A stretch of DNA of 45,089 bases. Source: Chitinophagaceae bacterium. Its GTDB lineage: Bacteria; Bacteroidota; Bacteroidia; Chitinophagales; Chitinophagaceae. The DNA lies in the NCBI GenBank assembly GCA_027486835.1, contig JAIXOJ010000006.1:1-45089 (forward strand), given 5' to 3'. The position numbers and the translations under genes are program-made. The notes beneath the pieces were generated by a model. It saw only the letters and a program-made list of their open reading frames with translations. It did no database searches and was not told the DNA's origin. Shown piece by piece: positions 1-45,089 of this stretch. The stretch's first letter is position 1; each line of letters begins with the position of its first letter.

Positions 1-446
1 CTGCTTTTCAATATTGCACTCACAGGGAATCTGTTTGGTCTGCTTGTAGCTAAACCCTATCCGGTGTAAAAGTTTTACAACACCATCTTCGGTATAGGTA
101 ATGCCGAAAGCTGTTTGTATAAAATCACAGACCTCCTTGCCAGTTGTATATAAGCGACTTTTCAATTCTTTCCTGAGAACTGAAAGCTGTTGACAGCTTA
201 ACCGACCCAATAACCTTCATAACCAGTTTTCAAGTACTCATCCAACCCTTTATCCTGATAAGACTTGCTATAGCGGTAAATGGTACTTGCATCAATACCC
301 AAAATAGATTCAATCTCATCAACAGACTTGCCCATATCAAGCATCAGGATTACTGTGACACGAATGTAAGCAAGACGGTCTTTGGAATTTCGCTGATATC
401 CCCGTAGCAATAATTTATCCGTATCGTTAAGTTTTTCAAATGCCAT
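1..446 (-). pseudogene. IS630-family transposase, N-terminal part, frameshifted
   Basis: Translation from the ATG at 446 begins MAFEKLNDTDKLLLRGYQ. It contains a helix-turn-helix region (SVDEIESILGIDASTIYRYS), typical of the DNA-binding N-terminus of IS630 transposases. This frame ends at a stop at 198-200. A different frame continues without a stop from about 204 to the edge (beginning RLSCQQLSVLRKEL and including GITYTEDGVVKLLHRIGFSY, the usual next IS630 segment). One missing base in the C run at 206-208 would join the two. This could be decay, a sequencing error in a homopolymer, or less likely programmed frameshifting, since I see no clear slippery heptamer. Confidence 0.72.
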
Positions 447-531
447 ACTAATAATAACGGAGCAATTACCTCGAAAATTGTATTCCCAAGAAATTTTTCT
501 GAAATTTTCGCAAACAATTTTACTTTGAGTA
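1..531 (-). mobile_element. Partial IS630-family insertion sequence, running off the left edge
   Basis: The minus strand encodes the N-terminal half of an IS630-type transposase from about 446 to the window edge. Beyond its start there is about 85 bp of non-coding sequence that ends where the reading frame of a TonB-dependent receptor begins. The junction lies at a TA dinucleotide around 530-533, which fits the known IS630/Tc1 preference for TA targets. The catalytic DDE part and the other inverted repeat lie outside the window, so the exact end is inferred from where the receptor frame breaks. Confidence 0.7.
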
Positions 532-1067
532 TAACAATACCAAAAAACCATTAGAACCACGCAAACTAATATCGCCTTGACCATTAAGGGTAACTGATGG
601 TAAATTTTTTAAAACATCAACAGCAGAGCCACCTTTAGCAGATTCAAATTGATTTGCTTGGTAGGTTTGTTTATCTATTTTATTATTGTTAGTTTGTCTT
701 TTACCAGTTACGGTTACTTGGCCTAAAAATTTACCACTTGGTTTTAAAGCAATGGTATTCAAGTTTAATTCTTGATTATTCCCTAAAACAACGTTGCCAT
801 TGTATTTTGTTTCATACCCAATAAAAAAAACTTTTACAATAAAGTTGCCAGCATTAATTTTTGTAATGCTAAAAGTGCCGTTTGGTTTGGTTACAGTTCC
901 AGCTACTACCACAGAATCTTTGGCGTTTAACAACGCAATACTTGCATATTCTATTGGTTGATTATTTTGCTCATTTATAACAGTTCCTTTAATAGATGCG
1001 GTTTGTGCAATTGCAATATTTAAAAAATAATAACAAACAGAAGCGTTTTAAAACGACATAAATTCAT
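532..1067 (-). pseudogene. TonB-dependent outer-membrane receptor, N-terminus, interrupted by the IS
   Basis: The readable part has a carboxypeptidase-regulatory-like beta-sandwich (KPNGTFSITKINAGNFIVKV, then IGYETKYNG) followed by the start of a plug domain (SAVDVLKNLPSVTLNGQGDI, then SLRGSNGFLVL). This layout is typical of Bacteroidota TonB receptors of the outer-membrane beta-barrel type rather than SusC. The frame breaks after GFLVL, where the family normally continues with NGKP, and IS630 sequence follows. A second defect lies near the start: the ATG at 1065-1067 begins a signal peptide (MNLCRFKTLLFVIIF), but the six-A run at 1022-1027 needs one more base to stay in frame with the mature part (IAIAQTASIKGTV). 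It sits 30 bp after the maturase gene and may have been co-transcribed. Confidence 0.75.
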
Positions 1068-1097
1068 AAGTTATGCTTAATTAAATATTTTGAAAAA

Positions 1098-2255
1098 TTA
1101 CTTGCTTTTTACACATCTAAAACCAGTATTACTACTGCCAGAATCTGCACTGCTCTTCATTCTACGAGAAACACGGTAGCCAGTACAATAGCTTTTATTG
1201 CACATAAACGAACCACCCCTTAATGATTTTTTAGGCGTAAAGGGCTCTTCAGGATCATAGCTGGTATTTGGCCCTTTAGGATTTTTAATTCCATTGGGCT
1301 TATTTATGGTTTTGTAATAATCATTTTTATACCAATCACTACACCATTCCCATACATTTCCTGCCATATCGTACAATCCATATCCATTAGGTGCATACAT
1401 TTTTACAGGTGCTATACCATAATAGCCATCTCTTTTAGTATTTACATTGGGAAAATTACCCTCCCATGTATTGGCTTTTGGGGTGCCTGCATCAATACTT
1501 TCATTACCCCAACTATATACATTATTTACTAGCCTTCCTCTTGCTGCCCACTCCCACTCCGCCTCTGTTGGTAATCTTTTACCAGCCCATTTGGCATAAG
1601 CGGTGGCATCGTCCCAAGACACTTGAATTACTGGAAAATTTTCTTTCCCTTTTAGGTTTGAATTAGGCCCATCTGGATGTCGCCAATCTGCACCTTGCAC
1701 CCAACTCCACCATTGGGCATAGTTGTTTAAATCTACTTCTCGATTAGGTGGTGTAAAAACCAAAGAAGAAGCCACTAGCTTATCGGAAGAAGGCTTAGGC
1801 GTGTTGGGAGGTAATTGCTTTTTTAATTCTTCCCAATCAGGTTTGCGTTCAGCAGTAGTAACGTAGTGAGTAGCATTTACAAAAGCAGCAAATTCTGCAT
1901 TAGTTACTTCATGCTCATCTATTAAAAAAGAATCTACACTTACTAAGTGTTTGGGATACTCATCTTCCGAAGCTTGTTTGTCATCTGCACCCATTAAATA
2001 GGTACCTGCCGGAATACTTACCATACCTGCGGTTGAAGCCTTTTTACTTGCCAAAATATTTTGTGAACTATCTGCAACCGTACCAAACCTTGAAGGAATG
2101 TTTGAATGACAGCTCATAGTAGACGTGTCTTTAAGATGGGTAATAGTATCAGAAATTACTTTAACATCTTCATTGCTTTTGCAAGAAATAGCACAAATGG
2201 CAACAAAGCCTGCAAGTTTTATTACTATGCTTTTAATCTTTGTACATATACCCAT
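1098..2255 (-). CDS. Formylglycine-generating enzyme (sulfatase maturase), exported lipoprotein
   Basis: This 385-aa protein has the FGE-sulfatase fold from about residue 78 (MVSIPAGTYLMGADD) to the end. The diagnostic C-terminal block is intact: RGGSFMCNKSYC followed by SSNTGFRC. Cys352 and Cys357 match the copper-binding catalytic pair of SUMF1-type enzymes, which oxidise the sulfatase active-site Cys to formylglycine using O2. The N-terminus is hydrophobic and ends in a lipobox-like AISC with Cys25, so the protein is probably a lipoprotein outside the cytoplasm. It is very likely the activator of the eight Cys-type sulfatases in the window. Many proteins with this fold are not maturases, but the conserved cysteine pair argues for a true FGE. 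Confidence 0.88.
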   Translation of the reverse strand: MGICTKIKSIVIKLAGFVAICAISCKSNEDVKVISDTITHLKDTSTMSCHSNIPSRFGTVADSSQNILASKKASTAGMVSIPAGTYLMGADDKQASEDEYPKHLVSVDSFLIDEHEVTNAEFAAFVNATHYVTTAERKPDWEELKKQLPPNTPKPSSDKLVASSLVFTPPNREVDLNNYAQWWSWVQGADWRHPDGPNSNLKGKENFPVIQVSWDDATAYAKWAGKRLPTEAEWEWAARGRLVNNVYSWGNESIDAGTPKANTWEGNFPNVNTKRDGYYGIAPVKMYAPNGYGLYDMAGNVWEWCSDWYKNDYYKTINKPNGIKNPKGPNTSYDPEEPFTPKKSLRGGSFMCNKSYCTGYRVSRRMKSSADSGSSNTGFRCVKSK

Positions 2256-2370
2256 AATTAATGAAATTTAAACACACTAGCAATCCCTGCAATAATACGT
2301 TACTAAAAGTCTTTTTACATCAGCTATTCAGGGTATTATAGTGTCAATTGAAATCGCTCTGAAAAGTAGT

Positions 2371-4293
2371 TTATTTCCCGTATTCCCAATACAGCATTAG
2401 TAAGTGTGCCGCTGACCAACTAAAATTAGGGGCTCTGAATCGTTCACCTGTACTAGGATCATAGTTCTCACTTATTGGTTCGCTAGCGGCAAGCCCTTTA
2501 AGCCTAGTAAATACTTGATTCGTGTAAGAATCTGCCAACTCTTTATTGCCATAATTTCTTATGCCAGAAATACCAAAATATACTTGATCTATCCAGACTG
2601 GCCCTCGCCAATAGGTATCGTATTTAAATTCAGGATTGTCGGCACAAACGGTAGGAAATGGGATGAAGGTGGAAAATTTATTTGGTTTTTTATACATTTC
2701 AATAGCCGCAGCAGCTTTTTCTGGGGTGGCCATTTTAGTCCACAAAGGAATAAAGGCTTCAGTACCTTCTACACTAACAAATTTGCCATCTGCTTTTTTA
2801 TCGTAATAAAAACCTTTTTCAGCATTAAAGAAATAATCGTCCATTTTCTTAGCATCAAAGGTATCGTCGTAAGGTATTTTAACAATACTGGACATGATTT
2901 TCAAAAGCTTATTTTCAAAAAACAAAAAGGCATTCAAGTCCACTGATTCTTGATTCATACTCCATGCTTTAGGACCGTTTTGAACCAATTGTACGCCATC
3001 AAAACGAACCGCATTATCCATTCCGCTTTCAAATCTGGCATTTTTAACCAAGCCATTATTACAGCCGTATTCACAAATTCCGTTTTGATCGTGGTCTCGG
3101 TTTTTAAACCACCAACGGTTGTACTTTACCAACTTTGGAAACATGTATTGAAGAAACTCAACGTCTTTTGTTTCTTTATAAATTTCCATTACAGCCCAAG
3201 TTGCCAAAGGTGGTTTGGTATCTCTATAATTATTACGTGCTTTGTTTGAGAAAACATTATCTGAAATCATTCCGTCTTCGGCCTGATAATCAAACATTGC
3301 TTTTACCTGATCTTTAGCTAAATTAGGAGCAAAATGAGCTAATGCAACAGCATGTTTCCATGAGTCCCAAGCCCAGAATCCATTAAAATTAGCATTGGAA
3401 TTAGAAGGAATAATGCCTTCGTGCAGAATATCGCCTTTTGCTGAGCGCCAATTAGAAATAAGTGTTACTACGCTTTTTACAGCAATGCGATTGTAGGCAT
3501 CATTTAAGTCATTGCGAAGTGCTTTTGACAAGTAATCGCTCCATCGCTTTTTTGATTGAGCAATACTTTTGACTGCATTTTTAAGCGTTTTTTCTGAAAT
3601 AGCAGCAGCTACATCTTTTTCGGTTTGGTTACTAAAAAATGAAATTAATACATACTCACAATCGGAATTTTTAGTGCTAGTGGCATAATAGCTTTTATCG
3701 GATACTTCTAAATTGAAATTTTTGGGAAAGGTAACTGATAGCAATTCACCTTTTGCTAGTTGTACATTGAGACTGTTATTTTCTTTTTTTACAGTTGCGT
3801 TCGAAAGCCAAATTGAAGCACTAATATTCCATTTTACTTTATTAGAATTCAATTGTAAAATAGCATGGTTTTTATCAACAAAAAATAGTTGCTGCTCTAC
3901 CTTTACACTTTCACATGTGCTGCTCATATAAGCAAATCCAGGAAAATAAGATACACTATCACGCTTAAACTGATTGTGTTTCAGTTTTTGTCCACCTTTT
4001 TCAACCCCTATTTCTGCAATTGACTTACTTATCCAGGTTCTATCTTCTATAGTAAACGGTCCACAAAAACCATTAACCCAGTCGCTAGCACTTGGATTTG
4101 TAAAACCAATCCACGAACCTGCATCTGAGAACAAACTAGCACTATACTTTGCTGAATAAGTAGGCATAGTAGGTGTAAATGAAATATCCAATATTTGAGG
4201 ATATTTCTCTGCCATTTTCTTTCCCTTATCTTGAGCCATTATACTCAAAGTGGCAAGTATTAATACAATCAATACCGATATTTCTTTACGCAT
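2371..4293 (-). CDS. GH63-like exported glycosidase (mannosylglycerate hydrolase/YgjK-like)
   Basis: I chose the start at 4293 because it opens a normal signal peptide (MRKEISVLIVLILATLSIMA); the ATG at 4338 adds a polar leader. The protein is 640 aa. The catalytic half is an (alpha/alpha)6-barrel like GH63: GFWAWDSWKHA near 305-315, FESGMDNAVRFD near 422-432 with the expected general-acid Asp, and SENYDPSTGE near 608-617 with the expected base Glu. The family includes alpha-glucosidases and mannosyl- or glucosylglycerate hydrolases, and sequence alone does not give the substrate. It probably trims alpha-linked sugars in the periplasm. It lies between the esterase (226 bp upstream) and the maturase (115 bp downstream). 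Confidence 0.75.
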   Translation of the reverse strand: MRKEISVLIVLILATLSIMAQDKGKKMAEKYPQILDISFTPTMPTYSAKYSASLFSDAGSWIGFTNPSASDWVNGFCGPFTIEDRTWISKSIAEIGVEKGGQKLKHNQFKRDSVSYFPGFAYMSSTCESVKVEQQLFFVDKNHAILQLNSNKVKWNISASIWLSNATVKKENNSLNVQLAKGELLSVTFPKNFNLEVSDKSYYATSTKNSDCEYVLISFFSNQTEKDVAAAISEKTLKNAVKSIAQSKKRWSDYLSKALRNDLNDAYNRIAVKSVVTLISNWRSAKGDILHEGIIPSNSNANFNGFWAWDSWKHAVALAHFAPNLAKDQVKAMFDYQAEDGMISDNVFSNKARNNYRDTKPPLATWAVMEIYKETKDVEFLQYMFPKLVKYNRWWFKNRDHDQNGICEYGCNNGLVKNARFESGMDNAVRFDGVQLVQNGPKAWSMNQESVDLNAFLFFENKLLKIMSSIVKIPYDDTFDAKKMDDYFFNAEKGFYYDKKADGKFVSVEGTEAFIPLWTKMATPEKAAAAIEMYKKPNKFSTFIPFPTVCADNPEFKYDTYWRGPVWIDQVYFGISGIRNYGNKELADSYTNQVFTRLKGLAASEPISENYDPSTGERFRAPNFSWSAAHLLMLYWEYGK

Positions 4294-4519
4294 TTTACTA
4301 ACAATTTCAAATTTTATTACTAACGTTTCTTTGTTCATTTTTAAACAGTTGCTTGTAGCTAACTAGTTGCTTTCTATTTTGAAAACAATTCGTTGATGCT
4401 TTCTCATTTTCATTTAAATTGGCAATAAAAATTCTCATTGAAATAATGACTTACTTTTTCAGAATTTGTAATAACTAAGTGTCAAGAAAAATTGCTAAAG
4501 AATTTCTTTTGGAGATGGG

Positions 4520-5392
4520 TTAATGATTGGGTTCTAATGTTAATTTCAGCCATTTGACGAGTTGAGTAGCATAGTCTGAGTTTATTTTGTTCCAAGCGCT
4601 CATACCATGTATTCCACCATCAATGGTTATAAGTTCTGCCGAAACATTAGCAGCCTTGAGCTTGGCTAAGAAATTAACCGACTGTTCATAAGGTACTGTT
4701 TCGTCTTTGTTTCCATGAAGTAGCAAAAACGGAGGAAGACCAGGCCGTACATAAGTAGCAGGTGAAGCTTCAATAAGGAATTTTCGTGTGGCTTCGTTGT
4801 CTTCAGTCACACCGAAGTAGTTACTGAAACTGGCGGATGGTTTACCGTTGCTAGATTTGATTCTGAAAAGCAAATCGGATGCGCCATATAAGGAAACAAC
4901 GGCAGCTACTCGGGTGTCTTTCTGATTCTTGGCGCCTACCATGTTGACCAGATAGCCGCCTGCCGACTCACCGATTAAGACAATGCGTGAAGAATCGAAG
5001 CGGTATTCAATAGCATAAGCCTTGACCCAACGAATTGCCATTTCCAAATCCTCTACACTACTAGGATACTTGTAGGTAGGTGCGAGGCGGTAATTGATAC
5101 TTACCCAAGCATAGCCAACCGCTGAGAGTGGTTTGAATAAGTGTTTGGGCTGCTTCTGCTTGTCCCCTTTAGTAAAGCCCCCACCATGTACAAGAATGCA
5201 TACAGGAAAAGGACCAGTTCCTTCTGGAACTGAAATATCCAGCTTCAACTCTTCTCCGCTAGCGATGCAGTATGTGAGATCAAGTTTTAAATTGGTACTA
5301 TCCGATACCTTAGTAGTTTGAGCTTGAATTGTACTAATAAGTATCAAGCTGCACAAAAGAATAAAGTTTTTAATACCTGATAATTTATTCAT
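4520..5392 (-). CDS. Exported alpha/beta-hydrolase, esterase/lipase-like
   Basis: This 290-aa protein begins with a signal peptide (MNKLSGIKNFILLCSLILIS). The ATG at 5392 is preferred because the longer frame would need a TTG start. It has the oxyanion-hole motif HGGGFTKGD near residues 69-77, the nucleophile elbow GESAGG with Ser143, a likely acid Asp230 (HGNKDETVP) and His262 (GGIHGM). This matches the BD-FAE/acetyl-xylan-esterase-like branch of serine hydrolases. In this setting it most likely removes acetyl or similar ester groups from an oligosaccharide. Substrate is inferred from the neighbours only. It follows the alpha-galactosidase-like gene after 96 bp. Confidence 0.82.
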   Translation of the reverse strand: MNKLSGIKNFILLCSLILISTIQAQTTKVSDSTNLKLDLTYCIASGEELKLDISVPEGTGPFPVCILVHGGGFTKGDKQKQPKHLFKPLSAVGYAWVSINYRLAPTYKYPSSVEDLEMAIRWVKAYAIEYRFDSSRIVLIGESAGGYLVNMVGAKNQKDTRVAAVVSLYGASDLLFRIKSSNGKPSASFSNYFGVTEDNEATRKFLIEASPATYVRPGLPPFLLLHGNKDETVPYEQSVNFLAKLKAANVSAELITIDGGIHGMSAWNKINSDYATQLVKWLKLTLEPNH

Positions 5393-5488
5393 CTTGTTGT
5401 TTTTCAAACCGATTGCTACATTCAAATCTATCTATTAAGAAACTGCAAGAAGCTAATTCTTATCAGATTTAAGAAAATGCTTCCTAGT

Positions 5489-7330
5489 TTAGTTTGATTT
5501 CAATTTTTGACAAAGATTTTCAAAGGACTCATTTCCTCCATACTTCAGGATTTTAGAATGACGACCCTCTAAACGTATTGGATTAGATTCGCCAAAACCT
5601 CCTACATTGTAGTCTTTAGGACTATCATTCCAGTTGAAAACACCTAAATAAATGTCTTTGCCTTTGTGCGCTAGTATCAACTCAAAACCATCTTGTTTTT
5701 TTGTAGCATGGTTCCAAAAATCTAAAGGAACGGTTTTCTCCATAGCAGGAAACTCAAACACTTCTTTTATCAATGCTTTTCTTTCTGGACGAAGAGTCAT
5801 CAAATTGTCGCTGTGTAAACGAGCAGTGCCATAAAGTTTATTGAAATCGGCCCACATTTGAGCTTCATTTAGTGTCATACTATGGCCATGTTTTACATCC
5901 TCCTGTGAAACTGTTTTATCTTCATCAATAGCTTCTCTAAAAACAAGGTAATCAGCATCACCATTAAATACCTTTCCGCTTAGATAGAAGTTTCCCAAAT
6001 TAGCCAAACACCTTTCTGGAAAGGCATCGTAAAAAGGATTAATATCACCACCAGTACGCATACCATCTACAAACCCGATACATGGGCCAAATACGGCTGA
6101 ACAGCCAAGAAAATAAGCATCACTGCCCATAGCTTCACGCATGGTTTTCATTCCTAAACGAAAACGTTCAACACTAGTAAGTGTGGAGTCATATGCTTTA
6201 ATGCTTTTAACATTTTTATTTCTATCCTTAACGCCATCCTCTAATCCGTAACGCATAAAATCAATCTTAAAATAGCGTATTCCCCAGTTATTCTTCATAT
6301 TACGAATGCAATCTGCAATATGTGCCCGAGCACCTGGATGTGAGTAGTCGAAATAAATGTATTTCATTACCCTCTCTGATTTTGAATTCACTTCTACTAT
6401 CAGCTTACCATCCTGATCATGAAGAAAATATTCAGGGTGGGTTTTATAAATGTTTGAATTAGCATCACCCCTAAAGCCATCAAAATGCAATCCAGGCGTT
6501 TTCCCTTCCGAAGTAATACGTGAAACAATCTCTTTAAGCCCTCCTGGCAACAAATCTGGTCGCAAGGTTTTGTAATCACCACGCTCAGTCCACCATCCAC
6601 CATCTATTTGAATCATATTGGCTTCTGGTGCTAGCTTATTCAGTGCATCCATATTGCCATAAATGTCTTTTGAACTAAAAACTCTTCCATAATAATCCCA
6701 AGTAGCCCAACCTTTATAATCAGCAGATTTAAGTTTGGTTATCTTGTTTTCTTCAGCAATGGCGGCACCAAATTGATTTAATAAATCAAACCAGTTATTG
6801 GTACGTTTAAGTACAATTTGTTCGTATTCAATAGTTTGTCCTGGTTTAAGTTGTTTCCCTTCACCATTAGACCATATTTCAAAAGCATTTTCTTTAAATA
6901 TAAAATTTGGAAGAAAAATTCGCCATGAAAGTGTTCCAGCAAAAACATATTTATTTTCTGAAAGGCGCACCATTTCGTACATCTTACTAGACGTCTTTTT
7001 GGTTTGAGTGGCTACATTCTGGCGTAACAAAGGGGTTTGCCCCATACAACTGCTGCCATAGATAATATCCAAATTGTCGGTCACTTTTTCTTCTAATGGA
7101 ATACTAACCATGATTTTTTCTATAGTCAGGGATTCTTTTCCTTTATTAGAAATGGTAATTACCAATCGTTGAAATCCATCTAATTGCTCCGATAGTTTTT
7201 GTGTAGTTTCCACTGGCTGGTTTGCCTTTACGTTCACCTTAATGTTCTTCCACGTTTGTGGTACTCCAGCATACGATATTGCCATTTTAAGCATCGTTAC
7301 AGCGAATAATATTGCAAATTTTCTCTTCAT
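5489..7330 (-). CDS. Alpha-galactosidase-like enzyme, clan GH-D (GH27/GH36-type)
   Basis: This 613-aa protein has a signal peptide, an N-terminal beta-rich domain to about residue 200, and a TIM barrel from about 205 (KGWATWDYYG). The substrate-binding motif IQIDGGWW is near 240-247. The nucleophile is probably Asp357 in YFKIDFMRYG, and the acid/base Asp429 in GMRTGGDI. These are the two aspartates expected of clan GH-D retaining alpha-galactosidases. It would remove alpha-galactosyl (or a related alpha-linked) residues from the periplasmic oligosaccharide. Family placement between GH27, GH36 and relatives is not certain. The upstream gene ends 41 bp away, consistent with one operon. Confidence 0.82.
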   Translation of the reverse strand: MKRKFAILFAVTMLKMAISYAGVPQTWKNIKVNVKANQPVETTQKLSEQLDGFQRLVITISNKGKESLTIEKIMVSIPLEEKVTDNLDIIYGSSCMGQTPLLRQNVATQTKKTSSKMYEMVRLSENKYVFAGTLSWRIFLPNFIFKENAFEIWSNGEGKQLKPGQTIEYEQIVLKRTNNWFDLLNQFGAAIAEENKITKLKSADYKGWATWDYYGRVFSSKDIYGNMDALNKLAPEANMIQIDGGWWTERGDYKTLRPDLLPGGLKEIVSRITSEGKTPGLHFDGFRGDANSNIYKTHPEYFLHDQDGKLIVEVNSKSERVMKYIYFDYSHPGARAHIADCIRNMKNNWGIRYFKIDFMRYGLEDGVKDRNKNVKSIKAYDSTLTSVERFRLGMKTMREAMGSDAYFLGCSAVFGPCIGFVDGMRTGGDINPFYDAFPERCLANLGNFYLSGKVFNGDADYLVFREAIDEDKTVSQEDVKHGHSMTLNEAQMWADFNKLYGTARLHSDNLMTLRPERKALIKEVFEFPAMEKTVPLDFWNHATKKQDGFELILAHKGKDIYLGVFNWNDSPKDYNVGGFGESNPIRLEGRHSKILKYGGNESFENLCQKLKSN

Positions 7331-7371
7331 AACTATTTTCTTTTCCGTTTACTTTATTTTTAATTAATGCT

Positions 7372-9096
7372 TTATTTCCTTTCTACTTCGATGATGTGAA
7401 AAATAAAATCCTGTTTGCCTGTATTAATGAGTGCTATGTCTGACCCTCTAGGCCCATTCTTTTTCATAGTAGCATCAGATACTGTTACATAATCTTCTCG
7501 CCATGTATTTGTTCCTTTTCCTATAAACGTTTTGCCTGTTTTTAATACTTTATTACCTGCATCATAGCAAAAACTCCAAGTACCTTTATTATTGTCTAGC
7601 CAAACAATTCGGAACGATAAGGATTTTGCTTTGGTAGTTTTAAAAAAATCATCGTCAAACCTAAAGAAGAGTGAATCTTTTCCTGTGGCATGTTCAAAGC
7701 CCCTTGCAGACAAGCCGTAGGGAACGCCTTTAGGCCCAATATGCCACCAACCCACACTAGTTTCTACTTTATCAATAGGGTATAAATAGAGGTTGTAGTC
7801 ATCATCTTCACAATTCCAACCTACATCATTGTATCCTTTTCTATTTCGACTAGCTAATGAACCCGCCAAAGCTTTATCTAAGTCTTCAACTATTGCTCCA
7901 TGACTCGCAAAATCCGCACAAATCTTTTGAACTCTATCTGTATTTTTTTTATTAGCACCCCCATAGACATTCTCTGGGAAACGAATTTTATCATCTGCAT
8001 TTAGTTGATCTCTCAACGCACAAAAGGCTACCGGAGACCTTTCGGGATACTTATAACCAGCGTATTTATCAAATATATCTAGGGCTTGGTATAGCTTAGG
8101 ATTCTCTAATACATTTTCGGGGATATTCCAGATATCTAAACCAGCATGCAACGCATACAAAGCACTCCAATATAAATTTTGAAGTGAATCTTTCACAAAC
8201 CATTTATGACTCCACATGGTTTCGCCTTCGCCACGACTAAATACCGGTCTATGCAAACTATTTTTATCAGTATCCCACGGTTTGAATAATTTATTTTTCT
8301 CCTTGTTCCCGTTCATCCCGTAGAAATGCGAGGCAACACCTTTTTTATTAACAAAACCAGGATATTCTTTTGCCCCCCACTCCATGTCTTCGGTATGTAT
8401 CAATAAAGGAATTTCTGGCAATCCATTGCTTTTATTGGTAAAGGCATTAATAGTAAAACGACGGATGTATTCTGTGTATGCGGGCCATGCTACTTTTTTA
8501 TCTATGGCATATTTAGAATCTACCGGATCACCTTTATAGCAATACCCATCACCTGTAGACCCTTCTACTACTTGGTGAAAAAGAATGTATTTTAATAAAC
8601 TATCGGGAAGACTCCTCAGGTGATTGGCTACCTGAGTAATAATACGTTCAGAAAAAAACTTGTATTTTGGGTCTAAAGGATAGGCATTGTAGGAGAAATT
8701 CTTGTCTTTTTTAGTAGTATTTATTTCCACCTTTGGTACACCATTCTCATATAACCAATCAGGTTCTGTTGGATTCAACCATATCAAAGTAAACACATAT
8801 TTTTTACGAGCTGCTGCTTTTTTTATAACATTATCTAATAAATCCCAGTTTACAACGCCTTCTTTTGGCTCCAACTCATTCCAGCCCACTACTATGGGCA
8901 CACCCCTCATTTTAGGGTAAGTTTCGTTAGGTTCAATCTTGCCATTCCATGTATTTGGTGTGCCGCCCCATGAATACCAACACCAAACACCACAAGCTTC
9001 TTTTGGAAAAACCCCTGGAATTCTCGAACTGTTTTGTTGAGAAAACAACGTATTAAATACTAACAATAAAACAAGTGCAAGCAAGCTATTTTTCAT
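7372..9096 (-). CDS. Secreted TIM-barrel-like glycoside hydrolase, family unassigned (paralogue of 9678-11657)
   Basis: This 574-aa protein starts with a signal peptide (MKNSLLALVLLLVFNTLFSQ). The N-terminal two thirds read like a clan GH-A barrel of the GH42/GH35 style: VVGWNELEPKEGVVNWDLLD near 69-88, FTLIWLNPTEPDWLYENGVP near 102-121. Candidate catalytic acids are Glu178 (HQVVEGSTGDG) and Glu290 or Glu292 (FSRGEGETMW). A C-terminal beta-sandwich-like part follows (about 430-574). I cannot name the CAZy family. First gene of a unit preceded by one of the four shared 25-bp sites, followed after 41 bp by the alpha-galactosidase-like gene. A beta-galactosidase or related exo-activity is plausible but not shown. 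Confidence 0.7.
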   Translation of the reverse strand: MKNSLLALVLLLVFNTLFSQQNSSRIPGVFPKEACGVWCWYSWGGTPNTWNGKIEPNETYPKMRGVPIVVGWNELEPKEGVVNWDLLDNVIKKAAARKKYVFTLIWLNPTEPDWLYENGVPKVEINTTKKDKNFSYNAYPLDPKYKFFSERIITQVANHLRSLPDSLLKYILFHQVVEGSTGDGYCYKGDPVDSKYAIDKKVAWPAYTEYIRRFTINAFTNKSNGLPEIPLLIHTEDMEWGAKEYPGFVNKKGVASHFYGMNGNKEKNKLFKPWDTDKNSLHRPVFSRGEGETMWSHKWFVKDSLQNLYWSALYALHAGLDIWNIPENVLENPKLYQALDIFDKYAGYKYPERSPVAFCALRDQLNADDKIRFPENVYGGANKKNTDRVQKICADFASHGAIVEDLDKALAGSLASRNRKGYNDVGWNCEDDDYNLYLYPIDKVETSVGWWHIGPKGVPYGLSARGFEHATGKDSLFFRFDDDFFKTTKAKSLSFRIVWLDNNKGTWSFCYDAGNKVLKTGKTFIGKGTNTWREDYVTVSDATMKKNGPRGSDIALINTGKQDFIFHIIEVERK

Positions 9097-9179
9097 ATTT
9101 CTTTAAACAATCATTTTGCTATCAAATTAAGTACTTCAATAGCCAGAACAAGTATAAGAATCTTACTAATAATGGTTTG

Positions 9180-9247
9180 TAAAATTACTATGATGACAAA
9201 AATCAAATAACTGCATTATGTCTCATTTATGGTGCAGATTTGTTTCA
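9180..9247 (-). promoter_or_regulatory. Promoter with shared 25-bp site (copy 1 of 4)
   Basis: On the plus strand 9223-9247 ends in GGTGCAGATTTGTTTCA and matches three other sites in this window (22 of 25 bases with the copy at 44781). Read on the minus strand, a -7-like box TAATTTTA (9180-9187) lies 35 bp downstream, and the start codon at 9096 is about 75 bp beyond the expected transcript start. The sequence lacks a consistent -33 TTTG, which would fit activator-dependent initiation (inference). Confidence 0.62.
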
Positions 9248-9378
9248 CATTTGCACTAAACATCCTGCTTTAGACGATGCAACCAACTATTGAGAGCTTC
9301 TTAAAAATTTTAACCCAATTATCAATTTAATTTAAAAAAAGGAAAGACTACCTTGGTTATTTAAGTTGAGTAGTTCTA

Positions 9379-9448
9379 AAAGGGTGCGTAAAAGTTTTTC
9401 GCGTCTCAGAAAAGTTGCTTCAAAGCGAAAAAGTTTTATGCACCCTTT
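9379..9448. repeat. Long imperfect inverted repeat (24-bp arms)
   Basis: The arms at 9379-9402 (starting AAAGGGTGCGTAAAAG) and 9425-9448 (ending TTTTATGCACCCTTT) are complementary at 22 of 24 positions around a 22-bp spacer. The element sits alone in the 581-bp gap between two convergently ordered, same-strand transcription units, downstream of the terminator at 9487-9528. It could be a structured RNA, a small palindromic mobile remnant, or a protein-binding site. No coding capacity is seen. Confidence 0.6.
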
Positions 9449-9486
9449 AAAAGCCAATACTTTATTGTGATAAGTAAAGGGAATAA

Positions 9487-9528
9487 AAAAAGGCTATCAG
9501 AAGGGTAATACTTCCTAATAGCCTTTTT
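9487..9528 (-). terminator. Rho-independent-type terminator after the 9678-11657 gene
   Basis: A stem of 11 bp (AAAAAGGCTAT at 9487-9497 pairing with ATAGCCTTTTT at 9518-9528) encloses a loop with a further short GAAG/CTTC pairing. A- and T-rich runs flank both sides, so it could act in both directions. It lies about 150 bp downstream of the stop of the lysine-tailed hydrolase and separates that gene from the next promoter. Confidence 0.8.
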
Positions 9529-9677
9529 CTTTTTCTATTGTGATTCGAGAACCGTAGCTAAACTAAATTGAACTGCAACTAAAGATTGAACTTTAAGTAC
9601 TCCTTATAAAAACATCCAATCTGGTATTCTTGGAGAAGTTTTTATAATGTTAGGTGAAACATTTGTTATTTGCAAAA

Positions 9678-11657
9678 TTAGTTTTCAGTATCACCAGTTT
9701 TATCTTTTTTGCCTTTTCCAGCTTTCTTCTCTTTCTTCTCTTTTTTATCTTTCTTCTCTTTTTTGCCTTTATCACCAGTATTGCCTTCATCGGCACTTTC
9801 GCCTTTGCCATACTTAGTTCCTTTTGCATATCCCGAAAATGCCTTCACTTCTGTAGGAGGACGTAAGGCGGGTAGTTCCTGTTCTCCACGGTGTACTTCT
9901 ATTAAACTAAAAACATCATCTTTATCATCTGCGTTTACGATGGCTAAATCAGACCCCTTTTTTCCTCCATATCTAAATACGGCATCTCTTATCGTTACTA
10001 CCTCATGATGCCATTTTTTGTCTCCTTTGCCAGTTACAGTGATGGCTGTTTTCATGGCTTTAGCACCTGCATCATAATCTAGTTTCCATTTTGAGCCTTC
10101 AATACTGTCGTACCATACAATAGTTATAGACATTACTTTAGGCTTTGCATCTTGAGAAAACCCTTCATGTAGTTTAAAATACAAGGCATCTTTTCCAGTA
10201 CTATGCTCAAACCCACGGGCAAACCTAGCATAAATTGGTGAGGTGTTTTTTATAGGACCACCAATTCGCCATAATGGAATTGATGTGGCATCTGGCTCAA
10301 TTTGATATAGTAATCGAGAATAGTTTTCAGGCCAAATTTCCCAACCTACATCATTAAATCCAGCTTGATCTCCTCTTTGCTTTACTTGTCCTAATGCAAG
10401 TGCCTTCTTATCCTCGTTTGCCGCACCATATTTTGCATACTCAGCACATATTTTTTCCATTCGTTCCAAATTGCTGTGTGAAGCCGCTCCATATTTTGCC
10501 TCTGGATAAACTTTGGTATCTGCCGCATCTAAACCTTTATGTAATGCACAAAAAGCATCAGTAGCCGTTTTTGGATAAATCTGCCCCGCATATTTATTAA
10601 AGAAATAGAAGGAGTAATCAAACCCCAGTTCTTTACTTACAAGCATGGCACTTTTACTTACATCCCACACACTTTGCCCTGAGTTTAACGCATTAATTGC
10701 CCCCCAATAAAAATTTAAAGGAACATTTAATTGATACCATGGCCTACCCCAAGTTTGATCCATCTCAGAACGACGAAATAACGTATACCCTTTAGGATCT
10801 ATTAGATAAGGAAGGAAATCGCTTATAGCAGAACGTTCCCCACTTAAATGATGCCCACGAGAAAGTGCCCCATTCTTAATGCCAAAACCTTCTTTCAGCG
10901 TAGAAGTTGCCCAATTCCATAATTCATTTTGATTATTCTTAGTGTCTTCTTCTGGCGAAACACCATTGAAAAGTAACCTTAATTTCAATCCCGAATCGGA
11001 ACTAAACAGTTTTGCATATTCTGCAAAGGTTTCTTTTCTAAATTGCCCCCAAGCTGCATCGTTAGTTTTCAATTTATACTTAGGGTCAATTGCATCTCCT
11101 TTATAGGGACATTCATCTCCTGTACAACCTGTTTTTACTTGTATAAATGCAATACGGTTTTGCTTTTCTTTTGAATAGCCACTGATATGTTTGGCAATTG
11201 CGTTAAGGAACCTAAAATAGTAGGTCTTGTAATCGGGAGATAAATAGTATGGATAAAAGGGGAATTTATCAGCATGTCGTTTGTCGTCTGTCACCACTTT
11301 GGGTATTCCTTTTGAATATACCCAATCAGGCGTCTTTGGTCCAGCTTCAAATGAATAGTAAACGGATATATTTTCTTTTGTTGCCCTCTCAATTGCTTGA
11401 TCCATTGTACTCCAATCATAAACCCCATCCGATTTTTCCACTTCATCCCATGGAGCATCACAGGATGTTCCTCTCACATAAGGATACACTTTGGGATCCA
11501 TCGCTTCCCCGCGATCCCAAACTCCAAACGAACTCGTTGATAAGGAAGACTGGCCTAATGATAAATTGCAAACACCTATTAAAATAATTAGAAGGCATTT
11601 TTTTGTAACCCTAGATAAATCAATTCTTCTTTGTTTCATGACAATTTTATTTTTCAT
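9678..11657 (-). CDS. Secreted TIM-barrel-like hydrolase with a lysine-rich C-terminal tail
   Basis: This 659-aa protein is a clear paralogue of the 7372-9096 product: GDAIDPKYKL matches GDPVDSKYAI, ARGFEHSTGKDALYF matches ARGFEHATGKDSLFF, and DWVYSKGIPKV matches DWLYENGVPKV. It carries a signal peptide (hydrophobic stretch CLLIILIGVCNLSLGQ); ATGs at 11657 and 11639 are both possible. Where the paralogue has Glu178 (VVEGSTGD) this protein has Thr176 (VKTGCTGD), so one candidate acid residue is missing, while the second Glu (RRSEMDQTW) is kept. The last 30 or so residues are almost only Lys, Glu, Asp and Gly (for example GDKGKKEKKDKKEKKEKK). It has its own promoter with the shared site and its own terminator. 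Family not assigned. Confidence 0.7.
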   Translation of the reverse strand: MKNKIVMKQRRIDLSRVTKKCLLIILIGVCNLSLGQSSLSTSSFGVWDRGEAMDPKVYPYVRGTSCDAPWDEVEKSDGVYDWSTMDQAIERATKENISVYYSFEAGPKTPDWVYSKGIPKVVTDDKRHADKFPFYPYYLSPDYKTYYFRFLNAIAKHISGYSKEKQNRIAFIQVKTGCTGDECPYKGDAIDPKYKLKTNDAAWGQFRKETFAEYAKLFSSDSGLKLRLLFNGVSPEEDTKNNQNELWNWATSTLKEGFGIKNGALSRGHHLSGERSAISDFLPYLIDPKGYTLFRRSEMDQTWGRPWYQLNVPLNFYWGAINALNSGQSVWDVSKSAMLVSKELGFDYSFYFFNKYAGQIYPKTATDAFCALHKGLDAADTKVYPEAKYGAASHSNLERMEKICAEYAKYGAANEDKKALALGQVKQRGDQAGFNDVGWEIWPENYSRLLYQIEPDATSIPLWRIGGPIKNTSPIYARFARGFEHSTGKDALYFKLHEGFSQDAKPKVMSITIVWYDSIEGSKWKLDYDAGAKAMKTAITVTGKGDKKWHHEVVTIRDAVFRYGGKKGSDLAIVNADDKDDVFSLIEVHRGEQELPALRPPTEVKAFSGYAKGTKYGKGESADEGNTGDKGKKEKKDKKEKKEKKAGKGKKDKTGDTEN

Positions 11658-11689
11658 ACTAATACCACTTATTGCTAACCGTTAAGTCG

Positions 11690-11755
11690 CAAAATTAATT
11701 TATAGAACTATGGTGAACCATTGTAAAAGCCCCATTAATGTGTCAATTTGTTTCA
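11690..11755 (-). promoter_or_regulatory. Promoter with shared 25-bp site (copy 2 of 4)
   Basis: The plus-strand site at 11731-11755 (ending GTGTCAATTTGTTTCA) matches the copy at 40695-40719 at 20 of 25 positions. On the minus strand the box TAATTTTG (11690-11697), a good match to the Bacteroidota -7 consensus TAnnTTTG, follows 33 bp downstream. The start codon at 11657 is about 25 bp beyond the expected transcript start. It lies in the 128-bp gap after the sulfatase gene ending at 11786. Confidence 0.68.
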
Positions 11756-11785
11756 AATTTCAGTTTAATTATAATTTACTCCCTA

Positions 11786-13384
11786 TTAATCATCTTTAGG
11801 CTCTCTTGGTGCTTTTCCTGTCCAAGCCTCACCTGTGCAATCTTTCCACCAAGCTAACCATTGTGCTTCCATTTTATTAACAATATCAGGTCGTTTAGTT
11901 GCCAAATTGTTCATCTCTGCTCTATCAGAAGCTAAGTCATAAAGTTCCCAAGTTGCACCTAGACGAACAAGTTTATATTGCCCATCACGGATTGCAGCTC
12001 CTTTTCCAAACTGATAAAACAAAGGGTTTTTACGGTCAATCTTTTGTCCTGTAATTACAGGCATCAAACTCACCCCATCCGTTGAATGAATAGTGGATTC
12101 ATTAGACTCAACTGGGAATTTTGCTCCTGAAACAGACAATAAGGTAGGCATAATATCTACCAAATGTACAGGCTCAGTAATCCAAGATGATTTAGGTTTT
12201 ATTGCTGCTGGCCAATGAATAATAAGTGGTGTACTTATCCCGCCTTCATGACTGGTAGTTTTCCATTTACGTAAGGGGGTATCACTAACTGTTGCCCAGT
12301 TTTGACCATAACTAACGTAACTCGCTACGCTACCAAATGGCGCAGTTAAGTCCACTTGATCTACCTTGGGGTCTGTTGCACAAGCACCATTATCTGAAAG
12401 AAATAATATTATGGTGTTATCCAATTTGCCTTGTTCTTCTAATCGCTTTAAAAGACGACCAATATTTTGATCTAATCTATCAACCATTGCTGCATATATT
12501 TCCATACGAGTAGCTTCTAGTCTTCTTTCATCAGCAGAAAGACTCTCCCAATTAGGTTTTGTTTCTCCTATTTCCATTGGAGGCAGCGGGTTGGTTTTTG
12601 GATCTACCAATCCAAGCTCAACCTGACGCTTGTATCTAGCTTTTCTAACCGCTTCGTAACCGCCATCATAAACGCCTTTATATTTTGCAATATCCTCTGG
12701 CCAAGCATGTAAGGGCCAGTGAGGTGCAGTATAAGCCATGTAAAGCAAGAAAGGTTTTTCGTCTTGTTTATATTCATCTAGCCAATTAATTGCACGATTG
12801 GTAAATGCATCTGTATCATAAAACAATGAATCTTGAGGGATATAATTGTTGTTTTCTGGAATACCTTTTTCATCAATTGACCATCTATTGCTTGCAATCT
12901 TATAAGCAGGAATTGGTTGTCCGGGTGCTGCACCAAACCCGGGATTAAAATGGTTTTCACATCCACCAATCATCCCATAATAGCGGTCAAACCCTCGAGT
13001 TACAGGATTAAATTTTGCGTGTTGTTTGCCCGACCAAAAAGTGTGGTAGCCTACTGGTCTTAGCACCTCCCCTATTGTTGCTGCTTTCTCAAAATTAGGG
13101 TTGGTACGTTGGTAATAGACTCCTGTAAGTAAAGATGCACGTGTAGGAAAACACTTAGAAGTATTATACATTTGAGAAAACTTTACCCCACCCTTAGCAA
13201 GCTTATCAATATTAGGAGTATGAATCTCACCTCCATAACATCCTATGTCTGAATACCCCATATCATCTGCTAGAATAATGAGTATATTAGGTTTTGGTGG
13301 TGTCTTTTTAATTTGTGCAAATAAATTTAATTTACAAGCAAGTAGCAGGGCTACAATTGCGATAACTTTTCTTTGTTTTATCAT
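11786..13384 (-). CDS. Exported type I sulfatase (Cys-type)
   Basis: This 532-aa protein has a signal peptide ending near LFAQ (residue 24) and the alkaline-phosphatase-like sulfatase fold. The metal-binding pair is in ILADDMGYSDIGCYGG, the active-site motif CFPTR has Cys78 (to be converted to formylglycine), and FLSDNGA supplies further metal ligands. PLRKWKTTSHEGG carries the expected basic Lys and His. It is closely related to the sulfatase at 19435-21102 (NPVTRGFDRYYGMIGG against NPVTRGFDHYYGMIGG) but lacks that protein's lysine tail. The positional specificity of sulfate removal cannot be read from sequence. It follows the 13412-14848 sulfatase by 27 bp. Confidence 0.92.
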   Translation of the reverse strand: MIKQRKVIAIVALLLACKLNLFAQIKKTPPKPNILIILADDMGYSDIGCYGGEIHTPNIDKLAKGGVKFSQMYNTSKCFPTRASLLTGVYYQRTNPNFEKAATIGEVLRPVGYHTFWSGKQHAKFNPVTRGFDRYYGMIGGCENHFNPGFGAAPGQPIPAYKIASNRWSIDEKGIPENNNYIPQDSLFYDTDAFTNRAINWLDEYKQDEKPFLLYMAYTAPHWPLHAWPEDIAKYKGVYDGGYEAVRKARYKRQVELGLVDPKTNPLPPMEIGETKPNWESLSADERRLEATRMEIYAAMVDRLDQNIGRLLKRLEEQGKLDNTIILFLSDNGACATDPKVDQVDLTAPFGSVASYVSYGQNWATVSDTPLRKWKTTSHEGGISTPLIIHWPAAIKPKSSWITEPVHLVDIMPTLLSVSGAKFPVESNESTIHSTDGVSLMPVITGQKIDRKNPLFYQFGKGAAIRDGQYKLVRLGATWELYDLASDRAEMNNLATKRPDIVNKMEAQWLAWWKDCTGEAWTGKAPREPKDD

Positions 13385-13411
13385 TCTATTTTTTTTAGGA
13401 ATGGGGTTGAA

Positions 13412-14848
13412 TTAATTCTTTTCTTTCTTCTCTTTATTCTTCTTTTTATTCTTATTGCCTTTTTTATCTCCTTCGCTTAAAGGGTCATCTTCTTCCTTAA
13501 AATCTTTTGCCTGCTTTACAAAATACTCTGGGCGCTGACCTTCAAATACTTTTAATGCTGCCTCCAACTTTGCCTTAGCAGCTTTGGCCTTGGTATTTAA
13601 TCCACTTTCTTCAAGCGGAGCATTTTCATTATCATCTTTTTTAACATCATAAAATTTACCATTGGTATAAAGCTTATAGTTTGCATCATGTACAAACTCG
13701 GCTTTTGCAGTTTCACCACCACTTGGATTGTACCAAGAATATAGCCATTCACGTGGAGTACCTTTTTCTCCCATTAACTGTGGCAGAAAACTACGACCGT
13801 CAATTTTTAAATCTGCTGGAATGGTTACACCCGCAGCCTCGCAAATGGTAGGTAAAAAGTCTGTTGCCGATATTAAGTCAGCAGAAACTTTACCACTTGC
13901 AAAGTGACCGGGCCAAGTGCCAATCAAAGGAACATGCGTTCCCCATTCGGTTGTTGTTCCTTTTCCACCTTTTACCTCTTTTCCTTTAAATCTTGCTGGC
14001 ATTCCTTTAGCCGTACCATTATCACCAAGAATAAGCACCATCGTATTCTCTCGTAATTTCAACTCATCAAGCTTAGCAATCAATTTACCAATCAGTTTAT
14101 CTGTATAGGCAGTCATATCAGCAAAATGACCACTAGACCCTTTCTTTCCTTTTCCATTTTGTACTACTTGGTAATCAGGACTGTCTGGAGTTGCATCAAA
14201 TGGTGAGTGGGTAAGCATCATGGGGTAATAAAGAAAGAAAGGGGCATCTTTTTTACGATTGATGAAATCGAGCGCATAATCGCTTACGATATCAGGACCA
14301 TATTCATTATTTGTATACTCAATTGATTTTCCATTAATGGCTATTTGAGGATTTTTATAGCGTGGGGATTTCTTTATCAGATGCCAAAGTGCATATTCAT
14401 CAAACCCAAAATGACCAGGATTATCATAGTTTTTGCCCAATTGCCATTTACCAGTAACACAAGTGGCATAACCTGCATCTTTTAACAGATTACCAAAAGT
14501 TTTTTGCGTTAAATCTAAACTACCAAAGTTTGTATAGTTTCTACGATTGCTCATTCCTGTCATCAACTCAACCCTTGTTGGTGTGCAAAGTGGCTGAACA
14601 TGACACTCTTCAAAACGTACACCTTTTGCTGCAAGCTGATCCATTACAGGCGTCTTATAACTTTCACCACCATTTACTGTAACATTTTCATAGCCAAAAT
14701 CATCAATAAGTATGAGTACTATATTGGGTTTTACAGCAGGCTTTATCGTTTTATTGGCTGGAATTTTATTCTTGTTTTTCTGTGAAAACACGAAACAAGG
14801 TGCAATCATAAATGCAACAATTGCCATTAAAACTGTACTACTTCTCAT
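13412..14848 (-). CDS. Exported type I sulfatase (Cys-type) with lysine-rich tail
   Basis: This 478-aa protein has a signal peptide ending near FVFSQ and the sulfatase motifs ILIDDFGYENV, CTPTR (Cys88), ILGDNGT, and a downstream GGKGTTTEWGTHVPL segment. The last 20 or so residues are lysine-rich (GDKKGNKNKKKNKEKKEKN), like several other exported proteins here. It is distant from the 11786 and 19435 pair, so it probably acts on a different sulfate position. It is the first gene of a two-sulfatase unit, and a motif shared with the region upstream of 23222 lies about 83 bp upstream of its start. Confidence 0.92.
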   Translation of the reverse strand: MRSSTVLMAIVAFMIAPCFVFSQKNKNKIPANKTIKPAVKPNIVLILIDDFGYENVTVNGGESYKTPVMDQLAAKGVRFEECHVQPLCTPTRVELMTGMSNRRNYTNFGSLDLTQKTFGNLLKDAGYATCVTGKWQLGKNYDNPGHFGFDEYALWHLIKKSPRYKNPQIAINGKSIEYTNNEYGPDIVSDYALDFINRKKDAPFFLYYPMMLTHSPFDATPDSPDYQVVQNGKGKKGSSGHFADMTAYTDKLIGKLIAKLDELKLRENTMVLILGDNGTAKGMPARFKGKEVKGGKGTTTEWGTHVPLIGTWPGHFASGKVSADLISATDFLPTICEAAGVTIPADLKIDGRSFLPQLMGEKGTPREWLYSWYNPSGGETAKAEFVHDANYKLYTNGKFYDVKKDDNENAPLEESGLNTKAKAAKAKLEAALKVFEGQRPEYFVKQAKDFKEEDDPLSEGDKKGNKNKKKNKEKKEKN

Positions 14849-15492
14849 TTAATTCTTTTCCTTTTTAAGTTTATAAATAATTTACTGATTAAGATAGACT
14901 TTAGGCAATTTGATTAACCCAGAAGATGCTATAGAAATTTTATTACGAACCAAAACGATGGATAATAGAAGATAAAAATTATAAAAAAACTCGTACCAAT
15001 ACAACAGCTTCCTCTCTTATTCAAAACTGACATGCCAAAATCTAAATAGTTAAGGGGTTTATTGTTTATTGCATTAAAAAACCATCTTGCCGTACTGATA
15101 ATTATTAAACACAGTAGCAATTTTTTTTTTTAGTACTAATAGAAATGATTTATTACGAAACACATTTTTACAGTGAAATTTTACAAACAATTAATTTCTA
15201 CAAATTATTTTTATTTCAACTATTGAATTTCAGATACTACTCACCCTATTTTTTCACCGTTACATAGGCACATTGCCACAAGGGAAAATAAATATTTAGC
15301 AATTAAAAGGTAGGATAGAATGTATTTAAAGGCTATTTCTTAGAATAGAACAACTTATTTTTCAGCTAAAAATTAAGTATCAATATAGATTTGATATTGA
15401 AAATTAATTCTAAATTCAATATTTAAAGGAAGTACGGTTTAATGTTTTGCTTGTGCTATTGGTTTTACCAAGTTTCACACGAAAAATACCTT
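14849..15492. other. AT-rich intergenic stretch without genes
   Basis: I see no gene, terminator or RNA here. It holds two copies of a short motif (14931-14951 and, less exact, 15139-15161; the first is also found upstream of 23222) and an 11-T run at 15121-15131. The open frames in this stretch lack family similarity and start context and are judged spurious. Confidence 0.6.
14931..14951 (-). promoter_or_regulatory. Motif shared with the region upstream of 23222, possible promoter or operator
   Basis: The 21 bp at 14931-14951 (core AGAAATTTTATTACGAACC on the plus strand) are identical to 23247-23267, and similarity continues for about 10 bp (AAAACGATG against TAAACTGATG). A third, looser copy is at 15139-15161. 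Both exact copies lie upstream of a unit that lacks the 25-bp shared site. Function is inferred from position only. Confidence 0.4.
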
Positions 15493-15920
15493 CTGCAAAG
15501 TTTGCAGATGCTACTATAAATAGTTTTTGGCTTCCGCAAAGTTTGCGGACGATATTTTGTTTAATCTTTTGCATCAGCAAAGTTTGCGGGTTAAACAATA
15601 ATTATTTTTTGGCTCCCGCAAAGTTTGCGGACTACATTTTACATTTAAAATGCCTCTAGCAAGGTTTGCGCACTCAATTTTGTTTAACTTTTTACATCAG
15701 CAAAGTTTGCGGGTTAAACAAAAATTATTTTTTGGCATCAGCAAACTTTGCGGACAATTTCTGTTTAATCTTTGGCATCAGCAAAGTTTGCGGGTTAAAC
15801 AATAATTATTTTTTGGAATCAGCAAACTTTGCGGACCGCATTTTACATTTAATATGGCATCAGCTAAGTTAGCTGACCGCATTTTACTTTTAAAAAGGCA
15901 CCAGTTAAGCTAGTTAGCTT
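15493..15920. repeat. Array of about ten palindromes at a 41-bp period
   Basis: Short palindromes are centred at about 15500, 15541, 15582, 15623, 15664, 15705, 15746, 15786, 15827 and 15868, so steps are 41 bp (one is 40). A further palindrome AAGCTA-GT-TAGCTT is at 15907-15920. The core is usually GCAAA-G/C-TTTGC, with arms that change together: CTGCAAA/TTTGCAG, CCGCAAA/TTTGCGG, CAGCTAA/TTAGCTG. Three cores (15582, 15705, 15786) are also flanked by an outer pair GTTTAA/TTAAAC. Linkers vary but fall into a few classes. No cas genes are seen, and 41 bp is not a multiple of three, so the array is not coding. Confidence 0.85.
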
Positions 15921-16098
15921 TCGCCTTTCTTTTGTTGCTCATTACCCCTAAATAAAATAACAAAGCAAGACTGCTACTCACCTCATTATTTTTTAACACA
16001 TAGGCACATATATACTTGGAGAAATAGAGCATTACTGCTTAAAAAAAGTAAAGTGCAATACTTAAATAGAAATTTTCAATTGATTAAAAAATTTGTAT

Positions 16099-16130
16099 AA
16101 ATGCTACATCATTATATTGATGTAGCATTT
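16099..16130 (-). terminator. Terminator hairpin after the GH2 gene
   Basis: A perfect 13-bp stem (AAATGCTACATCA at 16099-16111 with TGATGTAGCATTT at 16118-16130) closes a 6-base loop. On the minus strand it lies 48 bp after the GH2 stop codon and is followed by a T-rich run. It marks the end of the 23222-to-16178 unit. Confidence 0.82.
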
Positions 16131-16177
16131 TATAATTAAATCTAAGTTGAAAACTCTTTCTAGCTGATGTACTAATA

Positions 16178-19420
<3,243 letters not shown>

Positions 19421-19434
19421 TTAATCGGAAAATC

Positions 19435-21102
19435 TTATTCCTCCATTTCATTATTCTTATCCTTCTTATCCTTCTTATCTTTCTTATCCTTTTTATCTGA
19501 TTTATCTTTCTTATCCGATTTGTCTTTTTTTCCATTGCCGTCCCATTCGTTTCCAGTACAATCTTTCCACCAAGTTTGCCATTGGGCATCCATTTTTTGC
19601 ACTAATTCTGGTTTTTGGTCAGCTAAGTTGCGTGTCTCCGTACGATCAGTAGCCATATCGTAAAGCTCCCATGTTTTGCTATCGCGTACCATTTTCCATT
19701 GGCCATCAATTACAGCAGAACCATTAGAAAACTGAAAAAATATTGGTTGAGTTCGTGCAATAGACTGTGCCTTAAAAGCTGGTAATAGACTTGCACCATC
19801 CATTGGCTTTATGTTAGCTTCTTTAGAGTTACCGGGATATTTTGCACCCGTTATTTCTACTAAAGTAGGCATGATATCTATTAAATGTGCAGGCTGCCTA
19901 TTCCAAGAAGTTTGTGGTTTAATACTAGCTGGCCATTGTACAATAAATGGTGACCCAGTGCCGCCTTCAAAGCTGTCTTGCTTCCATTTACGCAACGGAG
20001 TATTACTTACAGTAGCCCATTTTTGTCCATAAGAAATATATGTAGCAACACTGCCCATTGGTGCTGTTGAATCTACATCTCCTGATTTTGGTGTTTCTGC
20101 ACAGCCGCCATTATCAGACATAAACATAATGATGGTATTATCTAATTTACCTTGTTCCTTTAATTTATTAACCAAACGCCCCACGTTTTGATCCACTCTA
20201 TCTACCATTGCTGCATAGATTTCCATTTTCATGGCTTCTACACGAAGTTCCTCAGCCGAAAGGGGTGTTTCGCTCATCTTTCTTTTCTTTTTTCCTTCTG
20301 TTGGAGGAAGTGGTGAAGTTTTCGGATCTACTAAACCAAGCTGTATTTGTCGCTTGTAACGAGCTTCTCTTACTGCATCATAACCACCATCATACACGCC
20401 TTTGTATTTGGCAATATCCTCTGGCCATGCTTGCAAAGGATAGTGTGGAGCTGTATAAGCCATATAAAGTAAAAATGGTTTCTTGTCTTTTTTTGAATCA
20501 TCAAGCCATTCAAGTGCCTTATCAGTAAAGCCATCAGTATCATATTTCACCGTTTGCCAAGGAGTTACTTTTTTTGTATCATCCATCCAAGGCTTAACCT
20601 TAGCCTTGTCTTTTGCTTTTCCGTCTGGGCTTGGTTCACCAGGAATTTCAACGCTCCAAGGATTAAAGTGATTTTCCGCACCACCTATCATTCCGTAATA
20701 ATGATCAAACCCTCGGGTAACTGGATTAAACTTAGAATGGTGCTTGCCCGACCACCAAGTATTGTATCCCACAGGTTTAAGCACTTCTCCCAAAGTTGCT
20801 GTGTTTGAAAAATTAGCCACTTCTGTTCTTTGGAAATAAAGACCAGTAACCAAACTTGCCCTTGAAGGGAAACACTTAGCACAGTTGTGCATTTGCGAAA
20901 ACTTAACCCCATTTGCAGCGAGCTTATCAATATTGGGTGTACGGATTTCGCCCCCGTAACATCCAAGGTCAGAATAGCCCATATCATCAACTAAAATGAT
21001 TAAAATGTTGGGTTTGGTTTGTGGCTTTGCACCTTGTGCAAACAATACTGCTGGTAAACCAATCAGTATAGATAATAGCATAGCAACTTTTCTCATCATC
21101 AT
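19435..21102 (-). CDS. Exported type I sulfatase (Cys-type) with a long Lys/Asp tail
   Basis: This 555-aa protein has a signal peptide ending near LFAQ, the metal-binding ILVDDMGYSDLGCYGG, the catalytic CFPSR with Cys77, and MFMSDNGGCA. It is a paralogue of the 11786-13384 sulfatase over the whole fold. The distinguishing feature is a C-terminal tail of about 30 residues made of KDKSDKKDKSDKKDKKDK-like repeats, ending NNEMEE. The tail is encoded by imperfect GATAAGAAG-type repeats near 19441-19530, which could change length by slippage. Its position 47 bp after the 21150-23222 hydrolase and before the GH2 gene suggests it clears a sulfate that blocks the exo-galactosidase. Confidence 0.92.
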   Translation of the reverse strand: MMMRKVAMLLSILIGLPAVLFAQGAKPQTKPNILIILVDDMGYSDLGCYGGEIRTPNIDKLAANGVKFSQMHNCAKCFPSRASLVTGLYFQRTEVANFSNTATLGEVLKPVGYNTWWSGKHHSKFNPVTRGFDHYYGMIGGAENHFNPWSVEIPGEPSPDGKAKDKAKVKPWMDDTKKVTPWQTVKYDTDGFTDKALEWLDDSKKDKKPFLLYMAYTAPHYPLQAWPEDIAKYKGVYDGGYDAVREARYKRQIQLGLVDPKTSPLPPTEGKKKRKMSETPLSAEELRVEAMKMEIYAAMVDRVDQNVGRLVNKLKEQGKLDNTIIMFMSDNGGCAETPKSGDVDSTAPMGSVATYISYGQKWATVSNTPLRKWKQDSFEGGTGSPFIVQWPASIKPQTSWNRQPAHLIDIMPTLVEITGAKYPGNSKEANIKPMDGASLLPAFKAQSIARTQPIFFQFSNGSAVIDGQWKMVRDSKTWELYDMATDRTETRNLADQKPELVQKMDAQWQTWWKDCTGNEWDGNGKKDKSDKKDKSDKKDKKDKKDKKDKNNEMEE

Positions 21103-21149
21103 TATTTTTTTGTATTGAATTATAATTGGTAAAAACTTGGTGATTTTTT

Positions 21150-23222
21150 CTAGTTAATTTTTATCACACGGGTCATATTCTTTTCCATAGAAAATGTAAG
21201 CTTCCACCCTTTTGGGCTTTTATTAATGGTAATGGGTGTGTTGGATACAATTTCACTAAAAGTAGGTTTTCCTTTTAGCCCCAATTCGGTTGCTTCTACC
21301 TCAACTTCTACCGTTTCAGGTGCATTTGGCCCCCAAACTGTTAAGTAAATTGTTTCTCCACGACCGAAACGCTGCAACTGAACTTCTTTGGAATTTGAAG
21401 TAGCATAAGTAACTGGCTCCCAACCTGCAAGACGGATGGCGAGGTTTGCAGGTTCGTATCTATCCCAAAGCGCCTTGTGTTCTGGCTTTGTGTACCAAGA
21501 ATAATCCTTATCATAATTGGGATGGCTAGGTGGATAGAAATATAAAACTTGAACTGGACAAGCAAATCCATACGCTGTAGTTTTCGCCAAAGCGTTTTTA
21601 ATTACTTCTAAAGTTGGTGACTCTTTATGTTGTGGAATATTACCAGAAGAGATTCTATAGGATTTTCTGCCTACCACCATACGTTCAAAATCAAAACCAC
21701 CAAGTTCTATTTCTTTAAAACTTCCCTCTTGCCAGCCACCTGCAACTACCGATGCTAGAAAAAATTGCCCCCCATTATTTTGCCCTGCGGGTTTATTGGT
21801 AATTTTTTTCCATGAATATTCTTTCATTCCAGCCGCTTCATGAAACAATCCCCCTGTTTTTAATTTTTCTCTATAAGCATCAAAAAGCTCATAATTAGTA
21901 AATTGTGTATGAATACAAACGCGCCCTTCTTGATCAAAGGTTAGTGGATGATCTAAATAAGCAAAATGGTCTTTGCGGTAATTAAGAAAGTTACTCCATC
22001 CACCCAAGCGATCCCAATGAATGCCAATAAAATTACCTAGCTTTCTTAAATCTGTTGCCTTACGCAAATACATGTTGGCATAAACAGGCATTTTTTTATC
22101 AGCAAAAAGGTCTGGATCGCAGTTGTGTGGAAAATCAATACCACCTTCTGATTCTTTAAAAGTACCAATACTACCATCGGGATTATAAGCGATACTATTA
22201 ATCAATGCTGCTCTTCCTTCAATAATTAAAGGGCTTTTTGAATCTCCTTTTTTCTCATAATGTTGAATGGTGGTGGCGTTTTCAATAGCATTTATTAGCT
22301 GCTCATTCGTTTCTAATTTATTTGCATTTTTAATGTCTTGAATACGAGCCGAAGTTTTAGTATAGGCCAAGTATTCTTTTAGTTCAGGATTAATTTGCCG
22401 AGTAGTTTTAAAGGTTTCATTCACAAAATTCATGTTAATCCAATCGTGATGATGACCTAGAGATGTCATCACTTTTTTATCAATTTGATAGTAATCTGGA
22501 TACCAATTATAATATTTAGCTAAAGCATCTCTAAAACCCCAAGTACCACTTATGGTATAAATCCGAAAACAAAAAGGTGCTTTTGAAGGGAATTTCTTGG
22601 TATCCTTCGACAATCCAAAAGCCATTTGTATGCGAATACCATCAGCATCGGCACCAACTTCAAACACACAAGGATTTGTTGGAGGTATTGCCATTGCAAT
22701 TCCAACATTTTCTGTCCATACGGCAGGTATAGGAACTAGGTTTTTACTTTCAGAATAGGCAGGTTTATCATTGGTAATTATTGGACTCACACTTAAAGAT
22801 TTTCCCCATTTCCATCCTGTAGTATTTACGGGTAAATTAAAACCAAGCCATAAACCACGGTCTTTATCTGTAAGATTTTCTAACACGCCAGTAACTTCAA
22901 TAAAACCATTCCCTTCGGTAACAGTTGCTGAAACATTTGCTTGTAGCGCACTTTGCAAGTTTAAATAGAGCTTTCCATTTTTAGAGCTTGTTTTCCCAAG
23001 CATCTCTACCTTTTTTGTGTTATTTGGTTCTCGTAGAAAAAAACCGCCTGACAATCCTTTTTGAATTTTTTCGTTCCCTAATGTCACATTACTTAACATC
23101 CCATTCTTTTCAAATGACAGATGTAAGCTAGCATTATCTGAAATATTTACTGTTTGTGCTTGCACAGCAACTGAGGATAAGAGTATCCAAATGAAATTTA
23201 AAATTACCGTTCTTTTTTTCAT
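21150..23222 (-). CDS. Large exported protein, probable glycoside hydrolase of unassigned family
   Basis: This 690-aa protein has a clear signal peptide (VILNFIWILLSSVAVQAQ). An N-terminal beta-rich part (about 25-230) includes GLWLGFNLPVNTTGW, followed by a probable barrel (about 240-600) and a C-terminal beta domain. The most conserved-looking segment is IHWDRLGGWSNFLNYRKDHF near 401-420, followed by LTFDQEG near 427-433; Asp404, Asp430 and Glu432 are candidate catalytic acids. The general layout recalls the GH101/GH129 group of alpha-acting enzymes, one branch of which acts in carrageenan breakdown, but this is a guess. It is the first gene of the 23222-to-16178 unit. Confidence 0.6.
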   Translation of the reverse strand: MKKRTVILNFIWILLSSVAVQAQTVNISDNASLHLSFEKNGMLSNVTLGNEKIQKGLSGGFFLREPNNTKKVEMLGKTSSKNGKLYLNLQSALQANVSATVTEGNGFIEVTGVLENLTDKDRGLWLGFNLPVNTTGWKWGKSLSVSPIITNDKPAYSESKNLVPIPAVWTENVGIAMAIPPTNPCVFEVGADADGIRIQMAFGLSKDTKKFPSKAPFCFRIYTISGTWGFRDALAKYYNWYPDYYQIDKKVMTSLGHHHDWINMNFVNETFKTTRQINPELKEYLAYTKTSARIQDIKNANKLETNEQLINAIENATTIQHYEKKGDSKSPLIIEGRAALINSIAYNPDGSIGTFKESEGGIDFPHNCDPDLFADKKMPVYANMYLRKATDLRKLGNFIGIHWDRLGGWSNFLNYRKDHFAYLDHPLTFDQEGRVCIHTQFTNYELFDAYREKLKTGGLFHEAAGMKEYSWKKITNKPAGQNNGGQFFLASVVAGGWQEGSFKEIELGGFDFERMVVGRKSYRISSGNIPQHKESPTLEVIKNALAKTTAYGFACPVQVLYFYPPSHPNYDKDYSWYTKPEHKALWDRYEPANLAIRLAGWEPVTYATSNSKEVQLQRFGRGETIYLTVWGPNAPETVEVEVEATELGLKGKPTFSEIVSNTPITINKSPKGWKLTFSMEKNMTRVIKIN

Positions 23223-23246
23223 ACTTTCTTTATAAGAATTTATACA

Positions 23247-23267
23247 ATAGAAATTTTATTACGAACC
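23247..23267 (-). promoter_or_regulatory. Motif shared with 14931-14951, possible promoter or operator
   Basis: This 21-bp copy lies 25 bp upstream of the ATG at 23222 and is identical to 14931-14951. On the minus strand it reads GGTTCGTAATAAAATTTC followed by TAT. It may belong to the promoter of the 23222-to-16178 unit, which has no copy of the 25-bp shared site. Confidence 0.4.
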
Positions 23268-23552
23268 TAAACTGATGTTTAGCTAAGCATTTGAGAAGCA
23301 TCCACCCCCACCCTATTCACCCGAATGAGTGATAATTTGTACCAATATTATTTGACCCAAAAAATAACTTTCCAACCTTCACTACATTGCCTTTGATGCG
23401 TTCTCTGCTTAACCCAATACCTCATGTAGGCTTAAAAATGGCAAAAAATGAGTAATCCAATTTTTGAAGAAGAAAGCACCTCAAAAAGAGTAGAGAAAAA
23501 AATTAATTAACCCTCAAAAAAGCGGGCAGAATCTGAAATGAAGCAAGCGGGA

Positions 23553-23729
23553 GGTCATTTGAAGTAGACCGAAGGTCATTTGAAGTAGACCGAAGGTCAT
23601 TTGAAGTAGACCGAAGGTTATTTGAAGTAGATAGAAGTTCATTTGAAGTAGATAGAAGGTCGTTCGAAGTTCATAGAAGACCGTTTGAAGGTCATAGAAG
23701 GTCATTTGAAGTAGATAGAAGGTCATTTG
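23553..23729. repeat. 21-bp tandem repeat, about 8.4 copies
   Basis: Units of GGTCATTTGAAGTAGACCGA plus one A are perfect three times from 23553, then diverge (for example GGTTATTTGAAGTAGATAGA, then GTTCATTTGAAGTAGATAGA). The repeat lies in the 688-bp gap between the 23911-25560 and 21150-23222 genes. Because 21 is a multiple of three, the minus strand stays open and would give a heptapeptide-like repeat (LLQMTFG), but I see no start context or family and treat it as a minisatellite. The rest of the gap (23268-23552 and 23730-23910) shows nothing I can name. Confidence 0.85.
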
Positions 23730-23910
23730 TGCAGTTCTTTTCACCTTCCGAGAGGTTTTTTACGCCAAAATGTCGCTACTAATAAGATTTCCTCAAATTC
23801 ATTTAGCAATATTGTATAACGAAAGGTAAGACCGAACAAATAGAAATGAAATTGTAGGCTTTTTTAGCAATGTTCCTATCATTCAATTTAATAAGCATTG
23901 ATATTTTAAA

Positions 23911-25560
23911 CTATTCTGACTTTTGTTTTCGCGCTCCTTTATCTTTTTTATCCTTTTTCTCTTTTTTGTTTTTTTTATCTTTTACGTCATTATCATCTGA
24001 ATCTGATTCGCCACTTTTACTAACATCTTGGTACCATTCTTCCCAACTTTTAGACAATGCTTGAATCAATTCAGGATGCGTACTAGCTAAATCGTTGGTT
24101 TCTGCTCGCTCCTTTGAAAGATCATAAAGTTGCCATGCCCCTGCTGTTGTTTCTTTGCCTCTTGGTGACACGCGCAATGCCTTCCAATTTCCTTGTATCT
24201 CGGCAGCATATTTTTCATAATTCCACAACAATTTACGTTCAACAATCGGTGCCTTTTTTATTTGAGGCAACAAACTTTGTCCATCAAGCTTATTCAATTT
24301 TCGCCCTTCATATTCAGAAGGATAATGCAAATTGGCTAGGTCTAATACCGTTGGAAAAATATCACATATAGCACCTGCTTGTTTAGAAAGCATACCCGGG
24401 TTACCAATTCCTTTAGGCCAATGGAAAATCATTGGGGTACCTATTCCTCCTTCAAAAAGTGTTGATTTATGACCTCGAAATGGGGTATTACAAACGGCTG
24501 CTCCTACATCGTTGATGCGTTTTTCTGTACCACGATCTCCCATTTGCATTTCAATGGGTAATTTGGCTGGTACACCTTCGGCACTTGCACCATTATCGCT
24601 CATAAAAAAAATGGCTGTATTATCGAATAGGCGATTTTTTTTGAGATAATCAAAAAGACGACCCAATTCTTGATCCAAGCGATAGACCATTGCGGTGTGA
24701 ACAGCCATCGCCTGTTGATAATATTCTTTTTCTTCCGCAGTAAATGAATCCCATGAATTAGATTTATCGTCAATCGGACTAAGCGAACATGTTTTTGGAT
24801 TGATAATACCTAGCTTAACCATCCGATCATAGCGCCGTTTGCGAGCAGCATCTGTACCTGACTTAAACACATTTATATATCGTTCCACATCCGCTCTTGG
24901 TGCTTGCAAAGGCCAGTGTGGCAAATGCGAAGCGTAATACATAAAGAAAGGTTTAGTTGCTCCTTTACTCACTACTTCTTCCTGTAAAAACTTCATTGCA
25001 TAATTAGCATGTTCCGTTTCCATATACCATTTTTCAACAGGAACGGTCATATCCTTATCCGTGTAAGTACGCCCATCTAATTGTATATCACGAACCTGTT
25101 TTTCGTCAGTTGGCCACCAATGAATGGCACTAAGCCCTGCACCGAAATAACGCTGAAAGCCCAGTTGTAAGGGAGCCGGTTTTATATGCCATTTGCCTAC
25201 CATCAATGTGGTGTAGTCGCCTTTCAATGCCTCAGCAATCGTCATTGCGCCTTGGGTAACATTTCCTGCTTTGTGGTCAGCACCAGTCCGTTGAGGACTT
25301 TGTCCAGTCATCAATGAAGCCCTACTTGGTGCACATTTAGCATTATTGTAGAAATTGGTAAAAAGGATTCCTTTCTTAGCCAGTAAATCCAAATTTGGTG
25401 TTTCAGCATCACCACCCATACAGCCTAAATCAGTATATCCCATATCATCCGCTAGAATAATTAGGATGTTTGGCTTGGGTTGTTGTTTTGCAACTTGAGC
25501 ATAAATGGCGATTGGGAAAAAAAGTAAGCCCATGCTTAAACTCAAAACTATTTTACTCAT
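23911..25560 (-). CDS. Exported type I sulfatase (Cys-type) with Asp-rich then Lys-rich tail
   Basis: This 549-aa protein has a signal peptide ending near IAIYAQ, metal-binding ILADDMGYTDLGCMGG, catalytic CAPSR with Cys76, and FFMSDNGASAEG. It is a more distant relative of the 11786 and 19435 sulfatases. Its C-terminus goes from acidic (SGESDSDDNDVKD) to basic (KKNKEKKDKKDKGARKQKSE). It is the last gene of a three-gene unit with the SGNH esterase and the 26330-28126 protein, so it probably works on the same fragment as those enzymes. Confidence 0.92.
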   Translation of the reverse strand: MSKIVLSLSMGLLFFPIAIYAQVAKQQPKPNILIILADDMGYTDLGCMGGDAETPNLDLLAKKGILFTNFYNNAKCAPSRASLMTGQSPQRTGADHKAGNVTQGAMTIAEALKGDYTTLMVGKWHIKPAPLQLGFQRYFGAGLSAIHWWPTDEKQVRDIQLDGRTYTDKDMTVPVEKWYMETEHANYAMKFLQEEVVSKGATKPFFMYYASHLPHWPLQAPRADVERYINVFKSGTDAARKRRYDRMVKLGIINPKTCSLSPIDDKSNSWDSFTAEEKEYYQQAMAVHTAMVYRLDQELGRLFDYLKKNRLFDNTAIFFMSDNGASAEGVPAKLPIEMQMGDRGTEKRINDVGAAVCNTPFRGHKSTLFEGGIGTPMIFHWPKGIGNPGMLSKQAGAICDIFPTVLDLANLHYPSEYEGRKLNKLDGQSLLPQIKKAPIVERKLLWNYEKYAAEIQGNWKALRVSPRGKETTAGAWQLYDLSKERAETNDLASTHPELIQALSKSWEEWYQDVSKSGESDSDDNDVKDKKNKKEKKDKKDKGARKQKSE

Positions 25561-25633
25561 ATTGCTTTATTTGGAGTTCCTAATTTGGTTTTGAAACTTT
25601 TATTATTTCATATAAACTACTGTACAATTGAAC

Positions 25634-26302
25634 TTATTTTTCAACAAAAGGACGAACGCGCTCAATAAGTAATTGATATCCTGCCTCGTTAAAGTGCAAT
25701 TGGTCTGAGGCAAATAACTCAGTTCTAGGCATACCCTCGTCATTAATAACCATGCTATAGGTATCAATGTAATGTAGTTTGGAATTTGATTTAGTAAAAT
25801 CCTGAATATATTGATTCACTTTTTGTTCATCTAAACGAAGCCTTAATCGCTTCATACTTGGTTTCAAGGAAATATAATACACGTCTGTTTTTGGAAGGTT
25901 AGTATGAATCAATTCAAACAGTTTTTTAAAGTCTTCAAAAACCAATTCAGGTGTTTTTCCGCTTGCTAAATCATTGTCACCAGCGTGAAAGAAGATTTTT
26001 TTAGGAGAATAAGGTAAAATTATTCGTGAAGCGAAATTATACGAATCAATAATGCTTGATCCACCAAAACCACGATTGAATACCGGGTAACCAGCAAAGT
26101 CTTTTTCAAGTGTTTTCCATTTTACAATGGTGGATGACCCTATGAATTCTATCCCACTTTTTGGAGGAGGATTCGTACTATCAATCCTTTCGAAAGCAGC
26201 AACTGCCTTTTCCCATTTAGCAGCTTTATCGGTTTGTTGTGCAAATGCGACTGATAAGTTGAATGCTGAAATCAGCAACAACAAAAATTGTATTTTTCTC
26301 AT
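25634..26302 (-). CDS. Exported SGNH/GDSL-family hydrolase
   Basis: This 222-aa protein has a signal peptide ending near VAFAQ and the four SGNH blocks. Block I is GIEFIGSST (Ser57 as nucleophile, with GSS in place of GDS), block II is NRGFGGS, block III is HAGDND (Asn110), and block V is SDQLHF (Asp200 and His203). The family includes carbohydrate and phospholipid esterases. Here removal of an acetyl or acyl group from the polysaccharide is the likely role. It sits 27 bp after the 26330-28126 gene and 73 bp before the sulfatase. Confidence 0.82.
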   Translation of the reverse strand: MRKIQFLLLLISAFNLSVAFAQQTDKAAKWEKAVAAFERIDSTNPPPKSGIEFIGSSTIVKWKTLEKDFAGYPVFNRGFGGSSIIDSYNFASRIILPYSPKKIFFHAGDNDLASGKTPELVFEDFKKLFELIHTNLPKTDVYYISLKPSMKRLRLRLDEQKVNQYIQDFTKSNSKLHYIDTYSMVINDEGMPRTELFASDQLHFNEAGYQLLIERVRPFVEK

Positions 26303-26329
26303 ATAAATGTGTAAATGAAATTAATAAAA

Positions 26330-28126
26330 CTATTTAGTTGGCTTCATTTTGGTAATTATTCGAATATCCTTCGCAAACTTCAAAATGCCACTATTTATAT
26401 TTAATGGTAAATTTTCATTCTGTTCTGATAGTTTTTGCAATTGATTTGCGATAACATTAAAACTTTCAATTGCATTGTTTTCTGATAAGCTTTTCGCCCT
26501 ATACCAACCATAATGCACTTTACCTGCCTCAATAAATAGCTTCATTCCTTTAGCTAAAACCTGTATAGAACGATAAGATTCCTTTATAAAGTCGGCTTTG
26601 TCTTTTGGTAAATCTTTAGTTAAGCTAGGTAACAGAGGGATTGTATTTTCTAACCAATTAATGGCTTCTGTTTTCTCTTTTAAATACGTTTCAACGGGTT
26701 TTGATACGATTGAATTTTGAACTCGCCACTGAAGGGCAGCATCAATTTCATCTGATATTGGGGGAAATAATTTTGTACCTGGCTTTTGAAATAAATCATC
26801 AACAGCCTTCATATACCTTACATTGTTAAAATAATCTTTATCAAGATATACAGCAAGGGGAAAAGCTGAGTGATTTAAAGAGCTTGTTCCATTTATACCA
26901 ACTATCTTCTGGAGTATTGGCTCGGTTTCATAGAAAATGTCTATTAATTTATTAGGCACATCATTACCTAAAAATTCGTGTACGGCATCTTTCAATATTT
27001 TTTTAGGATTTGCTTTTGGTTTATAACAATACTTGGTTAGCATGTAAGCATTCATCCTATCGAAATTGATGTCTGTGCAACCTCTATCCCAAAAAAATGT
27101 GCGACCATTTACAATATCAACACCCTTTTTAATGCCTTCGTTTACAGATTTTTTCCACCATCGCGGCAAAACACAAGGATAAAAGCCTTGCCCCAAATAC
27201 TCACAATCAGTTAAAATATTTTGAGAAATTCTGTTGCTTGCAAACAACTTTTTTTGATCTGTATTTGGGATAAATGCAAAGGGGGGACAAAGTGTATTCT
27301 CCTCGGGCCAGGTATTGTCTTCCATCACAATAATATCAGGATATTTTGCTAAAGCCTCAAATGCGTGCCGATGTGTTTTGTAGGTGTGAAAGTAATCGTG
27401 GGCAAAAACGGTTCCTTTAATATTGAGTTCTTTGCATACTTCATTAAGCGCACCTACCCAAACCTCTAACCATTCTTTATTATGCTCAAGGTCATAGTCA
27501 TCAAACTTAACCAACTCGCCATTGCCTTCGCACATCCAAACTGTAACCCCTTTGAGTAATGGTAATTTCTTTTTTAGTAATCTGATATGATTTTTTAGTA
27601 ACTCACGAATAAAAGGATGTGTCATTATTAGTTTGCCCTTTGCATCAAACAATTCTGGTTTTAGTTTTTTTACTAGCGAAACATCTTGAACAGGGAAAAT
27701 GGGGAAAGGATAGCCGTAATTAAATTCAATTCCATTATCCACACATCCCTTGTAAGCCTTTAAAATCATTTCCTCCTGCCATTTATATTCTTCACTTTTT
27801 TGAGAAAGACTAAATTCTGGCATTAATTCTTCTAACCATGGAATGGTACTATCATTTCCTTTTAGAACACCGTTTATGCGTTCGTCAAGGTTTAGTTGAA
27901 ATAGTTTTGCTCTATAATGTGGAGCAAAGCACTCCCAACCTGTTACACCCCAACTAGCAATGTCTTTAAACCATTTTTCGCTATTGGTAGAATTGGTCAT
28001 CATACCAGTAAGCACCGGTTTTACTACATATTTTAACTTTTGGGCAGGGAGTAATACATTAAACCCTAGTACAAAAAAAAGGAATGGAACAATAGCCTTT
28101 GAAGAGAAGGTGAAAAAATTAGACAT
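26330..28126 (-). CDS. Large exported protein, possible TIM-barrel glycoside hydrolase, family not recognised
   Basis: This 598-aa protein has a signal peptide (AIVPFLFFVLGFNVLLPAQ). Its first 370 residues look like a barrel: GWECFAPHYRAKLFQLN near 63-79, VTVWMCEGNGEL near 194-205 with two candidate acids Glu200 and Glu204, and VFAHDYFHTY. The C-terminal part is helical. The style recalls GH67-like or GH20-related barrels, but I cannot assign it. The terminator at 28160-28202 lies just upstream, so it starts a new unit, with a short leader and no recognisable shared site. Confidence 0.55.
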   Translation of the reverse strand: MSNFFTFSSKAIVPFLFFVLGFNVLLPAQKLKYVVKPVLTGMMTNSTNSEKWFKDIASWGVTGWECFAPHYRAKLFQLNLDERINGVLKGNDSTIPWLEELMPEFSLSQKSEEYKWQEEMILKAYKGCVDNGIEFNYGYPFPIFPVQDVSLVKKLKPELFDAKGKLIMTHPFIRELLKNHIRLLKKKLPLLKGVTVWMCEGNGELVKFDDYDLEHNKEWLEVWVGALNEVCKELNIKGTVFAHDYFHTYKTHRHAFEALAKYPDIIVMEDNTWPEENTLCPPFAFIPNTDQKKLFASNRISQNILTDCEYLGQGFYPCVLPRWWKKSVNEGIKKGVDIVNGRTFFWDRGCTDINFDRMNAYMLTKYCYKPKANPKKILKDAVHEFLGNDVPNKLIDIFYETEPILQKIVGINGTSSLNHSAFPLAVYLDKDYFNNVRYMKAVDDLFQKPGTKLFPPISDEIDAALQWRVQNSIVSKPVETYLKEKTEAINWLENTIPLLPSLTKDLPKDKADFIKESYRSIQVLAKGMKLFIEAGKVHYGWYRAKSLSENNAIESFNVIANQLQKLSEQNENLPLNINSGILKFAKDIRIITKMKPTK

Positions 28127-28159
28127 GTATAATTCTCTGGAAATAAAAAAGTGGTTATA

Positions 28160-28202
28160 AAAAAAGTCCTCCCGAATATTTGGCGTACGGGAGGACTTTT
28201 TT
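28160..28202 (-). terminator. Strong terminator after the Spy-like gene
   Basis: A 15-bp perfect stem (AAAAAAGTCCTCCCG at 28160-28174 with CGGGAGGACTTTTTT at 28188-28202) closes a 13-base loop. The A and T runs on either side make it effective in both directions. It lies 21 bp after the Spy-like stop codon and ends the long galactose/sulfatase unit. Confidence 0.92.
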
Positions 28203-28223
28203 ATAAGGTTGAAGATTTAAAGC

Positions 28224-28637
28224 TTAGTTCTCTTTATCCTCTTTGTTCTCTTTTTTCTCTTTTTCTTTACCACCATTTTTGTTTTTCATCTTTTCTTTTC
28301 TAGCTTCTACCCAAGCATCAAACTTTGGTTTTTGCTCATCGGTTAAAATGGCTTTAATGCTTGCATTGGCTGCATCATTAACTGCTTTTGCTTCTTTTTT
28401 ACCAGCCTTTTTATCACCACCTGTAGCCTTAGCTTTTATCGAGTCTAATTTTGAAAGACTTTCTAATTGAACAGCTTTGATTTTTGAAGATTGATTTGCA
28501 GTTAAACTAAGCTCTGTAGTTAATTCTTTAACATACATTGCTGCTCGTTGCTCAGTTGTTTTCTTTGACTTTCCATCTTGTGCGAAAACTGAAATAGTAG
28601 ACAATGCTACTGCTAATACTAAAATTACTCTTTTCAT
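28224..28637 (-). CDS. Small periplasmic Spy/CpxP-like helical protein with lysine-rich tail
   Basis: This 137-aa protein has a signal peptide ending ISVFAQ, followed by an all-helical domain with an LTxxQ-like motif (LSLTANQSSKIKAVQ) and a second related stretch (AILTDEQKPKFDAW). Such repeats are typical of Spy/CpxP-like periplasmic chaperones and stress sensors. The C-terminus is lysine/glutamate-rich (NGGKEKEKKENKEDKEN), like the tails of several enzymes here. It is the last gene before the terminator, 96 bp after galT. Co-transcription with the gal genes suggests a role when secreted enzymes are made in large amounts, which is inference. Confidence 0.75.
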   Translation of the reverse strand: MKRVILVLAVALSTISVFAQDGKSKKTTEQRAAMYVKELTTELSLTANQSSKIKAVQLESLSKLDSIKAKATGGDKKAGKKEAKAVNDAANASIKAILTDEQKPKFDAWVEARKEKMKNKNGGKEKEKKENKEDKEN

Positions 28638-28733
28638 TTTTTTAATTTAATTGTTATTTATATTACTTATGCCAAAAAGTTTGATTAATCCTATTAAAAT
28701 GTGCTAGCAATAATAATCATTTTGATTATTAAT

Positions 28734-29777
28734 CTATGGTTTGTTTTTATAATGAATCTCAGAAAGCTCTTTTAATGAAAGTGCGGCCATTTCTGGTGTA
28801 ATATCTCTTTGGGGATTGGCTAACATTTCGTATCCAACCATAAACTTTTTTACACTAGCTGACCTTAATAAAGGTGGATAAAAGTGCATGTGCCAATGCC
28901 ATTCATTGTGCAACCCATCATTTACAGGCCGTTGGTGGATGCCCGCAGAATAAGGAAATGAAATTTTAAATAGGTTATCGTATTTAGTGGTAAGCTTTTT
29001 TAAAATAGCCGCTAATGATTTTTTCTCTGCCTCTGTAAACTCACCAATATCAGTTACATGCCGCTTACTTATTATCATTGTTTCGTAAGGCCAAACTGCC
29101 CAAAATGGTACAACCACTAAAAAATGTTCATTTTCTACTACAATACGCTCTTTCTGTTCTAACTCAATATCTATATAATCAGACAGCAAGCTTTTCCCAT
29201 GAATTTCAAAATACTGTTTTTGCTGTAGCGTTTCTTTTTCCAATTCAAGAGGTATAGATGAGGAAGCCCATATTTGCCCATGAGGATGTGGGTTACTACA
29301 TCCCATCGTATCTCCCTTATTCTCAAAAATCTGGATGTACTTAATAAAAGGGTTATTGGATAATTCAGTAAACTCTTGCTGCCAGAGATTCACTACTTTT
29401 TCTATATCCTCTTCAGCCATTAATGGGAGCGTTAAGCTATGATTAGGCGAGAAACAGATTACTTTACAAATACCACTTTCACTTTTAGCCACTAATAAAT
29501 CATTCTTATTAATTACCCCATCAGGTGTATCCTCTAACAATGCAGAAAAATCATTTGTAAACACAAAGGTATCTTTATAGTCAGGGTTTTTACTACCATC
29601 GGAACGCTTGTTTCCTGAACATAAATAGCATTCCGCATCATAAGCTGGTCTTGTATCATTTGGAACTGTTTCTACTTTTCCTTGCCATGGTCTTTTTGAA
29701 CGATTCGGGGAAACTAAAACCCATTCGCCTGTTAGTATATTTTTTCTTGTGTGAGGGTGTTCCTTTATTTCAAACAT
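28734..29777 (-). CDS. galT: Galactose-1-phosphate uridylyltransferase
   Basis: This is the Leloir-pathway enzyme that exchanges UMP between UDP-glucose and galactose-1-phosphate. I set the start at the ATG at 29777, 1 bp after the galK stop; the longer frame begins with TTG. In the longer numbering, the zinc-binding CYLC is at 53-56, and the active-site NPHPHGQIW contains His167 and the nucleophile His169. Length (347 aa) matches the family. It is cytoplasmic, with no signal peptide. The tight junction with galK indicates a common transcript. No galE is seen in the window. Confidence 0.95.
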   Translation of the reverse strand: MFEIKEHPHTRKNILTGEWVLVSPNRSKRPWQGKVETVPNDTRPAYDAECYLCSGNKRSDGSKNPDYKDTFVFTNDFSALLEDTPDGVINKNDLLVAKSESGICKVICFSPNHSLTLPLMAEEDIEKVVNLWQQEFTELSNNPFIKYIQIFENKGDTMGCSNPHPHGQIWASSSIPLELEKETLQQKQYFEIHGKSLLSDYIDIELEQKERIVVENEHFLVVVPFWAVWPYETMIISKRHVTDIGEFTEAEKKSLAAILKKLTTKYDNLFKISFPYSAGIHQRPVNDGLHNEWHWHMHFYPPLLRSASVKKFMVGYEMLANPQRDITPEMAALSLKELSEIHYKNKP

Positions 29778-29778
29778 A

Positions 29779-30933
29779 TTATTCAATTATCTCTGTTCCG
29801 TTTTCAATTGTTACAATATTAAAACTTAATGGTAATGACATTGCTTCTTCGTAACGTGGTTTTATGGTAGATATTAATTCCTCAATTGCTGTTTCCTTTA
29901 CCAAATTGATGGTACATCCTCCAAAACCACCACCCATCATCCTACTGCCAATTACCGAATTATTTGTCAAAGTTTCATTAACCAAAAAATCTAATTCCTT
30001 ACAACTCACTTGATATTTTTGGCTTAACCCAAAATGAGTTTCGTACATTTTAGCTCCTAACGCATCAATATCACCCTTTTGTAAATCTTCACATGCTTGT
30101 TGTAATCTACTTATCTCTTCTACAATAAATTCGGCTCTCTGATAAACCAAGGCATTTTTATTCAATACATTCTGTTTAAGCATATCAACAGTAGCATCTC
30201 GTAAAGAATTTACAGTAGGATTGGATTCTTTTATCCATTCTACCGCTTTCATACATTCCAATCTTCTCGTATTATATTCTGAGGAGGCAAGTGAATGTTT
30301 TACGTTTGTATTTAGCAAGAGAATTTTGAACCCATCAATATTAAAAGGGATATAGTCGTAATTCATTGTCATGCAATCTAACTTTATTACATGATTTTTT
30401 TGGCCCATCATCGAGGCAAACTGATCCATTACTCCACACATAACGCCAGCAAATTCATGCTCAGCTTTTTGCGCCATATTTACCATTGTTAACCTATCCA
30501 ACTTTGTTTGTAACAACTCATTTAATCCAAAACAGGTCGCACATTCAATAGCAGCCGAAGATGATAATCCTGCTCCAATAGGCACATCACTCATTAATAC
30601 AGCGTTAAAACCTTTTAAGGCTATTCCCTTTTTAACAAATTGAGCTGCAACCCCCAAAATAAAATTGGGCCAACTTATATCGCCAACTGGTTTTAGGTCT
30701 TTAATATGGACATTGAAACTTTCATTCAAATCCATTGCCGTTAAATGAATTTCTTCATCATCCCTCAGTGAAATTGCTAAATATGCTGCTTTGTTAATAG
30801 CCCCAGGTAATACAAATCCATTGTTATAATCAGTATGCTCTCCAATGATATTTACCCTACCTGGAGATTTAACTACTAATGGTTCCTGACTATACAATTG
30901 TACAAAATGCTCTCTTATTTTTATAGTATCCAT
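29779..30933 (-). CDS. galK: Galactokinase
   Basis: This 384-aa GHMP kinase phosphorylates D-galactose at C1. The three family motifs are present: GRVNIIGEHTDYNNG near 25-39 (galactokinase signature), the ATP-binding IGAGLSSSAA near 119-128, and MMGGGFGGCTINLV near the C-terminus. It has no signal peptide. It lies 76 bp after galM and 1 bp before galT, so all three are probably translated from one message. Its presence shows that free D-galactose is an expected end product of the locus. Confidence 0.96.
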   Translation of the reverse strand: MDTIKIREHFVQLYSQEPLVVKSPGRVNIIGEHTDYNNGFVLPGAINKAAYLAISLRDDEEIHLTAMDLNESFNVHIKDLKPVGDISWPNFILGVAAQFVKKGIALKGFNAVLMSDVPIGAGLSSSAAIECATCFGLNELLQTKLDRLTMVNMAQKAEHEFAGVMCGVMDQFASMMGQKNHVIKLDCMTMNYDYIPFNIDGFKILLLNTNVKHSLASSEYNTRRLECMKAVEWIKESNPTVNSLRDATVDMLKQNVLNKNALVYQRAEFIVEEISRLQQACEDLQKGDIDALGAKMYETHFGLSQKYQVSCKELDFLVNETLTNNSVIGSRMMGGGFGGCTINLVKETAIEELISTIKPRYEEAMSLPLSFNIVTIENGTEIIE

Positions 30934-31009
30934 TTGGGTTAAATATTTACAGCTATTTTATTTTCTTTAGGAGGACAAAAATTTATTAATTTCTGCTTAA
31001 TGGCATTTA

Positions 31010-32155
31010 CTACTCAACAACTGAAAAGCGGTAAATTGTCTTTGTGTGGTATTTATCAGTTGGATTAAGAATGTTAGATGGAAAAACTTTTTTATCAACC
31101 GAATAAGGGTAACGCTGAGTTTCTAATGCAAAGGATTCTCTGTAATTAATAGGTTTTCCTAATTTACCTATATCTGTTCCTTTAAAAAAGTTGGCACTAA
31201 ATAAATGAATGCACGGTTCAAGTGTAAAGACTTCCATTTTTCGACCACTATTTGGTTCAACTACTATAGCAGCCAAAGACATTTCTTGCTTCTTTTTTTT
31301 GTTTAGAATATAATGATGATCATAACCACCTGCTAACTTTAGTTGTTGGTTTGAATCCTGAAGTACTAAATCTTTACCCATAGGTTTTTCATTTCTGAAA
31401 TCAAATGGCGTTCCTATTATTGTATAATTTTTAGCTATTGCCATTTTATCCTCATTGATAGGACAGATATAATCTGCATGTATGGTTAACAAATGATTAT
31501 AAATGGTGCCACTTGCCTCACCGGCAAGATTGAAGAACGCATGATTTGTTAAGTTTAGAGGTGTACTTTTATCAGTAGTAGCCTTATATTCAATTTGTAA
31601 TTCATTTTTTGGATTTAATTGGTATGAAACTTCTATTTGTACGTTTCCGGGATACCCCATTTCGCCATCTTTTGACAAATAAGTCAATACCAATGAAGTT
31701 TCAGTACTAGATTTTACCTCCCAAACCTGATTGTGAAACCCATTTAATCCTCCGTGTAAATGGTGATTACCAGCATTCTGTTGCAATGAATAATTTGTTC
31801 CATTTACATCAATTTTCCCATTGCTTATACGACCTGCAACTCTTCCAATAATTGCCCCATGATACACCCCTGTAGCTTTTAAATAGTCATCAATACTTTT
31901 AAATCCAACGACAACATCAGCCATTTTACCATCCTTATCAGGTGCACACAAACTAACAATCCTACCGCCATAATTGGTAATTGCCATGCTGATTCTTCCA
32001 TTCTTTAAAAAGTATAAACCAACCATTTTACCATTTATGTTTTTTTGAAAATCTTCAGCTTTTAATGGTACACAATTTTCGGTTTTAACATCTTGACAAT
32101 AAACATTGTAATTGCTACAAGTAATAAAAAAGAATAATGATAATAATAATTTCAT
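31010..32155 (-). CDS. galM: Aldose 1-epimerase (galactose mutarotase), exported
   Basis: This protein of about 381 aa interconverts alpha- and beta-D-galactose. Motifs include GNHHLHGG, NHAFFNLAG (catalytic His) and the C-terminal SFALETQRYPYS (catalytic Glu). The N-terminus is a signal peptide (MKLLLSLFFFITCS), so it acts outside the cytoplasm, where exo-galactosidases release sugar. ATGs at 32173 and 32155 are both possible; a longer frame would need TTG. It heads galM-galK-galT. The 204-bp gap to the sulfatase upstream holds no clear terminator, so read-through is likely. Confidence 0.9.
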   Translation of the reverse strand: MKLLLSLFFFITCSNYNVYCQDVKTENCVPLKAEDFQKNINGKMVGLYFLKNGRISMAITNYGGRIVSLCAPDKDGKMADVVVGFKSIDDYLKATGVYHGAIIGRVAGRISNGKIDVNGTNYSLQQNAGNHHLHGGLNGFHNQVWEVKSSTETSLVLTYLSKDGEMGYPGNVQIEVSYQLNPKNELQIEYKATTDKSTPLNLTNHAFFNLAGEASGTIYNHLLTIHADYICPINEDKMAIAKNYTIIGTPFDFRNEKPMGKDLVLQDSNQQLKLAGGYDHHYILNKKKKQEMSLAAIVVEPNSGRKMEVFTLEPCIHLFSANFFKGTDIGKLGKPINYRESFALETQRYPYSVDKKVFPSNILNPTDKYHTKTIYRFSVVE

Positions 32156-32359
32156 TGCGTTATCTAGTTTCATGCTCAATCTTTATTACATTGTTAGTAT
32201 TATATAAACACACAATTTGTATTGTTAATAACAAATACTACTTACGGCTTCGCCACTCTCAATCACATTATAATTGCAGTTTCGTAATGAACTTGGACAT
32301 TTCTGATTATAAACTTTATTTAGTTCTTCGTTTGAAAGGCTTAGTAGTTTAAACCCAGA

Positions 32360-33901
32360 CTATTTCAATTCAATTTTTTCAACATTTTTATAATCTTTAC
32401 CTCGAATCAATTCAAAGCCTTTAATCATTTCGGTTAAAATTTTGGGTTGTGTTTTCGCCAAATTGTTTTTTTGTCCTATATCATTTTTCAAATTATACAA
32501 TTGATAATCTTTTGAATTACCCAATTCAATATTTACTTCTTCAAGTATTGCTTCACCGGGATAGGGTGGAATCATTAACCAATCACCTTTTCTAAAGGCA
32601 GTTTTAGTATTCGCCTCTGTAACTAGGCTTTTACGTCCTATGTTAGACTTACCCATTAGCGCATATAATAAATTTTGGCTATCCGTATTGGTTGTTTTAC
32701 CACCTACTAGGCTAGAAATAGATGCAATCAAGTCTATTTGACAAACCAAAGCATCAGAAACAGCAGGGCTTATTTTTCCTTTCCAATAAGTAAAAAATGG
32801 AACTCTTGTTCCGGCTTCAAGCAAACTGTATTTGCCTCCGCGAAGTGGCCCAGTTGGTTTGTGCTTGCCTATTTTTTCAACCGCTTCATCATTATATCCA
32901 TCATTTAATACTGGCCCATTATCACTTGAGAAAACCATCAATGTATTGTCTAAAAGCCCTTCGGATTTCAATGTATTTATAATCTCACCAACACACCAAT
33001 CTGCCTCTAATATGGCATCACCACGTACGCCCATACCCGATTTACCAACAAACCGTGGGTTTGGGGTGCGAGGCACATGGGGTTGGTTCAAAGCATAATA
33101 AAGAAAAAAGGGTTTGTCGTGGTTATTCCTTATGTAGGTTTGCGCTTTTTCTAAAAAATGGTCTGCGATATCTTCGTCTTTCCAATTGGCACTTGCCCCT
33201 CCTTTTACAAAGCCTATGCGAGGAATGCCGTTTACGATAGAACCGTTATGTCCATGATGCCACATCATTTTTAATAGTTCTGGATTCGCTTTCCCTGTAG
33301 GCTGTCCCTCAAAATTTTTATCGTAATTAACGGAAATGGGGTCATTAGTATTTAATCCATCAACAAAACCATTATCAATAAAAACAGTCGGCACTCTGTC
33401 TTGTGTTGCAGCCAACACGTATGCATAATCAAATCCAACATCATTTGGTCCTGGTGATACCTTTTTATTCCAATCAACAATTCCGGTACCTAACCCAAGG
33501 TGCCATTTACCAACAACTGCGGTATTATATCCACATTTTTTCAGCATTTTAGGAAGCGTTTGTTGCTCTGTTCCAATTAATAAGGGTGCTGACCCTGGCA
33601 ATATTTTAGCATCTTTATTACGCCATGGATAAATACCTGTAATTAGAGCATAACGACTCGGCGTACAAGTAGCAGAAGTTGCATAACCATTCGTAAACCG
33701 TACCCCTTTGTTTGCTAACTTATCAATATTTGGTGTTTTAATGGTTGTAGCACCATAGCAACTTAAATCACCATAACCTAAATCATCTAAATATATTACC
33801 AGAATATTAGGCTTCAACTTTGGTTTAGGTTGTTGCGTTTGATTTGCATAACCATAAGATGTTAGAAGGATAACAAACATTAAGGCATTTAATTTTCTCA
33901 T
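32360..33901 (-). CDS. Exported type I sulfatase (Cys-type)
   Basis: This 513-aa protein has a signal peptide (about 1-20), metal-binding VIYLDDLGYGDLSCYGA, catalytic CTPSR with Cys79, and FSSDNGP. The substrate-facing part includes WHLGLGTG and LRGGKYSLLEAGTRVPF. Its start overlaps the stop of the previous sulfatase by four bases (ATGA at 33898-33901), a sign of coupled translation. It lacks the lysine-rich tail. It is the last sulfatase before galM. Confidence 0.92.
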   Translation of the reverse strand: MRKLNALMFVILLTSYGYANQTQQPKPKLKPNILVIYLDDLGYGDLSCYGATTIKTPNIDKLANKGVRFTNGYATSATCTPSRYALITGIYPWRNKDAKILPGSAPLLIGTEQQTLPKMLKKCGYNTAVVGKWHLGLGTGIVDWNKKVSPGPNDVGFDYAYVLAATQDRVPTVFIDNGFVDGLNTNDPISVNYDKNFEGQPTGKANPELLKMMWHHGHNGSIVNGIPRIGFVKGGASANWKDEDIADHFLEKAQTYIRNNHDKPFFLYYALNQPHVPRTPNPRFVGKSGMGVRGDAILEADWCVGEIINTLKSEGLLDNTLMVFSSDNGPVLNDGYNDEAVEKIGKHKPTGPLRGGKYSLLEAGTRVPFFTYWKGKISPAVSDALVCQIDLIASISSLVGGKTTNTDSQNLLYALMGKSNIGRKSLVTEANTKTAFRKGDWLMIPPYPGEAILEEVNIELGNSKDYQLYNLKNDIGQKNNLAKTQPKILTEMIKGFELIRGKDYKNVEKIELK

Positions 33902-35325
33902 TCTACACTTTTTTGTTTAGATTTTTTTTGTTTCTTAATTAGCGGGAATAAGTCTGAATCAATGTGTGCTGATTTGGCTATTTCAAAAAACTCACTTTTC
34001 AGTTGTGGTTCTGTGGCTGCTAAGTCATTTTTCTCATATGGATCTTTCGCTAAATTAAAAATCTCGATAGAAGGTTTCTTAGTCTCTTTATCAAAAGTTA
34101 TTACTGCCTTCATGTCACCTTTCCTTATACCTTGTGTTTGATTACGCTCCCAATAAAGGTATTCGTGCTGCTTTTGATTATTTGATTTACCCAACAATGT
34201 TGGAAGCATAGATATTCCATCTATGTTTTCTGGAGCTTTTACTTTTACTAACTCCGCAGCAGTTGGTAAAAAATCCCAAGATGCCGAAATAAGGTCTGAC
34301 TGACTGCCAGCAACAATTTTACCTTTCCAATAGGCAATCATTGGGCTTTTTATACCACCTTCATACATTTCACTTTTACGCCCTCGCAAATCGCCGCCTG
34401 TTCTAATATATTCATCTTCTTTAGGTCTCAGGGCAGTTCCATTGTCACTAGTAAAAATTATTAAGGTATTATCTAAAAGATTTAATTCTTTTAGTTTAGC
34501 AATCAATTGACCTACCTCTTTGTCAAGGCGGGCAGTCATGGCCGCATATTTAGGAATTGAAAAATCCTCAGATGTAGGATCACCCTTTGGCTTACCAGTT
34601 TTTGTTACATAATAGTCCAATATTTTATCATCAGGCTGATCATAGGGGTTATGAGGCAAAGTAGATGCGAAATACAAGAAGAAAGGCTTGTTTTTATTTT
34701 GCTCAATAAAGTCTAACGCTTTTGAAGTAATGACATCAGCACTATACTCTTTATAGGGAGCTTTGAGGTTTCCTTCAAGTGGTATTGAATCATCATTCTG
34801 ACGAAGATAATTTGTGAAATAGTGGTGCGCATGGCGTTGACAGTTATATCCAAAAAACTGATCAAACCCTTTCTTATTTGGTGATCCTTCAGAACCAGGA
34901 TACCCCAATCCCCATTTTCCAAAGGCTCCTGTTGTGTATCCTGCACTTTTCAAAACCTCTGCAACTGTAATTTCACTAGCCAAAATTGGCTCATTCCCTT
35001 CAGTTGGCATTTCCTTATTGTCTCTAATCCATGTATGCCCTGTATGCTTCCCAGTCATTAACGCACACCTTGAAGGGGCGCAAATGTTGGAACCGCAATA
35101 GTGGTTAGAAAAAACCATACCTCCTTTAGCCAATTTGTCAAGATTAGGCGTTTCTATAACCTTCCCTCCATAACAACCTAGCTCAAAATAGCCCATATCA
35201 TCTGCCAGAATGTAAATAATATTGGGTTTACCTTTTTTATTTGATGCTTTTTGACCCTTTGCACTTATTCCGTTTAGTATTGATACCAATAATAAAACCG
35301 GAAGTAATAATCTACTTAATTTCAT
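33898..35325 (-). CDS. Exported type I sulfatase (Cys-type), basic C-terminus
   Basis: This 475-aa protein has a signal peptide (about 1-22), metal-binding ILADDMGYFELGCYGG, catalytic CAPSR with Cys82, and FTSDNGTALRPKE. HAHHYFTNYLRQNDD and TLPHNPYDQPD look like parts of the substrate pocket. The C-terminus is a short basic stretch (LIKKQKKSKQKSVE), weaker than the tails of other proteins here. It is 18 bp after the 35343-36935 gene and overlaps the next sulfatase by four bases. Confidence 0.92.
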   Translation of the reverse strand: MKLSRLLLPVLLLVSILNGISAKGQKASNKKGKPNIIYILADDMGYFELGCYGGKVIETPNLDKLAKGGMVFSNHYCGSNICAPSRCALMTGKHTGHTWIRDNKEMPTEGNEPILASEITVAEVLKSAGYTTGAFGKWGLGYPGSEGSPNKKGFDQFFGYNCQRHAHHYFTNYLRQNDDSIPLEGNLKAPYKEYSADVITSKALDFIEQNKNKPFFLYFASTLPHNPYDQPDDKILDYYVTKTGKPKGDPTSEDFSIPKYAAMTARLDKEVGQLIAKLKELNLLDNTLIIFTSDNGTALRPKEDEYIRTGGDLRGRKSEMYEGGIKSPMIAYWKGKIVAGSQSDLISASWDFLPTAAELVKVKAPENIDGISMLPTLLGKSNNQKQHEYLYWERNQTQGIRKGDMKAVITFDKETKKPSIEIFNLAKDPYEKNDLAATEPQLKSEFFEIAKSAHIDSDLFPLIKKQKKSKQKSVE

Positions 35326-35342
35326 CTTTAATTGTTTATTTT

Positions 35343-36935
35343 TTAGTTCTCATTTTCTTTATCAACCCAGTTTTTCGGCATTGGAACTGTAGGTTTTCCA
35401 AACTTTTCTAAATATTTATCAAACATGTTGTAATATTTTTCCTTATACATTTTCTTTAACTTCTCTTCTCTTGCTTCGGGATAATAATCAAAAACATCTC
35501 CATTCCCTAATACTCTTGGATCTCTTTGCAATACGAGCACTTGATGCATTTGATTCTTTAGGTTTAGTATCGTACTCGCATATTTGGTGTCTGCTGCTAA
35601 ATTGTGTACACAATCAGGATCTGTCTCTATATCAAAAAGCTCATCAGAAGGTCTTTTACCAAAAGACAGCATATAATATTTGTACTCTGGATCTCCTTCC
35701 TTCAAATTGGTTATATAGGTTTTTGTAGGTGAGTCATCACAATTGTTATAGCCATATTCTGGGTCACCTGCGGGCCATCTATTTGTTTTATAGTTGTGGG
35801 AATATAAATACTTATCTGTTTTAATTGCTCTTACAGGATAGCCAACAGCTATTTGATCCCCCTCTATTCGGCCCATATCATGCCTTTCTCTTCCCACAAT
35901 TGAAAACGAACGACTTTTATCAATTCTACCCGACTTGTTAGACAATAATAAATTAAGAAAACTCTTGCCTGTCATTTGCTCATGTGGTTTCAGCCCTGCT
36001 ATTTCCATAATTGTTGGAGCAACATCTGGGAAATTGATAAAATCTGTTACTACTCTCCCTGGCTTTATTTTATCTCCCCATCTAACAACAAATGCCTCAT
36101 GAAAATCTTCGTCATATATCTGACCCTTAATATGAGGAAAGGGCATTCCTTGATCCGAAGTAGAAATAATAATCGTATTGTCTAGCAACCCTCTTTTATA
36201 CAAAGATTCCAATGCCTTACCAATCATCATATCATGGTATTCAACTTCTACACTATAATCAGCCAAATCGCCTTTAACTATTTCATTATCAGGAAAACAT
36301 TTCTGTACAACAATCTTGTTTAAATCTTTACCTGCCTTTTTGTAGGAATCCTTTTCATATCTACGATGTGCTTCATGCGTTCCAAACCAAAAACAAAATG
36401 GCTTAGTCGAGTCTCTTTTGGTTAAATAGTCTTCAAAATTTGCAGCATAATCTTTTTTGCTTATTCCCTTGTATGGAGGTGTACAAGAAATAGTATTGTA
36501 TTCCCATCCAGCAGGGTTATGTTCTCCATAATAAACACCAGGGCCCCAACCTTTGCCCGTGTACCCAATTGAATATCCTGAATGCTCTAACAACTCGGGA
36601 TAAAACTTCCATTTTTCGGGCATTACTGGTATATGATTAGCTCCCTCTTCAAGTTGCCAAGAGTAACGACCTGTGAGAAAGCAAGCCCTTGATGGAGAAC
36701 ACTTTGGGTTACATACATAGGCATTCGTAAATAATACACCTTCCTTTGCAATCCTATCAAAATTGGGGGTTTTGATATAAGTGTTTCCATATACTCCCAT
36801 ACTCGTTCTTGAAATATCGTCCCCCATTATAACCAAAATATTTGGACGTTTATTTTGAGCCAATATTGTCCCATAAATAACTAAAGAAATTAAAAAGAGT
36901 ATAGACTTAGATGTAGAAACTGCGCTTTTCTTCAT
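35343..36935 (-). CDS. Exported type I sulfatase (Cys-type), SGSH-like style
   Basis: I chose the ATG at 36935 because the longer frame overlaps the upstream gene and has a poor leader, whereas this start opens a signal peptide (SILFLISLVIYGTILAQ). The 530-aa product has metal-binding VIMGDDISRTSMGVYGN, catalytic CSPSR with Cys79, and STSDQGMPFPHIKGQIYDED. In place of the usual DNG it has DQG. The sequence style resembles the sulfamidase-like branch of sulfatases, which does not fix the substrate. It is 17 bp before the 33898 gene and 25 bp after the 36961 gene. Confidence 0.9.
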   Translation of the reverse strand: MKKSAVSTSKSILFLISLVIYGTILAQNKRPNILVIMGDDISRTSMGVYGNTYIKTPNFDRIAKEGVLFTNAYVCNPKCSPSRACFLTGRYSWQLEEGANHIPVMPEKWKFYPELLEHSGYSIGYTGKGWGPGVYYGEHNPAGWEYNTISCTPPYKGISKKDYAANFEDYLTKRDSTKPFCFWFGTHEAHRRYEKDSYKKAGKDLNKIVVQKCFPDNEIVKGDLADYSVEVEYHDMMIGKALESLYKRGLLDNTIIISTSDQGMPFPHIKGQIYDEDFHEAFVVRWGDKIKPGRVVTDFINFPDVAPTIMEIAGLKPHEQMTGKSFLNLLLSNKSGRIDKSRSFSIVGRERHDMGRIEGDQIAVGYPVRAIKTDKYLYSHNYKTNRWPAGDPEYGYNNCDDSPTKTYITNLKEGDPEYKYYMLSFGKRPSDELFDIETDPDCVHNLAADTKYASTILNLKNQMHQVLVLQRDPRVLGNGDVFDYYPEAREEKLKKMYKEKYYNMFDKYLEKFGKPTVPMPKNWVDKENEN

Positions 36936-36960
36936 TTTATTCAATTTTAATTGTAGCATA

Positions 36961-38427
36961 TTAAAGAATGTGTGAGGGTAATGGAAGAAAATCATGATCT
37001 ATTATCATCTTCTTTTCTAACGCTTCTCTATGTGTTTTTTCAATGTCTTTAAATTCTTTTTTACCTGTAAGATTGTTTAGTTCAAAAGGGTCATTGGTAA
37101 GGTCATACAATTCAAAAACAGGTCGCTCTTTGTAGAAATAAAACTTTTGCAATAAATCAGACAACCTATTGTCAGTATGGGCTTTCACTACTTCTTGCCA
37201 CGCTTCTGTTTTTACCATGTCCACCTGTGCAAATTCTTGCTTGGGCAAGGCATTGTAAATAAAATTAAATTGCTCTGATGTTACAGATCTTGATAGATCT
37301 AAGCCATCTGTTCTTGTAAGTGGTCCTGCATGCCAACCACGCTCAGCAAAAACATAGTCTCGTTTATTGGTTTCATTAACACCTTTTAATGTGCTTAAAA
37401 AACTCTTTCCAGAAATTTTATTTTCAAAACTTAAACCAACCATTTCTAGTATTGTAGGAGCAAGGTCTTCGCCGCTAACCAATGTTTTAGTAGATAAATT
37501 CCCTTTTTTCAGTGTTGCTGGGTAACGGATAATTAAAGGTACATGTGTGCCACGCCCACAAAGCGTTCCTTTTCCTCGTAATAAAGACTCACCATTATCC
37601 CCAATGAAAATAACTATGGTATTTTTCGACAATCCCCTTTCTTCTAAAACTTTCATTATTGACCCAAACCCTCTGTCCATTTCTCGTACATCAGATAGAT
37701 AACGAGCATAATCTTTACGTACTTCTGGTAAATCAGGAAAATCAGGTGGCAACACCAAATCACTAGGATTTATTTCTTCAAAATCTTCTCCAAATTTCCT
37801 GTGTGGTTGATTAAATCCAAAATACAGGAAGAATGGTTTCCCCTTGGGTACTTCATCAATTATAGCATTAATCTTTGCTGGAACTTCTGTCAAATGCGCT
37901 CCTTTTGTATTAAATTTTACTACATGATCAAAGCGTGTTTTAAGACTCCTCATCCCTTCATTTGCCAAAACTTCATTAATCATTGGATTTTTATCTTCTT
38001 CAGCCCCATCCAAATGATGGTTACGACCATCTAACCCTACCCAATAACCCGATTTCCTCAATACATCAGTAAAAAAAGGAACTTCTTTACGTGATGGCTC
38101 TGCAAAACGAGTAACATCAATACTCACTGGACTACACCCTGTAAAAATGGAAATTCTTGAAGGAGCACATTGAGGTGCTGTAGTGTAAGCCCTTTCAAAT
38201 CGCATTCCTTGTTTGGCAAATGCATCTAAATTCGGGGTTATATTATATTTCAAAACGTTTGCATCACCATAACATCCTACATGAGGAAAGCTATGGTCGT
38301 CAGACAATATTAAAAGAATATTAGGCTTATTGATAGAAGTATCTTTTGATATGGTTCTTGCAAACAACGATAGAACCATTAATAGAAAGAAAGACAACAA
38401 TCCTACTTTTTTACATTTAAAATTCAT
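36961..38427 (-). CDS. Exported type I sulfatase (Cys-type), SGSH-like style
   Basis: This 488-aa protein has a signal peptide (about 1-24), metal-binding LILSDDHSFPHVGCYGD, catalytic CAPSR with Cys87, and FIGDNGESLLRGKGT. GCSPVSIDVTRF and the SDDHSFPHVG start are like sulfamidase/heparan-type sulfatases, but specificity cannot be read from sequence. It is the second gene of the long unit, 66 bp after the alpha-galactosidase-like gene. No lysine-rich tail. Confidence 0.92.
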   Translation of the reverse strand: MNFKCKKVGLLSFFLLMVLSLFARTISKDTSINKPNILLILSDDHSFPHVGCYGDANVLKYNITPNLDAFAKQGMRFERAYTTAPQCAPSRISIFTGCSPVSIDVTRFAEPSRKEVPFFTDVLRKSGYWVGLDGRNHHLDGAEEDKNPMINEVLANEGMRSLKTRFDHVVKFNTKGAHLTEVPAKINAIIDEVPKGKPFFLYFGFNQPHRKFGEDFEEINPSDLVLPPDFPDLPEVRKDYARYLSDVREMDRGFGSIMKVLEERGLSKNTIVIFIGDNGESLLRGKGTLCGRGTHVPLIIRYPATLKKGNLSTKTLVSGEDLAPTILEMVGLSFENKISGKSFLSTLKGVNETNKRDYVFAERGWHAGPLTRTDGLDLSRSVTSEQFNFIYNALPKQEFAQVDMVKTEAWQEVVKAHTDNRLSDLLQKFYFYKERPVFELYDLTNDPFELNNLTGKKEFKDIEKTHREALEKKMIIDHDFLPLPSHIL

Positions 38428-38493
38428 TCTATACTATCGTTAGGCTTATTTTATTAAAAAACATGGCAAACAGAATCACTTAGATATTAGGTT

Positions 38494-40632
38494 CTACAAC
38501 TTTTGAAATTCTATAATTTTTACAGAATGATGTGGTTGAGTCAATGTTAACTTATCCGCAGCTATATTGAAGTGATCTTTAGTCCATATTTCAGTGAGCT
38601 TATATTTTGAATTGTTCAACTCAAAATCTGTTTTAAGATTGTATGTTTTAGTAACATCAGTATCAAGCCAATTAAAAATGGTAATGATAAGACGATCTTT
38701 TGTTTCCAATTTCCATATAGTTGGGATATCAACCCCTGTAAACAAATCTAGCGGTATAGCATGTACCCCTAATTTATTAACCGATATAATATCTTTGTTT
38801 TTCAAAAGTTCTAATCTTTCCGCAGGTAAGGATTCTACTTTATCGCCAAAAAAGAAAAGCCCTCCCATAATTGCTTCCAATGTCATGTGACATTTAGCTT
38901 CGTCTATTGTGTACAATGGGTTAACAAAAAATGCGTCAGGGTCACAAATGGCAATATTTTTATGGATATAGTAGTTTTGTGAAACTGATCGTGCAAAGCG
39001 TACTAGTCCTTTTTCTACTTGATCATCTTCAATTGTTCCTAATGTTTTCCCGTAAGTAATATTGGTATAAGGTTCCGCTTCTGACTTATATCCTGGATGA
39101 TTGATGTCATTGCCAATTCTTACGGCATCATAACATTCTAATGCACCAAATACATACCCCATGCTTCGTGTAACTATTAGATTTTCTGGTAAAGCAATTC
39201 TGATTGCACGAATTGTTTTGTTGTGTGCTTGCATAAATGTAATAGTAGAATCATAGCGTTTACCTTCTTCCAAACCTCCGTAAGTATGATCCCACTTCAT
39301 AAATGAGGGTTTATATCCTTCTACTATTTGTTGATATCGACCCGCCGAAAAACCAGGTACTGCGGGATGACTACCATCTACATATACAGTTCCTATGGTA
39401 GTTTCCATTTCGTCATCACCTTTTGCTACTTTTTTAGCAAGGGCTGGTTTCAAAACCCAATCAGGGTGTTGAGCAGTAATTGGATCAGTAGGATTTGTAC
39501 GAAAAGGACTAACATGAAGACCAAAATCAAGCCCTAAATCTGTAACATAATTTGATAAGTAGCGAATGCCATGAGGAAATAAAGAATCATTTACTTTATA
39601 TAACCCTGGAGTTGTCCACCACCCCCCATCAATTTGCATCTGTTTCCAACCGTACTCTTTTAAATTTTTGTTGATAAAATCAGCAGAAGTAAGAAATGTT
39701 TTTTCAGTAATGTTCCTACTGTATGTATGCCAAGAACTCCAACCTGGTGCAGGGCATTGCATAGGTTTTCCCTTGCGCACATTTTCACCCATAATTTTTC
39801 CTGTTTCCAACAATATTTTAGTAGGTCTTTCATTATCCCAGAAACCTACTAAAAACGCATCGGTTGTAATGGTGTTTCCAGCAGGTACCCATATTTTTTC
39901 CCTCTCGAAAATTGCACCACTGCGAGCAGATATTTTTAATCGATTGAAATCATCTTTAACTGGTAATTCCCATTTGAAACTATTTGGCCACAATTCAGAA
40001 GCAATACTTGCAAAAGAGAATGCACAATTTTTTTTGTCATTCACCAACATACTTAGCCAAACCCCTGTATGAGCTTTAGAATAAGTACCTGCCTTTGCGC
40101 GTTTTGTATCTAATTGGTATGGATACATTATAGCACCAGTATGAGGTGCTGAGGCACTTTCATTAAATATGAGCCAATCTTTGCTATTGCCCGGCAATAC
40201 AATATTTTCTTTTGCCGAATTAAACAACCTTATACCACCTAATTTGAATTTCTCATTTGCTTTTAGAGAAGCATTCATTACTAGATAAGGACGACCTTCC
40301 ATCAATTCAAATTCAATAGTGAAATTGGAAATTAAAGGATGGTTTTCACAAATGAGGTATAGATATTCTACCTTACCAGTATAATTATTCGATACACTTA
40401 AACGTGTACCCTCTTTTTTTACCCATTTGATACTTTTGAATTCGCTGGCAGATACCCACTTATCATTAATTTCTATTTCGGGTGAAATGTTATTAATCTG
40501 TGCAAACTGGTTATTCCATTGAATGCTGTAAGTTGGTTGGTTGTCTATGTATTTTATTATAGGATTATTATTAGCCTTGGCATAATAAGCTGTTAAGACA
40601 AATAGAAAAAAGAATACTTTATACCTTTTCAT
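38494..40632 (-). CDS. Alpha-galactosidase-like enzyme, clan GH-D, exported
   Basis: The start at 40632 gives a clean signal peptide (KRYKVFFFLFVLTAYYAKA); the ATG at 40647 falls at about the expected transcript start, so it is less likely. The 712-aa protein has an N-terminal beta-rich domain to about 290 and a barrel with CPAPGWSSWHTYS and MQIDGGWW. The probable nucleophile is Asp448 (FMKWDHTYGG) and acid/base Asp509 (AVRIGNDI). It differs strongly from the 5489-7330 enzyme, so it may take a different linkage or a sulfated substrate. It is the first gene of the sulfatase/galactose unit, preceded by the shared promoter. Confidence 0.82.
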   Translation of the reverse strand: MKRYKVFFFLFVLTAYYAKANNNPIIKYIDNQPTYSIQWNNQFAQINNISPEIEINDKWVSASEFKSIKWVKKEGTRLSVSNNYTGKVEYLYLICENHPLISNFTIEFELMEGRPYLVMNASLKANEKFKLGGIRLFNSAKENIVLPGNSKDWLIFNESASAPHTGAIMYPYQLDTKRAKAGTYSKAHTGVWLSMLVNDKKNCAFSFASIASELWPNSFKWELPVKDDFNRLKISARSGAIFEREKIWVPAGNTITTDAFLVGFWDNERPTKILLETGKIMGENVRKGKPMQCPAPGWSSWHTYSRNITEKTFLTSADFINKNLKEYGWKQMQIDGGWWTTPGLYKVNDSLFPHGIRYLSNYVTDLGLDFGLHVSPFRTNPTDPITAQHPDWVLKPALAKKVAKGDDEMETTIGTVYVDGSHPAVPGFSAGRYQQIVEGYKPSFMKWDHTYGGLEEGKRYDSTITFMQAHNKTIRAIRIALPENLIVTRSMGYVFGALECYDAVRIGNDINHPGYKSEAEPYTNITYGKTLGTIEDDQVEKGLVRFARSVSQNYYIHKNIAICDPDAFFVNPLYTIDEAKCHMTLEAIMGGLFFFGDKVESLPAERLELLKNKDIISVNKLGVHAIPLDLFTGVDIPTIWKLETKDRLIITIFNWLDTDVTKTYNLKTDFELNNSKYKLTEIWTKDHFNIAADKLTLTQPHHSVKIIEFQKL

Positions 40633-40652
40633 TGCAATCATTTTCATTGAAG

Positions 40653-40719
40653 CAAAAGTATCAAGAAGGCATATGGATTAGCGATGGTTATTGTCGCATT
40701 GATGTGCACATTTGTTTCA
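40653..40719 (-). promoter_or_regulatory. Promoter with shared 25-bp site (copy 3 of 4)
   Basis: The plus-strand site at 40695-40719 ends GTGCACATTTGTTTCA. On the minus strand TACTTTTG (40653-40660), a full TAnnTTTG match, lies 34 bp downstream. The expected transcript start, near 40645, is just upstream of the ATG at 40632, which gives a very short leader. It probably drives the whole 40632-to-28224 unit. Confidence 0.68.
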
Positions 40720-40836
40720 TTTAGTATTGAACCAAGTTAATAATCAGGTTTACACACTCGTAATATTGAATTTGTTTTCCGAAATTTCTGCTTGAGATTG
40801 TTGTCCATTTTTATGAGCCAATATGCAACATTTACC

Positions 40837-41109
40837 TTACTCCGTCTTTATTATCGACACCCTATTTATAAAATTATTTTCCTTTTTTCTCTCAAATTTT
40901 TGGGCTACAATCTTCTTTATTCCATAGCCTACGCCAACTGCAACAAATACAAATAGCCAGTTATCAAATGGAACATCTGCAGGTATATTATCTGGGTCAC
41001 CATCACCTGAGTCGTACCCATTATCTTGTGGTTGCGCAAATGGAAACATTGGCAATAGAATAAGCATTAATAATAAAATAATATTTATTATAGATTCAAC
41101 CTTTTTCAT
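40837..41109 (-). CDS. Small exported protein with a C-terminal sorting-signal-like segment
   Basis: This 90-aa protein has a signal peptide (IINIILLLMLILLPMFPFAQ), a short Asp/Gly/Pro-rich linker (NGYDSGDGDPDNIPAD), then VPFDNWLFVFVAVGVGYGI and a basic end (KKIVAQKFERKK). The motif-membrane segment-basic order resembles the short proteins annotated as PID-CTERM in Bacteroidota, where the usual form is P-I-D-G-G; here it is P-F-D-N-W. No sortase-like gene is seen nearby. It lies between the T9SS enzyme and the alpha-galactosidase-like promoter and may belong to either unit. Function unknown. Confidence 0.6.
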   Translation of the reverse strand: MKKVESIINIILLLMLILLPMFPFAQPQDNGYDSGDGDPDNIPADVPFDNWLFVFVAVGVGYGIKKIVAQKFERKKENNFINRVSIIKTE

Positions 41110-41257
41110 GTTATTGTATTTCTATCCAATGCATTAAGTGTAGTATCTTCAATCTACTCTAAATTTCAGAAAGTTCTTCTTCTTAAAAAATGAATCAACT
41201 CCTATTATCGAACATGTATTGTATATTAAGTAATGCTTAAATAAAGATGGCAATACT

Positions 41258-44200
41258 CTATTGCTTAATAAAGTGCTGTTGTTGTTTGCCCTCAACGTTC
41301 TCTATTTCTAGTATGTAGCTACCTACCGCTAACTTGGCTACTGAAATCATGAAAGAGTTTGTACCTGCATTTAACTGTTCTTTTTGTCTTGCAACTACTT
41401 TGCCTTGTGCATCTATCAATCGCAAATTCATTACACCCGCTTTTAATGCAGAAACTTGTGCATATACAATAGAATGTACTGGGTTTGGATAAATACTAAA
41501 GAATGTTTTTATTACTTTCTCACTCAATTCTACAGTTACTACTTTACTATACGTTTTGCTACCATTCTTATCTACTGCCTCTATTCGGTAGAAAATAGTT
41601 GCTGGCAAAGCACTTTCATTAAGCAAATTATCATCATAACTATAGCTTCCATCCCCCTTTACACCTACTGAACCTATCGTTCTATATAAAATTCCATCAT
41701 TACTACGCTGTACTTTGTAGTTAGCAAGGTTAACCTCGGTACTACTTATCCAATTTACTACTACTGTTCTGTTTACTTTTAATTGTGCTGAAATAGTTGC
41801 TATTTGTACTGGCAAGGGTGCAGTAATTTGATTTATTATTAGCCTTCCATTACCCCCGTTACCACCTTTTTTAGTAACATTAGGGTATAGGTATGGTGAA
41901 TTGCTGTTTCTTACAGCCGCTCCAGAACCCCCTCCACCTGGAATGAATCCAAAACTACCATCTGAAGTTAAATTTATGCCAGTAGCCCCGTTACCACCAC
42001 TTGTACCTGCTACACCTGCTGTTTGTACACCACCTTTGCCTCCATTGCCATTTGTACCAGCACTTCCACCACCGCCACCAGTACCACCACTAGTTGCACT
42101 GCCACCATTGCCACCATAATAAACAGAATCACCTTTATTACCAGATGTAGAAGCAATGCCGCCAGTACCGTTAAATACACCATTGGTTATAGATGAATTA
42201 AGGCCGCCAGCCCCACCAACCGCCAAAACAATTGTGTCACTGTTTAAAATGGCAAATGATCTTCCACCAGCCATTGCACTAGACCCATTTGCAAAACCAG
42301 ATGTAGCACCTACACCACCTGCACCTACAGTAAAATAGACTATTTGACCAGGCGTTAGACTCTTGAAAACTTTGGCATAACTACCCCCTGCACCGCCACC
42401 ACCTTTGGCTTGAGTAACAGCAGTTACATTACCACTAGCTGCAGAACCGCCAGCACCACCCCCACTCCATATTTGAAATGTAGCACCGATAACCCCCGCT
42501 GGAACTACCCAGAAATTAGACCCTGTAGTATCAACAACAATGGGGTCTGTTGTATTAAGTACAAAATTGGCAGTAATTGTCCTGTTTTTTCTTAATATAA
42601 AAGTGAGCGGATTGGTAGTTCCTGAGGTATCGCCACTCCATCCTGTGAACTTGTATCCTATTTTAGGTACTGCCGTTAAACTGATGGTAGTTAATTCTTT
42701 ATAAGTTGATTGAACGAGGTTTCTTGTAACACTACCTTTTGTAGAATCGGCATTAGTAGTTAATGTTAAATCTTGAGAATCGTCAAAGAAAATATCACTA
42801 ACATATTGATTGAGAATAAAGTCATTCTTACTCAACTTTCTCCCCCCCATAGTTACGTTATTAAAGTAGATTCCTCCATACCAAGGGGCAAAAACGTTTC
42901 CAGTGATTACTTGTTTTGTACCTGCAATTGGCGCTGCAATGGTTACATTTTGAAATGTAATACCTGAAAAACTAGAACCACGTTCATAGGAAACTACTTT
43001 CTTATTTCTAACGGTACTATCAATAGAATTTAAGCGAAAAGTAGGCATATTAGCCCGAGGGTCTGATACCCTAAAGTTTCTAACGGTAACATCTACAAAT
43101 CTTTGAAAAGAATCGCCTGAAGCACGTTGTACAAAAACTCCACCATCATTTCCACTAGAATTTCTATTATAGATTACATCACAATCTTCTACTACAATTG
43201 GAAATGAACTTCCTGAATCTGGAATGCCGGCCAAATGAAAGGCTGCAGCATTTGCATCTTTCCAAAATATACACCTTCTTCTATTGCCTTTAATATATGA
43301 ACCGTCATCAGCAGCTCGAATAAAGCAATCCTCTATTAAATGAGCATTTCCTATCCCATCACCATTTCCTCGCCAAGATATTATTTTCACCCATCTTGCA
43401 AAAGTTACCTCTATATTTCTATTGGGTCTTGTTCCCAAAGGATTCATATGAAGTGTATGAAAAGCAGGATCAATTATACACAAACCTGTTACTTCTACAT
43501 TCATTGCATTAGAAATAGAAATACTCTTGTACTCCTCTTCATTTGAACCTACAACCCAATTGGGATGTGTAATTTTTTGACTTGAAATAGTGCCATACCC
43601 ATATATTTTTATGTTATCGCCAGATAGTACTGGATTACCAGAGGCATCTAGATTGTTAAAAGTACCATATACTATTGCATCACCTGGTATATAGTATTTT
43701 TTATTAGAATAAACCTTAAAGTTTACTCCTATATCATGAACCCCTGGTAAAAAATACATGGTATCGTAATTCGCGGCAATATTGTTAGGCATAACACCCG
43801 GTGTCACATAAAGTACCCTCGTAGTGTTGGTTAGGGTAGGTTTTTTAATTAAAGGACTTGCAAAAAAAGAAAAAGTGTGTACAGAATCAGTTACAATATC
43901 GCTAGTTATCGCTTTGTTGAAACTATCCATTTGGCCATTAAAATCTATTACTATTTGCCCAGGCTTGTTGATGGTAAAATACACTTTACCAGCTACAACT
44001 GAAGCGGGGATGGAAACATTTTGTGCTGGTCGAGCTTGTGCTGAACTAATAGAGGCAGCTACGTTTCTAATAGTAAATCCAGAATTACAGGTAATTTCAA
44101 CCTCAACAGGTTGATTGTTACTCATTTCTATATTGCCATAAGTATGGCTCCACCCTGTTGTGTATATTTGATAACCCTGAACATTACCGGGTGTATTAAC

Positions 44201-44506
44201 ACCAAATTTGTCTACAATATCTGGCAATCGCGAAGCCTTGTTTTCGGTAAAGTGGGCAAAACAAGTAACCCATTGGTTGTTTGTAGCAGACGAACGAACT
44301 TTAATACTGTATTTATTGGAAGGTGCTAGCCCTGGTACATCCGCATAATTAACAAGTGTATCATTACCAACTATATATTGTGTACTTGATTGCGCATTAA
44401 GTTTTATGCCTGTAAAGAAAATATGGAGAAATAAAAACGCAAGCGCAAATACATTTCTTAAGTTAAGGATGCGTATATTTTTTGTGGGATAAATAGATAA
44501 TTTCAT
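41258..44506 (-). CDS. Modular T9SS-secreted beta-helix polysaccharidase, clan GH-N-like
   Basis: This 1,082-aa protein has a signal peptide (about 1-38), a right-handed beta-helix (about 230-575), an InlB-like repeat domain (about 578-650), a glycine-rich domain (about 665-905), a fibronectin-like domain (about 910-1010) and a T9SS type A sorting domain (FFSIYPNPVHS onward). In the helix, Asp383 (GNGDGIGN), Asp400 and Asp401 (AADDGSYIKG) match the three-aspartate arrangement of GH28/GH49. The stretch before it (YFLPGVHDIG; YYIPGDAIVYGTF) is typical of GH49-like enzymes. It probably makes the first, surface-located cuts in the polysaccharide. It is the only clear T9SS cargo in the window and is preceded by the fourth shared promoter. 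Confidence 0.8.
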   Translation of the reverse strand: MKLSIYPTKNIRILNLRNVFALAFLFLHIFFTGIKLNAQSSTQYIVGNDTLVNYADVPGLAPSNKYSIKVRSSATNNQWVTCFAHFTENKASRLPDIVDKFGVNTPGNVQGYQIYTTGWSHTYGNIEMSNNQPVEVEITCNSGFTIRNVAASISSAQARPAQNVSIPASVVAGKVYFTINKPGQIVIDFNGQMDSFNKAITSDIVTDSVHTFSFFASPLIKKPTLTNTTRVLYVTPGVMPNNIAANYDTMYFLPGVHDIGVNFKVYSNKKYYIPGDAIVYGTFNNLDASGNPVLSGDNIKIYGYGTISSQKITHPNWVVGSNEEEYKSISISNAMNVEVTGLCIIDPAFHTLHMNPLGTRPNRNIEVTFARWVKIISWRGNGDGIGNAHLIEDCFIRAADDGSYIKGNRRRCIFWKDANAAAFHLAGIPDSGSSFPIVVEDCDVIYNRNSSGNDGGVFVQRASGDSFQRFVDVTVRNFRVSDPRANMPTFRLNSIDSTVRNKKVVSYERGSSFSGITFQNVTIAAPIAGTKQVITGNVFAPWYGGIYFNNVTMGGRKLSKNDFILNQYVSDIFFDDSQDLTLTTNADSTKGSVTRNLVQSTYKELTTISLTAVPKIGYKFTGWSGDTSGTTNPLTFILRKNRTITANFVLNTTDPIVVDTTGSNFWVVPAGVIGATFQIWSGGGAGGSAASGNVTAVTQAKGGGGAGGSYAKVFKSLTPGQIVYFTVGAGGVGATSGFANGSSAMAGGRSFAILNSDTIVLAVGGAGGLNSSITNGVFNGTGGIASTSGNKGDSVYYGGNGGSATSGGTGGGGGSAGTNGNGGKGGVQTAGVAGTSGGNGATGINLTSDGSFGFIPGGGGSGAAVRNSNSPYLYPNVTKKGGNGGNGRLIINQITAPLPVQIATISAQLKVNRTVVVNWISSTEVNLANYKVQRSNDGILYRTIGSVGVKGDGSYSYDDNLLNESALPATIFYRIEAVDKNGSKTYSKVVTVELSEKVIKTFFSIYPNPVHSIVYAQVSALKAGVMNLRLIDAQGKVVARQKEQLNAGTNSFMISVAKLAVGSYILEIENVEGKQQQHFIKQ

Positions 44507-44737
44507 ACAGTATTTTGTAACTAATAGTGACTTTATAATTTGTAATGCCTAATAAAACAGGCTGAAAATTTCAAACAAAATAAACACTTGACCACTTTTA
44601 TTTTAGTAAGTTCCTTCAATTCAAAAGTATTAATCGTTTGTTTTCTTAGAAAGAATTTTTAAATAGGTTTTGATAGATTGATAAAAACAGTTAATCATAA
44701 TACAATTTAATTAAACAAGAAGATTTATACTTAATTG
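44507..44737. other. Long untranslated leader region of the T9SS enzyme gene
   Basis: If the promoter at 44738-44805 is real, the leader is about 224 nt, much longer than in the other three promoters (about 14 to 75 nt). The sequence is AT-rich. I see no convincing hairpin, riboswitch or small open frame. Confidence 0.4.
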
Positions 44738-44805
44738 TAAAATTATTACAACATTGCTACTTGTATTTAGTCAAGAAGGTTCATTTATGGTGCTATTTTG
44801 TTTCA
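44738..44805 (-). promoter_or_regulatory. Promoter with shared 25-bp site (copy 4 of 4)
   Basis: The plus-strand site at 44781-44805 ends GGTGCTATTTTGTTTCA and matches copy 1 at 22 of 25 positions. On the minus strand TAATTTTA (44738-44745) lies 35 bp downstream, the same spacing as in copy 1. It probably drives the 41258-44506 gene. Confidence 0.62.
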
Positions 44806-44896
44806 TGGGGTAATTTTAATCAGCCGATAATTATACCAAAATGGTGCAATATTTTTTGAAGGGAGTGTTTCAAGCATATGGCTACGCAGCACTATC

Positions 44897-45089
44897 AACT
44901 ATGATTCTTCATACCCCAATTATGTTTTCACATATCCCCAACTATGATTTCACATATCCCCAACTATGATTTCACATATCCCCAACTATGATTTCACATA
45001 TCCCCAACTATGATTTCACATACACCCAACTATGATTTCACATACACCCAACTATGATTTCACATACACCCAACTATGATTTCTCATAC
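44897..45089. repeat. 22-bp tandem repeat, running off the right edge
   Basis: Units of AACTATGATTTCACATATCC plus CC recur from 44897. The first copy is 21 bp, the next four carry ATATCCCC (one with AATTATGTTT), then three carry ATACACCC, and the last is cut by the window edge. That is about 8.8 copies. The repeat is intergenic, beyond the promoter of the T9SS enzyme gene, and shows no coding potential I trust. Confidence 0.9.

Follow-up and report, generated by a model that had tools for sequence, protein, structure and literature searches.

Four 25-bp sites upstream of minus-strand genes in a 45,089-nt stretch of the genome of an environmental Chitinophagaceae bacterium (the window) are very probably operators of one AraC-type hybrid two-component system (HTCS), which is encoded outside the window on contig C32 (G000:C32:78166-82293, minus strand). 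Judged from sequence, the sites and this HTCS most likely represent a new HTCS regulon, a switch of known type whose spacing rules are unusually clear, and its genes appear to serve the use of a sulfated galactose-rich polysaccharide. The repeat formed by these sites, its spacing, its genome-wide specificity and its co-occurrence with the HTCS were established computationally.

Repeat architecture and promoter spacing

The four sites (9223-9247, 11731-11755, 40695-40719 and 44781-44805) and their promoter boxes were found where the sequence-only reading had placed them, and re-measurement returned the same site-to-box gaps of 35, 33, 34 and 35 bp. That reading had also described a shared core close to GTGCANATTTGTTTCA, which fits sites 1 and 3, whilst sites 2 and 4 deviate from it (minus-strand cores, sites 1-4 in order: TGAAACAAATCTGCAC, TGAAACAAATTGACAC, TGAAACAAATGTGCAC and TGAAACAAAATAGCAC). 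The pattern TGAAACAAANNNNNAC had four exact matches in the window against a mean of 0.11 and a maximum of 2 in 100 shuffles; with two mismatches, it was not enriched there (35 matches vs 36.8 expected).

Nineteen sites from this genome and those of two other species (G008 and G022) were compared, chosen by a permissive score that took the box into account, by a core-only search and, for C32:76458, by a spaced pattern with the box. The 25-bp site belongs to a direct repeat, TGAAACAAA followed 21-22 bp downstream by TGAGAC or a variant. The distal hexamer was TGAAAC in 19/19 sites and the proximal hexamer TGAGAC (9 sites), TGCGAC (3), TGAACC (3), TGGGGC (2) or TGAGCC (2), with a period of 21 in 15/19 sites and 22 in 4/19. 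Compared in register, the two halves matched at 4.53 of 6 positions, and at no more than 2.63 when shifted by 1 to 6. The form known for HTCS operators, a direct repeat with halves ~21 bp apart, is present in the 19 sites. The proximal half lay 38 bp from the -7 box in 16/19 sites and 37 bp in 3/19. It is this promoter-proximal half that is locked to the box, and the 33-35 bp wobble recorded earlier falls mostly between the two halves. The earlier claim of a fixed spacing holds in a refined form, in which the unit comprises two directly repeated halves and the proximal one sets the distance.

Within offsets 8 to 51, a perfect TANNTTTR was located at 37-38 only, in 15/19 sites; the remaining 4/19 had a one-mismatch box at 37-38, tied with another offset in three of these four. 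This agrees with the -7 TAnnTTTG box of Bacteroidota primary-sigma promoters. A box-free test of the spacing is given only by the 11 G008/G022 sites from the core-only search: a model of the four window cores without boxes (R1) returned 16 matches in G008 and G022 at E up to 10, and the 11 that fell in PUL stretches all had a box at 37-38 (9 perfect, 2 near). One R1 match, G008:C78:8962, scored below 11 with a composite matrix (halves plus box) and was rejected.

All four window units lie on the minus strand, and each has a -7 box as described in the sequence-only reading; transcription starts were predicted by assigning the box to -12 to -5, following the text consulted of PMC9723704. Operator 1 (9220-9247) comprises a distal TGAAAC (9247-9242) and a proximal TGAGAC (9225-9220), 22 bp apart, with the box TAATTTTA (9187-9180) 38 bp from the proximal half and a predicted +1 at 9175. 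It precedes a 574-aa GH42-like barrel hydrolase (7372-9096, first gene of unit 1), whose orthologs in G008 and G022 are also preceded by sites (C8:27759 and C3:39997, respectively). Operator 2 (11729-11755; distal TGAAAC 11755-11750, proximal TGGGGC 11734-11729, 21 bp apart) has its box TAATTTTG (11697-11690) at 37 bp and a predicted +1 at 11685. The first gene of its unit encodes a 659-aa GH42-like barrel hydrolase (9678-11657), whose G008 ortholog is preceded by an operator counterpart (C8:33006); none was found in G022. Both barrel hydrolases named earlier matched Glyco_hydro_42, weakly.

Operator 3 (40693-40719; distal TGAAAC 40719-40714, proximal TGCGAC 40698-40693, 21 bp apart) has counterparts at C11:34017 in G008 and C3:58203 in G022, again preceding the orthologous gene. 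Its box TACTTTTG (40660-40653) lies 38 bp from the proximal half and the predicted +1 is 40648, so the true start codon of the first ORF is probably an ATG downstream of 40647. The putative unit 3 (28734-40647) encodes a melibiase-like 717-aa enzyme, four sulfatase-like ORFs (assigned by the CxPxR signature), an aldose epimerase, a galK-like ORF (from reading of translations) and galT. Operator 4 (44778-44805) pairs a distal TGAAAC (44805-44800) with a proximal TGAACC (44783-44778), 22 bp apart, and a second TAATTTTA box (44745-44738) lies at 38 bp, with a predicted +1 at 44733. Downstream is a candidate secreted enzyme of 1082 aa (41258-44506) that, in keeping with the earlier T9SS assignment, terminates in a Por_Secre_tail; a PDB search at E 0.01 gave it no relative. 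Predicted structures of the barrel and of this enzyme reached mean pLDDT values of 36.2 and 37.0, respectively, and were set aside. The window also encodes a candidate FGE-type sulfatase-activating enzyme (1098-2255, minus strand).

The lack of a consistent -33 element, noted before, was borne out across the 19 sites: the TTTG of Bacteroidota primary-sigma promoters was not found as a shared element, and only 4/19 had a TTG that began 19-24 bp upstream of the box. A TTG beginning 28-29 bp upstream in 9/19 sites looks like part of the operator, since it is too far upstream for a -33. The -33 element was likewise not identified in F. johnsoniae, according to the part of PMC7366714 consulted.

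Could TGAAAC instead serve as the -35 element of a promoter read by an ECF sigma factor? It is similar to some ECF -35 elements, and ECF promoters carry a CGT-type -10 ~16 bp after the -35. Neither CGT nor GTC occurred 12-24 nt after TGAAAC in any site (0/19); there is instead a second half-site, then a primary-sigma -7 box 37-38 bp on. Whilst some PULs are under ECF sigma/anti-sigma pairs, as the text seen of PMC11501099 describes, this explanation is very unlikely for these sites.

The promoter likeness could also reflect repeated copying of one promoter, or chance, and the best pair among the seven own-genome sites was 0.79 identical from proximal half to box (by eye, C32:83058 and C32:67329), making one copying event likely. 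Mean identity across the seven reached 0.97 and 0.72 for the two half-sites and 0.71 for the box, compared with 0.35 between proximal half and box (shuffled, 0.30), 0.28 in the upstream flank (shuffled, 0.28) and 0.28 downstream (0.31). Flanks were unrelated in all but the C32:83058/C32:67329 pair. As to chance, the full composite (TGAAACA, a second half-site at 21-22 and a box or near-box at 37-38) occurred four times in the window and had a mean of 0.017 and a maximum of 1 in 60 Markov-resampled sequences. Copying or chance as a general explanation has very little probability, and shared operators remain the preferred reading.

Specificity within and across genomes

At the whole-genome level, TGAAACAAANNNGCAC had four exact matches, three inside the window; the fourth (contig C200) was dropped as the stem of an intrinsic terminator. 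With one mismatch, there were 20 matches vs 11 for the reversed control pattern, those on other contigs being regarded as background (own-genome control loci at most 14.3 bits with the composite matrix). The loose pattern TGAAACA-N50-56-TANNTTTR alone was not enriched genome-wide (19 matches vs 17 for the control), which indicates that specificity comes from the second half-site. The composite matrix scored the 19 sites at 31.4 bits or more and other positions on PUL contigs at 19.5 or less; the scores of the 19 are not independent, as the matrix was built from all of them. Look-alikes in the other species G034 (33.0) and G019 (25.2) reached or approached real-site scores with this matrix and were not counted after their genes had been read.

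A second model (R2) was trained on 12 G008/G022 sites. Its six highest own-genome matches were all regulon promoters, namely the four window sites, C32:83057 and C32:67301, with others starting at 17.1 bits; recovery of the window sites is not fully independent, as the training sites were picked for likeness to the window motif. The many scattered, unspaced matches that would speak against an activator site were absent. Further sites, at the same spacing, precede a SusC/SusD operon and other secreted-protein genes, which supports the earlier reading of an activator site at a fixed distance from the promoter. Across 59 genomes (own included), all 16 matches of at least 21.6 bits were in the own genome, G008 and G022, 12 of these 16 being R2 training sites. 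Operator 4 (20.2 bits) and C32:67301 (19.5) scored no better than the best off-target match, in G019 (20.3); G034 had one at 18.4. At E up to 10, R2 missed C32:76458 in the own genome; this site rests on the spaced pattern with box, together with a site that precedes the orthologous G008 gene.

The candidate regulator and its co-occurrence with the repeat

The sequence-only reading had placed the regulator outside the window, and we put forward the HTCS on C32, beside a susC/susD operon with the same site. The order on C32 is HTCS (78166-82293), operator (83058), susC (84645-87764) and susD (87783-89348), with 765 bp between the HTCS gene and the susC operator. The protein carries the Pfam domains Reg_prop, Y_Y_Y, HisKA, HATPase_c, Response_reg and HTH_18, an architecture also detected in the orthologs of G022, a Lake Pavin MAG and Flavobacterium luteum. 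The phospho-accepting His and Asp (ISHEIRTPL and SDIVMP) are present in 5/5 orthologs. In the HTH domain, all five share MSRSTFFRK and YFSKWFK without a change, and two paralogs differ at both stretches.

In a set of 149 genomes that included the own genome, HTCS orthologs shared 78% identity in G008 and 72% in G022, and at most 38% elsewhere. The three genomes with close orthologs (threshold 1e-120) are the three with strong operators among the 59 scanned. In G022, many genes of C83 and C32 have counterparts in a single 44-kb stretch, which carries four operators and also includes the HTCS and susC/susD, and the ortholog of the FGE-type candidate adjoins the HTCS gene. When the own genome, G008 and G022 were compared, operator 4, G008:C8:38000, G008:C11:30042 and G022:C3:60283 had no counterpart; for operator 4 this refers to orthologous genes in the G008 and G022 stretches compared, and for G008:C8:38000 the own-genome ortholog of its gene lacks a site.

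Further orthologs occur in the Lake Pavin MAG (60%) and F. luteum (53%). The best R2 match in the MAG (E 0.062) was 3 kb from its HTCS, with three on other contigs close behind (0.07-0.15). In F. luteum, the best match was on the barrel contig and the second best 2.6 kb from its HTCS; 7/9 matches at E up to 0.5 fell on the two PUL contigs. Boxes were checked for the 8 of 13 core-only R2 matches (E up to 0.5) in these two genomes that lay on PUL contigs, and five had a perfect box at 37-38, one tied with another offset. A scan for the repeat geometry near five HTCS paralogs gave nothing convincing; its power was low, offset 38 being inconspicuous in known PULs too.

The repeat might instead be bound by another regulator, either a free AraC protein or a response regulator whose gene lies elsewhere, with the HTCS a mere neighbour. 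A look-alike repeat in G034 lies 88 bp behind a separate Response_reg+HTH_18 gene, and a one-component AraC regulator, CgrA, serves the Zobellia carrageenan regulon (PMC5698469, in the part consulted). Against this, regulator and site co-occur in five genomes. Furthermore, of the 24 ORFs of at least 120 aa between the HTCS and site 72733 in the G022 PUL, 22 had own-genome counterparts among the C83/C32 proteins at E 1e-20 (the HTCS included), and the remaining two showed an SSF symporter domain and a weak T9SS tail. No second DNA-binding regulator was recognised among these ORFs, a subset of which was Pfam-tested. We consider another regulator improbable and retain the HTCS as the candidate.

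Proposed mechanism and known systems

In the proposed switch, the putatively periplasmic Reg_prop/Y_Y_Y sensor would bind an oligosaccharide of the target glycan, presumably a sulfated galactose-rich one, and the kinase would hand phosphate to the fused receiver, on which activity may depend. Two AraC-type DNA-binding domains would then bind in tandem to TGAAACAAA and to TGAGAC or its variant. The proximal half starts at ~-50 and its conserved flank reaches the usual -33 place, which suggests that the activator stands in for the missing -33 contact. The predicted targets are susC/susD, the barrel hydrolases, the melibiase-like and sulfatase-like enzymes, the galactose-pathway genes and secreted T9SS proteins. 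Sequence alone ties one HTCS to a predicted operator in five genomes, one of them that of a named Flavobacterium strain, and brings two draft-genome contigs together in one predicted regulon. The locked proximal spacing also offers a testable model of activation at promoters without a -33 element. Only tentatively could a general rule be drawn for HTCS activators at Bacteroidota promoters, with the proximal monomer fixed ~50 bp upstream of the start, replacing the -33 contact, and the distal monomer sliding by one base, combined with a new environmental sulfated-galactan pathway that uses hydrolase families lacking a solved structure. If true, operators of uncharacterised HTCSs could be found from sequence alone.

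A literature search, mostly outside subscription journals, found no paper naming this operator. Its form is that of the Bacteroides thetaiotaomicron HTCS regulons in the consulted text of Ravcheev et al. 2013 (PMC3878776), where the motif consists of two conserved sites, directly repeated at an average distance of 21 bp, for AraC-type HTCSs near susC/susD, and where motifs were predicted for 16 of 36 HTCSs. There, as here, a regulon may take in a distant gene (HTCS_Hep, BT4675). In contrast, the sites described here belong to other lineages, with another half-site sequence and T9SS-secreted targets, and the spacing to the -7 box measured here was not met in that text. BT4124 and BT4663, Bacteroides proteins that likewise combine a receiver with an AraC-type domain, bind susCD promoters in a phosphorylation-dependent manner (PMC11253607, whose consulted text gives no operator-to-promoter geometry). 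The Zobellia carrageenan regulon, as far as the same text of PMC5698469 goes, is similarly a sulfated-galactan pathway spread over several loci, with SusCD away from the main cluster. It differs in its one-component AraC regulator, where an HTCS is predicted here, and in its 3,6-anhydro-D-galactose enzymes, none of which was recognised when the window ORF translations were read.

A direct repeat at a set distance from the -7 box

The four minus-strand sites of the window (9247, 11755, 40719 and 44805; putative operators 1 to 4) and their -7 boxes were found as the sequence-only reading had described them. Their core pattern occurred four times in the window versus 0.11 expected from shuffled sequences, none of which reached four; with two mismatches allowed, no enrichment was seen in the window. 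Alignment showed that conservation extends past 25 bp, to a second half-site that reads (A/T)TGAGAC, or a variant of it, and lies 21 or 22 bp 3' of TGAAAC. Across 19 sites from three genomes (seven from the own genome, 12 from G008 and G022), the two halves matched each other at 4.53 of 6 positions in register, and no shift of 1 to 6 gave more than 2.63.

The proximal half lay 38 bp from the -7 box in 16/19 sites and 37 bp from it in 3/19 (three sites with a one-mismatch box tie with another offset). Perfect boxes stood at 37-38 bp in 15/19 sites and at no other offset in the range 8 to 51, and the 21/22-bp variation therefore lies in the spacer between the halves. This is shown directly by an orthologous pair, 9247 in the own genome (22 bp between halves) and 27759 in G008 (21 bp), both with the box at 38 bp. 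Two extra positions, counted from the proximal T, were also conserved: +13 A (17/19) and +18 T (18/19).

Placing the box at -12 to -5, after the passage cited from PMC9723704, the proximal half begins at about -50 and +13 A and +18 T fall near -37 and -32, where they occupy the place of a would-be -33 element. A TTG started 28-29 bp 5' of the box in 9/19 sites, too distant for a -33 element and probably part of the operator, and 19-24 bp 5' in 4/19. Promoters of F. johnsoniae are reported, in the passage cited from PMC7366714, to have no recognisable -33. Judging from position, activation would proceed via replacement of the -33 contact.

Further sites in the own genome and in related genomes

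The own genome is a 6.4-Mb draft in 219 contigs, the window being the entire contig C83. Genome-wide, the loose spaced pattern TGAAACA-N50-56-TANNTTTR gave 19 matches versus 17 for its reversed control, i.e. no enrichment; the second half-site makes the difference over this pattern. A model trained on the four window cores, boxes left out (R1), had its best new own-genome match at C32:83058 (E 0.35), followed by the C200 terminator (E 1.28). C32:83058 lies upstream of genes for a 479-aa glycosidase-like protein, susC and susD, providing the further site before a SusC/SusD pair that had been named as a check. Two more sites precede a 964-aa ORF whose protein carries a CHU_C secretion domain (C32:67329) and a 2783-aa ORF (C32:76458). 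The promoters at C32:83058 and C32:67329 are also similar between half-site and box, which suggests that one promoter was copied.

The model from the 12 G008 and G022 sites (R2), which were originally picked by resemblance to the window motif, gave operators 1 to 4, together with C32:83057 and C32:67301, the first six ranks in the own genome, followed by C188:30001 (17.1 bits); C32:76458 was absent from this list. Six of the seven own sites have a counterpart before an orthologous gene, either in both genomes (9247, 40719 and 83058) or in G008 only (11755, 67329 and 76458). Operator 4 had none in G008 or G022, and G008:C8:38000, G008:C11:30042 and G022:C3:60283 had no own-genome counterpart.

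Co-occurrence of the sites with an HTCS

An AraC-type hybrid two-component system (HTCS) of 1375 aa is encoded at C32:78166-82293, 765 bp from the susC operator. Its orthologs share 78% identity in G008 and 72% in G022. At E 1e-120 an HTCS match was present in 46/149 genomes (own included); besides these three genomes, identity was at most 38% among the matches listed (four candidates scored per genome). When 59 genomes (own included) were scanned with R2, all 16 matches of at least 21.6 bits fell in the own genome, G008 and G022, 12 of them being training sites; operator 4 (20.2) and C32:67301 (19.5) scored level with the best off-target match (G019, 20.3). One 44-kb stretch of G022 holds the HTCS, susC/susD, hydrolases, sulfatase-like and galactose-pathway genes and four operators, linking a large part of what C83 and C32 carry. 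Two HTH-domain segments were identical in the five HTCSs (those of these three genomes, the Lake Pavin MAG and F. luteum, see below) and different in two paralogs; their position suggests recognition-helix regions.

The 574-aa barrel was found at six loci (one genome per species scanned). Among the carriers outside R2 training, an HTCS ortholog of 60% is present in a Bacteroidia MAG from Lake Pavin and one of 53% in Flavobacterium luteum; a Bacteroidales MAG reached only 35%. In F. luteum the best R2 match (E 1.6e-4) lay on the contig with the barrel, and the second best (E 0.0019) was 2.6 kb away from the HTCS. The best match of the Lake Pavin MAG (E 0.062) was 3 kb away from the HTCS, with three matches elsewhere close behind, and the Bacteroidales MAG had none below E 0.445. 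A perfect box stood at 37-38 bp in 5/8 R2 matches on the polysaccharide-utilization (PUL) contigs of the Lake Pavin MAG and F. luteum. A composite matrix of halves and box, built from all 19 sites, gave 16 positions of at least 16 bits in the 100 kb scanned on the PUL contigs of F. luteum, four of them above 30. The strong positions have the same geometry; the weak ones are uncertain, at least one (C2:36381) being inside an ORF. No composite match of at least 10 bits occurred in the 4.5 kb scanned of a Verrucomicrobia locus (L111). In the Lake Pavin MAG, divergent units are separated by two candidate operators (G149:C70:37341 and 37465), one scoring only 17.0, which are oppositely oriented and placed back to back. 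In another species, a look-alike TGAAAC/TGGGAC repeat, 21 bp apart (L102:5830; G034:C1:291829), lies 88 bp behind a separate gene with receiver and AraC-type HTH.

Gene content and classification

Eight sulfatase-like ORFs were recognised by the CxPxR signature in translations, one being tested by Pfam, together with an FGE-type enzyme, a GH2 beta-galactosidase, two melibiase-like enzymes, an aldose epimerase and galT. From this gene content, the target is likely a sulfated, galactose-rich glycan. GH42-like barrel proteins, of which each genome has several paralogs (window 7372-9096 and 9678-11657; C32 89419-96923), may represent a new family of glycoside hydrolases; the one window copy tested gave only marginal PDB matches. 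Secreted enzyme candidates at window 41258-44506, with no PDB match, and C32 97026-104420 have a 570-aa region in common, without a Pfam catalytic domain. At the contig end (window 198-933), an ORF containing a winged-helix HTH_29 domain of the kind seen in transposases (198-584) overlaps the start of a TonB-dependent receptor-like gene with CarboxypepD_reg (520-933); the F. luteum PUL holds an 823-aa relative.

The C32 protein has the domain set that defines an HTCS. In the passages cited from PMC3878776, Bacteroides HTCS operators are direct repeats ~21 bp apart, interpreted as tandem monomers on one DNA face, and the candidate site fits this published form. On both counts, the sites and the probable C32 regulator are therefore filed as a putative new HTCS regulon.
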